Assembly: GCA_963971575.1 (NCBI GenBank)
Contig: OZ020625.1
Coordinates: 27,751,753 to 27,815,752 of the forward strand
From: Liopterus haemorrhoidalis
Taxonomy: Eukaryota > Arthropoda > Insecta > Coleoptera > Dytiscidae
Direction of reading: 5' to 3'
Length of the DNA: 64,000 nucleotides
Each line of letters starts with the position of its first letter. Within the stretch, counting starts at the first letter, position 1. This document shows positions 1 through 64,000 of this stretch, in pieces. The notes below the pieces were generated by a model. The model was not told where the DNA came from. It did not search any database and saw only the letters and a list, made by a program, of their open reading frames with translations. The translations under genes were made by a program, and so were the position numbers.

Positions 1-386
1 TATTTTATATTAATTTTTTATATTAAGTAATGTGATTTCTCTATTTTGTCCTCTATAGATTGGTATCTCTATATATTTTAGTGTAGAATACGTATAATAC
101 TAATTATAAGAATCACGAAATATCTATCACTTTGAAAACTTGAAGGCAAGAATTAAAAAAACAGCCCTAAATCCTGAGCTAACATCAGTGCCATCTCTAT
201 TTAAAAAAACACACTAAAACCTGTGTTTTCTTAAATATTCTAGTCTATTGTGACAGTCAGTTCTGCTATAACATTGTAGAAGTAGCGCATTATTAAAAGA
301 TACACCTGAAGTGGGTTTTATACGGTTCAATTTATTGATCAATAAATTGAAAAAGTTGACCTTCAATTTATTGATGTGTAAATAAA
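1..386. other. AT-rich intergenic DNA, nothing recognised
   Basis: No coding similarity, RNA gene or repeat family shared with the rest of the window was recognised here. An imperfect inverted pair around 'tttattgatcaataaa' is visible near 330-380, just before the next element begins. Confidence 0.4.
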
Positions 387-574
387 GTGACCATACGTCC
401 CGAATTGGCCGGGACAGTCCCGAATTTCCGCCTTGTGTCCCGAATTTTTTCATAGGCAATATTTGTCCCGAATTCGGGTTTTTTGTCCCGAATTTTAGAA
501 AACGTAGTTATTTTCAATATTCATTTTTTATATATATCAACAAAAATTATTTTTACAAAACTTGAACTAAAAAA

Positions 575-1073
575 AACCAGTGACGAAGGAAGACCTCCGC
601 TAGACTTGCCCTCCCATAAAAAAAAATAATAATAAAAAAAAAAACATATTTTTTTTAATTTAAAAAAAGATTTAGGTAAATATTCAAAAATACATCAAAT
701 TATGTCCTATACAATTTTTTGTCCAAGGCTTGGTTTACTAGTTACGAATTTTTTTGAATTTTAATGTTTAATAACTTCCGTTTCCGGTTTCGGATTTTAA
801 TAAAAAACAATAGGGTTCTTCCCAGTTATTAGGAGAATTTTTTAGTACCAGAACGAACTCTTTAAGTTAAACCGTTTTTGAGTTATCGTGTATACACACA
901 GACACACAGACACACACACACACACAGACACACACACATACGGACGGCACTTCGAAAATAGGTTTTTTGGATTCCCTGGACCATGAAACGTGGTCAACAG
1001 TCAAAATCTCGACATCGAAAATTTTCGCGATTACAATACTTGCTTCTTATATATTAAGGTCGGGCAAGTAAAA
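575..1073 (+). mobile_element. Family A repeat, short form
   Basis: Begins 'ccagtgacgaaggaagacct', has an internal (CA)n/(CAGACA)n tract near 892-940, and ends 'ggtcgggcaagtaaaaa'. The same ends and order occur at 51957-52391 and, inverted and longer, at 4476-5190. The ACTTGCCC motif near the start is inverted near the end. It is inserted inside the hAT-like relic. Its class is unknown; no protein is encoded. Confidence 0.65.
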
Positions 1074-1095
1074 ATCTACCGAAAGGGTATTTTCC

Positions 1096-1281
1096 TTGAT
1101 GAACAGCTTTTGGAAAAGTGACAAGACTCAACTTGATGTTGACACATTAAAAGTAATATTACTGATTAAAGTAAATTATGAAGATAACTATGTTGATTTT
1201 TACAAAATGCATCAAAGCAAAAAAGACCTGCTCAAAAAGATCCATAATTCGGAAAAATATAAAAAGTTTTTTACTGAGTAA
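1096..1281 (+). pseudogene. hAT transposase C-terminal fragment
   Basis: A 61-codon frame, MMNSFWKSDKTQLDVDTLKV at its start and ending in EKYKKFFTE, with a pattern (LDVDTLK, VKVNY-like, DFY, LLKKIHNSEKY) that I recognise from the C-terminal end of BED/hAT-type transposon proteins in insects. It is far too short to be functional and its upstream portion has been lost. It belongs to the element spanning 387-1527. No search could be run, so the family call is from pattern memory. Confidence 0.45.
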
Positions 1282-1702
1282 GTTTAATGAATAAATTTTG
1301 AATTAATATAAAAAATACTGTGATTTTAATAATTTTCCTTTTAATAATATAAGTTAATTATCTGTGAATGGAAATTTTTATTTATTATAAATTATAATTA
1401 TTTATTGTATATAATTTGTATTATAAAAATAAACTAAACAAATACATTTGAATAATCACCCCCCCCCCCCCCCCTTCCTGAGTCTAGGGGCTTTCGTCCC
1501 GAATTTTAAACTAAAAAGTATGGTCACCTTAGTATAAAGTATTCAAATTTCATCAATAAATTAATCAATTTATTTTTTATTTAGTAGTGCTTCGCAAACG
1601 GTGTGCCACTAGACTAGGTTTCAACTGACTGAAAAAGGCAGACAGAAATTCGTATATTCAAAAGTTATAGCAAAACTGACGATATTTAAAAAACAAAAGC
1701 AT

Positions 1703-1844
1703 CGTTCGTGGATAAAAACCTGATAGCACGGAATAAGACACGCATGCGCAATATTTCTTCCGAACAACAAACATCCAATCAAAACAACAGTGATGCGCAC
1801 GCACGTAGTACTCCAACAAGTCAGGGATTTTATCCACGAACACG
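1703..1844. mobile_element. Small inverted-repeat element (about 142 bp)
   Basis: Left arm CGTTCGTGGATAAAAACCTGA (1703-1723) is matched by the inverted right arm at 1821-1844 with few mismatches. The interior is non-coding. It looks like a tiny MITE; no target duplication is clear and no second copy was seen in the window. Confidence 0.4.
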
Positions 1845-2203
1845 ATTTTCTAAAAGTTGTAATAGTTCTGGCCAGATACAAGTGAAATTATTTACTGCGC
1901 ATCTCCGACCTTACGATTTACGAATCTAAACATTTATATAATTTTAAAAAATTTCATAAGAAATTTTATATCAGTTATTTAGTCTAATTTGAAAAGTGTC
2001 TAATAAATAGAAACCGGATACATGCAATTACCAATTCAAAATCCAACCCAGAATCCATGAGCGTACTTTTTGAAATAAAATATTACTGGGACCGGAAATA
2101 AAACCTTTATTTTAGAGTACAAAATATTGCATTATAAGTTTAAAAAGTACTCTCAAGGATACTGAATTTAATTTAAGATTTTTAATTGGTCATTGCATAT
2201 AAC

Positions 2204-2764
2204 GGGTGTTTTTTTTAGAGGTATAGAACTTTAAATTGCAATAAAACAACGATGGATTATTCGATTGACATGAATTTTTTTTTATTCGAAAGATAATCTT
2301 GTGGCATTACATTAAATCATACCAACAAGACGGCGCAACATGTCACACAGCTCGTGCCACAATCGATTTATTGAAAGACACGTTTGGTGACCGCCTAATT
2401 TCACGTTTTAGACCAGTGAATTGGCCTCCAAGATCTTGTGATTTAACACCGCTGGACTACTTTCTGTGGGGCTATGTAAAGTCATTGGTCTATGCGGATA
2501 AGCCACAAACGGTTGACCATTTGGAAGACAACATTCGCCGTGTTATTGCCGATATACGGCCACAAATGTTGGAAAAAGTCATCGAAAATTGGACGTCCAG
2601 ATTGGACTACATCCGAGCCAGCCGTGGCGATCATATGCCAGAAATCATATTTAAAATGTAATGCCACAAGATTATCTTTCGAATAAAAAAAAATTCATGT
2701 CAATCGAATAATCCATCGTTGTTTTATTGCAATTTAAAGTTCTATACCTCTAAAAAAAACACCC
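2204..2764 (+). mobile_element. Internally deleted DD41D mariner-like element with 110 bp TIRs
   Basis: Positions 2204-2313 and 2655-2764 are apparently perfect inverted repeats of 110 bp, including equal T8/A8 and T9/A9 runs, starting GGGTGTTTTTTTTAGAGG. Between them is the last third of an IS630/Tc1/mariner-type transposase. The second and third catalytic aspartates are separated by 41 residues (DD41D). The first catalytic aspartate and the DNA-binding region are missing, so this is a non-autonomous derivative. TA dinucleotides lie 1-3 bp outside the ends. Confidence 0.85.
2320..2661 (+). pseudogene. DD41D transposase C-terminal fragment
   Basis: Readable motifs are QQDGATCHTA (second aspartate), NWPPRSCDLTPLDYFLWG (third aspartate) and a C-terminal tail ending RASRGDHMPEIIFKM. 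This arrangement is typical of the insect DD41D group of Tc1/mariner transposases. The frame is open to a TAA that lies inside the right inverted repeat. Roughly the N-terminal two thirds of the usual protein is absent, so it cannot act on its own. Confidence 0.85.
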
Positions 2765-3364
2765 ATTATTTGTCTGGAATCTATTATTAAAAAATTAGTA
2801 CATAAACCTTACATTAATAATAAATATAATTGCTTTAAAATAATATAAAAAATTAGCTTAAACTTATAAAAATTTTGTAAAACAGGTAACTTTCCTTAAA
2901 ATTAATAAAAATTGTCATGTCTTACAGGATAAAAGCTAGGTTCACATTAGCTTATGTCATGTCATGTGTGCAATATACAGAAGACGAACGAAATATTCTG
3001 CCATTAAAATATAAATCACTGTCACTGTCTTTATCAGCGGTATGTACTTAAAAACTGTTTTCCAAGCTATGTGTTACTCATACCGTGCTTCAAATCCGTG
3101 CACACCAAGCACTAACGCAATTTTAAAATTATCTGGAACGTATCTTATACGCTTTCGTCTTTTGTAAATTTTGCAAATGTAAAGTTCGATTATCTGAAGA
3201 TAATTTTTACTTGTCTGACCTTAATACACACATCGGAAAAGTCTAGGGATATTGAAAAAAATAGACTGTGACCACCACAGGACCGACCACCATCTTAAAG
3301 TACTTGTATAAAATACAGTCTAGCAGCAGAGTCGAAATAATTTGGCCTAATATTTTCTAACAGA
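2765..3364. other. AT-rich intergenic DNA, nothing recognised
   Basis: No gene, RNA or repeat family shared elsewhere in the window was identified in this stretch. Confidence 0.35.
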
Positions 3365-3682
3365 GATATCATGACCATGGAAACGTTACATATAAGTATG
3401 AAAAAATTGAGACTTACAAAAATTATTCGAAATTTTTCATTTTATCAAAAAACATCTCAAATAAAAGTTATTAATTATTGCTTATCGAAATATTTTTCTG
3501 TTGTGAAATATTCACAAAAATCTTAAAACCGACACGAATAAACTGCCATTTTTAGTCAACCGATTTTTACCGAAAGTTGATCAACGCGTGCCATTGTTGG
3601 CAGAAGCTTAAATATGAAGTTTCATAAAAATCCTTTCTGCCGAATTTGCTCTGCACGTGTACACAGACAGACGAACGGACGG

Positions 3683-3717
<35 letters not shown>

Positions 3718-3860
3718 GACAGACAGACCGACAGACATCATGCTAAAAATAGTCAAAACGTTATGTAGGGACCTCAATTCGTGGAGATCCATCGAAATCT
3801 CGAAATGTCAAAATCGGTATGATCACAATACCTCCCTTATATATGTTGGCGGTCGGTAAA
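3365..3860 (+). mobile_element. Family B repeat with (GACA)n tract
   Basis: Starts near 'atgaccatggaaacgttaca' and contains 'aacatctcaaataaaagtta'. It carries a GACA/GACG microsatellite at about 3664-3738, then 'catcatgctaaaaatagtca', and ends 'ggcggtcggtaaaaa'. Related copies lie at 15765-16222, 46180-46586 and, inverted and partial, 37994-38133. The left half is also shared with family A at 4760-5030, so A and B are sister subfamilies with different right ends. No coding capacity. Confidence 0.65.
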
Positions 3861-4098
3861 AATATGAAAATATATTGCTTATTGTATATTTAATGTTGTA
3901 TTTCAATTAAAGTAGGCAATCATGAGTAGTTGGCCATGGAAAACAAGTAAAAACAATAACCAACAAGACAAAACAAATACAAATTTGACAAATTTTATAC
4001 AGTACATGATCCGTAGGTTGATCACATGTTTCATTTTAATTCGATTTAAAACGTTTATATTAATAATGGTTTTTAATTAGTGTCATTCTTTTTTAATA

Positions 4099-4197
4099 AT
4101 GGACCGACAGCATTTAACTATCCACGAGATGAATCGTGCGGTGGAACTTCTCCAAGCTGGTTTCAGGCAAGTTGATGTAGCCAAGTGGATAGGAGAT
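4099..4197 (+). pseudogene. Tc1-type transposase N-terminal fragment
   Basis: From the ATG the frame reads MDRQHLTIHEMNRAVELLQA, then GFRQVDVAKW, closely resembling the paired-like helix-turn-helix start of Tc1-family transposases (HEINRAVGLLQAGLRQVDVA type). The reading then leaves the family pattern, so only about 33 residues remain. It is an isolated relic between a family B and a family A repeat. Confidence 0.6.
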
Positions 4198-4475
4198 CAT
4201 CTATTAAAGTCGGTTTACGATAACTATGAGATGACGTCACACTTAATTAACTTAAGGTTAATTTAAGTACCAACGTTATATGTTTTAATCAACATCAATC
4301 CATAACTCAGTTAGTACATTTATTTATTTAATGTTGGTACATTTTTTCATTGTTGCCAGTTTGAAATTGGATTGTTCAATCGTTATTTAAACATAAAAGG
4401 CCACACCCATTATTATTTCGAGCTCACTTCAATTTCTATGAGATAGAAAGACACAAAATTTGCAATTTCCATCTC

Positions 4476-4608
4476 TTTTTACTTGCCCGACCTTAATATA
4501 TAAGGGGCAAGTATTGTAATCGCGAAAATTTTCGATGTCGAGATTTTGACGGATGACCACGTTTCATGGTCCAGGGAATCCAAAAAACCTATTTTCGAAG
4601 TGCCGTCC

Positions 4609-4653
<45 letters not shown>

Positions 4654-5190
4654 TGTCTGTGTGTATACACGATAACTCAAAAACGGTTTAACTGAAAGAG
4701 TTCGTTCTGGTACTAAAAAATTCTCCTATTAAATAGGAAGAACCCTATTGTTTTTTATGAAAATCGGTTAACTAGAAATGGGAGTTTACTCGTGTCGATT
4801 TTAATATTTTTGCGAATATTTAGCAAGAGAAAAATATTTCGAAAAAATTTATTGAACAAAAGTTACTATAAATGCAATAACTAATAACTTTTATTTGAGA
4901 CGTTTTTTGATAAAACGAAAAATTTCGAAAATTTTTTGTAAAATTATTTCAATTTTTCCCAAGTCTCAATTTTTTCATACTTATATGTAACGTTTCCATG
5001 GTCATGATAATTAATTCGTAACTAGTAAAGCAAGCCTTGGACAAAAATTTGTATAGAACATAATTTGATGTATTTTTAAAGATTTATCTAAATATTTAAT
5101 TTTTTTTTTTTTTTTGTTTACATTTTTTTTTAAATATTTTTTTTTTATGAGAGGGCAAGTCTAGCGGAGGTTTCCTTTCGCCACTGGTTG
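4476..5190 (-). mobile_element. Family A repeat, long form
   Basis: On the minus strand it begins 'ccagtggcgaaaggaaacct' and ends 'ggtcgggcaagtaaaaa'. A long (CA)n tract lies at about 4612-4650 on this orientation. Unlike the two short copies it keeps about 250 bp in the middle that match the left half of family B. The short forms therefore look like internal deletion derivatives and this the ancestral length. No protein is encoded. Confidence 0.65.
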
Positions 5191-5680
5191 ATATATGTAA
5201 ATTGAAATGAGAGAAACTGAAATTTTATTTTTTTTTAGTTTTTAATACTACATTACACACTTAATATAATATAAACCATAAATTTCGCGACAAATCAGTT
5301 AGAAAGAACTGCTGTGCATCATAATTTACATTAATTCCTTTCCTCCATAGGAAATATAGGTTTTCAATATATTTTTAGAAGTTGTTCGATATAACCTAAC
5401 TTTTTTTGACAGTTTACGAATTGGCAAATAGGTGAGTTTTTCAACTGTGACGTCATTTCATAGTTACGGTAAATGGACTTAAACATTTTTTTTTCTTCAT
5501 TTTTTACAATTCTACGGTGGGCTCAGCATTACACCGTAAACATGACATAAACTAAGCAAACGTAGCTATAGTCACTAACAATAGGAGTCATTTCCTTAAA
5601 GTCTTAAAACAGATGTACATTAATATATCAACTTACAATCAAATTTAAACTCAATACCCTAACCTAACCTATCACTAACC
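5191..5680. other. 3' flank of the hexosaminidase gene, no gene seen
   Basis: This stretch lies just downstream of the minus-strand hexosaminidase stop codon and probably includes its 3' untranslated region. A short CCTAA-type tandem (about two units) lies near 5658-5671. No canonical polyadenylation signal was recognised on the minus strand. Confidence 0.4.
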
Positions 5681-6068
5681 TTAAAATTCATCAGGTATAG
5701 GAACTCCTAATCTTTTTAAATCTTTTAATATAGGTAGAGGCCTATTCTCCCAACTCACAACACTTTTCAATGCAATACTTTCATTCTGCATCTTCTCCAT
5801 CTCGATAATATATGGATAAACTCTTTGTTCGACCCATTCCGCAATGGTATATATGTCGAATATTTCAGACATTGCATCCGGAGCACTGCGAGCGATTGAA
5901 GTTACTCCGTTATACACTCTTGGTAGATCCATTGTTAGTTCGTCGACTCGAAGCGGTAATGAATAGTTTCTACGTGTGTTGTATTCGGTCATCCAACCTT
6001 TTTTCTTACGTATTTGTGTTATGTATTCTTCTACTTCTAATTCAGCTGCGTGTAGTCTATATGTTAAT
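5681..6068 (-). CDS. HEXD: Hexosaminidase D-like exon 7 (terminal)
   Basis: The acceptor is TTTCAG then ATTAACATATAG. The split arginine codon (AG from exon 6, A from here) keeps the frame. It encodes the helical C-terminal region [18 protein letters not shown], then [15 protein letters not shown] and a final domain ending LGVPIPDEF, with TAA at 5681-5683. This tail is characteristic of insect hexosaminidase D-like proteins. Confidence 0.92.
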
Positions 6069-9000
6069 CTGAAAAAAATATTGATTAAGTTTGATTTCTA
6101 TAATACAGGCTATTCCAAACTTTTAGGCGGAATTAGATGGAAATTTCGTTCTTTTAGGTTGTCACGAGAAGGGACCTTGCTTGGGTTATTTCATTTTTCA
6201 CGTTGGAATGCCAAATTTAAAATTCCAACAGTGAAACCATGGAAAAGAAATGACGTATGTCAAAAATAAAATACTTTTTTTATATATCTTAATGACAAAA
6301 AAATAAATAAAGTCTGTTCCAAACGGTTAAGCGGAACTAGATTTTGCAATCTAGTTACTTTCATCGTTTAAATCATGCTTTTCAGCCGTTTTCTTTAAGC
6401 TTTCTTGCAACAAACATTTTTTGGTTAAGGTTAATATCATTTTAAAATGTCATTTTCTTTATATTTTGATTTATTGTGTCATTCTTAATACAAATATCCC
6501 ATTTATTTATTTTTTAGTCATTAAAATATGTAAGAAAAATAATTTAATTTTGACATATGTCATTCGTTTCCATGGTTTCATTGTTGGAATTTTAAATTTT
6601 GACATTCCAAAGTGAAAAATGAAATAACCCAAGCAAGGTCCCTTTTCGTGACAACCTAAAATAACGAAATTCCCATTTAGTTCCGCCTAACCGTTTGAAA
6701 CAGACGAAAATGACATTTTAAAATGATATTAACCTTAACCAAAAAATGTTTATTGTAAGTATGATTTACAAAGCTTGAACAAAACGGCCGAAAAGCACGA
6801 TTTAAGCGATGAAAGTAACTAAATTGCAAAATCTAGTTCCGCGTAACCGTTTGGAACAGACTTTATGATGGTTTAAAAATTATATCAATAACTTCTTCTT
6901 TGGGCACAATCAGCTGGGCTGTCTTTTGACCTCACATTAGTCCTCTATCTTGATCTGTTAATTGTCAAATGTCAAAAAATATTTATATGTCAGATAACCT
7001 ACAGTCTGTTCCATACGGTTAAGCGGAACTAAATTTTGCAATCTAGTTACTTTCATCGTTTAAATCGTGCTTTTCGACCGTTTTGTTTAAGCTTTGTAAA
7101 TCATACTTACAATAAACATTTTTTGGTTAAGGTTAATATCATTTTAAAATGTCATTTTCTTTATATTTTGATTTTTTGTGTCATTCTTAATACAAATATC
7201 CCATTTATTTATTTTTTTGTCATTAAAATATGTAAGAAAAATAATTTAATTTTGACATATGTCATTCGTTTCCATGGTTTCATTGTTGGAATTTTAAATT
7301 TTGACATTCCAAAGTGAAAAATGAAATAACCCAAGCAAGGTCCCTTTTCGTGACAACCTAAAATAACGAAATTCCCATTTAGTTCCGCCTAACCGTTTGA
7401 AACAGACTGTAAATGGGAAATTTGTATTAAGAATTACACAAAGAATCAAAATATATAGAAAATTACATTTTAAAATGATATTAACCTTAACCAAAAAATG
7501 TTTATTATAAGTATGATTTACAAAGCTTAAACAAAAGGGCCGAAAAACACGATTTAAACGATGAAAGTAACTAGATTGCAAAATCTAGTTCCGCCTAACC
7601 GTTTGGAACAGACTTTATGTCCCATTTTGTAATACGTAACTAAGAGGGAAACTTCATTTCTTATATTGCATGTATATACGAGGGATGTTTCCAAAGTTCT
7701 GGGAATTTAGCTATAATTTTTATTATTTTGTTAATTTTCGTCAATATTACAATGTAGTTTTTCAACATAATCTCCATTTAACTGAATACATTTATCCCAA
7801 CGATAAACTAATTTTTTTAAGCCGTCCTCAAAGAACTTTCCTATTGAGTTTCTGTTCTGGTCCCAACAGCCTTGGCACCCAGCGCGGCGAAACCTTGCTA
7901 ACGCCCAATCATGCGAGATGTCATGAACTTGTCGTGTACCTATCCCTAGGCGCACACTAATTTGACGAATAGTCATTCGCCTGTCCTCTTTCAGTAGGTC
8001 TTCGACGGCAGTAATGTTTCTTTCATTTACCGACGTGCTTGGGCGCCCACTGCATGGATCGTCTTCTAGTGGTGTTCTACCGGTTTAAAAACGATCTATC
8101 CACCGATAAACAGTACTTTTGGATTCTGCAGACTCACCAAATATTCCTTGCAGACGCTGAATAATTTCTGATGTTTTCACACCTTCTTTCCACAAAGAGA
8201 AAATTATTGCTCTTTAAGATTTTACTGCGTCTTCCATGGTTACAAAAACAGTGCTATGAAAACGCGTCTATATCAGTCGAACACCTAAATCAGACAACAA
8301 TATTGCACTAGATAGTTGCATAAACATGTCAAGACTTGTCTGGCACCAATAACATTGCCTATAAGTTCTGCGTAATGTAATTATTAAACAAGGCAAATAG
8401 TACACTTACGTTATTTATACGACATAAATTCAGTTTAATGGGAAATTTGAAAAAGTTAAAAAAAATATTAATTTTAAAAATTATGTACTATATATAAAAA
8501 GAGAGATTTGGCTAAAAGTGTTTAAATAAAGCAATAAAACAAACAATATATCTTCAGAGCTAAAGTTTCTTATTTAAATAATTATTGTAAATAAAAATTA
8601 AAAATATATGTATATATGAAGGTTTAAAAATTATATCAATAACTTCTTCTTTGGGCACAATCTTTTGGCCGCACATTAGTCCTCTCTCTTGATCTGTTAA
8701 TTGTCAAGTGTCAAAAAATATTTATATGTCAGATAACCTAAAAAATATATAACTGCGTAAAAACAAATTACATGGAGAATTTTCTCCATAAAATCTACGC
8801 CAAGAATATAAATAAAAGTCTAAATATGTAAATAATAACAAAATATATGAAAAAAATTAAATAATATAAATAATATATATTTCCAATGTACGACACTGAA
8901 CATCTGTCAACTTGGACTAAAAACAATATTTTAACAGTGTAATAGGGATGACGATCTAAACCAATCCGAAGCAAGGACAAACACCTCCTATCTTCTTACA

Positions 9001-12000
9001 CACATTTTTCTACTTTGAAATAGACCATAGTTACGTATTACAAAATGAGATAAGATTAATTTTGTTTTCCTTACCTAAAAAATGGGCTTCCTGGAAACAT
9101 ACAACGTCCCATCTTGTCCCATAAATGTGGGTCCACATCTAGTGTTATAAAAGCATGGTTTCTTCCGCTCAATGGACAGCTCAAAACACTCATTAATGGG
9201 TTTTTAAGCGAACTGTCAAAGAATCCATGGCTAACAGCGAGCAAACTTAAAGCTAAAGACGGAAAAGCTGCCGGTAAAAGTTCACAAAGTACTGCAAAAT
9301 GATCATATCGCTGCCAACCTAAAAAAATATAAGTTATGCGTCATTTTAAGTATTTCCAAGCCGCGAAATTTGATCGTAAAAAAACTTACCTGTTAAAGCT
9401 ATCCCTGTAAAACCATTTTTGAATAAACTATCCTGTTGCCACATTACTTCTAGCCATCTTAAGTTATTTTCAAGATGTCTTTTTGAATCAGGGATATACA
9501 AAGTCTCCCCATGCGCTCCTTTGAAGGCAGAAGCAGTCCATGCCGTCTTAAAAACGGCGGCATATTTCTCCCACACCTGAGTTTGAACAAACCTAAAAAA
9601 AAATTGATGTGAAATGCGAATTTTCACACATGCAGAAAGAGGTTTGTTAAATTAAGGGCCGAGAGTTCCAGTTCCTAATAAACTCCCTAATAGTTATTAG
9701 ACACATAATATATTTATGTTGCTAATAAATTTATTGGTGATTTCCAACTTACAAAATCCTTCTAATAGTTTATTAGCAACATAATATTTTGTTACACGGT
9801 GCAAAAGGGATAGAGCTATGCGTAAATTTGTAGAGCTGAAGTCAGATGAAATTTTGAAATAAAATATTTTTTAAGCTCTCCTGAGTTAACGCGTTTCTGA
9901 TCTGTGTAGTATTGAATATTTGTAAATATTTCATTTTCGAAAGACCGTATCTCAAAAACTACATGCGATAGGGGCCTGTGGCTGGAATTTTTGAAATGCC
10001 CAGGTCGTAAAGGGCCTCACGACACATTATAAAATGAATTATTTTTTGTGATTTTTTTTTTTTTTATTTTAAATAATTCTAATTTAAGAACAATAAAATA
10101 TAGGGCCCTGCGGTTTGCATTTTTGGAATCTACAGGATTTTTTTACCTAGATAAAAAAAAATAAACCCTACGCCTTTTTGATCCGTGTTTTGAAAATTTG
10201 TAAATATTTCATTTTCGAAAGACAGTATCTAAAAATCTACATTAGATAAGGACTGCGGTTGAAATTTTTGAAATCCTAAGGTTTTAAAGGGCCTTAGGAC
10301 TCTTTCTAAAGTAAATCCAAAAAAAAAAATTGCGAAATTTTTATTATCTCATATTTTTTTTTAAATTTCAAAAAATCCTAACTTAAGAACAATAAAATAT
10401 AGAGTACTGTGGTTTAATTTTTTCAAATCTTAGTATATTGTTTAGTCTAGAAAAAAACTGAGGCCTTAATAACCCAACTTTTACAATAAATACAAATCGT
10501 CAAACAAAACCAAAAATAGGCAAAAATCGAAAAAATCGTACGGGTTACCCCTTAAAATTTTTTCGATTTTTGAGGAATATATTTTTTCTCTGATTTACTT
10601 CAAAATGTGTATACTTATGTATTTTGAGTCGTAGATCTCAAAAATAATCTCCATTACAAGCTACGGTTTACAGTTTTTGAATAAATTCAAAAAAACAGAC
10701 AGGTAATGACCATATTTAAAAAAATACACATAAGAGGGCACTTTAAACATATTTGTAGGCTCAACTGACTTATATAAAGATTTTTAAAAAAAGATGTATA
10801 TGTTGACGAATTATGTCCGTAGATAATATAATGAGGAAGATTTGATTAAAATCGAAACGTAAGCTTAGTTAAATAAACTTTTTTTATTTATTTCTACACC
10901 TGTCCGACTCCCATAAACTTAACTATTAAAAAGATGTATAATATGAGGGGGAAAATAAAGTAGAACGATGAAAGTCACTCACTAGGTATTGAGAAGTGAC
11001 ACGCTCGAATACACTAACTGGTGGACAAATAATTGTAATAAATAAAAACCCCAGAACGTTATTAGAGAAAAAATTATCCATTCTTACCTATAGATGTCTT
11101 CAGCGTAGACCCAAACCATTGGGTCCACTAAATCTCCCAAACTGACATCCAGCATGCTTTCTTGGCTAAGATGTCGTAGCATATCGTCCCAAATTATTAA
11201 TTTAAGATGAGGATATCTCGAATGGATGTTTTGGGCGACCTTTTTAACATGTTTAAGGAATAGATTCTCGTACGATTCCATTCGGCAAAGTTCACATTGA
11301 CCCATTTGAAATACTTCATCACAACCGATATGAAGATATCGAATTTTAGGATGCAGCTCTATTACCTAAAACGAAAAAATAGGCTTTCAATTAAAAGTAA
11401 ATAAGTATTGCTCTCAATGTTGCACTTGTAGTTCATTGTACTTTGTACCTATACTCTATCTCCGAAATACTGATATAGTCGTATTGCTGATAAGTGACTG
11501 TTCATTGCTACAAGTATCGATATTCAATACTATATGCTTTCTCTCTCTATATCATTATAATCATTTGCATACCCATAGTAACGTATAGTGACTCAAGTTG
11601 ACAACTAACCTTCAAAATTATTTGAATAAAAAACAAAGCATTAGAAAGAAATAGAACGATTCGTAGATATCTTTACTAATTAGAGCGCGAAAATAAATTT
11701 ACAGCAGTACTCAAACAAACAAAATTATTAATTTTAAGGTTATAATTATAAATAAGGAAAAATGTATACTCATACGTAAATTTTGGATTATAATTTGTTG
11801 CTTATTCTAGCAAATTTAAAATTAAAGTTTGTGAATTTAATAATTGGCCGCAAGCCATATTTTAATTAATATTTATTGCCAGACACTGACAGTTAAGACA
11901 AATAACAAAAAACATTTTTAAAATCGCTGAAAAATAGTAACTACAGTCTGTTTCAAACGGTTAGGCGGAACTAAATGGGAATTTCGTTCTTTTAGGTTGT

Positions 12001-14870
12001 CACGAGAAGGGATCTTGCTTGGGTTATTTCATTTTTCACGTTGGAATGTCAAAATTTAAAATTCCAACAATGAAACCATGGAAACGAATGACATGTCAAA
12101 ATTAAATTATTATTTTTTATATATTTTATTGACAAAAAAATAAATAAATGGGAAATTTGTATTAAGAATGACACAAAAAATCAAAATATAAAGAAAATGA
12201 CAATTTAAAATGATATTAACCTTAACCAAAAAATGTGTATTGTAAGTATGATTTACAAAGCTTAAACAAAACGGTCGAAAAGCACGATTTAAACGATGAA
12301 AGTAACTAGATTGCAAAATTTAGTTCCGCTTAACCGTTTGGAACAGATTGTAGATTATTATATGAATGCATTACTTGATACATACATGTAACAGTCACCT
12401 ATCAGCAATCCGACTATAGTAATAAAATTTATTATTTGTAAAAAGTTATTGTATTATCACACAGAAGCGGTAAAACAAAAGCGACAAAATATCAATAGTT
12501 CGAAACGAAATATAGTTAAAAACAATCGTGTGTGCCGCACATATTATATGGGAATACGAACTAGGGTTAAACACAATAGGCCATAAAAAATTGACCGTAA
12601 AATTTTAAGGAAAAATATAGTCACAGGAGTGTGTTTAATGATATGATAAATATAGTCACAGACGTGCGTTTAATAAAATGATAAATAGTAATATAGAAAT
12701 ACACAAAACCAATTTAAACGTGTTTAAAATGTGCACGCCACTGGTAACAGCCTGACAAAATGATATATTACTATCAGGCTTTCAGAGATAGAGTATAGTC
12801 TTTACCATCTTTCAGTAAATCATAATGAAGTTGTATTTTCTATTATCCGAGATTTTTTGTGCTTTTTTTTTAGAGGTAATCTACGATTTACAAGATATGT
12901 AAAAATATACTGTTCTAAAGAAATTTCAAGGAAATTTTTCATTGTATTTTTAATTCTTTTTAACTATGTGTCAATATAATTTCAACAAAAATATGGTAAA
13001 TATATGAGTAAAAAATAAAAATCTCTGCCTGAAAAAGTGGAAGGGCCTTTTAATATATCAACTGATGATTTAGGCAAATTTTGGGTGGGGTAAATGCCTT
13101 TTTTCAGTCTTTTCTTGGACGTAAAAATCACTTTCCATAAAATGCAACGAGCAAACACGCAAAATAAAATAAATATTTACCTGGTCCACCATTTCTTTAA
13201 TAAAATCATGACTCATATTCCTACTAGGACATAAAGCTTGTGGACTTCCTGGAACTTCACGAAGTTGGGACCATTTGACGTGCTTCAAAGCAAATTCAAC
13301 ATGTCCGAATGTTTGAATTAATGGTATGACTTCAAGATGATGTTCTTCAGCACTAGCTAGGATATCTTTCACATCTTGTTCAGAATATGCGTTTTTAGCA
13401 GGAAGATCCGTTAAAATTCCCTTATAAGGAAACATATCTTCATATTCTATAAAAAAACACAAGACATGTAAATAAATAGAATATTTTTATTATTTAATAA
13501 ACAATCGTGCAGGGGTTTAGTACCCTCCTTTCTTTGTTGTCACAGGGTAAATATTCTCTCCACCAAAAGGCATGCTGTATGAATCGGAGACCATAAACTG
13601 TCATGAGCTCCCGGTCTATTAACCCTTTACCGAATCGTGTGCCATATATGGCACATTCCGATTTTTATTTTTTATTATACTTTTAAAACTGAATCAGAAC
13701 GTTACTTCATGATTGTTCATATATGCCACATACACAGCAATGGATCCTGCAGTATCTCAAGTAATGGGCTGCAATAGATTTGAGGATATCAAGCGGAATT
13801 TGTACTTCAACGATAACTCTGAATTTATTGAGAAAGGACAACTAGAAGATACGACCTTTTCTTTCAAAAATTCAAGGGCGACTGCTTTTAATCCCTAATG
13901 AAGAACACCTAGCAATTGACGAGCAAATAATACGGAATCATTTTCTTTTGTAACATAATGTAGAATCATAATGTTCCATGTATGGCACAAACCCTAAATT
14001 ATTATTTTAATTATTATTTTTTCATAAAAATAATAATTAATATTTTAAATATTTTTTTTAATTAATTTTTCTATCAATAAGAACAAATTCCTAATGCTCA
14101 TGAATTATTTCAGCCAAAAATAAAAATTCATGCAGTAAAGGGTTAACACAAATAAAAATATAATCTTACCTAATAATATTCCAGTAGCTCCCATCGTTTT
14201 AATAAGTGGAAAAATCCTTTTCAGGTAACTAATTTTAGGCGGAGCCCCTTTTAAATCAAAATGAACCAATCGTTGTTTCGGAATATATGGATTTTTTGTA
14301 TTTAAATGTACAAACGGAATACCTAGTTGATGTTCTAATTCTCGAATCATTTTTGGATCGTTTAACTCATCATGACTTTCTTGCCTACAAAAAAAATACT
14401 CTGTTCACCCAACGTACAGTCGATGTAAACATTGAGACGTTACTTTTATTCCGATTGGACGAAACGAATTAAATCACTTTTAATGTCTTTACGTATAATC
14501 AGAAAAAGAATAACGTACTGTTTACATCGACTACACGATCTCTGCGAACAGATTATTAAATTTTTAATAATTTGACCTACCGCAGAGCTATTTCATCCCG
14601 GCTTGGTACTTCAATTTTAGCTAATAGTTCTTCATTTAACTGCGTACTGATTTCTCTATCGTGTATTTTAGGCAATTCGTTGTTTTCAACAAATTTAACC
14701 CCTTCATTTTTAACGTTTTTTTCTTCTTTATAACTTACTTGATTAACGTTCAAGTCATTTCTATTATAACTTAAACCTGCTGTTATTATTAATAATAAAG
14801 CAGCGGCTATCAAAACAGTTGTTTTTCGTCTCCAGGCTGTTAAGCCAAATCTATAGATTAAATTAAACAT
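5681..14870 (-). CDS. HEXD: GH20 hexosaminidase D-like protein, complete seven-exon gene
   Basis: Joining minus-strand exons 14870-14581, 14384-14170, 13446-13181, 11365-11088, 9592-9390, 9318-9075 and 6068-5681 gives 1,884 bp, 627 residues plus stop. Every junction is GT/AG and keeps phase. The protein has a short cytoplasmic start and a type II anchor at about residues 17-35, preceded by RRK. A spacer follows, then a glycoside hydrolase 20 barrel. The barrel shows YEDMFPYKG at about 170-178, [13 protein letters not shown], the catalytic pair D273-E274 in HIGCDEVF, and [18 protein letters not shown] late in the domain. The family removes terminal N-acetylgalactosamine or N-acetylglucosamine from glycoconjugates. 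Vertebrate HEXD lacks an obvious anchor and is reported as nucleocytoplasmic. The anchor here suggests a secretory-pathway or lysosomal membrane location, which is inference. The start at 14870 is the first in-frame ATG seen nearby. Introns 2, 3, 4 and 6 hold transposons. Confidence 0.93.
6106..6862 (-). mobile_element. Family M MITE (outer copy, interrupted)
   Basis: Left end 'caggctattccaaac' and right end 'gtttggaacagact' are the inverted ends of family M, here in reverse orientation. The copy is split by a forward family M copy at 6312-6705, and some bases of the outer copy are missing at the junction. It sits in intron 6 of the hexosaminidase gene. Confidence 0.75.
6312..6705 (+). mobile_element. 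Family M MITE nested in another family M copy
   Basis: Runs from 'gtctgttccaaacgg' to 'ccgtttgaaacagac'. The approximately 30 bp terminal inverted repeats share the consensus CAGTCTGTTCCAAACGGTTA. About 394 bp, non-coding and AT-rich, with 'aggttaatatcattttaaaa' in the middle. Full copies elsewhere (7002-7409, 11944-12350) are flanked by TA, as expected for Tc1/mariner-type mobilisation. Confidence 0.8.
6865..6997 (+). repeat. About 125 bp direct repeat, copy 1
   Basis: Sequence from 'ggtttaaaaattatatcaat' to 'tgtcagataaccta' recurs at 8622-8745 with a small number of differences. The pair brackets a family M MITE cluster and a mariner MITE. Confidence 0.75.
7002..7409 (+). mobile_element. 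Family M MITE, full-length
   Basis: CAGTCTGTTCC at the left and the inverted GAAACAGACTG at the right, 408 bp, flanked by TA on both sides (…ccTA and TAaat…). The structure is that of a non-autonomous Tc1/mariner-type MITE. No protein is encoded. Confidence 0.85.
7412..7613 (-). mobile_element. Family M MITE, right-half fragment
   Basis: Starts inside the family M sequence ('atgggaaatttgtattaaga') and runs to the terminal 'gtttggaacagact'. It directly abuts the full copy to its left. The arrangement matches the outer half of the nested pair at 6106-6862. Confidence 0.75.
7679..8375 (-). mobile_element. Mariner-derived MITE, copy 1
   Basis: The left end CGAGGGATGTTTCC follows TA. On the minus strand it encodes the N-terminus of a mariner transposase ([58 protein letters not shown]), jumping directly to the C-terminal end [20 protein letters not shown]. 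The catalytic middle is deleted exactly as in the copy at 27546-28285. The right terminus is degraded near 8366. It lies in intron 6 of the hexosaminidase gene. Confidence 0.8.
8622..8745 (+). repeat. About 125 bp direct repeat, copy 2
   Basis: Matches 6865-6997, from 'ggtttaaaaattatatcaat' to 'tcagataaccta'. Confidence 0.75.
9075..9318 (-). CDS. HEXD: Hexosaminidase D-like exon 6
   Basis: 244 bp between TAG acceptor and GTAAGG donor. Encodes [20 protein letters not shown] (the conserved end of the GH20 barrel), then [12 protein letters not shown] and [20 protein letters not shown]. Phase 1 in, phase 2 out. Confidence 0.93.
9390..9592 (-). CDS. HEXD: Hexosaminidase D-like exon 5
   Basis: 203 bp, acceptor TTTTTAG and donor GTAAGT. 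Encodes [20 protein letters not shown] then [20 protein letters not shown] and ends [10 protein letters not shown], splitting the glycine codon with exon 6. SAFKGA and the tryptophans are typical of the sugar-binding side of the family. Confidence 0.93.
9656..9862 (+). mobile_element. Truncated copy of the GGGCCGAGAG TIR element
   Basis: Matches the left about 200 bp of the element at 21580-22661: GGGCCGAGAGTTCCAGTT, repeated 'ctaataaact' motifs and 'gggatagagctat.cgtaaat'. The right part is missing. It is in intron 4 of the hexosaminidase gene. Confidence 0.7.
9900..10560. repeat. Family C degenerate tandem repeat
   Basis: AT-rich DNA with recurring phrases such as 'tcattttcgaaagac.gtatctc.aaaactac', 'ggaatttttgaaat' and 'agtctagaaaaa'. 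They repeat about every 250-300 bp with strong decay. The same phrases recur at 17620-18880 and 58200-58964. No coding capacity. Confidence 0.55.
10561..11087. other. Intron 4 remainder, nothing recognised
   Basis: AT-rich intron sequence between the family C repeat and exon 4. No repeat family shared in this window and no coding similarity was seen. Confidence 0.4.
11088..11365 (-). CDS. HEXD: Hexosaminidase D-like exon 4 (catalytic)
   Basis: 278 bp, TTTAG acceptor and GTAAGA donor. Starts [20 protein letters not shown], containing the catalytic aspartate-glutamate pair of GH20 (D273-E274 of the assembled protein). A cysteine-containing GQCELCRM follows, then [14 protein letters not shown] and [12 protein letters not shown]. 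Intron 3 before it contains a family M MITE. Confidence 0.95.
11944..12350 (-). mobile_element. Family M MITE, full-length
   Basis: CAGTCTGTTTCAAACGG at the left, inverted GGAACAGATTG at the right, 407 bp, flanked by TA on both sides. Located in intron 3 of the hexosaminidase gene. Confidence 0.85.
12351..13180. other. Intron 3 remainder, nothing recognised
   Basis: Contains a locally duplicated phrase 'aatatagtcacaggcgtgtttaat'-like at about 12615-12680 but no gene, RNA or shared repeat family was recognised. Confidence 0.35.
13181..13446 (-). CDS. HEXD: Hexosaminidase D-like exon 3
   Basis: 266 bp. Encodes [40 protein letters not shown] and [20 protein letters not shown], ending EMVDQ at a phase 0 junction. 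The YEDMFPY and QTFGH motifs are hallmark GH20 hexosaminidase D segments. Confidence 0.95.
13513..13618 (-). mobile_element. Solo arm of the foldback element
   Basis: Matches one outer arm of the foldback element at 58965-59530, ending 'catgagctcccggtcta'. Only about 106 bp remain and a piggyBac-type MITE begins immediately after the terminal bases. Confidence 0.75.
13623..14142 (+). mobile_element. piggyBac-derived MITE
   Basis: Flanked by TTAA at 13619-13622 and 14143-14146. The ends are CCCTTTAC and the inverted GTAAAGGG. A fragment of piggyBac transposase is readable inside. 520 bp, in intron 2 of the hexosaminidase gene, inserted at the edge of a foldback arm. 'gtgccatatatggcaca' near the left end is a palindrome. 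Confidence 0.88.
13741..13898 (+). pseudogene. piggyBac transposase fragment
   Basis: Frame [20 protein letters not shown] followed by LYFNDN corresponds to the conserved 'V-M-S-R-N-R-F-E-I-K-R-L-H-F-N-D-N' region of piggyBac transposases. Only about 50 codons remain, ending in a stop; catalytic aspartates are absent. It lies within the TTAA-flanked MITE. Confidence 0.75.
14170..14384 (-). CDS. HEXD: Hexosaminidase D-like exon 2
   Basis: 215 bp, TTTGTAG acceptor and GTAAGA donor. Encodes [20 protein letters not shown] then [20 protein letters not shown] and ends TMGATGILL. The [10 protein letters not shown] stretch opens the catalytic barrel. Intron 1 before it is only 196 bp. Confidence 0.95.
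14581..14870 (-). CDS. HEXD: Hexosaminidase D-like exon 1 with membrane anchor
   Basis: 290 coding bp. Starts [20 protein letters not shown]. The hydrophobic run [19 protein letters not shown] (residues about 17-35) follows positively charged RRK, which predicts a type II signal anchor. The rest is a charged, probably flexible stem. The GTAGGT donor splits an arginine codon. Confidence 0.9.
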
Positions 14871-15764
14871 TTTGGTTATAATTTTAATCCATTTTATACT
14901 TATTTCATTGATTTTTAATACGAATTGTTACAGCTAAAACATAACTATTGCTTCTAATTTTGTTTTACACTTTACTATTATACATTTTAATTAAATTTAT
15001 TAATTTACAAGCACTGACAATAAATTTTGTACGAATTTTTTGTAATTTTTCACTTCCTATGTAACACTACTACAGTTTTATTATTTAAATATGTAATTTT
15101 ATACTTAATTTAGTTATTAGTAAGTTTATTTTGTTTAATTTATGTTTAAAATGTTATTAAGAACAATTATTAAGGTGCAAAATTCAAGATCAGTTGCTAT
15201 AGTTACTTTTTTGACAGTACATAGGCGCTTTTGCACAATTTTATTTAAACATTATTAAATAATTAAAAAATACTGTTTTATTTTAGTTAAAATCACAATA
15301 TTTTACAGTTTTTGTAACATATAATATAATTAATTTTTTTAATTATGTTAATATTTAGAAAGTACGCCTATGGTTCATTTCCATAGAGATAATAGAGAGA
15401 ATTATCATGGGATGACCTTGTCTCCTAGGCGTGTTGGATGTATTGCTTCTGTGTCACTGGGTGCCATCTTTGGTGACAAACTAATAAAACAAAATTCCCA
15501 TTTCAGGCGCGCACCCAAGGGGGGTCTTTGGGTCCAGATCCCCCCCCCCTCCAGGAATGGAAAAATCATATACTTATTTAATACAAACTAAGCAAAATAA
15601 AAAATCACCTTTTTTGTTAACAAAAATTAAATTATAATCAAAATTAAAATATATATGAGCCAACTCCTCTCCGTAAAAAAAGCAATATATTTGTATTATT
15701 TTACGGATATTTTTTCGAAATGGACCCCCCCCCAGATTAATTTTCTGTGAAAAAATAGATACTT

Positions 15765-16085
15765 AGATAAAATTTGGAAAAATGTTTCAAAATTTTTTCG
15801 TTTTATCAAAAAATATCTCGAATAAAAGTTGTTAGTTATTACTTTTATAGCAACTTTTGTTAAATAAATTTTTTGGGAATATTTTTCTGGTGTAAAATAT
15901 TCGCAAAAATCTTAAAATCGACACGAGTAAACTCCCATTTCTAGTCAACCGATTTTTACCAAAAGTTGATCAACTCGTACCATTGATGTCAAAAGCTTAA
16001 ATATGAAGTTTCATAAAAATATTTTTGGCCGAATTTGCTCTGCACGTATGCACAGATAGACAGACGGACGGATCGACAGACAGAC

Positions 16086-16118
<33 letters not shown>

Positions 16119-16222
16119 TCATGCTAAAAATAGTCAAAACGTTATGCAGGGACCTCAATTCGTGGAGATCCAGTGAAATCTCAAAATGTCAAAATCGGTA
16201 TGATCACAATACCTCCCTTATA
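15765..16222 (+). mobile_element. Family B repeat, truncated
   Basis: Contains the family B core ('cgacacgagtaaactcccat'), a GACA tract at about 16057-16117 and 'catcatgctaaaaatagtca'. It ends at 'cctcccttatat', where a family M fragment takes over. Confidence 0.65.
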
Positions 16223-16224
16223 TG

Positions 16225-16541
16225 GTTATTTCTTTTTTCACGTTGACATGTGAAAATTTCTAATTCCAACAGTAAAACCATGAAAACAAATGACATATTT
16301 CAAAAATAAAATAATTTTTTATATATTTTAATGACAAAAAAATAAATAAATGGTAAATTTGTATTAATGACACAAAAAAACAAAATATAAAAAAAATGAC
16401 ATTTTAAAATGATATTAACCCTAACCAAAAAATGTTTATTGTTAGTATGATTTACAAAGCTTAAACAAAACGGTCAAAAACACGATTTAAAGGATGAAAG
16501 TAAATAGATTGCAAAATCTAGTTCCTCCTAAACGTTTGGAA
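16225..16541 (-). mobile_element. Family M MITE, left-truncated
   Basis: Begins within family M ('ggttatttcttttttcacgt') and runs to the decayed terminal 'cgtttggaatag'. Confidence 0.65.
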
Positions 16542-16674
16542 TAGCCTTATGTAACTTTTACCGTTTAAGTGAGGTTTTTGATAATTTTGTTTAGCAAAAG
16601 ACTACTTCAAACCATAAAAGAAAAACTCATGACAACTTTCAAAAACGAAAATTTCAGTTAATTCCACCTAAAGT

Positions 16675-16852
16675 CTATTCCAAACGATAGGCGAAACTAG
16701 ATTTTCAAATCAAGTAATTTTTACAGATTAATTGAAGCTTTTGATCATTTTGTTCAAAAAAAGCCAACTTTAATATATAAAAAATAGCTAATGACAACTT
16801 ACAAAAATGAAAATTCCAGTTAGGTCCGCCTAAAAGTTTGGAAAAGCCTGTA
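16675..16852 (+). mobile_element. Short variant of family M MITE
   Basis: About 178 bp: 'agtctattccaaacg' at the left and the inverted 'gtttggaaaagcct' at the right, with the internal region much shorter and divergent. The preceding 16547-16670 resembles another decayed piece of the same variant. Confidence 0.55.
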
Positions 16853-17190
16853 AAACATGTTTCACTTTTATTTACGAATTACAAAATGAGATATATTATA
16901 TAACCAATTCTAATTAATTAACTGAATGATTTAATCTGCTTAAAAATATTGATTAATTTCATTAAAGATTAAATTTGTATTTTATTTTTATAATCGTAAA
17001 TTTTATCCGCTGAGTTCCAACATGTTGTTACTTATCATTTAGTTCTAGAAACTCCCGCTTGGTGTCTACAATCACCTGTTCTGAAATGATTCAGTTTTGG
17101 TTTAGCTTTCGTTTAAATATGTCATACTACTAAAATAATAAATAAGTGTTTGTTTTTTTTGTGTTGTGTTTTATATTTAAGTGTTTACAA

Positions 17191-17431
17191 ATGCCACCAC
17201 AATCTGGAGATATGAATGAATATACAAAACAACCATTGCTAAATGCAAAAAATATGGCCATTGCTTTTAAAAGTCGTCGAAAGAATAGTTTAAAGAAAAA
17301 TGACAAGTGTCCAACGATTAAATGTGTAATTGTAGGAGATGGTGCTGTAGGAAAAACTTCTCTTGCAGTATCTTACTCAAATGATACCTTTCCATCTGAA
17401 TATGTACCAACAGCCTTCGATAATTATAATG
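17191..17431 (+). CDS. RhoU: RhoU-like exon 1
   Basis: 241 coding bp ending TATAATG then GTAAGT. Encodes the N-terminal extension and basic SRRKNSLKK, the P-loop [15 protein letters not shown] and switch I. The junction splits a valine codon with exon 2. Confidence 0.94.
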
Positions 17432-20400
17432 GTAAGTTAATTAGACATCTTCAAAAATATTAATTTTGTTATAAAATGTGTATGTTTACTGAATAAAATA
17501 ATGATTTTATGAACAATCTGCAGATATCTAATGTAAAGATGAACTTTATTTGCTTTAAAAAACCCTGAAATGTGTGAAAATTCACATTTCACTTCATTTT
17601 TTTTTTTTTGTCGCAAATGTCATAATTTTAGACCGTAACTCAAAAGTGACCATATATTTGTGATCTAAGGATAAAAAAATATAAGTATACCAATTTTCCA
17701 ACAAAATAAAAAAAAAAAAATCTTAAAATTTTGGTCAAATTTTTTTTGACTTTGATTTTCGCCAAAATATAGTTTTAAGCTAATTTTGGGGTGAGGATTA
17801 TGAAAAAATTGTTTAAAAAATTCAGGCTTTCCTAGTTTTTGAGTTAGAGCCGATTTGGGTAAGTTTTTTGCCTATAATTCCAAAACTTTTGCCCAAACTT
17901 CAAAATAGACCAAATTTTATTGATCTATGACCAAAAATACATATTTGTACCAATTTTCAATAAAATCGGAGACAAAAAATTTTTGCTCGAAAATCGAAAA
18001 AATTGTAAGGGGTACCCCTTACGATTTTTTCGTTTTTTGGACATTTTCAAGGGTTTTGGATTACTGACCATACAAAATTTAATAATTGGTTTATTAAAGC
18101 CCAAAATTTTTTTTAGACTAAACAATGTATGAGTATTTTAAAAATTCAAACCGCAAATTTTTATTCCTAACAATTTTTTAGTTAGGATTTAACAAAATTT
18201 TCAAAAAATTTTAAAAAAAAACTAAAAAATTTCAAAAAATTTTTTTGTTCAAAATTTGGTTACAAGTCAATTAGGACCTCAAGATTTCAAAAATTTCAAC
18301 CGCAGGTCTTTATCGCATTTCGTTTTTGAGATACGTCCATGCGAAGATGAAAATTTATATAAAACACGCCATATTAAAATTTGTCATAATTTTAAAATAA
18401 GCAAATTGAATAAAGTCTTAATTTTTTTGTAGACTAAATAAACTATGGAGAATCCAAAAATTACAATCGCAGGTCGCCATCTTTAACCGTTTTTGAGTTA
18501 TGATTTTTTTTAATTCACCATTTTTACGAATAATGTAAATTATTATGCCATTAAAAAACTTGTTATAATCTCAAAGTGCATTAAACGATTTAAGTCCCAA
18601 AATTTGGTTACAAGTCAATTAGGACCTCCAGGTTTCAAAAATATCAACCGCAGGTCTTTATCGTATTTCGTTTTTGAGATACGTCCATGCGAAGATGAAA
18701 ATTTCTATAAATCACGCCATATTAAAGTTTGTCATCATTTTAAAACACGCAAAACGAATAAGGCCTCATTTTTTTTTCTAGACTAAATAAACTACGAGGA
18801 ATCCAAAAATTCTAACTTCAGGCCGTTTTCTCTAACCATTTTGTGTTGTAATTTTTTTTTTTTTTAACTTTTGTTTTACATAGTGCCTTTGTATACTGAT
18901 CTTTGATTTCCTAGCAGTTCTCAATCTACTGTAATTGTCTTCCTCTAATTTTCCAATTTAGATAGCGATAATATTATTTATTTTATAATAATTATACACT
19001 TGTAGAGCGCCAGACAGTATCAAAAATAGATTGCAATTTTTATCATATCAGTTTCCGAATATTATCGGCAACTATTAGATAAATAAAAAAAAATTTAAAG
19101 ATGATTACCTTTCATATGATGCCCCTCTTAATTTTGAAATATTTTTATTATTAATATTTTGAACTAGAGATGGGTCGTTCATGAACGAACCGGCTCACTG
19201 AGCCGGCTCAGTACACTGACCGAAGTGACACGGTTCACCAAATTGAAATGAGCCGGCTCACGGCTCACTGTATAGTTTCAAGTTTCAAGGATACGATTGG
19301 TCGGGCGATTGTGAGCAGTGACCGGAGTGATCCGGATCTGGATCGATGTCATGTTGAACTTCGCGAGAACTCGGCTTGTAATGTATTATCATAAAGTGTA
19401 TTTTGTCATCAATTTGTAGGGCAGTTTATTTGAAACTAATACCCTTTTCACACTAGATCTTTAAGATCGGATGTTAAAGTGAATGTATCTTTAAACGCTA
19501 ATGTGAAATCGTATGGCCTCGTCTAAATTCAAGCGATGTTTAATACAGAGATCTTTGTCTTAAACATCGTCTGCATTGCCAACATAATTTCTATTATAAA
19601 AAAATACTCCTTGAATTTGTGCTGTCAACATTTTATATTATCATAAACAAGAATACTGTATTCTAGTGACGTTATAAGAGTTTATACTTATTGTTATAAT
19701 AAAATTATTTATTTTAATAATGTGTTTAATAAAATACAGAGCTACAATAATTGAGATAAAATGTATCGACTTACATGTTAATACAGGTGTAATATATTCT
19801 TTATTGTAGTGTCTTTATTGTAGAATGAAATGAAATATCCATATTTGTTTATAATAATTCAAAATGTGCGTCTGCGCAGACAGTTCAAAAAAGGTAATTT
19901 CATGAGGGTAACTTAAGGACAAAATTACTGTAGCTGATGACAGCACCAGAGATTTAAACATCAAGTGTGAAACAAACCGATGTTAAACATTGGTGAACTT
20001 TAAGTTCACTCGTCTTAAAGTTCTAGTGTGAAAAGGGTATCAATGCTCCTGATTGACGGTGTAAGCCAGCGATTCCCAAACTGTGCGCCGCAGCGCTCAG
20101 GGGCGCCGTGGAAAAATTCTGATACATTAAAAAGTTTGGGAACCACTGGTATAAGCGTTTGTTGGGGTCATACTTATGAAGACCTAAAAATTGTTATAGT
20201 ATTACTTTCCCATTTATGTGTAAGTAAAAATAGATCATGCTTTATGACCTCACACGTTGAAAATGTCAAGTGGTTTTTGTCTATTTGTTGCCATTTATAT
20301 ACAGTGTGTCCCACAATTAATGACTCTTTGTGATCTGAAAATAGGTACAATTACACACCCCATATTTATAGTTGTACAGTGCTGTAAGCTCTAAAGAGGG

Positions 20401-23400
20401 AGGGGGGGTATGTGTGAAAACCTTTGTGTACGCCGCTGGGTATTTATTAAAGCTACAATACTCTATATAAGCGTTATTCAGTATTCGTAATACCCTTTTC
20501 ACACTAGATCTTTAAGACGAGTGAACTTAAAGTTCACCGATGTTTAAGATCGGTATGCTTTCACTCTTGATGTTTAAATCTCTGGTGCTGTCATCAGCTA
20601 CAGTAATTTTGTCCTTAAGTTACCGTCATGAAATTACCAGTTTTGAACTGTCTGCGCAGACGCACATTTTGAATTATTATAAACAAATATGGATATTTCA
20701 TTTCATTCTAAAATAAAGACACTACAATAAAGAATATATTACACCTGTATTAACATGTAAGTCGATACATTTTATCTCAATTATTGTAGCTCTGTATTTT
20801 ATTAAACACATTATTAAAATAAATAATTTTATTATAACAATAAGTATAAACTTCTTATAACGTCGATATAATACAGTATTCTTGTTTATGATAATATAAA
20901 ATGTTGACAGCACAAATTCAAGGAGTATTTTTTTATAATAGAAATTATGTTGGTAATGCGGACGAAGTTTAAGACGCAGATCTCTGTCTTAAACATCGCT
21001 TGTATTTAGACGAGGCCATACGGTTTCACATTAGCGTTTAAAGACACATTCACTTTAACATCCGATCTTAAAGTTCGCTTGTATTTAGACGAGGCCATAC
21101 GGTTTCACATTAGTGTTTAAAGATACATTCACTTTAACATCCGATCTTAAAGATCTAGTGTGAAAAGGGTATTAGTGTCCAAAAACTAAGGGACGGGTAT
21201 CTTAAACTGTACCGGTTTTGACGCCTCAAACACTGAGTAATAATACTTTTGTCGGTCCACCAATTTCTGGACAGTTCTCAGAATGACCACATATAAGAAA
21301 AAAAAAATGACTCAACCGCAAATGTTGTCATAATGAAAAATGTTCTAAAAAATTAGAACGGAAATGAGCTACCTTTTCAGAAAAAAAAAAGATAATGACA
21401 ATACTTATATTTACTTTAAAATTTCAAGTAAATTCTGATAACATTTCTATAAATAAAATTTATTTGTTTTATTGTTTCGTACTCATACTTCGTTTATTCA
21501 CATTTTAGGTGATACAAATGACTTTGATTCGAATGGAAAAACTTTAATTTTCCAAGTCTAGACGTTTTTATTAGCCATAGGGCCGAGAGTTCCAGTTCCT
21601 AATAAACTCCCTAATAGTTATTAGACACATAATATATTTATAAATCTAATAAATTTATTGGTGATTTCCAACTTACAAAATCCTTCTAATAGTTTATTAG
21701 CAACATAATTTTTTGTTTTTGTATTGGTATTTCTTATGAAGATAGTACCACGGTGCAAGAGGGATAGAGCTATACGTAAATTTGTAGAGCTAAAGTGAGA
21801 TGAAATTTTGACACTGAATATTTTGACATTAAATATTTTGACAATAAATAGTTTGACTTTACATTCAATGACGTTACGTATGTTTTTTGTGTTACTGTTA
21901 AAATGACAATTAAACGGCGTTCAACAAATTTTATCACAGAAAAAGAGGACAATATAGATAGAAGAGAAGTTAATAAAAATAGCATTTTATAATACAAAAG
22001 TGAATGAAAATAAGAAGACAGCCATAGTTTGCTTTATTTTACATTCCTTAAACAATATGAATTAAACTTATCAGCAATTTTCAGCCACACATCTTTATTA
22101 TTCTGCCAATAATTGCGTCTGTCTTCTTATTTTCTATCATTTTTATATAAATAGTAATGCTTAAAGTATTATTTTTAATGTGTTGTAATCGTAATTGAAA
22201 TAAATACATATATAAAAATAAAAGACAATGTTTATTAAAAAATATATATTTATATTTTGTTCTTTATATATCACATTTACAATAAATGCCCAAAATATTC
22301 TAAAAACGGTTTTCCATAATTTATAAATTCATCCAAACAGATCGTCGATTTCGTTAAAATACAACTAAAATGTATATAAAACACTAAAATCACCATTATA
22401 GAAATGTTTAAAAACTACACATTCGTACATTCTTTTAAAATTATACTGTTTTTCAATTAAAATTGAAATATTAACACATTTTGCGAACTTGTTTTTGGTT
22501 ATATATCACTTTATTTGTCATGTTGCTTATAAGTTATTAGACAAATAAGCCTATTTATTAGCAACCTAATAACTATTTCGGGGTAGAACTCTCGGAAAAA
22601 AAATGATGTTGCTAATAAACTTATTGGACAGTTTATTAGCAACTGGAACTCTCGGCCCTTAGTGTGATAAGACTTTTAGATATTCTTCTCACCGCGAATG
22701 TTACTAAGAGTTTTTGTTTTAATCTATAAATACGATTATCTTGCTATGAACAGATTACGTAATTATCTGAAGGTTACCGTGAATAACTAACATCTTGTTA
22801 GAAACAGTAACTATTTCATCCGTGAACACTAAAAGCAATATTGCGCTCGCACATGTGCTCTAATTTGCAAAAAACTTTATCCGGGAATCCGGGAATAAAG
22901 CTATTATTTAGGTTATAAAAAATGTATACATATATGAAAAAAGGTAACGTAGTATGGGTTCGTTAGGTAGTTGAAAATATTTTTTTGTGCCAGAATAATG
23001 TCTGTATGCTGACATAAATAAATAATCTTGAACGAAATTTCCATTGTCCTTATGTCGAGAGTTATTAAATTATTAATATCATTAGTTTCTATTATTAACT
23101 TGGTCGAGAGCACACCGTGAGACCTTAATTAACAAGTTCTTTGTAGCGAGCCGAGTTATATAGACCTAGAAGGACGGACGACTCTTATAAAACTGGATCT
23201 AGATTATTTTATTATCTTCCTATACAGTGTATTCATTTTAAATTGCTCACCATTACTATCTCGAGAACTATAAGAGCTACGAGGTTGGTTAAATTAGACA
23301 ACAAATACTATTTTACAAGAAAATATCATTGACAGGGGTCAGTGACGGAAAATCGGGCCTTACTAGTTAAAAACATCATAAAATAATAGAAAAAATGTAT

Positions 23401-26400
23401 AATAAAACCGTAACCGTCTTGCGGGCCCCAAAAAAATACGGGTCCTAGGCAATTACCTAGGCCAGGGCTTCTTAAACTGTGGGTCTCGACCCCCCGGGGG
23501 GTCGCCATGCTACTGAAGGGGGGTCGCAAAGATCTGCTACTTTTGGGTAATAATAAATACATTTTTAGAATCTACAAGGTAGATTCTACAATGTCGCGAT
23601 ATTACACCTACATCTACGGTCAATATTAATTTCATTAAATGGTGGGTCGTTTAAAATTTCCTAGGCTTGAAGGGGGTCGCTATATGAAAAAGTTTAAGAA
23701 GTCCTAAACCTAGGCCAAAGTCCGCCCCTGAATGAAGCAATTTTTTATTTCGGCCAGTGTTTCTCAAAGTACGTTTTGCAACTTTCTTATTTTAAATAGG
23801 GAAATAAATTTAAGATCGTAGCGCCGCGGTGGTCGATTTTGAAACGTAGGTAGAGGGTACTTAATGTTATTGTTACATAGCTGTGAAAGTAAAATTATAG
23901 GAATATATATATTTTACAATATTTTGGGAACTTGTTTTACTATTTTATCAACAAGTAACTATATACAAATGTTTATAAAGTCATTTTTTAGGGTTTTTTA
24001 GGTATGACCAAAAAACCTTTATACCGTCATTTTGTCGTGTCTGTCTGTCTGTCTGTATGTCTGTCTGTCTGTTCGGAAAAATTGTAGCCAAACGGCTAAA
24101 CCTAGAGAGTTGAAATTTGGCATGCTTATACAACTCTTCGACCCGCACATAGGAAAAACACTAAAACATCTAAAAAACATATCCCCCTAAAAATATAAAC
24201 AAATATATGCTCATCGAAAAAAAAAATATTTTTTTACAATTCTGTGTAGGGTATCAAATAAAAGCCCTTGGTACGTGGATTAACGATCAAAATTTTATTT
24301 TTGGAAAATAAATTATTTTGAGGCGATTTTTGCCAAAATTGTGCAAAAAAAAATTTGTCCCACACCCTGTAGCCCAGCTGGTTTAAACTAAAAATCTGAA
24401 AAAATTCTAAGTAATGTACATTGGTGTGAACCGGAATAGTACAACAGGAATTTTTGATCAGATTATGTTTTCGGAAAATAACGCATTTTTTGTGTTTTTA
24501 ACTAAAATATGTAAAATATTTAATCCGCTATTTAACATAGTAAGCGAGTGAACCTGCGTAGTACAGTGGTAACGTTGTCGCTTCGTGAGTTGAAACTACT
24601 GTAAGAATCTACTGTTCGAACCCCGTCAATTTTTATTTTTTCTGTTTTTTTTTTTGCATTTTTATTTAATTTAAATTATTTTGTCAAAATTTTAGTTATA
24701 GTTTGGCAAATATTGCATTTAATTTTTCAAAACGTAAATTTAATAACAAGTGGGAAGTGTTGAAATTATAATTTAATTCTATGTTTCAATGTATACGAAA
24801 TCAGAGGGGCGGGAGCTTATGACTTAAACAACCAATGGAACCCATAGGCGCAATTTTCAAAATCTTAATGAACCTTGCTATATAAAAAAATACTGCACAT
24901 ATTTAGAAACCTATATAATGATATTTAGGCATTCGAATTAAAATTAACAAAAAAATATTTTAACATAAAATTTGTTTTGGCATCCCAAATGATCATCATC
25001 CACTTACTAAATACCTGCGAAATCCTGAAATGTGTGAAAATTCACACTTTACATCAATTTTTTTTGTAAACATGAAGATTTTAGTTTACTTTTTTTAAAC
25101 AAAATATCTATCCAACTCTTCTATCAACATTTTCAAAATATATTTTATTTTAAGCACTTTTAAATTTAAATCAATACAATGTCATTTTGAAGAACACCTA
25201 GGTAATTTTTTTTATCTAAATATACATTTATGACAGCTGGTATTATGACTAAAAGTAATTTGTCATCTCAAACGTTATTTACGGAAAATATATTTCAACT
25301 ACGTATATCAAAATTAACTAACATCTGTCCAAACCAACACAAATGACATAATTGTAAAAGACTACCTGCATTATGACAAAGAAATTTTCGTTCTTTTGTT
25401 GATGACTCAAAGCAAACTGCATAAGGTCATAAAATCTTTAGAATAAATATTTTATGCTTATATTTCCTCAGAACAAAATTTATTTGTAAAATTTGAAAAC
25501 TATACACTGTACTTTAAAATACTTTAGAACAGTGTTTCTTAACCGGTGGTCCGCGGACCACTGATAGTCCTTAGCAAAATTTTAGTGGTCTGCGAAAGGT
25601 TTATAAAATATTTTTTTATGATTTTTAGGATTTTGTAGATACGACAAAAAAACCCTTTTACCGTCATTTTGTCGTCTGTCTGTCTGTTCGGTTAAAATTG
25701 TAGCCAGACGGCTAAACTAAGAAAGTTGAAATTTGGCATGCTTATACAACTCTTTGGCCCGCACATAGGAAAAATACTAAAACATCTAAAAAACACATCC
25801 CCCTAAAAAACAAACATGTGCTCATCGAAAAAAAAATATATATTTAAAAAAAATTCTGAATAGGGTATCAAATGAAAGCCCTTAGTACGTGGACTAACGA
25901 TCAATTTATTTTTGCGAAATAAATTAATTTGATGCGATTTTTGCCAAAATTGTGCAAAAAAAATAATTGTCCCGTACCCTGTAGCCCAGATGGTTTAAAC
26001 TAAAAATCTGAAAAAATTCTAAGTAATGTACATTGTTGTGAACCGGAATTGTACAACAGTAATTTTTGAAAATAATGCATTTTTTGTGTTTTTTGGTTGA
26101 CGATGTAAATATTTAATATGGTATATAAGACGAAAAACCAGTATGCCTTTATAGTGTAGTGGATAGACATCTCGCTTACTAAGCTGCAAACTACGGTTCG
26201 CTTCCTGACACAATTTTATTTTTTGTTTTTTTTTTTTGCATTTTTATTTTGTTTAAATTAATTTGTCAAAATTCTAGTTATATTTTGGCAAATGTTGTAT
26301 TTAATTTTTAAAAGTGTAAATTTAATAAAGATAGTGTTGAAATTATAATTTAATTATATGTTTGAATGTATACGAAATCAGAGGGGCGGAACTTATGACA

Positions 26401-29400
26401 TAAAACAACCAATGGAAGCCATAGGCGCAATTTTCAAAATCTTAATGAACCTTGCTATATAAAAAAAAATACTGCACATATTTAGATACCTAAATAATGG
26501 TAATAGGCATGCGAATTAAAATTAACAAAAAAATATTTTAACATAAAATTTGTTTTGGCATCCCAAATAATCATCATTCACTTACTAAATATCTGCGAAT
26601 CCCTGAAATGTGTGAAAATTCACACTTCACATCAATTTTTGTAAGTTATCATTGTCTCATTTTTTATGGTTTGAAGTGGGCTTTTCCTAAACAAAATGAT
26701 CAAAAGTCTCATTTAATCGGTAAAAGTTATTAGGATTGAAAATATAGGTCCGCCCAAACCAAAGAAACAAGCTATAGTTACTTATTTCTGACAACCTAAA
26801 AAAATTAAACTCCCATTTAATTCCGCTTAACCCAAAGAAACTATAGAACCCCTGATAACAAAAATACAATATCCTTTAGTAAGCATTTGTTCAAGAGATT
26901 ATACTTGCCAACGTAGCATGTTGTAGGGAAGCTATTCAACATTATAACAATTATATTTAGTGGGTGCACACCCCTGTATATTCAAGGTGAAGGCGTGGGA
27001 ACTAGGGTGATCGAAAACTAGGGGACGATCTGATAGATTAAATCCATAACGTGATGGGAAAAAAGTGTCTAGTAATTTTAGGACACTTGTTGGTTCAAAA
27101 CAATTTTGAATTTGATTAAAATATGGCCATATAAATTATTAATAACTTTATTTGGAGGCCTAAAGAGGTCTAAAGTTTTATTTGAGTTTTTTTGGGTGTT
27201 GTTTAAGTGTGCTTAATTGAGTTAATAGGTGCACAATATGGACATTTTCAAGTAGATAATTGTAAAAATGGCTTAAGTTATTTGAGTCGAGGTCATACTT
27301 ATATGGAGACTAGCTGGTTACTCTTGGCTTAAGACCATATTTTAAATCATATTTATTAATTATATAACTAATAAATACATATTTAGTAATATGTACCCTT
27401 TTATTTATACCGACATATTAAAGGATTTCATACATTTTGAAATAAATTAAAATATCTCCAACTTTTTGCTTTAATTTGTTATACTTAGGGTCCAAACATA
27501 GTTAAGTTAAGATATTATTCAAGAGAAACCACTATTCCATATATACGAGGGATGTTTCCTAAATTCTGGGAATTGTGCCATAATTAAATTACCCAGAACT
27601 TATAGGCAATGTTATTGGTGCCAGACAAGTCTTGACATGTTTACGCATCTATCTAGTGCAATATTGTTCAGTCTGATTTAGGTGTTCGACTGATATAGAC
27701 GCGTTTTTATAGCACTGTTTTTGTAACCATGGAAGACGCAGCAAAATCTCAATGAGCAATAATTTTCTTTTTGTGAAAGGAAGGTGTGAAAACATCAGAA
27801 ATTATTCAGCGTCTGCAAGGAGTATTTGGTGAGTCTACAGAATCCAAAAGTACTGTTTATCGGTGGATCGTTTTTAAAACCGGTAGAACATCACTAGAAG
27901 ACGATCCACGCAGTGGGCGCCCAAGCACGTCGGTAAATGAAAGAAACATTACTGCCGTCAAAGACCTACTGTAAGAGGACAGGCGAATGACTATTCGTCA
28001 AATTAGTGTACCCCTAGGGATAGGTACACAAGTTCATGACATCTTGCATGATTGTTTGGGCGTTAGCAAGGTTTCGCCGCGCTGGGTGCCAAGGCTGTTG
28101 GGACCAGAACAGCAACTCAATAGGAAAGTTCTTTGAGGACGGCTTAAAAAAATTAGTTTATCGTTGGGATAAATGTATTCAGTTAAATGGAGATTATGTT
28201 GAAAAACTACATTGTAATATTGACGAAAATGAACAAAATAATAAAAATTATAGCTAAATTCCCAGAACTTTGGAAACATCCCTCGTATATTTTTTATTTC
28301 CCCTAGACCTTGCCGCGTTTAGGGTATTAACAATTACAAACAATTACAATTACAAAGAAATTAAAAACAAAATAACATACAATACAATGGCTATTTTACA
28401 ATATTTTTTATTGCATTTCTTTGTTCTTCTTTCAGTATCCCTATCTTTCTTCCTATTCTCCTTCCGGTTTCCCTCGCTTATATCTTGCTTTCTTCCCTCC
28501 AGTTCTCTCGCCCATCTTTCTCCCTTGCCTTCCTCATTAATCAGTTCCTTTATCTTCTCCTCCCAGGCTGTCATCTCTCTACATCTCTTCGCTAAATGCT
28601 CCAAGGTTTCCTCTTCTTCCTTGCACATTCTACAATGCTTGTCCTCTAGCATTTTTTTTTTTTCGGAAACCAGTATTTTTTGTTGGGGCGGGCTCATGTT
28701 TAAAGGATTCCACACACCAAAGAGGCCGCGGTGGCGACCGCGGTGGCGGCCACGGTGGCGGCCACGGTAGCGATCAGGTCTCCTCACACTAACGCGGTGG
28801 GAGTGGCGGTAGCGGTAGCGATCAGTTAGTGAATCACGGTATATAGTTGTATGATAATATTGGACCTTGCTTGGGTTATTTCATTTTTCCCCTTTGGAAT
28901 GTTAAAATTTAAAATTCCAACAATGAAACCATGGAAACGAATGACATATGTCAAACTTAAATTAATTTTCTTACATATTTTAATGACAAAAAATAAATAA
29001 ATGGGATATTTGTAGTAAGAATGACACAAAAAATCAAAATATAAAGAAAATGACATTTTAAAATGATATTAACCTTAACCAAAAAATGTTTGTTGCAAGT
29101 ATGATTTACAAAGTTTAAACAAAACGGCTGAAAAGCATTATTTAAACGATGAAAGTAACTAGATTGCAAAATCTAGTTCCGCCTAATCGTTTGGAACAGA
29201 CTTTACTATCAATTTCCAAAACTTTTCCTATTTCGTCTCACACTTTATTTATTTTCCTAATATTCTTGTAATCAGGATGTGCTAAGTCATACAAAATTAA
29301 ATGATCCTTTACTGATCTATGATTTTTTCTGTTAAATTATCTATTTTCGACATTATTTTCTTAAATATATTCACTCTGTGGTATATAAACAATGAATATC

Positions 29401-32400
29401 GCGCGGCCTAACGCAACTTGTCGAGTTTGGCCGCCAGTGTTTGGTGATCGCCAGACTGAACGCTGCATTCGGCGCCGTTCTCAGATAGCGGAACGCTTGT
29501 ATGTACGTGGTCTCATTGTATTGTATAGGTTGCGTTAGGCCGCTCCATTATCGCCACCGTGGCCGCCACCGCGGCCGCTTTGGTGTGTGGAATCCTTTAT
29601 AGACCTGTATAGTTTTTTTTTAATGAATATTAAGGAGTTTTTATAAATAAAATTATTTTCTGCTAACAATGACATCATAAAATTTCTCACGATTTTATAT
29701 GATTTTTTTCAATATTTTTTAATGTACTTCATAACAGGAAAAATACGAGGTAAAGTACAATGCCAAAGTTTCAACCTGCTATTATTAAAACCCGTATCGG
29801 ATATAGCCAATAAGGTTGTTTGAAATTTAAATAATTTCGCAGATGATCAATTCACAAGGTGAACTACTGTATCTGGTTACCTCCTGTAGAATTTCCAACA
29901 AGGGAATCGAGTTTAGAAAAAAATTAGTCACTTTTGTCAACTAATTTTAATTGCTTTGTTCGTGGTTGAAGTTTCTAACAAGGTACCAATTGGAGGTTGC
30001 ATCATTTAATCGGCAGATAATCGGTAATCGGCTATATCGACCATATTCCCGATACTAACTATAGTAAGTACTAACTATATATAAGTACTAACTATAAATA
30101 AGTATACTTGTTTTTGTTAATCCTTTAAGTAAGGTGCGTAATGTGAAAAACTAATCCCTCCGGCTATGGGTTGACACGCCTAGCTATATCACTTCTATTG
30201 TCATTTTATGAGTTCCCTAACTTTTATTATTTTATTGCGATCTTCAAAACTAATTTAGTACGGACTATACACTGTTATACCCTTTTCACACTAGATCTTT
30301 AAGACGAGTGAACTTAAAGTTCACCGATGTTTAAGATCGGTATGCTTTCACACTTGATGTTTAAATCTCTGGTGCTGTCATCAGCTACAGTAATTTTGTC
30401 CTTAAGTTACCGTCATGAAATTACCAGTTTTGAACTGTCTGCGCAGACGCACATTTTGAATTATTATCAACAAATAAGAATATTTCATTTCATTCTACAA
30501 TAAAGGCACTACAATAAAGAATATATTACACCTGTATTAACATGTAAGTCGATACATTTTATCTCAATTATTGTAGCTCTGTATTTTATTAAACACATTA
30601 TTAAAATAAATAATTTTATTATAACAATAAGTATAAACTTCTTATAACGTCCATATAATACAGTATTCTTGTTTATGATAATATAAAATGTTGACAGCAC
30701 AAATTCAAGGAGAATTTTTTTATAACAGAAATTAAGTTGGCAATGCGGGCGAAGTTTAAGACGCAGATCTCTGTCTTAAACATCGCTTGTATTTAGACGA
30801 GGCCATACGGTTTCACATTAGCGTTTAAAGATACATTCACTTTAACATCCGATTTTAAAGATCTAGTGTGAAAAGGGTATTAGTGGCGTTTTCTATGCAC
30901 ATCTACATTTTTAGGGTTTTGTAGGTATGACCAAAAAACCCTTATACCGTCATTTTGTCGTCTGTCTGTCGGTCTGTCTGTCTGTCTCTCTGTCTGTAGG
31001 ATATCAAATGAAAGCCCTTGGTACGTGGATTAACGATCAAATTTTTATTTTTGCAAAATAAATTATTTTGAATTGATTTTTGCCAAAATTGTGCAAAAAA
31101 TTTTTTGCCCCACACCCTGTAGCCCAGATGGTTTAAACTAAAAATCTGAAAAAATTCTAAGTAATGTACATTGGTGTGAACCGGAATAGTACAATAGAAA
31201 TTTTTGATCAGATTATGTTTTTGGAAAAAAACGCATTTTTTGTGATTTTTTGTTAATAATGTACACAAGTTATAGCTTTGTAACACGCTACACTGAAACG
31301 TGTATGCTGGTGTAGTGGTTTTGATGCTGGCTTTTCACCCAAGTAACTCGATCCGAAAGGGTTCGCACCCTGCGAGAAGAGACCATATTATTTTTTGTTT
31401 TTTTTTTTAAATTTTTATATTGTTTAAATTATTTTTTCAAAATTCTAGTTATATTTTGGCAAATGTTGCATTTAATTTTTAAAGCGTAAATTTAATAACC
31501 AGTGGAAATTGTTTAAATTATAATTTAATTCTGTTTCAATGTACACGAAATCTGAGGGGCGGAACTTATAATAACCAATGGAAGCCATAGGCGCAATTTT
31601 TAAAATTCTTAATGAACCTTGCTATATATAAAAAAAAATACTGCACATATTTAGAAAACTAAATAATGGTATTAGGCGTTCGAATTAAAATTAACAAAAA
31701 AAATATTTTAATATAAAATTTGTTTTGGCATCCCAAATAATCATCATTCACTTACTAAATACCTGCAAAACCCTGAAATGTGTGAAAATTCACACTTCAC
31801 ATACATTTTTTTTATATTGTTTAAATTATTTTTTCAAAATTTTAGGTATATTTTGGCACATGTTGCATTTAATTTTTAAAAGCGTAAATTTAAGAACCAG
31901 TGGATATTGTTTAAATTATAATTTAATTCTGTTTCAATGTACACGAAATCTGAGGGGCGGAACTTATAATAACCAATGGAAGCCATAGACGCAATTTTTA
32001 AAATTCTTAATGAACCTTGCTATATAAAAAAAAATACTGCACATATTTAGAAACCTAAATAATGGTACTAGGCGTTCGAATTAAAATTAACAAAAAAAAT
32101 ATTTTAATATAAAATTTGTTTTGGCATCCCAAATAATCATCATTCACTTACTAAATACCTGCAAAATCCTGAAATGTGTGAAAATTCACACTTCACATCA
32201 ATTTTTTTTTTCATTCTATCGCACACAAAGCCTTCTATTCGAATGCAAAGATTCTCATTTTCCAAGTCTAGATGTCAATATTAACTCTAGTGTGATAAGG
32301 CCTTTAAGCCTGTAATACATGATGCGATTTCTCGTTTTGAATCTCGTACGATTTATCGTACAAGAATTATTGTATCGTGTACTACAGGATTTTCGTACGA

Positions 32401-34924
32401 GATCTTGTACGATATTGAAAACCATCCAATATTTATGCTCCAGACCTAAAATATTGTATAGAAATGAACAGATATCGACGCAGTAGATTATTGCGCATAG
32501 TCACGTGACCGATACCGTTAGGAATAATTATCGTACGATAAATCGTACGAGATTCAAAACGAGAAATCGCATCATGTATTACAGGCTTTAGACTTAATAT
32601 TTTTACATTTTATTTAGGTAAACGGCCTATTTGTTTGTCGGTGGAACTCTAATGCCAACAATTACGGAATAAGTTCATAAATCGGAAGTCGAACTGGTTT
32701 AGACACGCCATTAGGCGTCTATTGTGCAGCCACTACCTCAAAAATACAGATGCCGCGAATATGGATGCGATTGTCTGTCTGTTTTTTTGAGAAAAAATGT
32801 CCTAGACATCTAAGAAGTTGGTCGATTAACTAACTAACCAAGAGGAAATCTTCAGGTAGTCTCTTATTCTGTCAGGTTTACTTGTAATTTTTTTAACACA
32901 GCTGCTATCCGAAATATCCCATTGTGTTAAGGTTAGATTTATCAAAAAAACATGTCTATTGATTTGTCGGTAACAGCTGGGATTTAGATTTATCAAAAAA
33001 TTTGATAATAGGTTTAGAAAATAAATCTGGCAGGGAACTGTTGTCATTCGCTAAAGGCTATTCCAAACGATTAGGCGGAACTAGATTTTGTAATCTAGTT
33101 ACTTTCATCGTGTGAATCGTGCTTCTTGGCCGTTTTGTTTAAGCTTTGTAAATCATACTTACAATAAACATTTTTTGGTTAAGGTTAATATCATTTTAAA
33201 ATGTAATTTTCTTTACCAGGTCTACAAGTATGAAATGCGGATTTTTTTCAAACTTGCCGGGCAAACAGAGTGTATAGTTCAAAGTTTCAACACATATGGC
33301 GTTTTGTTAAGTTATCATTAAGTGTCAAATGCGTATAGGTTATAATTTGAAAAGTGATCATATAGTTTTGTTTTACTGTGTTAAAAATGTCAAATTTTGT
33401 GCCAAATAAAGAGCATTCGCGGACAGTACTACTGTTTTGTTTTCATTTTAAAAAAACTGCTGCTGAATCATACCGACTGCTTTGAGAAGCTTATGGTGAA
33501 TATGCTCCATCGCAAGATACGTGTGAACGATGGTTTCGGCGTTTAAAAAGTGGTGACTTTGATCTTACAGACAAAGAACATGGAAAACCTCCAAAAAAAT
33601 ATGAAGATACAAAATTGGAAACATTGCTACAGGAAGACGATAGTCAATCACAAAAACAACTAGCAGAGCAGTTAGGCGTTAGTCAACAAGCTGTTTCCAA
33701 TCGCCTACGAGAGATGGGTAAGATCCAGAAAGTCGGCAGATGGGTTCCACATGCATTGAATGAGAGGCAGATGGAAAAACGCAAAAACACTTGTGAAATT
33801 TTGCTTGCACGATACAAAAGAAAGTCTTTTTTGCATCGTATCATTACTGGCGATGAAAAATGGATTTATTTTGAAAATTCCAAACGCAAAAAATCATGGG
33901 TGAACCCAGGTTCACCATCCACATCAACTGCAAGACCGAATCGCTTTGGCGAAAAGACAATGCTCTGTACTTGGTGGGACCAAAAGGGTGCGGTCTATTA
34001 TGAATTGTTAAAACCTGGTGAAACAGTTAATACCCAACGCTACCAACAACAACTGATCGAATTGAGCCATTCGCTGCTCATAAAACGACCAGAATACGAA
34101 AGAAGACAGCACAAGGTAATCTTTCTTCGAGATAACGCTCCATCACATAAGGCAAAAGCAACACATTGGAGGCACTCAAGTGGGAAGTGCTACCCCATGC
34201 CGCTTACTCACCAGACTTGGCCCCTTCAGATTACCACTTGTTCACATCGATAGGTCACGCACTTGGCGAGCAGCACTTTTGTTCATATGAAAATGTGAAA
34301 GAATGGCTAGATGAATGGTTTGCGGGGAAAGGGGAAGAGTTCTACTGGCGAAGTATTCACAAATTGCCTGAAAGATGGGAAAAATGTATAACTTCTAATG
34401 GAGCATACTTTGAATAAATAAACTTTTACTGTTCATTTGAGTTTAATGTGTTTTATTTAAAAAAAATAAATAAATCCGCATTTCATACTTGTAGACCTGG
34501 TATATTTTGATGTTTTGTGTCATTCTTAATACAAATTTCCCATTTATTTTTTTGTTATTAAAATATTTGTAAAAATATTTTATTTTTGACATAAGTCATG
34601 TTTTCATGGTTTCACTGTTGTAATTTTAAATTTTCACATACCAAAATTACCATAGTTATTTTTGTCGTCTATACTATTGAATTTGTATTGTACGCGTAGT
34701 AATAAACGTTTGAAATCTATCCTTATTTCGTTACGCAAAATTTCCGGGAATGCCCAGCTGGAACACAAAGGTCCTTCGTTTCCTTATTTACAATAATTAA
34801 CTCTTCTGTCTTTCTTATGAAAACGTAAGTCTTCACCTCTGATGAGTATTTTGCATCCTTATTTATCTTACGTTTTTAGGGTTTTGTAGGTATGACCAAA
34901 AAACCCTTATACCGTCATTTTGTC

Positions 34925-34962
<38 letters not shown>

Positions 34963-37900
34963 TCGGTAAAAATTGTAGCCGAACGGCTAAACCTAGAGAG
35001 TTGAAATTTGGCATGCTTATACAACTCGTTGACCCGCACATAGGAAAAATACCAAAACATCTAAAAAACATATCCCCCTAAAAATATAAACAAATATGTG
35101 CTCATCGAAAAAAAAAATATTTTTTTTTAATTCTGAGTAGGGTATCAAATGAAAGCCCTTGGTACGTGAATTAACGATCAAATTTTTATTTTTCCAAAAT
35201 AAATTATTTTGAAGTGATTTTTGCCAATATTGTGCAAAAAAAAATTTGTCCCACACCCTGTAGCCCAGATGGTTTAAACTAAAAATCTGAAAAAATTCTA
35301 AGTAATGTACATTGGTGTGAACCGGAATAGTTCAACAGGAATTTTTGATCAGATTATGTTTTTGGAAAAAAAAGCATTTTTTGTGTTTTTTTGCTAATAA
35401 TGTTGACAACTTATAGTTATATAATACGCTCAACAGTAACGTGTTTCTTGGTGCTGTGGCTAAGATACTTGCGTTCTGTCCAAGAATTCGTAATCGGACT
35501 CATGTTCGAGTCCTACGTGATGAGACAATATTATTTTTTATTTATTTTTTGCATTTTTATATTGTTTAAATTATTTTTTCAAAATTTTATTTAATTTTGG
35601 CAATTGTTGCATTTAATTTTTAATAGCGTAAATTTAATAACCAGTGGAAATTGTTGAAATTATAATTTAATTATATATTTGAATGTACACGAAATCAAAG
35701 GGGAGGAGCTATGACTAAAAACAACCAATGGAAGCCATAGGCGCAATTTTCAAAATCTTAATGAACCTTGATATATAAAAAAAAAAATACTGCACATCTT
35801 TAAAAACTTAAATAATGGTAATAGGCATTCGAATTAAAATTCATAAAAAAATATTTTGTCATAAAATTTGTTTTGGCACCCCAAATAATCATCATTCACT
35901 TACTAAATACCTGCAAAACCCTGAAATGTGTGAAAATTCACACTTCACATCAATTTTTTATACAACCATCTCTTTTATTGGGAGTTCTGTCTTTTTCTTA
36001 TTTACTATCTTTTTCTAGTGGTACTCCTGAAGATTTAACTTCCTTCTTTAACATAGGTTTAGTTATATGTATATCTCTTTTGCTAGCCCAGTGTTGTCTT
36101 TTTCTTACCTACTTCAATGTAGGTTTTCCATCTTTGTCTTAATTTTGTTTCTCTCTAACTTATGGTTATTCGTATATCTGTCTCCTTCCCTGGTCTAGTT
36201 CTATCTTTTTCTTCCTACTTTAATGAACGCTTTTCATCTTTGTCTTAATGTAGTTTCTCTCTTTAACTTGTAGTTATTTATATGTCTATCTCTTTCTCTG
36301 GTCTAGTTCTGTCTCTCTCATACCTACCTTTACTGAAGGTTTCCTATCTTCGTCTTAATTTAGTTTCCTTTTTCAACTTATGGTTATTTATATATTTGTC
36401 TCTCTTATTGGTCTAGTTCTATCTCCTTTTGACTGACCGATAATGAAGTTTTCCATCTTTTATTATTGGTGGCAGCTGTCTTTTGATAGTGTTTTGCATC
36501 TTTGTCACTTCAAGGTGCTTATGGGTTATTTGTCTTTGTCTGGCTGATTTCTTGGAGGTTCAGAAGGTTCACCTTGCTCTCTGAAGCAGTGTTTGTGGAG
36601 TAAGTTCTAAAGTCTGTTGGTTGCTAAACAAACTACCTGTACAGGTAGACTGTTCGGCTTCAATAACAGCTGGCCGCTTTACAGAACCGTATTAGGAATT
36701 ATTTTAAACAAGAAATGTTACTACAAATCAGGTTTTGGCTATAGATCAAAAGGTGGCGAACCTATCTTTGTTTTCATCAAATATAACCTTAAAGCTGCGT
36801 TGAGAGCTCTTAAATTACCCGAGTATAGACCAGGGTTTCCTAAACAGTGCTCCGCGGTGCGTCTACTAGTCCTCAGCGAGCAGATTAGACAGAAAGTAAA
36901 TAAAATAAATGTGAAAACAGTGTTTTTTTTTTTTTTACAAACGTATCTCTCAGAAGCTACTGAAGAACAGTTAGTTAGTTGGTTAAAATTTTTGGCGCAC
37001 AGCAACAAAGGCTATTTGCGCCTAACGCAGCCCTTCTGAATGACTAGACTATATATTAAAAACAATAAATAAAAATCATTAAAAATACGCATACTCAATA
37101 AAAGAAATCTTGCACTGACAAACACAAATAAATAATAACAAAAGTCTGTTCGAAAATTTGAACAGACTCAGGGTGATGGTAAGAGGCTATAAAGGAGCCA
37201 ATTACCATCGAATATCACAGTCAATATCTAGAAACACATTAAAATAAGGTACAAGACTTCACACATAAAACAATAAGTTCGATTCTCTCAGGAAGAGTAT
37301 CAGCCTGTCCATGAGTACTCTGTCGTCACCTAAAGCAACTGACAGGTCATAGCACAGGCCTAACCTCTCCCTGACATCCTCGAACTGTACGCATTCATTT
37401 AAAATGTGTAACACAGACAAATCTGTGTTACACGTTTCACGGATAGCTACTGAAGAAAAAAAGCCAGTACAATAATATTATTTTGCCCCAAATAAATGTT
37501 AATAAAGAGACTCGTATCACAATAGTTCAACTGGTCATTGAAAAAGTTTTAATCATTATGAAATACAAATATACATCTGAGTGACTGTTCTATTACAGGG
37601 CTGATATTTACAAGAGCGGCATATAATACAGTACAAATTCCTTAAAATTGGTGCAGTGTTATTTATTATTTTTTTGCTGCGATTATTTTTCGATGGATCG
37701 CTGGCTAAAGTACGGATTGTTAAAAAAAAGTTGCCAAAGTCTCCGTCACAGAACGTCCAGTAGACGACAAGTGTGTTCAAATATTATAAAGATAGTATTT
37801 CAATAGTTTTTTCTTATGCTTAAGTTTTTGGATGAAGATTTTATACTAGCGTCGGCGAATCAGTGCAGTTACGTCACACGACGTAACTAACAATTGCATT

Positions 37901-40900
37901 GTTCCAAACAATACATTCGTTTGTTACGTATTGTGACGTAACTGCACTGATTCGCCGACGCTAGTATACCAACCGCTACATACATATACATACATATAAG
38001 GGAGGTTCATACATAGTGTTTTTACTATTTTTAGCATGATGTCTGTCGGTTTGTCTGTATTTCTGTATGTCTGTCCTTGGACACGTGTAAAACGAATTTT
38101 GCTAAACGGATTTTTATGAAACTTCATTTTTAAAAAACATTTTTAAGTTATTTTTACTTTATTTTTATTATAGTAATAATACTTATTAAATATTTATTTT
38201 GACATACGTGCATATTATGTAATGTTTCCATGGTTATGGTAAATAATTTCTGTGTTAGAGAGTATTTTGTTTAAGTACCTATTTTGTGATGGCGTTCGGT
38301 TTTGTGGTGGCCAAAGATGCATTAAAATATATATAAATAAATAGCCCAGTGGTGTACGCATTGGGGGAATTAGGGGGATAAATCCTCTCCCCCCGAAAAT
38401 TCGAAAAGAACTAAAATTAACCTATTTCAAGATTGCTCGCATTCTCAATACGTATAAATTCCGATGTTGTGAAAAATCGCCCCCCCCCCGAAATATTTTT
38501 CTGCGTAAACCACTGTATATGGCAAAGATAGTGCTCAGCGACGAATTATTCTCGTGAAAAGTGCTCCGTGGCTCAAAAAGTTTGGGAAACTCTGCTATAG
38601 ACTATGACTTATGCACTGTTGATTGTCACTACAAGTTTGTCATATGGAAAGGCGAGCAATTGTTCACAGCTCTAAATTTAATGCGGTATACGTTGTCGAT
38701 TGTAGCCAGTTTTCCGAACTTTGTAGTTAGTGAGTTGTTTTAATGAGACAGACATATAAACACATTGGCTATCTCAGTCTACATCGTAGAGAACGTTTAC
38801 ATTGTATGCCTGTCAAACCTAACAAAATGTTATCACGCCGATTACAAAAAATCTCGCCCAAAATTACAAAGATGAACAGTAAATATGATCAATTTAAGTA
38901 AGTAGGTTAGGTTTAGTTAGTAAAAATCTAGGACAGCAGAATTAGGAAAACGATAATAGATGATACATATTTTACGGAGCCACCGTAGTTGGTTTAAAGA
39001 CACACAGATGTCGCACTATTCGTAACGCACTAATATCCTTAGCTGTAAACGCTGCCTTGAACGTTAAGACTATCTACTAAAGTTATCCACAATGTACAGT
39101 GAACTAATTTAAAGAGCTCTGAAAGCAGCTTAAGTGAAAAATTTTTTCGGTGAATGTTATTCGTTTGGGACCTAAAGCCTGGAACAAAATGCACAGTGCG
39201 CTACGCCATCAGCGCGCCATCATTTGCGACGGCGTTGCGTTAGCGCCGTTGAATTTTCGCCTGCACACAATGCAATAATTTTTAACGCCGTCAAGTGTCA
39301 CGTGACAACCTATTTCTGTGTTTATTCGTGCGCTTTCTTTTATTAAAAGTATAATGGATGATGAAGACTTGTGTGTGATGTTATTTATGTTGTATGCAAG
39401 TTATTTATACATACAAACACTTTACCATTCAGTAAAAACTGAGGTTAGGTGTTCTGCGTCAACGTTCAACGGCGTCAAAAGTTGGAAGTTGACGAACATT
39501 CAATATCAATGGCGTTGGAACGCCGCTAGGACGTTACACATTCTGTGCACTTGCGTAACACAGCTTGATTTTAACTTTCCTCTGACAGATAGCGCCGTCC
39601 AAACGCCGTCGACGCGCCGTAGAACTCGTTGCATTCTGTTACCCACTTAATGGGACGTTATTACTGGGTTTGCTTTCTTCTGTACTTGTACCCCTAAGTG
39701 CATTTCTGTATTTTGGTGTTGAATGACATTGATGATGACGGTTGATGTGTTTGTTGCAGTTGTCGTGCAGGTGGACGGAGAACCAATCAGGGTGCAGCTT
39801 TGCGACACGGCCGGACAGGTATGTACAGCGGTACCCAACATGTACCCCTTTCTATGACCCGGAACACTTCTTTAACACCACTGTCATTTACCCAAATAAT
39901 ACTAAACTCCTGCTTGTCAACGTAAAGTCTATATGAATAAAAATTATTAAATTAAAAACACAAAAGATAAGGGGTGGCGCCAGCTTTTCTATTGGGGAGG
40001 GGCAGCGGGTAACAAGAAATATTTAGTGGGGGGGATAAAAATGAAATATGATATTCAAAAGATGAAGACCCATTGGCCTGTTTCCACCTTTCCGCATTTA
40101 TCAGACTGTTGATTGGTATTTTTTGTTTAAAAACAGTTTTAGAACTGGTGTTCTTGTTGAGTACCTTTGCAATAATTAAATAATCGAAGCGAAACGAAAT
40201 TTCCGGTCCTCACAATGCAGTTGTATTTTTTCTTTGTCTGTTTAAGTGATAATTAACTGTTGTTAAAGCTTCATTAAGCCCTAATGACCTAAAAAACTTT
40301 TCAAAATTATTGCATTTGTACAAATTTGTAAATTATATTTACAAAAGGTTTTCAGAATTTTGTCTTTCTTGCCGGTAATAGCCATAATTTATTTTTAAAG
40401 ACACATAGACATAATTATTTGTTAGAGCCTGCAAAGGACGGCCCGTGGGACAAATACGTCCCTGCAAACAGAGCCGCAGTAAGGAAAACTTGCGCTAGGG
40501 GCAACACTGCGTTTTGGCGCCCCTTGGCAAATAAACGTAAGTGATAAGCAAATTCCAAGTGAAGAGCAAAAAGGTACTTACCTCCTAAATTACCAGTGAA
40601 GAACAAAAATAAAAAAATAAATTGCGCCACTTTCGCAATGTGGCGCCCCTTAGTCAAGCTCATCCGCGCCCTTTTCCTTAGTGCGCTAGGGGCCGTCATA
40701 TTGTTTTAAAGGTATATGTAAATAAGAAATTATCTTTTGTTTTTAAAATTTTACTGTAAATACTTTGGTAAATAATATCATTTTATATATACATTCTAAA
40801 TAATTATGTAAATGTATATCATATTTTTGGACAAGAAAAAAATCAAAATGTATACCATATTTTCGGACGGAGGGAGTATTTTTTTTTTCTGTCGATGAGT

Positions 40901-42055
40901 AATTTTAAATATTGGTAATTCGCTACATCAATAGAATATTATTATACGAGTTTTATAAGATGATGTATTGTTACACGAGCGAAGCGAGGAGTGCTCCAAA
41001 GTAACAAGTGTGACAATACGTCGTATAAAACGAGTATAATATACTATTTTTTAAACTTTGCATCACTTACTTAAAAAATAGGTATGAAGTGTGAATTTTC
41101 ACACATTTCAGGGTTTCGTAGATATTTAGTAAGTGACTGATGATTATTTGGGATGCCAAAACAAATTTTATATTAAAATATTTTTTTTGTTAATTTTAAT
41201 TGGAACGCTTAATACCATTATTTAGGTTTCTAAATATGTGCAGTATTTTTTTTATATAGCAAGGTTCATTAAGAATTTTAAAAATTGCGCCTATGGCTTC
41301 CATTGGTTGTTACAAGCTCCGCTCCGCTGATTTCGTGTACATTGAAACAGAATTAAATTATAATTTAAACAATTTCCACTGGTTATTAAATTTACGCTTT
41401 TAAAAATTAAATGCAACATTTGCCAAAATATAACTAGAATTTTGAAAAAATAATTTAAACAATATAAAAATTTAAAAAAAAAAAAAACAAAAAATAATAT
41501 TGTCTCATCTCGCAGGGTTCGATCCCTTTCGGATCGAGTTAGTTGGGTGAAAAGCCCGCGTCATAACCACTAGACCAGCATACACCTTTCAGTGTAGCGT
41601 GTTACAAAGCTAAAACTTGTGTACATTATTAGCCAAAAAACACAAAAAATGCGTTTTTTGTCAAAAACATAATCTGATAAAAATTCCTGTTGTACTATTC
41701 CGGTTCACACCAATGTACATTACTCAGAATTTTTTCAGATTTTTAGCGTAAACCATCTGGGCTATAGGGTGTGGGACAAAAATTATTTCGCATCAAAATA
41801 ATCGCATCAAAATAATTTATTTTGCAAAAATAAAATTTTGATCGTTAATCCACGTACTAAGGGCTTTCATTTGATACCCTACTCAGAATTTAAAAATAAT
41901 TTTTTTTTTTCGATGAGCACATATTTGTTTATATTTTTAGGGGGGTATGTTTTTTAGATGTTTTAGTATTTTTCATATGTGCGGGTCAAAGAGTTGTATA
42001 AGCATGCCAAATTTCAACTCTCTAGGTTTAGCTTGGCTACAATTTTTACCGAACG

Positions 42056-42094
<39 letters not shown>

Positions 42095-45000
42095 GACAAA
42101 ATGACGGTATAAGAGTTTTTTGGTCATACCTACAAAACCCTAAAAATAAACGCTCGAAAATGTTCACGATTTAATTAATTTTTTGCTGAGATTTTTTCAA
42201 GTTACTGTAAACACAAATAGCGCTCGTACGTCTGAGTATGTATACCGTTAAAAATGTCAAACTTTACGATAGAAGCGTCAGTTGCCAGATGGCAGCACTA
42301 GTTTAGCGCAATTCCGAAGTATGAGGCAACCCTGCAAATATAAGGTTGAAATATCAGCAAAAATGATTATGAGAAAATATTCCACTCTGTTTAATGCTGT
42401 TTTTAATAAAATATATATTTGGGGAGCAATGGTGAGAGCTATCTATAAACGAAGTATCTCACTTATTATTTACTTAACATCAAAAATATATACAAAAGAG
42501 TGGTTTCGAATAAAGAAACGATTATTTTCTGTTCTACTTGAAACTGAAAAATCTTACTTATTATTTACGTTACAACAAAATATTCATTACAAAAACGGGT
42601 ACTCCAGCTAGTATTATTAATAACTATGAAATGTAAGTAATTCGTTAACAAATTATACAAAAAAAAAATCAACAAATTATCAAAAAAAGCTGGTAAATAA
42701 TGCCCTATGCCTCTCGTAGGAGCTAAAAACACCATTTATCATAGGTCGTACATAATGTGATAAATCATATTTAATATGTGGGAAACGGAAACGATTGGAT
42801 AACCTTAACAATTTTGCAAAATTACCAAAACTAAGGTCAAAACTCTATAATTACAAGACCATTAACTTAAAGAAAAAGCAGAATTTTTCCCACAACTCAT
42901 AAAAATTCTATAAAATAACTTAAAAATATGAAATAACATGTGAAAATATAAAAGAAATAACTGTTTTTTGAATCTCGTAATAAATTAATTTTTTGAAATA
43001 AGTATATGAGTTGAATCTGTTTGACATCACCTTGTGTTTTTTTGAATGTTTTTGGTCGTTGATCGTTGGGTAACCTTCATGTTTTGATGCCAGAAGCAGT
43101 TCTTATTATCGTTTTTGTGTCGGCAAATGCCACACAGACTTCAGAAAGAAAGTATAGTGTGTTTGGTGAGATGCCCCAGGAAAAATACGGTACTATCACA
43201 GGGACGTACTCAGAGTATTTAACGTACTTGGTAAACAAGCTCTTCGCACGATGGATCTGTTCAATAGGGGAAAAATTTTAAGATCGTAGCGCCACGGGGT
43301 TTTTTGAAACCATTCTAAATGAGATACCACTTGACATTTACTAGTAAATAATAGCGAAAAGTGTATCAAAAAACGACAAAAAATAAATAATTGTTTGGGA
43401 TTTTCTGATTTTGTGAAGTGACATTACTTGTAAACATCTAAAATACTACATTTTGTGATCTGGTATTAAGTTATGGCGGTTTTCCATTGTCGATTATTTT
43501 AACTATATTGGGGGAAATAATAATTCCCGTGTTGTTTACCAAGGGGTAGAAATCTACAATGCTGGGCATATAATATTGTGTGGAGTCACTGAAAAAAACA
43601 GAGAGTTCATAAAGATTTATGCATTATGCCTACAAACTTGTGCATTACAAACCCACACACAATAGCAGGAATTTTCAAGATATGCGATAATAAATACAAA
43701 ATTGAAAATATTTTTTGTAGTCACTATCATTAAAATGTAATTAGCAAACTTTGATATAAGGGCTCACTTTTTTTCCAATTTTTAAATTGTTTATCTAAAC
43801 ATCGCGTCGATTCCTAACCTCTTGCTTTCCCAATTTTGTTTCGAACCGTACGGTGTCTGATATTAGTGGAAACAAATGAAACGATATTTCCGGGTTTCTT
43901 CTTTGCAATGAATTGCACATAGGCACACAACAATATGTATTATACATTTTTCAATGATTATAATAAAACTTTAAAAACAAACTTCATACAAAACCAATAC
44001 ACAAAACGAAATGTTATCTGATGTACACAAGTTCATGAAACGCTCACCAGATGGTAGGGTGCTTAGCTGCAAATCCCTATACCAACCAATCAAGTTTTAA
44101 TTATTTGAAATCATCCGGATACCACGAAAAGTCAAATTGTGTTCTATTTCATCCAGCAGAACGGACTGTTTTCTTTTTCTAGTACATCACTATCCTTGCC
44201 GACAAATAACGTTATAGTCCGTACCAAATTAGTTTTGAAGATCGCAATAAAATAATAAAAGTTAGGGAACTCATAAAATTACAATAGAAGTGATATAACT
44301 AGGCGTGTGATACCCTTTTCACACTAGAACTTTAAGATCGGATGTTAAAGTGAATGTATCTTTAAACGCTAATGTGAAACCGTATGGCCTCGTCTAAATA
44401 CAAGCGATGTTTAAGACAGAGATCTGCGTCTTAAACTTCGTCCGCATTGCAAACTTAATTTCTATTATAAAAAAATACTCCTTGAATTTGTGCTGTCAAC
44501 ATTTTATATTATCATAAACAAGAATACTGTATTATATCGACGTTATAAGAAGTTTATTCTTATTGTTATAATAAAATTATTTATTTTAATAATGTGTTTA
44601 ATAAAATACAGAGCTACAATAATTGAGATAAAATGTATCGGCTTACATGTTAATACAGGTGTAATATATTCTTTATTGTAGTGTCTTTATTGTAGAATGA
44701 AATGAAATATCCATATTTGTTTATAATAATTCAAAATGTGCGTCTGCGCAGACAGTTCAAAACTGGTAATTTCATGACGGTAACTTAAGGACAAAATTAC
44801 TGTAGCTGATGACAGCACCGGAGATTTAAACATCAAGTGTGAAAGCATACCGATGTTAAACATCGGTGAACTTTAAGTTCACTCGTCTTAAAGTTCTAGT
44901 GTGAAAAGGGTATTAGCTCTTCGCACGATGGATCTGTTCAATACCAACCAATCAGGTTGTAATTATTTGAAATCATCCGGGTTCCGCGAAAAGTCAAAGT

Positions 45001-48000
45001 TTTATTTCATCCAGCAGATCGGACTGTTTTCTTTTTCTAGTACATCGCTATCCTCGACGAAAAATACTTGGTCACTTGTAAGGGTAGCCAAAGAGCCGTA
45101 TTTACTTGCATCAAGGCCCGAGTCGCAAACGATATCTGCGCGGGAAGAGGGCTTCCCTAACTAAAGTCCATTCTACATTATATTTTTTTCAATACTTTTT
45201 TCAATATTATCCAACTCTGACGTCATTTCAATTTTGATACTACAGAATATAGTGGGGGAAAAAATAAGAGACAGCGATACTTCCATCTTTTATTACTTTG
45301 TGATACTCTTCACTGCCAACTTAAAAAAATTTAGGTTCAGGTGACGGAGAACAGTTTGGTTATAGAACCAATTCTAGTAACCAATTTATAAATATTGTTT
45401 AATTGTGCTAAGTTTATATTTAATTATATGTTCTAAATAAACTTCTTATCAACTTAATAAACTTCTAAAAGTTATTTTTGTCGGAGCAAAAACCGGAACT
45501 GAACCGAAAAAAAAATATCGGTTTATTTCGATTCAGGTAATGCTTATGGGAGTGACCTAAAATTTAAAATACATTTTATATAAGAGTTTTTTTTTAAACT
45601 GATGAGCAGAAAAAATCGTATTTTTTTAAACTGATAAGCAAAAAAAACCGGTTCTATTATTTCGGGGTGGGGGGATGAATGCCCAGAACCCCCCTCCCTG
45701 GCAATTGGTATTATTATTATAAAATAAGGAATAAAATGTTGTTCTAAATTATAGTAGAAGATAAATTTCTAATACAAATAAAAGCATTTAAAAATTTACC
45801 ACTCGGAACTGAACCGAAAACCGAAAAAAAACGTTATTTTTGCCGGAACGAAAACCGGAACCGAACTGATATTATTTTTTTAATTGAACCGAAACAAAAA
45901 CCGAAACGAAAAAAATAACGGTTCGAAGCCCTGGTTGGTACGATTGAGAAGTATACAACTGTCATCCAAAAATTAGACCGGAGGTAGTTTTGAAAATAGT
46001 GTAGTTCGTAGTGTAGCATCGAAAGTTGGAAGGCAGTATTGTGTTTCACATTATACTTTTTACGTCAGTACTACGCAAAAAATCTGTAGTGCTTCGCAAA
46101 AAAGTATAATGTAGAACGAACTTAACAAAACTAAAAAAATCAGCTGTAGCTACAAAGTACTTGTTTAATTTATGCTGCTTTATTAAAAAATGTCTCAAAT
46201 AAAAGTTGTTCGTTATTGTTTTTATAGCAATTTTTGTTAAATAATTTTTTTGATTACTCTGTTGTGAAATATTCACGAAAATCTTAAAACCGACACGAGT
46301 AAACTCCCATTTCTAGGAAACCGGTTTTTACAAAAAGTTGATCAACTCGTGCCGTTGATGTCAAAAGATTAAAAATGAAGTTTCATAAAAATCCTTTTAG
46401 CTGAATTTGTTCTGCACGTGTACACGGACAGACGGACGGATGGACAGACAGACCGACAGACATCATGCTAAAAATAATCAAAACGTTATGTAGGGACCTC
46501 AATTCGTGGAGATCCATCGAAATCTCGAAATGTCAAAATCGGTATGATCACAATACCTCCCTTATATATGTTGGCGGTCGGTAAAAAGTACTGTTAAAGG
46601 AACTTCATGGTACACTAAAATATGAACTTTTAGTGTACCGTGAAGCCCCTCGCTTTTCGTGTTAATTATTTACACTTCTTTTTTGGGTAAATTTAGTATA
46701 AAGTTTACACTTACATACTGGTTAAATTATAGTGTTAAAAAATAAATAGTGTTAAAGTGGTGTTCATTTTAACACTGAAAAAGTAATATTTCATAGAAAT
46801 GTGAATTTGAAACAATCTGAATAAATGAAGATTTACGCGGTGATTTGGTTAAAAAAATTTACTTTTTTTAAATGAAATTTTTAACACTAAAATTTTAACC
46901 AAACTGAGAATGAACTTAAGAACACTTAAGAATTTTTTGCTGTATACAAACCAGGGATGGGGAGTCGGAGTCGGAGTCGGGAGTCGGGAGTCGAGGAGTC
47001 GAAGCTTTTTGGAGGAGTCGGAGTCGGAGTCGGGAGTCGAAAAAAGTTATCGACTCCCGACTCTTTGATTAAATTTTTATCAAGAATGAGAACAAACCGA
47101 AAACGAAAGCAAAATAACCATATTACTTTAATTTTTTAAAACAGGGAAATAGGAAAATAAAATTAAAAATATTCAATCCCGAATTTATCTGGTTTCCTTC
47201 ATGCTTTCCAATTTAAAATTTGATTAATCCTACTCGTATTAACAGATTAATACGATGAGGCAGTAAAGATATTTTGTTTTTACTCATACCGGATTTTTAT
47301 TTTCTCAAATTGTAACGAGATTTCTGATGGCAGCCAAAATCTAAATGTTGAAAGGAAAAAGTGACATATTATGAAAAATAAATTGCAGGCTATTCTAAAC
47401 GTTTAGGCGGAACTAAATGGGAATTTCGTTCTTTTAGGTTGTCACGAGAAGGGACCTTGCTGGGGTTATTTAATTTTTTTCGTTGGCAGGTGAAAATTAA
47501 AAATTCCAATAGTGAAACCATGGAAACGAATGACAAATGTCAAAAATAAAATACTCTTTCTTATTTTAATGACAAAAACTTAATGTGAAATTTGTATTAA
47601 GAATGACACAAAAAATCAAAATATAAAGCAAATGACATTTTATAATGATATTAACCTTAACCTAAATATGTTTATTGTAAGTATGATTTACAAAGTTTAA
47701 AAAAACGGCCAAAATACACGATTCAAACGATGAAAGTTACTAGATTGCAAAATCTAAACGTTTAAAATAAGCTAAACGTTTGGAATAGCTTATATATAAA
47801 ATAATTTTAAAATTATATTTTTTAAACTAATAACATATATTTGAAAATTTGTTTTAAAAATGACACAATAAGTCAAGATGAAAGGAAAATGACTGTTTTT
47901 TTAGATTAAGTGGAACTAAACATTGAAATATACTAACTCTTAACGCTTGAATGAGGCATTTTTAGGGTTTTGTAGGTATAACCAAAAAACCCTTATACCG

Positions 48001-48010
48001 TCATTTTGTC

Positions 48011-48064
<54 letters not shown>

Positions 48065-51000
48065 TCGGTAAAAATTGTAGCCAAACGGCTAATCCTAGAG
48101 AGTTGAAATTTGGCATGCTTATACAACTCTTTGACCCGCACATAGGAAAAATACTAAAACATCTAAAAAACATACCCCCCTAAAAATATAAACAAATATG
48201 TGCTCATCGAAAACAAAAATATTTTTTTTAAATTCTGAATAGGGTATCAAATGAAAGCCCTTAGTACGTGGATTAACGATCAAATTTTTATTTTTGCAAA
48301 ATAAATTATTTTGTTGCGATTTTTGCCAAAAATGTGCAAAAAAAATTTTGTCCCACACCCTGTAGCCCAGATGGTTTAAACTAAAAATCTAAAAAAATTC
48401 TAAGTAATGTATATTGGTGTGAACCGAAATAGTACAACAGGAATTTTTGATCAGATTATGTTTTTGGAAAATAACGCATTTTTTGTGGTTTTTGGTTCAC
48501 AAAGTACAAAAGTTATACCAATGTAAGACACTCACATGCATAGCGTTCGATAGCTACATGCGTTAAAGCGCTCTTAAACTGACTGGAAAACGAAGGGTTT
48601 CGAGTTCGAGTACGGAGTGAATTTTATTTTTTTTGTTTTTTTTTGCATTTTTATTATGTTGAAATTATTTTGTCAAAATTCTAGTTATATTTTGACAAAT
48701 CTTGTATTTAATTTTTATGAGCGTAAATTTAATAACCAGTCTTATTATATGATTAACAGACGATAAATTATTTTAAAAATATCGTTCATTTTGCCGTGAT
48801 TACTACAAAGTAAAATTTGTCCTACACACTCAGCATACCGCCTTCACTTATTATATACCTGCGAAACCCTGAAATGTGTGAATATTCACACTTCACATCA
48901 ATTTTTTGTTTAACAAAAGCCCACTTCGATCGTTAAAAGATGAACTTGTGATAACTTAAGAAAATAAAAAGTCGATTTAGTTCCGTTTAAATATTTAAAA
49001 CAGGCTTTACGATTTACGAGTGAAAGGAGTCGGGAGTCGGAGTCGGGAGTCGGAGTCGGTCTTAAAAAATACCGACTCCGGAGTCAAGAGTCGGGAGTCG
49101 GTAATTTTTCTACCGACTCCCCATCCCTGATACAAACATGAACCCTGTAAAAATTAAATTGATTTATTTAACAATAAATTTTGAATGAACATATTTACGG
49201 GTCAAAATTATAAATTTATAAATTTGTATAATTATATAAACATGGCATAACATTGCATAATATATTTTTTTTATGATTTGTATGTATAAATTTCTAAAAA
49301 ATATTTTCACTTTTATAAGATCTTGGATTTCTTTTTAAATATTTCAATTAAGGTATATAAAATTTCCGAAGTCCTATACTTTCTCTTATTACTAAATATA
49401 AATAAAACCTTATAAGGACATCAATAGGAAAAAGTTTGAAATTTTATCCAAATCTTAGAATTTTAGATTTTTTTTTTTTGGTATATATTTTTTAGGAAAG
49501 GTCATTAACCTTTCTCAAACATTATTAAGGCGATTGTGACTAAATATATGATGATTACTGGAGAAAAATTCACTTCAGTTGTTAAAAAATGGATGTGAAG
49601 TGTGAATTTTCACACATTTCTGGGTTTTGCAGGTATTTAGTAACTGAATGATGATTATTTGGGATGCCAAAACAAATTTTATGTCAAAATATTTTTTTAT
49701 GAATTTTAATTCGAATGCCTAATACCATTATTTAAGTTTCTAAAGATGTGCAAGATTTTGAAAATTGCGCCTATGGCTTCCATTGGTTGCTTAAATCATA
49801 AGCCCCGCGCTCTGATTTCGTCAAACATAGAATTAAATTATAATTTCAGTACTTACGCTTTTAAAAATTAAGTGCAACATTTACCAAAATATAACTAGAA
49901 TTTTGACAAAATAATTTAAACAAAATTAAAATACAAAAAAAAAAAACAGAAAAAATAAATTTAACAGGATTCGAACTCTAGTTTGCAAATTACAAGGCTC
50001 ATGACAAAACCAACTACGCTATTAGAGCTACTAATATAGTGTGTTACATAGCGAATTAAATATTTAACATGTTTTAGTTAACAACACAAAAAATGCGTTA
50101 TTTTCCGAAAACAATCCGATCAAAAATTCCTGTTGTGCTATTCCGGTTCACACCAATGTACATTACTTAGATTTTTTTCAGATTTTTAGTTTAAACCATC
50201 TGGGCTACAGGATGTGGGACAAAATTTTTTTTGCACAATTTTGGCAAACATCGCATCAAAATAATTTATTTTGCAAAAATAAAATTTTGATCGTTAATCC
50301 ACGTACTTAAGCCTGTAATACATGATGCGATTTCTCGTTTTGAATCTCGTACGATTTATCGTACAAGAATTATTGTATCGTGTACTACAGGATTTTCGTA
50401 CGAGATCTTGTACGATATTTAAAACCATCCAATATTTATGCTCCAGACCTAAAATATTGTATAGAAATGAACAGATATCGACGCAGTAGATTATTGCGCA
50501 TAGTCACGTGACCGATACCGTTAGGAATAATTATCGTACGATGAATCGTACGAGATTCAAAACGAGAAATCGCATCATGTATTACAGGCTTAAGGGCTTT
50601 CATTTGATACACTACTCAAAATTTTTAAAAAATATATTTTTTTTTGATGAGCACATATTTGTTTATATTTTTAGGGGGGTATGTTTTTTAGATGTTTTAG
50701 TATTTTTCCTATGTGCGGGTCAAAGAGTTGTATAAGCATGCCAAATTTCAACTCTCTAGGTTTAACCGTTTGGCTACAATTTTTACCGAACTGACAGACA
50801 GACAACAAAATGACGGTATAAGGGTTTTTTGGGCATACCTACAAAGCCCTAAAAATCAGGTAATGACAACTTACAAAAATAAAAATTCCATTTAGTTCCG
50901 CCTAAATGTTTGGAATAGCCTATAATAAGTCAATTTTGAAACTGCCTCGTACATTTATTTTAAAACCGAGTTCAAATCTTTCGTAATTGAATATATTTTG

Positions 51001-54000
51001 TATTTATCAATACGGAAGCTTATCGTATTTATTTAAAAATATTTATCACTATTTGTATGAAAATCACGTCTATACATGTTTAGTGACATAAATATATGTA
51101 ACCATTTATTATCGCATTGTTAAAATAAATATATTATTTTCTTTTGTATTATCAATGATCAATACTGTTTAATAAAAACAATTGGAACAAAATAAATTCT
51201 TTTAATCCGGGCATTAAAGGATAGGGAAACATAGGGATGCGTCACTTAAGAGATGGGTACCTATTATAAGGAAAAATAATTGATGTGAAGTGTGAATTTT
51301 CACACATTTCAGGGTTTTGCAGGTATTTAGTAAGCGAATGATGATTATTTTGGATGCCAAAACAAAGTTTATATTAAAATATTTTTTTTGTGAATTTTAA
51401 TTCGAACGCCTAATACCATTATTTAGGTTTCTAAATATGTGCAGTATTTTTTTTTTTATATAGCAAGGTTCATTAGGAATTTTAAAAATTGCGCCTATGA
51501 CTTCCATTGGTTGTTATAAGTTCCGCCCCTCTGATTTCGTGTACATTGAAACAGAATTAAATTATAATTTAAACAATTTCCACTGGTTATTAAATTTACG
51601 CTTTTAAAAATTAAATGCAACATTTGCCAAAATATAACTAGAATTTTGAAAAAATAATTTAAACAATATAAAAATTTAAAAAAAAAATAATAATAATATT
51701 GTCTCTTCTCGCAGGGTTCGATCCCTTTCGGATCTAGTTACTTGGGTGAAAAGCCAGCGTCAAAACCACTACACCAGTATACACGTTCCAGTGTAGTTTG
51801 TTACAAAGCTATAACTTGTGTACATTATTAGCAAAAAATCACAAAAAATGCGTTTTTTCCAAAAACGTAATCTGATCATAAATTCCTGTTGTACTATTCC
51901 GGTTCACACCAATGTACATTGCAAGAGCAATGTTTTTGGCGCCCTTGGCAAATAAAAAAACCAGTGGCGAAGAGAGACCTCCGCTAGACTTGCCCTCCCA
52001 TAAAAAAATAATTTATTTTTTTAATTTAAAAGAAGATTTAGGTAAATCTTCAAAAATACATCAAATTATGTCCTATACAAATTTTTGTCCAAGGCAAGTT
52101 TAATAACTTCCGTTTCCGGTTTTGGATTTTCATAAAAAACAATAGGGTTCTTCCCAATTAATAGGAGATTTTTTTAGTACCAGAACGAACTCTCTAAGCT
52201 AAACCGTTCTTGAGTTATCGTGTATACACACAGACACACACACAGACACACGCACATACGGACGGCACTTCGAAAATAGGTTTTTTGGATTCCCTGGACC
52301 TTGAAACGTGGTCATCAGTCAAAATCTCAACATCGAAAATTTTCGCGATTACAATACTTGCCCCTTATATATTATGGTCGGGCAAGTAAAAAGGTCAATC
52401 TCAAAATCCAAGTGATGAGCAAAAAAAAGGTCCTCACCTTATAAACTCCAAGTGATGAGCAAAAAAAAAGGTCCTTGACCATAATTTGCGCCCCCTACAA
52501 AAGGCGTCAGCGCCCTTTTCCTTAGTGCGCCCGGGGCCTTCGCCCCCTCCGCCCCCCTTACTCTGTATAAAATGGTACGATTTTAAAATTGATTTTTATC
52601 AAGTTAAGGATTCCACACACCAAAGCGGTCGCGGTGGCGGCCACGGTGGCGATAATGGAGCGGCCTAACGCAACCTATACAATACAATGAGACCACGCAC
52701 ATACAAGCGTTCAGCTATCTGAGAACGCCACCGACTGCAGCGTTCAGTCTAGCGATCACCAAACACTGGCGGCCGAACTCGACAAGTTGCGTTAGGCCGC
52801 GCGATATTCATTGTTTATATACCACAGAGTGAATATATTTAAGAAAATAATGTCGAAAATAGATAATTTAACAGAAAAAATCATAGATCAGTAAAGGATC
52901 ATTTAATTTTGTATGACTTAGCACATCCTGATTACAAGAATATTAGGAAAATAAATAAAGTGTGGGACGAAATAGGAAAAGTTTTGGAAATTGATAGTAA
53001 AGTCTGTTCCAAACGATTAGGCGGAACTAGATTTTGCAATCTAGTTACTTTCACGTTTAAATAATGCTTTTCAGCCGTTTTGTTTAAGCTTTGTAAATCA
53101 TACTTGCAACAAACATTTTTTGGTTAAGGTTAATATCATTTTAAAATGTCATTTTCTTTATATTTTGATTTTTTGTGTCATTCTTAATACAAATATCCCA
53201 TTTATTTATTTTTTGTCATTAAAATATGTAAGAAAATTAATTTAAGTTTGACATATGTCATTCGTTTCCATGGTTTCATTGTTGGAATTTTGAATTTTAA
53301 CATTCCAAAGGGGAAAAATGAAATAACCCAAGCAAAGTCCAATATTATCATACAACTATATACCGTGATTCACTAACTGATCGCTACCGCTACCGCCACT
53401 CCCACCGCGTTAGTGTGAGGAGACCTGATCGCTAGTCGTATCGCTACCGTGGCCGCCAACGCGGCCGCTTTGGTGTGTGGAATCCTTTAAACTCCATTGT
53501 TCATAAAATATTTTTAATGCAGTTTTCCAAAAATATTTTCCTCAACATTCCCCACGTGAATTTCGTTTTTATCAGTATTGCATACATATGTAGTCTTAAA
53601 AATAGCGATTAGATAACAAACAACCTTTAAAAATTTCAAATTTATCTGTAATTGATATTGAAAATTTTCATGTTATTATTTACTTAATTCTTGTTTTTGT
53701 ATACATAGTATGAATCATTAAATAATAATGTAAACCAGTGATTCCCAACCGAAACGCGCTTGTTTGTTTAGGGCAGTGGTATCCAATTTTTTTTTTCAAT
53801 TCTTTCGTGGGGGTAGTTCAAGCCCGTGTGTCCCAAAATTGAAGTCTTGTAATTATTTATTTGTGTAATTTTAATGTGTGTGGAGAAGGTTGTACGGCTT
53901 GCGGACATAAATGATACAACTAGATCTAGCTGACCAGTTTCGAAATATTTTGTTTCTTCATCAGAGCTGATATAAAATGTACGGTCATTGTGAGATATAG

Positions 54001-57000
54001 AAATTATAGAGAATTAGTAAAATATAGAAATTATTGTTAAAGTGTTAATAATAATTACTTGTATGTAATGTAAATTAAATATATATCTTTATTGACATTA
54101 AACTATACACATATATTTTTTATATCAATCAAATCAATAACATGGTTACTTAGATACATAACATATTTATAATTGATATATCAACAATTTCCCCTTTATG
54201 TGAAATTATAAATATTTTATTTTAAGAGCCTCGGTTGTGCAGTGGAAGCGTGCTGGGCCCATAACCTTTGTTAGGTTATATATTTAATTTACATTACATA
54301 CAAGTAATTATTATTAAATAAAATAACCTAACAGAAAGCCATAATGTCAAATTATAAAAAATAAAATTAGTCAGTAGTTAAAATATAAATAAATAAATAG
54401 TAAATGAATAAACTAAAGAGGTTTACAAAATATTAATACGTAGCACACAAGTTATAATGCATTATATGCATTATAATGCTGTGAAATTTTTATTTACTAT
54501 AAATTATAATTATTTATTGTATATAATTTGTATTAAAAAAAAAATTAAACAATTGTATTTGAATAAACAACCCCCCTCCCCCCGTCTATGAGCTCGCAAC
54601 CCGAATTTTAAACTAAAAAATATGGTCACCTTAATAAAACACCGAACACATTATAATTTTGCTCCCACAAGAAATTATTTCTTAGTGCAAATCTTCATGA
54701 TGGCCAAGTACTTATGCGGGGCTTTTGTTTGCATTCTCCTTGCAACCCCACTGTTAATTATGTACAGCCTTAAAAAAATCGTGATTTTTAACCAATTTTT
54801 TCCCCTCTCCGATTAAACTGAAAATGTGTGTATTTATATATTTTGGGCCGTCACGAAAATACCATCCATTAGGGATTCACAATTAATTATCAAGTAAAAT
54901 GAAAATTGAAAAAAAAAATCTTCATAGCTTAAAAACTAGAGCAGGAATTTTTTAAATATTTTTCTCATGCTCCTCACCTCCAAATTAGCCTATAAATATA
55001 TTTAGATAAAAATTAAAAACTGTTTTTTTTGTTGAAAAATTTTACCGGGGAAAAATCGAAGGTTACCGGCAAATGACGTGTCAGTTACGGGTATTACGCG
55101 CGCCCCTGGGCAAAACAAATAATAGAATTGTTTAAATCACTTTGTCACGCAAGTTACTCACAGGGTGACACATATTTGTTTAAACACTCATTTTTAGACA
55201 TAAAAGATATAGATTTAGAACTTAGAAATTATATTTTAGAGATAAACACCCTAATACAAAAAAGTACCAAACTAATAAGTAGAATGGTGACTAATACAAT
55301 CATGAATCATTGCTGTTTTGAAAAATATTAGATACTATACTCTATTCGTGGAGAAGATGTAGTCGATGTAAATATTTGAACTGTCACTGTTGTTCTGGGT
55401 CAGCTAAACACCAAGAGATACGAACACTTGACATTGTACATCAGTGTTTCTCAACCAAAAACGCACCGCGGGCCAGTATAATATTTCTAACGCAGACCAC
55501 TAACAATAATTGTTGGAAACTGAACAGTATCCAAGATCCAGATCCAGTGCATTTTGTTGTATTGAAGATTCAGTTGCTACTCCACAATCTGAATGCTCAG
55601 AATTTGAAGGAGAGCTGTTTTGGATACCAAGATATGTTGGTATTAATGACAATAATGTATCATTTTCATGCTGGTGTTGGAAGCGTGGAACAAGAAATTC
55701 AACCAATAGGATCGCTCTATTTTGAAAAAACCCGTACCATGGTGTCGTAGGCGCGGTGTTACAAGCGCGGTGTCGCAAGTTCAGAAATTTCAACTCTAGC
55801 GATGGCCGCACCGTCCAAACCATACAAACAGATATATTTTTCGGAATGGTGGGATCTTAAGCGAGACACTTATATTAATTTCCTAAAAAAAAAATTAAAA
55901 AAACGTAAATTGATGTAGCCAAATAGCGACTTTTACAATGCTGTCGGCAGTCATAAAGTTTATTATTATGGATTCGGTTCCAAATATCTGGTCTGCAGAA
56001 ATGTCATGCAGTGGGTATACTAATAATACACCCCCAAGCAGGGGCCAACAGAATCTTCATTCTAAACTGTGATGTCAAGTAAAAAAGATTGTGTATTAAA
56101 TTCTTTTCTTGTAGTTGAAGTAACTGTCTGTTTTTTGTGTCTCATTTCTTGCAATAAGTTAAAATAATCTCCCTGTTGCCTTCTGTTTCTATGTATATAT
56201 GGGACGTACCCACCATCGCCTTTCTTCATATCGCAATAAGTCTAAATATGCATAAAAAAAGAGCTAGACGTCTCCTTCGATTTGACGACATATTTAATTA
56301 AATTGAATAACCGTTTACTCCAAACACTTGTATAAACTTTTAGGTTAGATTTGGGTTAGATACAAATGTTGTCAAAACCGAAAACGCGCCCTTATCACGC
56401 CTCCAACCCCACCATGAAATTCGAACTTTGAAATATAACACCACGCCTCTCACCCCTGTCGCGCCTTTGACACTACCATGAAAATGATGCATAAAGCGGC
56501 TGATGTAGCTGCAAAAGTCGCCTCTCATGATACTACAGTCGAAATACTAGTATTGAATGAAATTAAATAAAATTAGTGAAACTTTCCGTTTGTTTTATAC
56601 CTTTTTTTTAAATTTGTTCTTTTGCTAAATCTTCTAATATTATTTTTTTGTTTCAGAACGAATTCGACAATCTTCGAAATTTATGCTACCCCGATTCGGA
56701 TGTATTCATGTTATGTTTCTCGGTGGTTCAACCGGAATCTTTTAGATCAGCTTGTACAAGATGGTATCGTGAATTACAAGCTTTGGGTGCCCCAGTTGTA
56801 CTCATAGGGACACAATCAGATCTTGCCACGGATGCTATGACCTTAACGGAGTTAAGGAAAAGAGGACAGGGCCCAGTACCTCAACATCAAGCTAGGGAGC
56901 TAGCACACAGGTATAACCTTCAAATAGGGGACAATTTAATATCCTTTTCACACAAGAACTTTAAGATAGACGAACATGAATAAGGGGATACGCATAAAAT

Positions 57001-59842
57001 TTATATTTCCTTAAAACTACATTTTTTTGATATGTTTATGTTAGTTATGTCACCTAACAAAACAAAAATCACATTTTAATTAATATTACAGCCAAATTTT
57101 TTAATTAAAATATTGTAAATTTGAAATAAGCCGAGCACAGCGCGAAGGTTGCCGAGTAAATACGACTGAGCATGACGTCAAACCCCAGACAGCCCAGACT
57201 ACAACATAATCTTTACGTGTGTATATTGTATTGTTCGAGAGTTTTGTATTTGTTTTTAAACAATTTTTCACGCATTTATTATTAAAATGGTAGATAAAGA
57301 TATTGTTTGGGCTCAGAGTGATAATTTACCCAACATTGATGCTTTTATGCTCATGGAATATATGAAAAATAATTAATGCTACAGTGCTGAAGAAATACGT
57401 GGTGTCAAAACAGACTTGTAATAACCATTTATGTATTCTATAACTTTTCTAAACAATAAACGCTGCAACTCTGTAAAATGTAAATATTTATGTAATTTAG
57501 ATTTTACTACATTGTTTACATGAAGTTACAAAACGTTAGAGGCATAATTGAAATACTGCAATATAGGTTATATATTTTAATATAAAATTTAATTCGGTAA
57601 ACATGTATAAATTGTTTTTATAGAATTAAACTTTATTTTAATTAAAATCACTCTAACTTTACACAATCTATAAAAGTTATACAAGCAAATAAGTTCACGA
57701 CAGACTGTGTGGGCTGTTCGCTGTACACTGGGTAGGCTGTACGCAGTACACTTAAGTAGGGTATGACGTCACACGTGGTTTTCGCGCGCTACATACATTT
57801 ACGATTTTTTTAAGCCTTCAAATTAAAAAAAAAATGCAAAACTGTTTTTTATGTTTATGCAACAAGAAGAATATAATAAAAAATAAAAAAAAATCATGCC
57901 TATCCCCTATTGTTCACAGTTCTCTTACCTGTTTCTTCAAATTTTAAAGCGACGCAAGCTTGATTGATATTTCTAATGAAAGTATGAAGACTATTTTTGA
58001 AATTTGGGCTACTAGTGCGACCAAAATCTAGATTTAATTCAGATATGAAGCATATTTATTCTCCTGTTCGCATTTTTATTATTTCCTCCATATATACCTC
58101 AAAGGAATTTGTATATTTAAATGGTAAATATTTTTTCATTTTTGAATCGATGTATTCGCTATTTAATAGTGGGGCATTCAAACCATAAATTTCCAAAATT
58201 ATTGGATTCTGAAAAAAAAAAAAATAATTTCAAAGGTATATATCATATTGATCATATATTTGTGATCTAAGGCTAAAAAAATAATTTTCCAATATAATTA
58301 AAAAAATATATTTTTTCCTAAAATTTTGAAATTTTGGCCAAAAATTTTTTGACTCCGATTTTAGCCAAAATATTGTTTTAAGCTAATTTTGGGGTGTGGA
58401 TTATGAAAAAAATATTTAAAAAATTCATACTTTTCTAGTTTTTGAGTTAGAGTTGATGTGGGTCAGTTTTTGGCCTATAATTCCAAAACTTTTGCCCAAA
58501 CTTCAAAATGGACCAAATTTTGTTGATCTATGGCCAAAAATACATATTTGTACCAATTTTCAATAAAATTGGAGACAAAAATTTGTTACTTAAAAATCAA
58601 GATTTTTTAAGGTCTACCCCTTACGATTTTTTCGATTTTTGGCCATTTTCAAGGGTTTTGTATTACTACCCATACAAAACTTAATAATTACTTTATTAAA
58701 GCCCATTTTTTTTTCTTAGACTAAACAATGTAGGTGAATTCTAAAAATTCAAACCGCAGATTTCTATCTCTAACCATTTTTTAGTTAGGATTTATTAAAA
58801 TTTTCAAAAATTTAAAAAAAAAATGAAAAATTTTCAAAATTTTTTTTTTTCAAAATATGTTTACAAGCCAATTAGGACCTCAAGATTTCAAAAATTTCAA
58901 CCGCAGGCCTTTATCGCATTTCATTTTTGAGATACGTCCATGCGAAGATGAAATTTTCTATAAATAGACCGGGAGCTCATGACAGTTTTTGGTCTCCGAT
59001 TTCATACAGCATGCCTTTTGGAGGAGAGAATATTTACCCTGTGACAAAAAAGGGATGGTACTAAACCCCTGCACGCTTTCCGGTCATAGGGAAAATTGCA
59101 TTTCCACTTAAACACAAAATTTTTGTGCTTTTCTCTGATTTAATATTGCTTGCCCTTTTGTCAAAAGAAAGTTATAACAAATTTAAAGTCTTTTAAATAT
59201 ATGCATGCGGTTCGGAGGGTCCCAAAGGGCTCAAACGGTCATGTGATCTTGTAATAAAAAAATATGATTTTCCGCGTTTTCATACAGCATGCCTATAATT
59301 AAAAGACTTTAAATTTGTTATAACTTTCTTTTGACAAAAGGGCAAGCAATATTAAATCAGAGAAAAGCACAAAATTTTTGTGCAAGTGGAAATGCAATTT
59401 TCCCTATGACCGGAAAGCATGCAGGGGTTTAGTACCATCCCTTTTTTGTTGTCACAGGGTAAATATTCTCTCCTCCAAAAGGCATGCTGTATGAAATCGG
59501 AGACCAAAAATGTCATGAGCTCCCGGTCTAAAATCACGCCATATTAAAATTTGTCATAATTTGGCAAAAAGAGGAATATAATAAAAAATAAAAAAAAAAA
59601 TTATGCCTATCCCCTATTAGAATTTTATTTTCATATAATTTTTAATATTTTTGTCGTTACGACTTAGTTTATGTTATACTGACACCATTTTTATTTTCAG
59701 ATTAAATGCTCCTTATGTAGAGACATCAGCCCTAACCTCAATGCAATTGAAAGAAGCATTCGATGAAGCAATAATGGCAGCTCTCAAAATAAAAAATAAG
59801 CGAAAAAGATGTCTTTGGAGAAAACTATGTTGCGTTCATTAG
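17191..59842 (+). CDS. RhoU: RhoU/Wrch-type Rho GTPase, complete four-exon gene
   Basis: Joining 17191-17431, 39760-39818, 56657-56910 and 59701-59842 gives 696 bp, 231 residues plus stop, all junctions GT/AG and in phase. The P-loop is GDGAVGKTS (49-57), switch I is [10 protein letters not shown] with T74, switch II is DTAGQ (96-100) and the guanine motif is TQSD (152-155). ETSAL lies at 192-196. TQSD rather than TKxD is typical of RhoU/RhoV. The tail [16 protein letters not shown] has a basic stretch and a cysteine pair. In RhoU/Chp such cysteines are palmitoylated instead of a prenylated CAAX box. The family regulates actin, adhesion and epithelial shape through p21-activated kinases. MPPQSGD at the start resembles vertebrate RHOU, but no proline-rich PxxP motif is present. 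An in-frame ATG at 17146 would add a hydrophobic 15-residue leader and is less likely. Confidence 0.94.
17563..17602 (+). repeat. Family R right-end fragment
   Basis: 'accctgaaatgtgtgaaaat' followed by 'tcacatttcacttca' is the terminal palindromic end of family R, standing alone. The rest of the element is missing. Confidence 0.6.
17620..18880. repeat. Family C tandem repeat, with two approximately 355 bp units
   Basis: Units beginning near 18246 and 18601 share 'ggttacaagtcaattaggac', 'tcaaccgcaggtctttatcg' and 'gagatacgtccatgcgaaga'. Upstream sequence (17620-18240) matches 58200-58800 closely. Non-coding; satellite-like. Confidence 0.65.
19161..19375 (+). mobile_element. hAT-like fragment (TAGAGATGGGTCGTTCATGA end)
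   Basis: Begins 'tagagatgggtcgttcatga' and is full of 'gagccggctca' and 'cggttca' motifs, more GC-rich than its surroundings. That start is typical of one group of hAT ends. The other end was not found, so it is probably truncated. Confidence 0.4.
19441..20039 (+). mobile_element. ACCCTTTTCACAC TIR MITE, copy 1
   Basis: ACCCTTTTCACACTAGATCT at the left and the inverted TTCTAGTGTGAAAAGGGT at the right, 599 bp. Four copies in this window: 19441, 20492 (inverted), 30279 (inverted) and 44312. Superfamily undetermined. The similar short open frame seen in the copies is a by-product of sequence identity. Confidence 0.85.
20067..20148. mobile_element. 82 bp hAT micro-MITE
   Basis: CAGCGATTCCCAAACT at the left and the inverted AGTTTGGGAACCACTG at the right, a classical hAT-type end. 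Flanked by 8 bp GTGTAAGC (20059-20066) and GTATAAGC (20149-20156), a target duplication with one mismatch. Confidence 0.8.
20492..21170 (-). mobile_element. ACCCTTTTCACAC TIR MITE, copy 2, with internal duplication
   Basis: 679 bp, inverted relative to copy 1. A unit of about 77 bp ('gcttgtatttagacgaggcc' onward) is tandemly duplicated near 20999-21150, explaining its extra length. Confidence 0.85.
21580..22661 (+). mobile_element. GGGCCGAGAG TIR element, about 1.08 kb
   Basis: GGGCCGAGAGTTCCAGTT at the left and the inverted AACTGGAACTCTCGGCCC at the right. Subterminal 'ttgctaataaact' motifs recur in both orientations. The flanks ('ccaagtctagacg' left, 'agtgtgataag' right) match an uninterrupted version at about 32263-32300, so this is an insertion into another repeat. 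No transposase was recognised; superfamily unknown. Confidence 0.75.
23463..23707 (+). mobile_element. hAT MITE with perfect 8 bp duplication
   Basis: CAGGGCTTCTTAAACTGTGG at the left and the inverted GTTTAAGAAGTCCTAA at the right. Flanked by ACCTAGGC at 23455-23462 and 23708-23715. 245 bp, containing a C/G-rich run at about 23490-23500 and repeated 'gggggtcgc'. Confidence 0.88.
23986..25062 (+). mobile_element. Family R repeat, copy R1
   Basis: Left end 'ttttagggttttttaggtat', a (GTCT)n tract, and the conserved 'ttgaaatttggcatgcttat' and 'accctgtagcccag.tggtt' blocks. A tRNA-like module comes next, then the right half with 'ccaatgg..cccataggcgca'. The inverted end 'acctgcgaaatcctgaaatg' followed by the palindrome 'tgtgaaaattcaca' closes it. 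The two ends form an imperfect TIR (AGGGTTTTGYAGGTAT). Confidence 0.75.
24552..24625 (+). other. tRNA-like module in R1
   Basis: A-box-like TAGTACAGTGG (24559-24569) and B-box-like GTTCGAACCCC (24614-24624), 55 bp apart. Sequence between the boxes differs from all other R copies. No convincing acceptor stem, so not called as a functional tRNA. Confidence 0.6.
25530..25610 (+). mobile_element. hAT-end fragment
   Basis: 'cagtgtttcttaaccggtgg' followed by 'tccgcggaccactgat' is a typical hAT terminal sequence. The element is truncated by the following R copy; no partner end seen. Confidence 0.45.
25622..26640 (+). mobile_element. Family R repeat, copy R2
   Basis: 'tttttaggattttgtagata' at the left and 'tctgcgaatccctgaaatgt' plus the terminal palindrome at the right, with the same internal block order as R1. 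Only two GTCT-type units remain in the microsatellite. Confidence 0.75.
26145..26212 (+). other. tRNA-like module in R2
   Basis: TAGTGTAGTGG (26152-26162) and GGTTCGCTTCC (26195-26205), 43 bp apart, the spacing of a tRNA with a short variable loop. A hairpin 'gcttactaagc' occupies the anticodon-arm position. Different from R1. Confidence 0.65.
26641..26850 (-). mobile_element. Decayed family M fragments
   Basis: Pieces such as 'aattccgcttaaccc', 'gtccgccca' and 'tgacaacctaaaaaaattaa' recall family M ends, but order and spacing are disrupted. Confidence 0.35.
27546..28285 (+). mobile_element. Mariner-derived MITE, copy 2, complete
   Basis: TA, then CGAGGGATGTTTCC at the left and the inverted GGAAACATCCCTCG at the right, followed by TA. 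740 bp. Shares the internal deletion and the deletion junction ('gggaccagaaca.caactcaa') with 7679-8375. Confidence 0.88.
27786..28246 (+). pseudogene. Mariner transposase remnant, catalytic core deleted
   Basis: N-terminal part [47 protein letters not shown] and [10 protein letters not shown] with a stop near 27972. The frame continues through [14 protein letters not shown], then directly into the C-terminal [20 protein letters not shown]. All three catalytic aspartates are gone, so it cannot encode an active enzyme. Confidence 0.8.
28330..28700 (-). pseudogene. 3' end of a non-LTR retrotransposon (reverse transcriptase C-terminus)
   Basis: On the minus strand the frame contains [18 protein letters not shown], the Cys-Cys-His-Cys knuckle that ends many LINE reverse transcriptases, followed by a charged low-complexity tail. 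A short repeated tail ('caattacaaacaattacaat' on the plus strand) marks the 3' end at about 28330-28352. The 5' part is missing because the Harbinger element starts at 28704. Confidence 0.65.
28857..29203 (-). mobile_element. Family M MITE trapped inside Harbinger copy 1
   Basis: Family M sequence from 'ttgcttgggttatttcattt' to the terminal 'cgtttggaacagac'. The left inverted end is missing. The same truncated piece, with the same junction, sits in Harbinger copy 2. Confidence 0.8.
29205..29355 (-). pseudogene. MADF-like domain remnant (Harbinger accessory protein)
   Basis: On the minus strand the second reading gives [20 protein letters not shown] then [13 protein letters not shown], a MADF/Myb-SANT-like pattern. 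PIF/Harbinger elements commonly carry such a DNA-binding partner gene. A one-base shift separates it from the apparent start [13 protein letters not shown]. Identical in copy 2. Confidence 0.6.
30169..30262 (-). repeat. Repeat shared with 44223-44306 (inverted)
   Basis: 'acacgcctagctatatcact' through 'gcgatcttcaaaactaattt' is the inverse of sequence next to the ACCC MITE at 44312. Both loci have the MITE adjoining or near this repeat. Confidence 0.65.
30279..30879 (-). mobile_element. ACCCTTTTCACAC TIR MITE, copy 3
   Basis: 601 bp, same orientation as copy 2, intact inverted ends ACCCTTTTCACACTAGATCT and AGATCTAGTGTGAAAAGGGT. Confidence 0.85.
30907..31810 (+). mobile_element. Family R repeat, copy R3 (left half shortened)
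   Basis: Left end 'tttttagggttttgtaggta' and a (GTCT)n tract. The block between the tract and 'gtaggatatcaaatgaaagc' is deleted. The right half and terminal palindrome are present. Confidence 0.75.
31301..31378 (+). other. tRNA-like module in R3 (long variable arm)
   Basis: TGGTGTAGTGG (31308-31318) and GGTTCGCACCC (31360-31370), 52 bp apart. The sequence at the anticodon-arm position is ggCTTTTCAccc. A 'tcgatccga' mini-hairpin sits where a long variable arm would be. Near-identical modules are in R5 and R8. Confidence 0.7.
31811..32210 (+). repeat. Tandem duplicate of the right half of R3
   Basis: Repeats 31417-31810 from 'tatattgtttaaattatttt' to the terminal palindrome and 'cttcacatcaattttt' with few changes. 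It gives two consecutive R right ends. Confidence 0.8.
32307..32587. mobile_element. 281 bp long-TIR MITE, copy 1
   Basis: AGCCTGTAATACATGATGCG at the left, inverted at the right; the arms pair for more than 50 bp. 'tcgtacga'-type palindromes recur inside. Flanked by TTA on both sides (32304-32306, 32588-32590). Same length as 50310-50590. Confidence 0.85.
33216..34500 (+). mobile_element. Nearly full-length mariner element
   Basis: CCAGGTCTACAAGTATGAAA at the left and the inverted copy at the right, with a TA duplication at 33214-33215 and 34501-34502. 1,285 bp, the usual mariner length, inserted at a TA within a family M MITE. Its gene is broken at two places. Confidence 0.92.
33387..34417 (+). 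pseudogene. Mariner D34D-type transposase, one stop and one frameshift
   Basis: Starts [20 protein letters not shown]. Codon 33 is TGA (33483-33485). The helix-turn-helix region [20 protein letters not shown] and the linker [10 protein letters not shown] are followed by the first catalytic aspartate in TGDEKW (codon 156) and the second in RDNAPSH (codon 249). A frameshift with about 7 bp missing occurs around 34155-34170. In the shifted frame [20 protein letters not shown] carries the third aspartate, and the tail reaches SNGAYFE. About 343 codons in all, close to the family's 345. The lesions make it inactive as it stands. Confidence 0.9.
34873..35959 (+). mobile_element. Family R repeat, copy R4, full-length
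   Basis: 'tttttagggttttgtaggta' at the left, (GTCT)8-type tract at about 34922-34962, all family blocks, then 'acctgcaaaaccctgaaatg' and the terminal palindrome. About 1,087 bp; a good reference copy. Confidence 0.8.
35440..35520 (+). other. tRNA-like module in R4
   Basis: TGGTGCTGTGG (35449-35459) and TGTTCGAGTCC (35503-35513), 54 bp apart. A perfect five-pair hairpin GGACT…AGTCC surrounds the B box, as in a T arm. 'cttg' and 'caag' can pair at the anticodon-arm position. Sequence distinct from the other R modules. Confidence 0.65.
36010..36470 (+). repeat. CT-rich minisatellite, about 105 bp unit, four to five copies
   Basis: Units share 'tttccatctttgtcttaatt', 'tttctctct.taacttatgg' and 'ggtctagttctatct'. 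Strong strand asymmetry (pyrimidine-rich on the plus strand). Non-coding. Confidence 0.7.
36831..36960 (+). mobile_element. hAT-end fragment
   Basis: 'cagggtttcctaaacagtgc' followed by 'tccgcggtgcg' is a hAT-type terminus. No partner end was found. Confidence 0.4.
37842..37968. mobile_element. 127 bp palindromic MITE
   Basis: TATACTAGCGTCGGCGAATC at the left, with perfect inverse at the right and arms of about 40 bp. A TGACGT motif lies inside each arm. TA at the outermost bases fits a TA target. Confidence 0.8.
37994..38133 (-). mobile_element. Family B fragment
   Basis: Inverted family B right half: 'ataagggaggt', 'actatttttagcatgatgtc' and a degenerate GTCT tract, ending at 'aaatccgtttagca'-like sequence. 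Confidence 0.55.
38347..38515 (+). mobile_element. hAT-type MITE (169 bp)
   Basis: CAGTGGTGTACGCA at the left and the inverted TGCGTAAACCACTG at the right, with G- and C-rich runs next to each end. Flanking 8-mers are only weakly similar. Confidence 0.6.
38520..38594 (-). mobile_element. hAT-end fragment, sister of 60252-60325
   Basis: On the minus strand: CAGAGTTTCCCAAAC then 'ttgagccacggagcac'. The same sequence with a few changes lies at 60252-60325. Confidence 0.55.
39176..39646 (+). mobile_element. Probable PIF/Harbinger MITE
   Basis: AGCCTGGAACAAAATGCAC at the left and the inverted GTTGCATTCTGTTACCCACT at the right, flanked by TAA (39173-39175, 39647-39649). Unusually GC-rich for the region, with many 'cgccgt' motifs. 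A short frame from 39354 ([20 protein letters not shown]) is like Harbinger protein starts. It ends 113 bp before RhoU exon 2. Confidence 0.6.
39760..39818 (+). CDS. RhoU: RhoU-like exon 2 (59 bp)
   Basis: Acceptor TTTGTTGCAG, donor GTATGT. Encodes [19 protein letters not shown], the strand before switch II and the catalytic glutamine. GC-richer than neighbours and the only conserved coding island in about 39 kb of intron. Confidence 0.93.
40426..40705 (-). mobile_element. GCGCCC-type repeat, uninterrupted copy
   Basis: Contains 'gcgccccttggcaaataaac', 'aattccaagtgaagagcaaa', 'cccttttccttagtgcgcta' and 'ggggccgtc'. The same order occurs at 51925-52560, where a family A repeat is inserted after 'ggcaaataaa'. 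Subterminal 'gcagtaaggaaaacttgcgc' is inverted at the other side, suggesting a TIR element. Confidence 0.5.
40942..41045. repeat. Inverted-repeat hairpin
   Basis: 'attatacgagttttataaga' pairs with 'cgtataaaacgagtataata', with a loop holding 'cgagcgaagcgagg'. Possibly a small MITE adjoining R5. Confidence 0.45.
41083..42145 (-). mobile_element. Family R repeat, copy R5, full-length
   Basis: Inverted. It starts with the terminal palindrome 'gtgtgaattttcacac' and 'cagggtttcgtagatattta', and ends 'ggtcatacctacaaaaccct'. A long (GACA)n tract (plus strand) at about 42056-42094. Confidence 0.8.
41508..41586 (-). other. tRNA-like module in R5 (long variable arm)
   Basis: On the minus strand TGGTCTAGTGG (41578-41568) and GGGATCGAACCC (41526-41515). 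Anticodon-arm position reads GGG-CTTTTCA-CCC, a seven-base loop. 'agg…cct' pairs around the B box. This is the most tRNA-like of the modules; acceptor strands do not pair. Confidence 0.7.
43226..43260 (+). repeat. Short direct repeat shared with 44915-44945
   Basis: 'ctcttcgcacgatggatctg' plus 'ttcaata' occurs at both places, followed by different sequence at the first and by the 140 bp repeat at the second. Confidence 0.6.
44075..44220 (+). repeat. About 140 bp direct repeat, copy 1
   Basis: 'accaaccaatcaagttttaa' to 'tttttctagtacatcactat' recurs at 44940-45065. The pair brackets the ACCC MITE at 44312-44911. Confidence 0.7.
44223..44306 (+). repeat. Repeat shared with 30169-30262 (inverted)
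   Basis: 'aaattagttttgaagatcgc' to 'gtgatataactaggcgtg'. It directly precedes the ACCC MITE copy 4. Confidence 0.65.
44312..44911 (+). mobile_element. ACCCTTTTCACAC TIR MITE, copy 4
   Basis: 600 bp, same orientation as copy 1, both inverted ends intact. Confidence 0.85.
44940..45065 (+). repeat. About 140 bp direct repeat, copy 2
   Basis: Matches 44075-44200 with scattered substitutions, from 'accaaccaatcaggttgtaa' onward. Confidence 0.7.
45478..45935 (-). mobile_element. hAT-like fragment with CCGGAACCGAA repeats
   Basis: The minus-strand start CAGGGCTTCGAACCGTTATT is a typical hAT end. The body contains many 'accgaaaa' and 'ccggaac' motifs near both sides. The other terminus was not identified and no duplication was found. 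Confidence 0.5.
46180..46586 (+). mobile_element. Family B repeat
   Basis: From 'aatgtctcaaataaaagttg' through a GACA/GACG tract (46427-46461) to 'ggcggtcggtaaaaa'. Right half almost identical to 3760-3860. Confidence 0.7.
47393..47790 (-). mobile_element. Family M MITE inside the hAT element
   Basis: 'caggctattctaaacgttta' at the left, decayed 'aaacgtttggaatagc' at the right. A further partial piece follows to about 47930. Confidence 0.7.
47958..48906 (+). mobile_element. Family R repeat, copy R6
   Basis: 'ttttagggttttgtaggtat' at the left and a long (GTCT)n tract of about 13 units at 48012-48064. The right half is diverged, with the terminal palindrome 'gtgtgaatattcacac' at the end. Confidence 0.75.
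48540..48620 (+). other. tRNA-like module in R6
   Basis: TAGCTACATGCG (48551-48562) and GAGTTCGAGTAC (48602-48613), 51 bp apart. Sequence unlike the other modules; both boxes have mismatches. Confidence 0.5.
49960..50035 (-). other. tRNA-like module in R7 (short variable loop)
   Basis: On the minus strand TAGCGTAGTTGG (50021-50010) and GAGTTCGAATCC (49978-49967), 43 bp apart. 'CTTGTAA' occupies the anticodon-loop position. Different from the R3/R5/R8 type. Confidence 0.65.
50310..50590. mobile_element. 281 bp long-TIR MITE, copy 2, inserted in R7
   Basis: Same length and ends as 32307-32587, with only a few base differences. Flanks read 'ctta' and 'taaggg', compatible with a TTAA or TTA target. 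Confidence 0.85.
51281..51918 (-). mobile_element. Family R repeat, copy R8, truncated
   Basis: Inverted; terminal palindrome through the tRNA-like module to 'ccggttcacaccaatgtaca'. There it is cut off by the GCGCCC-type repeat. The microsatellite half is missing. Confidence 0.75.
51706..51785 (-). other. tRNA-like module in R8 (long variable arm)
   Basis: On the minus strand TGGTGTAGTGG (51776-51766) and GGGATCGAACCC (51725-51714). Nearly the same as the R3 and R5 modules. Confidence 0.65.
51925..52560 (-). mobile_element. GCGCCC-type repeat split by a family A repeat
   Basis: 'ttggcgcccttggcaaataa' before 51957 and 'ccaagtgatgagcaaaaaaa' (twice) with 'cccttttccttagtgcgccc' after 52391. 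Comparison with 40426-40705 shows the empty site. Confidence 0.55.
51957..52391 (+). mobile_element. Family A repeat, short form
   Basis: 'ccagtggcgaagagagacct' to 'ggtcgggcaagtaaaaa', with a short CACAGACA tract near 52225-52260. Colinear with 575-1073. Confidence 0.7.
52849..52999 (+). pseudogene. MADF-like domain remnant, copy 2
   Basis: Apparent start [13 protein letters not shown], one-base shift at about 52891, then [20 protein letters not shown] and [13 protein letters not shown]. The frame runs into the trapped family M MITE. Confidence 0.6.
53003..53340 (+). mobile_element. Family M MITE trapped inside Harbinger copy 2
   Basis: 'gtctgttccaaacgattagg' at the left; the right inverted end is missing ('gaaataacccaagcaaagtc' then Harbinger sequence). 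Same truncation as in copy 1. Confidence 0.8.
53925..53972 (-). ncRNA. Hammerhead-ribozyme-like core
   Basis: Minus strand: CTGATGA at 53964-53958, a four-pair stem GAAA/TTTC with loop CAAAATA, then GAAA at 53941-53938, then CTGGTC with the GTC cleavage triplet. AGCT on both outer sides can form stem I. Stem III would be the self-complementary CTGG only, as in the dimer-type hammerheads of Penelope-like elements. One extra A follows CTGATGA, which may impair folding. Confidence 0.45.
54228..54266 (+). other. tRNA-Met-like 5' half
   Basis: GCCTCGGTTGTGCAGTGGAA then GCGTGCTGGGCCCATAACC resembles the first 39 bases of an elongator tRNA-Met, with CAT at the anticodon position. The 3' half and B box are absent, so it is not a gene. 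Confidence 0.5.
54480..54634 (+). mobile_element. Right-end fragment of the 387-1527 hAT-like element
   Basis: Matches 1365-1527, including the C-rich run, 'cccgaattttaaactaaaaa' and the terminal 'tatggtcacc'. Confidence 0.65.
55440..55500 (+). mobile_element. hAT-end fragment
   Basis: 'catcagtgtttctcaaccaa' followed by 'cgcaccgcgggcc' is a hAT-type end. The following 300 bp has an open frame (55510-55725) that I do not recognise and do not call as a gene. Confidence 0.35.
56657..56910 (+). CDS. RhoU: RhoU-like exon 3
   Basis: Acceptor TTTGTTTCAG, donor GTATAA. Encodes [20 protein letters not shown], the insert-region helix, [10 protein letters not shown] (guanine specificity) and a basic [20 protein letters not shown]. 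Splits an arginine codon with exon 4. Confidence 0.94.
56939..56975 (+). repeat. End fragment of the ACCC TIR MITE
   Basis: 'atccttttcacacaagaact' then 'ttaagatagacgaac' resembles the first 35 bases of that family, standing alone just inside intron 3. Confidence 0.45.
57287..57420 (+). pseudogene. Remnant of a transposon-associated YqaJ/SWIM-type protein (N-terminus)
   Basis: Frame [20 protein letters not shown], then MLMEYMKNN, a stop, and [14 protein letters not shown]. It resembles the N-terminus of repeat-borne insect proteins with SWIM finger and YqaJ-type nuclease domains. Only about 45 codons are present. Recognition is from memory; treat as tentative. Confidence 0.35.
58200..58964. 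repeat. Family C repeat, copy 3
   Basis: Closely follows 17620-18350, including 'accaaattttgttgatctat', 'tcaaccgcaggcctttatcg' and 'gatacgtccatgcgaagatg'. It continues after the inserted foldback at 59534-59560. Confidence 0.65.
58965..59530. mobile_element. 566 bp foldback element
   Basis: TAGACCGGGAGCTCATGACA at the left, with its inverse at the right; the arms pair for roughly 200 bp with few mismatches. The uninterrupted target is visible at 18706-18722 ('ctataaatcacgcc'), showing duplication of about 3-4 bp (AAA/TAAA). No coding capacity. Confidence 0.88.
59701..59842 (+). CDS. RhoU: RhoU-like exon 4 (terminal)
   Basis: Acceptor TTATTTTCAG. Encodes [36 protein letters not shown] and [10 protein letters not shown] before TAG. 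The paired cysteines and aromatic-basic context match RhoU/Chp membrane-targeting tails. Confidence 0.94.
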
Positions 59843-60043
59843 ATATTGTGATTTATCCTAGTGTAGGAATAGATTTAGTGAACAGTAGTGTGATGGGTTC
59901 TGATGCTTGGCAAGAAAAAAAAAGTTTCCTCATTGAAATATTGCTAATAGCCTCAAATGCTGGACATAACAAGAATAATTAACTTAAGCTGGACCCTTGA
60001 GAAGTATGCTATTTATATTTTTTAACTTAAAAAAAAAAAAACT
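59843..60043 (+). other. RhoU-like 3' untranslated region (probable)
   Basis: Follows the stop codon. No AATAAA was seen in the first 200 bp. It ends in an A-run at about 60030-60041, next to a tandem array. Confidence 0.4.
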
Positions 60044-60180
60044 GACCCCGATTTACGTAGATTTAGTCCCGATTTACGTAACAACACCCTCGATTTGCGT
60101 AAATTCGGATTCGATTTACGATAAAATGAACCCCGATTTACGTAGATCCGGACCCCGATTTACGTAAACGCGAATTATTT
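60044..60180 (+). repeat. Short tandem array of CCCGATTTACGTA units
   Basis: About six degenerate units of 20-24 bp, each containing 'cgatttacgta' or a close variant, starting 'gaccccgatttacgtagat'. TACGTA is itself palindromic. Not found elsewhere in the window. Confidence 0.8.
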
Positions 60181-60251
60181 CCAAATTTATAAATTAGAAC
60201 AAGCGACAGCTGAGCAAAAGAAACTAACGAACTAGTAATTGCGTTATAACA

Positions 60252-60325
60252 GAGTTTCCCAAACTTCTTGAGCCGCGGAGCACTCTTCACGAGAAGAATT
60301 CATCGCGGAGCACTATCGTTGCTAT
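60252..60325 (+). mobile_element. hAT-end fragment cut by the next element
   Basis: CAGAGTTTCCCAAACTTCTT and 'gagccgcggagcac', the same as the minus strand of 38520-38594. Interrupted at the TA where the next element inserted. Confidence 0.55.
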
Positions 60326-60326
60326 A

Positions 60327-60505
60327 CAGGGTGTTAGGTAAATGTCCGGCACAATTTAAAAGACATGGTGGCGTAAAATGTAAACGATTTTTCATTTGCC
60401 TATTTTTTCTAAAATGTGAATTTCGTCCAAAAATGAACAAACAAAAAGATGGGGCATCTTTTTGTGGCATGGGGCATCTTTTTGAAAACCACTACTTTTT
60501 TTATT

Positions 60506-60545
<40 letters not shown>

Positions 60546-61043
60546 TATATTGTTTTATTGGCCATTAATTTTTACAATCATATTAGCCAGCTAAATATTT
60601 TTCATATTAATCCAGAAGTTGTGTAGTTGCCATAGAAAAAACAATATTTTGAAAACCACTACTTTTTTTATTTTTCATATATATATATATATTTTTTTTT
60701 ATTATATTGTTTTATTGGCCATTAATTTTTACAATCATATTAGCCAGCTAAATATTTTTCATATTAATCCAGAAGTTGTGTAGTTGCCATAGAAAAAACA
60801 ATATTTTAATTGTAGTTCAATAATAGAATATCAAATTTTCTCTATGGCAGCTACACAACAACTGGATTAATATGAAAAATTTTAAAAAAGTCTGGTTTTC
60901 AAAATTTAGTTTTTGACATCTTTTTGTTTGTTTATTTTTGGACGAAATTCACATTTTAGAGAAAATTGGCAAAGAAAAAATCGATTGCTTCTACGTCACC
61001 ATGCTGCTTTTAAAATTATGCCGGACATTTACCTAACACCCTG
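60327..61043. mobile_element. CAGGGTGTTAGG TIR foldback-like element
   Basis: CAGGGTGTTAGGTAAATGTC at the left, inverse at the right, flanked by TA (60325-60326, 61044-61045). The inverted arms continue for about 100 bp ('tttttggacgaaattcacat'). Inside, a block of about 160 bp with an AT dinucleotide run is tandemly duplicated (about 60482-60645 and 60648-60805), and its tail is present again inverted near 60840-60890. Confidence 0.8.
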
Positions 61044-61049
61044 TATATT

Positions 61050-61885
61050 AGGTCGTCAAGGATGAAATTTGTAGAAAAAAAGGCAAAGTTGGTTGATAAC
61101 TTACAAATATAAGGAATTATTTTATTCATCAAAGTATGCACCCATATTGTCTATACACTTGCCATTTAAGCGACAGGTTGTTCAGGCCGGTGGTATAAAA
61201 CCCTGGCGGACGAGAGTCAATGAATTCCTGGAAGGCCAGTTTTACAGCATTGTCGGAATTAAACTGTTTTCTTATTAAAAAGTTGTCCAAATTGCGGAAG
61301 AAGTGGTAGTCAATGAGGGCTAGGTCTGGTGAGTATGGAGGATGATGAAGAAGTTCCAACTCCAATTCTTGTAGTTTTGCCACAGTCATTTGTGCAGTGT
61401 GTGGTCTAGCGTTATCATGCAATAAGATAGGAGTCGATCTGTTGACCAATCTAGGCTGTTTTTCTTTAAGTTTTTGCATCATTTCGTCCAGTTGGTTGCA
61501 GAATATTTCTGCTGTGATTGATAAGCCAGTTTTTTTTGTTTTTTTTTGTTTTTAAGTTACCTGTACGAAATTTGGCGAACCAATTTGATATTGTCTGCTG
61601 CGTAGTAACACTAGAGCCAAATACACTATTAATGTTCTGCGCGGTCTGCGATGCCGTAGTTCCACGTAAGAACTCATACTTCATAATAGTGCGAATTTCC
61701 GACCGTTCCATTAACAAAATTAATTTAAAAAAAGTTTTTGATATTTTTTCGAACAATTTCTTTAAACAGGCGAGATGTGTAACTCTCCAACAAAAAAAAC
61801 AACGGTAAAATATTAAGCCAATGTCAAATAATAAGCTGTGAAAGTTGGCAATATTATTAACTACAAATATCATCCTTGACGATCT
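61050..61885 (-). mobile_element. Internally deleted mariner element
   Basis: Ends AGGTCGTCAAGGATGA and the inverse TCATCCTTGACGATCT. Encodes both ends of a mariner transposase on the minus strand, with the middle removed. Confidence 0.82.
61131..61711 (-). pseudogene. Mariner transposase, middle deleted
   Basis: Start MERSEIRTIMKYEFLRGTTA with helix-turn-helix TTQQTISNWFAKFRTGN. After a low-complexity junction near 61520-61560 it resumes as QPRLVNRSTPILLHDNARPH (second aspartate), HHPPYSPDLALIDYHFFRNL (third aspartate) and FIDSRPPGFYTTGLN. The first catalytic aspartate region is missing. The usual proline of APxDY is isoleucine-shifted (LALIDY). Not functional. Confidence 0.82.
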
Positions 61886-63012
61886 GATATATTGACAGAC
61901 AGTCAAAAAGAATTAAAAAAACAATGAAAAACTAAAAATTTCCTTGAAATTTCTTTAGAATAGTATATTATTTCAAATCTTGTAAATCGTAAATTACCTA
62001 AAAATGCACAAAATAGTTCAGGAAATAGGAAAATACAACTCTTTCATTTACACCATGTAAACAAATACACAAGTGACAGTTTAAAGTCACTTTTGAGTGT
62101 TCCAGTTTTTGCCACATAAGGCGTTGCGATCTTAAAAAGTTTCCCCTATGACGAAAAAACTTATTTAACCGATTAAAAATACTAGTTTTCAAAATCTAGT
62201 TCTGCTTAAACCAAAAACAGGCTTTATAATCAAAATTATACATTTTCAACATTCTTTTTACCGGGGAGTTTTTCGATTACTCGGCAAACGGCACGTCGTT
62301 TTCCGCTAACATCGTTCAGCATCGGACTATTATTTATAATGAGGAAACTTGATAGTGTGGACCGAAATTTATTATAACTGGTATATTTATAAGCATCAGA
62401 ACTAAAAATTTATCGTATTTTTGATCTTTAAGATAAAAAAAAAGATATCTAATTATCATTTTTTGAAAAAATTCCATTCCATTTTTAACGTTGGTTGTGA
62501 GAAACATGACATTTTATTATTAGTATAGCTAGTATATAGTATAAGGTATATATACCAGATGTCTAAGATAATAAGTGTATACCATATACAAAAAAATTGA
62601 GGGCGTTATCAGTGGGAAACGATAACTTGGATGTTGATGCAAACAAAGCTAATCTTATCTAAAAGATTTGATAATATTTAATTTACTGAGATTATTTTCT
62701 AAGCAAAACGTTAAAATCTTAACGTCAAGAACTAACGTTAATTTTTAACCGTATTAAACGTAAATGCTATTTGCTAAGCATGTTTGTGTTATTGTTTCGT
62801 ATGAGTCCATCAGAACTAGACTGTATGCTTAGAATGAAGTTATTAGGTGTACCGTAAAGTTTTTTCGTTTATTTGGTATTATATATATAAAAGCCCTAAT
62901 TTCTGTGTATCCTCCGTAACGCTAAGTTCCTAGGTACTAGCGGGGCTTGAGGTGTGTGGTCGGTCGCTTCCCATCAGTCAATGCGACGTTCTCCGACAAC
63001 AGCTCACTTTTA
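61886..63012. other. AT-rich intergenic DNA with faint family M traces
   Basis: A decayed family M-like piece ('caaaatctagttctgcttaa') lies near 62190-62220. Otherwise no gene, RNA or known repeat was recognised. Confidence 0.4.
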
Positions 63013-63665
63013 GGCTAAGCACATAGTGAAGCAGAAAGCAAAGCAGCGATGAAAGCGGAGAATAAAACAGCGAAAAAATGTCGCGCTTATAAAAGAGTGT
63101 CTACACATAGTGACGCGTTTAAAATCGAACAGAAAGTTCACAAAATTATAATGGATTTTTTACTAACAGAAAACTCTTCCCTAAAAATTTGGTATTTACT
63201 AAAAATAAACACACTAGAAGGTGCAATGTTCACAGAATAAATAAAAGTAGACATATACATGGTGAATTTCATCATTTCTATATGCAACTCCGCGAACATC
63301 CAGAAAAGTTTCATTCTTATTTTCGCATGAGTATTTCAACGTTTGATTATATTTTGGAAAAAATTCAACATAAATTGGTAAAAAATTGACAAATTTCAAT
63401 CGGAACCTATTATAAATACCTCTTATAAATGAGAACTACTTGTAAATGCCTCAATATCCATTTTAAACAACTATTTTAGCAACGATGATAGCAGAGAAAT
63501 CAAAATTGTTTGAACGCGTCGCTTTGCTCGACTATAACAACGATATAACCTTGCTGCAGTACGCTCCACTATGCGCGTGTTAACAGGAATTCATTTATTT
63601 AATTTCGCCGCTTTGCTCTCCGCTTTCATCGCTGCTTTGCTCTCTGCTTCACTACGTGTTTAGCG
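63013..63665 (+). mobile_element. PIF/Harbinger-like MITE with about 60 bp TIRs
   Basis: GGCTAAGCACATAGTGAAGC at the left. Its inverse at the right includes 'tttgctctccgctttcatcg' and 'ctgcttcactacgtgtttag'. The interior retains the N-terminus of a Harbinger-type transposase. No clear 3 bp duplication. Confidence 0.75.
63189..63387 (+). pseudogene. Harbinger transposase N-terminal fragment
   Basis: HGEFHHFYMQLREHPEKFHS followed by YFRMSISTFDYILEKIQHKL is the characteristic N-terminal part of PIF/Harbinger nuclease-type transposases (GEF-LY-EL-D---F--YFRMS---FD-LL). It stops after LVKN; the catalytic DDE region is absent. Confidence 0.8.
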
Positions 63666-63738
63666 AGAATATAGCTCTTAGCTCTCCAGTCAGTATATAC
63701 CTTGGCTTAATTAAAGAATGCTGTGTCAATTAACGTTT

Positions 63739-64000
63739 TGCCCGCGGGCCGTGTCTGGCCCGATACTTATTTTTAAACGACACGCATTGAGCGGCTTTTT
63801 AGGATTTCCTAGGTATAATCAGAAACAGCTATACCATTGAGGTCCAGCATATGACCCACGGGCCGTACCCGGCCCGATATTAATTTTTAAACGACATGCA
63901 TTTATCAGCTTTTTAGGATTTCCTAGGTATAATCAGAAACAGCTATACCATTCATGTCCAGCATATGGCCCGCGGACCGTATTCGGTCCGATACTAATTT
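63739..64000 (+). repeat. Tandem repeat of about 115 bp, cut by the window edge
   Basis: Units start 'gcccgcgggccgtgtctggc' / 'cccacgggccgtacccggcc' and share 'ttagga.tttcctaggtataa' and 'tcagaaacagctataccatt'. Two full units and part of a third are visible. Confidence 0.8.

Follow-up and report, generated by a model that had tools for sequence, protein, structure and literature searches.

The locus considered here raises the question of how a repeat can keep nearly the same left and right halves from copy to copy while the tRNA-like segment between them, called the cassette below, differs widely. We examine this for the eight copies, R1 to R8, found in a stretch of 64,000 nucleotides from Liopterus haemorrhoidalis (the window), together with their relatives in the 1.02 Gb host genome. 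The reading that we favour, with a probability of roughly 0.6, is that the repeat is a HINE with an ancient tRNA-derived Pol III-type cassette, which has diversified and been reshuffled between element lineages. The cassette, lying between two T-rich runs, would then descend from a tRNA-like Pol III unit with a homologous leader, an A box, a variable body, a B box and an oligo-T.

The repeat, a very common element of about 1.1 kb that encodes no protein, is a HINE, i.e. a DINE-1-like non-autonomous Helentron, as seen from its subterminal inverted repeats (subTIRs), its GTCT microsatellite, its 3′ palindrome and its insertion into T-runs without duplication, and its anatomy agrees with the published HINE hallmarks. 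An earlier note on this DNA had described eight copies with common halves around a central segment, and all eight are confirmed. The two left-half blocks named there have six and seven matches, compared to 0.03 and 0.00 expected, and AGGGTTTTGYAGGTAT has 22 matches at up to three mismatches, compared to 1.4 expected. SubTIRs are present near both ends; in R4 the 20-nt arms (34874–34893 and 35907–35926) are 90% complementary, and subTIRs, some with mismatches, are seen in the remaining copies that retain both ends. After the 5′ subTIR of R4 (AGGGTTTTGTAGGTAT, 34878–34893, plus strand) come an inverted repeat that is complementary in part and then the microsatellite, which is of the GTCY type and appears as (TCTG)n after AAAAAACCCTTATACCGTCATTTTGTCG, the arrangement of DINE-1. 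At the 3′ end of R4 (35907–35946, plus strand), the subTIR (35907–35922) is followed by the palindrome (35923–35946), and then by ACATCAA and a T-run. The inverted ends and 3′ palindrome reported before are thus real, the stem-loop TGTGTGAAAATTCACAC being present in all nine aligned rows, with one changed base in R6.

T-runs of 2–7 and 5–13 nt flank the insertions on the two sides in all 25 copies read (30 loci given). The window also contains an empty site that is paralogous to the insertion site of the copy L017 (43264–43518, minus strand; 251/262 in the joined-flank alignment). The insertion there lies within a T-run, and at this one clean empty site a target-site duplication is absent. A second empty site, for L008, is less clear, and L005 is a head-to-tail tandem with one T-run in common. 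These features are not those of the TIR element proposed earlier, which is dismissed in favour of a HINE on account of the missing duplication, the insertion in a T-run and the palindrome on one side. A canonical Helitron (5′ TC, 3′ CTRR, insertion between A and T) is likewise out, because the ends are T-runs and insertion occurs in a T-run. Another option considered was a tRNA-derived SINE, in which a tRNA head at the 5′ end is combined with a 3′ tail and a target-site duplication. The A and B boxes and the tRNA ancestry are indeed shared with such elements, but here the tRNA-like part is central (about 520 nt inside the element in R4), no duplication is seen at the L017 empty site, and the ends are of the rolling-circle kind. 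The IMG/VR, phage and plasmid scans gave no match. Two 18-mer matches in bacterial contigs, only 18–24 nt long, look like chance.

The eight copies were delimited by alignment, R1 being placed by subfamily assignment as well, and the window cassettes measure 149–167 nt with the bordering T-runs counted in. On the plus strand, R1 (23984–25065) carries an R1-type cassette at 24495–24655, with an A-box-like motif at 24559–24569 and a B-box-like motif at 24613–24623, and R2 (25622–26640) carries an R2-type cassette at 26089–26237 (A-box-like 26152–26162, B-box-like 26195–26205). R3 (30908–31813, plus strand), which has a 5′ internal deletion, contains the R3-type cassette at 31245–31408 (A-box-like 31308–31318, B-box-like 31360–31370). 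It is followed in tandem by an extra right half (31810–32211, plus strand) that begins at the T-run just 3′ of the cassette and is joined to the terminal T-run, i.e. a jump from T-run to T-run. R4 (34873–35959, plus strand; cassette 35386–35550, A-box-like 35449–35459, B-box-like 35503–35513) belongs to a very young subfamily, with a mean pairwise flank divergence of 0.36–0.39% for 30 copies. R5 (41073–42146, minus strand) has an R3-type cassette at 41474–41640 (A-box-like 41567–41577, B-box-like 41515–41525). In R6 (47959–48907, plus strand; cassette 48488–48644, A-box-like 48551–48562, B-box-like 48603–48613) the right half is partly replaced, and its subfamily is young judging by the cassette. 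R7 (49584–50855, minus strand; cassette 49935–50084, A-box-like 50011–50021, B-box-like 49967–49977) is interrupted by another element at about 50309–50594, and R8 (51272–51920, minus strand), which is 5′-truncated, has an R3-type cassette at 51678–51839 (A-box-like 51766–51776, B-box-like 51714–51724). An Rfam match to MIR8007, scoring below the gathering threshold, is a hairpin element inside R7.

Among the window copies, pairwise identity is 86–97% in the left flank and 87–96% in the right flank (75–76% for R6), against 41–67% between cassette types and 90–94% within R3/R5/R8. As had been claimed, the segment lies in the middle and has sharp borders, and the types differ in it far more than in the flanks. 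That R3, R5 and R8 share one type also holds, but R1, R2, R4, R6 and R7 are not single sequences without relatives: the R1, R2 and R7 cassettes are mutually 66–67% identical over 96–118 nt, and those of R4 and R3 71% over 96 nt. When the majorities of six subfamilies are compared in 25-nt bins, they differ by 0–6% in the left flank and by 33–53% in the cassette; to its right follow a 12% bin and then 0–9% with one 20% bin, all but two flank bins staying at 0–9%. At the cassette border, the difference rises from 1–6% to 35% inside one bin. Of the 75 sites that are diagnostic between R1 and the subfamily B2, the cassette holds 51, the part to its right 18 and a left-flank stretch of 500 nt the other 6. 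Neutral decay of one module is out, as cassette and flank divergence are far from uniform. Within subfamilies, the ratios of cassette to flank divergence are 1.56 (R4), 1.52 (R1), 0.48 (R3), 0.69 (R7), 0.92 (R2) and 2.65 (B2), values biased by the choice of copies by module or by flank. At this level cassette and flank divergence are about equal, so the description of the module as fast-changing fails here, and ongoing hypermutation of the cassette is unsupported.

We now turn to exchange. Each window type has many relatives in the host genome. The R2, R3, R6 and R7 modules have at least 40 scored matches each, from 609–1377 first-look candidates, and the relatives of R1 and R4 were gathered in separate searches. 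The multi-copy subfamilies are discrete, and each as a rule carries a cassette of its own. The left flank tracks the cassette type in 87/91 rows, as do both right parts (87/91; two of the rows repeat window copies), and in the R4 subfamily each of the 20 copies selected through the left flank and fetched retains the R4 cassette. Agreement of flank and module, proposed together with neutral decay as a ground for refuting exchange, is therefore largely found, while the divergence is far from neutral and uniform. Such agreement indicates that recent exchange has been rare. It does occur, however. Of 30 copies chosen by an R1-like left flank (R1 and 29 others at 97–98% identity), 11 carry another cassette type, and three copies are mosaics of two subfamilies: L049 is of R1 type on the left up to −225 and of B2 type from −86 onward, L060 has a B2-type tract from −259 to −86 with cassette and right part of R1 type, and L056 has patches of B2 type on the right. 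The switch points fall between −225 and −86 in L049, and at −309 to −259 and from −86 to the cassette in L060; being in the flanks, at most one of them could be at a T-run. PHI-like tests give p values of 0.004–0.014. Among 187 Fisher triplet tests for mosaics the best p is 1e-4, a result that is weak and biased by private changes, and in small trees cassette and flanks agree in part.

One can instead suppose that no exchange took place, and that the cassette of each master lineage evolved 10–20 times faster than its flanks, by diversifying selection (e.g. for escape from small-RNA silencing) or transcription-linked mutation, with the boxes kept. The concordance of cassette type and flank diagnostics in most copies is what this predicts, and it also agrees with the homologous leaders, the mostly fixed A-box offset and the linkage of most types through intermediates (see below), as well as with the presence of some related types in close flanks (the R7 and B2 cassettes are 80% identical, with left flanks 1.9% apart). 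However, the cassette is not consistently faster within subfamilies (0.48–2.65), the 1–6% to 35% step is abrupt for a mutational hotspot, and unlinked bodies occur in near-identical left flanks, that of L041 being 1.9% from B2. Furthermore, module and left-flank distances are uncorrelated among the window copies (r −0.40), and the mosaics exist. We consider this explanation unlikely, if still worth serious attention. Less probable, and quite doubtful in our view, is that the cassette acts as a lineage-specific identity element, a Pol III-transcribed hypervariable RNA that is swapped by recombination between near-identical bodies and whose diversity is kept by selection, e.g. for escape from small-RNA silencing or as a copy-control or incompatibility RNA. 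RNAs of the latter kind occur in rolling-circle plasmids.

Judged by sequence, the cassettes have the layout of a type 2 Pol III promoter, in which the A and B boxes are spaced much as in tRNAs and an oligo-T serves as terminator. The joint score of the two boxes is above all 300 dinucleotide shuffles in seven of the eight window copies; for R6, the weakest of the eight, it is reached by 14/300. It should be pointed out that 225-nt stretches of left flank, which are longer than the cassettes, also score 18–19 jointly in 7/7 copies, compared to 19–21 in the cassettes. Box-like motifs are retained in all 14 types compared (A 10–11/11, B 8–11/11, the lowest B value being that of L041 and L017.1), with mean matches of 10.8 (A) and 9.6 (B); in 50 shuffled sets with boxes picked alike, the means do not exceed 8.9 and 7.4. 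Across these types, and uncorrected for the choice of the boxes by consensus, identity is 67–70% in the boxes against 33–40% in neighbouring tiles, except for two leader tiles at 61% and 45%. The box motifs have been kept while the body has drifted to near-chance similarity, and in 86/102 rows the distance between cassette start and A box is 63 or 64 nt. Two young and successful types have imperfect boxes, R4 with one A-box mismatch and R6 with the weakest window copy, which suggests that a strong Pol III promoter is not essential for spreading.

With default settings, ARAGORN makes no tRNA call in 104 cassette rows (the R2 and R7 types being represented by the window copies only), and at -ps90 it makes one antisense call. 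Calls at still more relaxed settings (3/8 cassettes at -ps80 with introns, 8/8 at -ps60) are worthless, as shuffles yield 2–14% and 30–50%. No tRNA match is obtained from Rfam, either for the whole window (E up to 5) or for the single cassettes of R7, R2, R8 and R1 (E up to 10). The single-cassette searches returned one chance match to another family (E 9.7). Similarity to tRNAs beyond the boxes was assessed with a box-preserving test. It is found for R6, which resembles tRNA-Thr/Ile (majority 0/200, window copy 3/200, L019.1 1/200; clearest in the relative L019), for R2, which resembles His (0/200), for L041, which resembles Arg (2/200), and for L017.1 (1/200). R3 is borderline (Val/Glu; 4/200 and 9/200), and the bodies of R4, R1, R7, B2 and L044 have none by this test. 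Isotypes suggested by mere inspection (R1 Gly, R4 Gln, R7 Thr, R2 Val, R6 Lys, R3 Glu) mostly failed it and are not upheld. No close source is found among 20 host tRNAs (Lys, Thr, Arg, Ala, Cys, Phe and Ser, without Gln, His, Val, Glu and Ile).

A single homology network takes in the leader of every one of the 14 types, with 50/91 pairs above z 3.5, and the bodies of 11 types are also linked in one, those of R3, R6 and L041 standing apart. The latter three may be replacements, and separate tRNA origins for them (Thr/Ile-like in the case of R6) are at best arguable. The networks rule out six unrelated captured tRNAs as the general case, and the repeated capture of tRNAs suggested in the earlier note is not the main story. 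That different host tRNA genes were captured independently, again and again at the same site, would explain the three unlinked bodies and the resemblance of R6, R2, L041 and, borderline, R3 to different tRNAs. Against this stand the two networks, the mostly constant A-box offset, the lack of a recognisable tRNA cassette even in the R4 subfamily, less than 1% diverged, and the lack of a close source among the 20 host tRNAs, so that we give it little credence. Most improbable of all is that the boxes are relics of a tRNA-like or SINE-like segment inserted in an ancestor HINE, a spacer that is no longer constrained and accumulates changes between flanks held constant by transposition needs: the absence of tRNA calls, the imperfect boxes of the young R4 and R6 types, and the published passages in which DINE-1 and Cg_HINE tolerate different central sequences and DINE-1 works without Pol III sites would agree with it, but the boxes are conserved relative to most neighbouring tiles in 14 types, and constraint would be needed on all of the roughly 900 nt of flank, although subTIRs and stem-loops are the only parts that a published passage mentions as possibly required.

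Returning to the reading of an old, diversified and reshuffled cassette, the HINE would presumably be mobilised by a Helentron through rolling-circle replication. It may be that the cassettes became diverse during a long history in different element lineages, under selection for a Pol III promoter, and that recombination or template switching placed them between near-identical flanks. The bordering T-runs are the probable exchange points, given that the element also inserts into T-runs and ends in one, and that the R3 tandem jump led from one T-run to another. In the case of R6, and perhaps also of R3 and L041, another tRNA may have replaced just the body. The likely benefit to the element, though this is a guess, would be either a transcript made by Pol III or an open state of the chromatin at the cassette.

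It is already known from published passages that Helentrons tolerate foreign central sequences. In DINE-1 and HINE elements, as described in passages of PMC2374699 and PMC4067079, the centre consists of tandem repeats that differ between species, whereas the present element has a tRNA-like Pol III-type unit in many versions within one genome, and a different subTIR sequence. According to a passage of PMC2374699, DINE-1 of D. melanogaster, and also the recently inserted copies that are discussed in it, are without Pol III promoter sequences and tRNA similarity, and a Pol III-type unit is thus no general need of HINEs. The group 2 Cg_HINE elements of the Pacific oyster similarly have related flanks around unrelated central repeats, which the passages of PMC7492417 interpret as independent incorporation, recombination being discussed for double arrays; the cassettes described there are, however, satellite arrays and not tRNA-like units with conserved promoter boxes. 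In the Arabidopsis tRNA-Cys cluster, the passages of PMC10701932 describe annotated Helitrons overlapping tRNA genes and discuss tandem arrays, but the tRNA genes are intact, the case is one cluster, and three Helitron programs gave no reliable prediction. Cassandra TRIM retrotransposons, in the passages of PMC7215508, universally carry a Pol III RNA gene-like segment (5S), but they are LTR retrotransposons with a 5S-type promoter, and the segment is conserved rather than variable. Among the open-licence papers listed, none reports a HINE whose cassette is tRNA-derived, of Pol III type and so divergent between groups with near-identical flanks.

With subfamilies, mosaics and empty sites together in one genome, the system can be used to test the exchange of internal DNA by rolling-circle elements. 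It raises the question whether non-autonomous DNA transposons gain from Pol III promoters, and the cassette can mislead the annotation of tRNAs and SINEs.

The copy L101 is a curious chimera, in which, by eye, a piece of about 20 nt of an R2-type body is fused to an R7-type leader.

Judged from its sequence, the element represented by copies R1-R8 in the window is a DINE-1-like HINE, i.e. a non-autonomous Helentron. Its 5' portion consists, in order, of an oligo-T, a subTIR (AGGGTTTTGTAGGTAT), a partly complementary repeat and a (TCTG)n microsatellite. The interior has a variable centre flanked by two conserved blocks, and the 3' portion runs from a subTIR through a palindrome to a terminal oligo-T. 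The HINE and DINE-1 hallmarks used for comparison come from excerpts of PMC4067079, PMC2374699 and PMC7492417. When the ends were read by exact motifs, both were legible in 25 of the 30 fetched copies with a cassette of the R4 type, each of them bordered by a T-run at either end. At L017, a copy elsewhere in the host genome, the joined flanks align to positions 43518-43264 of the window, a continuous stretch, with 251 matches in 262 positions; at this empty-site junction the T-run is shorter and there is no duplication. Another copy, L005, has a second one behind it in head-to-tail order, with one T-run common to both. R3 is followed by an extra right half (31810-32211) starting at the T-run immediately 3' of its cassette, which is a direct sign of a jump from T-run to T-run. 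At a further locus, L077, the R4-type cassette is broken by an insertion of ca 216 nt with inverted ends.

The earlier note had described eight copies with conserved halves around a differing central segment, and alignment and pairwise identities bear this out. Outside the central segment the left flanks are 86-97% identical and the right flanks 87-96%, with R6 as the exception (75-76%). Across types the central cassettes, bordered by the T-rich stretch GCATTTTTTGTGTTTTT on one side and a second oligo-T on the other, share 41-67% identity; those of R3, R5 and R8 share 90-94%. In R6, the right half also contains an unrelated sequence (48741-48842) flanked by conserved proximal and terminal parts.

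A-box-like and B-box-like motifs were indeed found within the central segment of all eight copies. Their joint score exceeds that of all 300 shuffles in seven copies and that of 286 of 300 in R6. Control stretches of 225 nt from the left flank reach joint scores of 18-19 as well, so a lone box match means little; the near-constant position of the boxes and their conservation across types count more. The conserved left block (24364-24383 and equivalents) contains a full A-box-like match, TAGCCCAGATG, in six of the seven copies tested, with TAGCCCAGCTG as the R1 version and a weak B-box-like match (8/11) 53 nt further on. No tRNA genes were called in the cassettes by the programs at default settings.

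Conservation of the boxes was assessed over 14 cassette types: the six of the window, B2 (a second type found with R1-like left flanks) and seven single copies. Mean pairwise identity is 67% in the A box and 70% in the B box versus 33-40% in adjacent leader and body tiles, except for two leader tiles at 61% and 45%. The 61% tile, which is T/A-rich and lies 34-44 nt 5' of the A box, may be a TATA-like element. The mean box scores are 10.8 (A) and 9.6 (B) of 11, while 50 shuffled sets reach at most 8.9 and 7.4, respectively. All 14 leaders belong to a single homology component, and 11 of the inner bodies likewise form one; the bodies of R3, R6 and L041 stand apart. The likeness to tRNA beyond the boxes was examined for 16 cassettes against 25 tRNAs plus 20 fetched host tRNAs, using counts per 200 shuffles uncorrected for the number of cassettes. 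It is strongest for R6 with its relative L019 (Thr/Ile, 0-1; window R6 alone 3), R2 (His, 0), L017.1 (Gln, 1) and L041 (Arg, 2 and 4). R3 (Val/Glu, 4 and 9), L005.1 (6), L048 (8), L112 (11) and L062 (15) are borderline, and no such similarity to these tRNAs was found for R4, R1, R7, B2 and L044. The simplest reading is that the cassettes would be one tRNA-derived ancestral unit, long diverged, plus up to three body replacements, for which R6 is the best case. The cassette of the second copy at L019 clusters with that of R6.

We now turn to the host genome (1.02 Gb). The R4 subfamily is very young: 30 full-length copies have a mean divergence of 0.36% in the left flank, 0.57% in the cassette and 0.39% in the right flank. 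For a query with the R4 left flank alone, the best 40 of 2181 candidates were scored; 27 lay outside the full-length list and 20 were fetched (a script extracted 18; L064 and L077 were read by eye), and all 20 have the R4 cassette. The corresponding R1 query (best 40 of 1410 candidates scored) gave 30 loci, namely R1 itself and 29 with 97-98% identical left flanks. Sixteen of these carry the R1-type cassette (R1 counted), eight carry B2, three are close relatives (L036, L044, L047) and three carry others (L041, L048, L062). Module-only queries gave at least 40 scored matches each, and among the matches listed, query excluded, the modules recur at 97-98% (R3), 98-100% (R6), 93-98% (R7) and 85-89% (R2). 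The window types thus belong to discrete multi-copy groups. Host contig C1 measures 246.8 Mb versus 28-71 Mb for C2-C16 among the contigs listed, and it is perhaps a sex or fused chromosome.

The divergence between these groups is step-like. Compared over 25-nt bins, the six majority sequences for subfamilies R1, R2, R3, R4, R7 and B2 (8-17 rows each, for R4 12 of its rows) differ by 0-6% in the left flank and by 33-53% in the cassette; to its right they differ by 12% in the first bin and then by 0-9%, apart from one bin at 20%. R1 and B2 differ at six diagnostic sites in 500 nt of left flank and at 51 in the cassette, as defined with seven irregular rows left out. Within subfamilies, the ratio of cassette to flank divergence is 1.56 for R4 (30 of 49 rows), 1.52 for R1 (17/17, R1 itself twice), 0.48 for R3 (16/17), 0.69 for R7 (10/10), 0.92 for R2 (8/9) and 2.65 for B2 (8/8). 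These ratios carry a sampling bias, R3, R7 and R2 having been sampled by cassette and R1 and B2 by left flank, but even so they show nothing resembling the contrast between groups.

Flanks usually keep to their own cassette, with telling exceptions. Against four subfamily majorities, 87 of 91 rows have a left flank that fits the subfamily of their own cassette, and for both right parts the count is again 87 of 91, a somewhat circular comparison as the references were built from the same copies (two rows, L003 = R4 and L033 = R1, duplicate window copies). On the other hand, L049 is a mosaic with five R1-type left sites followed by B2-type states at -86, in the cassette and to the right; in L060 the tract from -259 to -86 is of the B2 type but the cassette and right side are of the R1 type; and the right side of L056 shows patches of the B2 type. 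R1 itself has scattered sites in the B2 state. PHI-like tests within the window give p 0.004-0.014. In seven window copies the cassette distance is uncorrelated with that of the left flank (r -0.40). In a different set of seven it is correlated with right-flank distance (r 0.82, p 0.01), a correlation that is gone with one copy per type (r 0.16, p 0.38). Taken together, linkage, mosaics and distances indicate that the cassette and right half tend to travel together, left ends being swapped occasionally; that exchange is located exactly at the T-runs we infer. In L101, ca 20 nt of R2-type body are fused to an R7-type leader without a left flank, upstream of an R7-type cassette, possibly a filler or template-jump product.

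Element lineages have probably long carried their own cassettes, while flanks would have been homogenised, or cassettes moved between similar flanks, by recombination or by template switching in rolling-circle replication. A less probable but plausible reading, the main rival, is that cassettes evolved faster in master lineages and were not exchanged; the mosaics and the within-subfamily ratios speak against it. That the boxes are weaker in R4 and R6, two young groups, argues against a strict need for the putative Pol III unit, as does DINE-1, described in print as lacking Pol III sites. Among the publications listed that link Helentrons or Helitrons to tRNA or Pol III, compared through excerpts of PMC4067079, PMC7492417, PMC2374699, PMC3630058, PMC8010984, PMC10701932 and PMC7215508, none describes a HINE with a tRNA-like cassette. 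The element is of a known kind, here in a form that may not have been described before.

The window sequence is A+T-rich and contains several other features. A hairpin-like MITE (AAGCCTGTAATACATGATGCGATTTCTCG...) is present in two 99% identical copies (32304-32591 and 50309-50594), one of them within R7, and is the origin of a sub-threshold Rfam MIR8007 match. A mariner-like transposase remnant lies at about 33390-34420, with an open stretch at 33615-34253 (Transposase_1, PF01359, E 1.3e-24), and a second one at 61466-61906, on the minus strand, has a Mos1-type HTH_48 domain (PF17906, E 1.3e-16). Such mariner-type domains, along with the A+T richness, would fit an insect as host. Finally, a weak glycosyl hydrolase family 20 match on the minus strand (13070-13462; PF00728, E 4.3e-5, just above the cut-off) is perhaps an exon.
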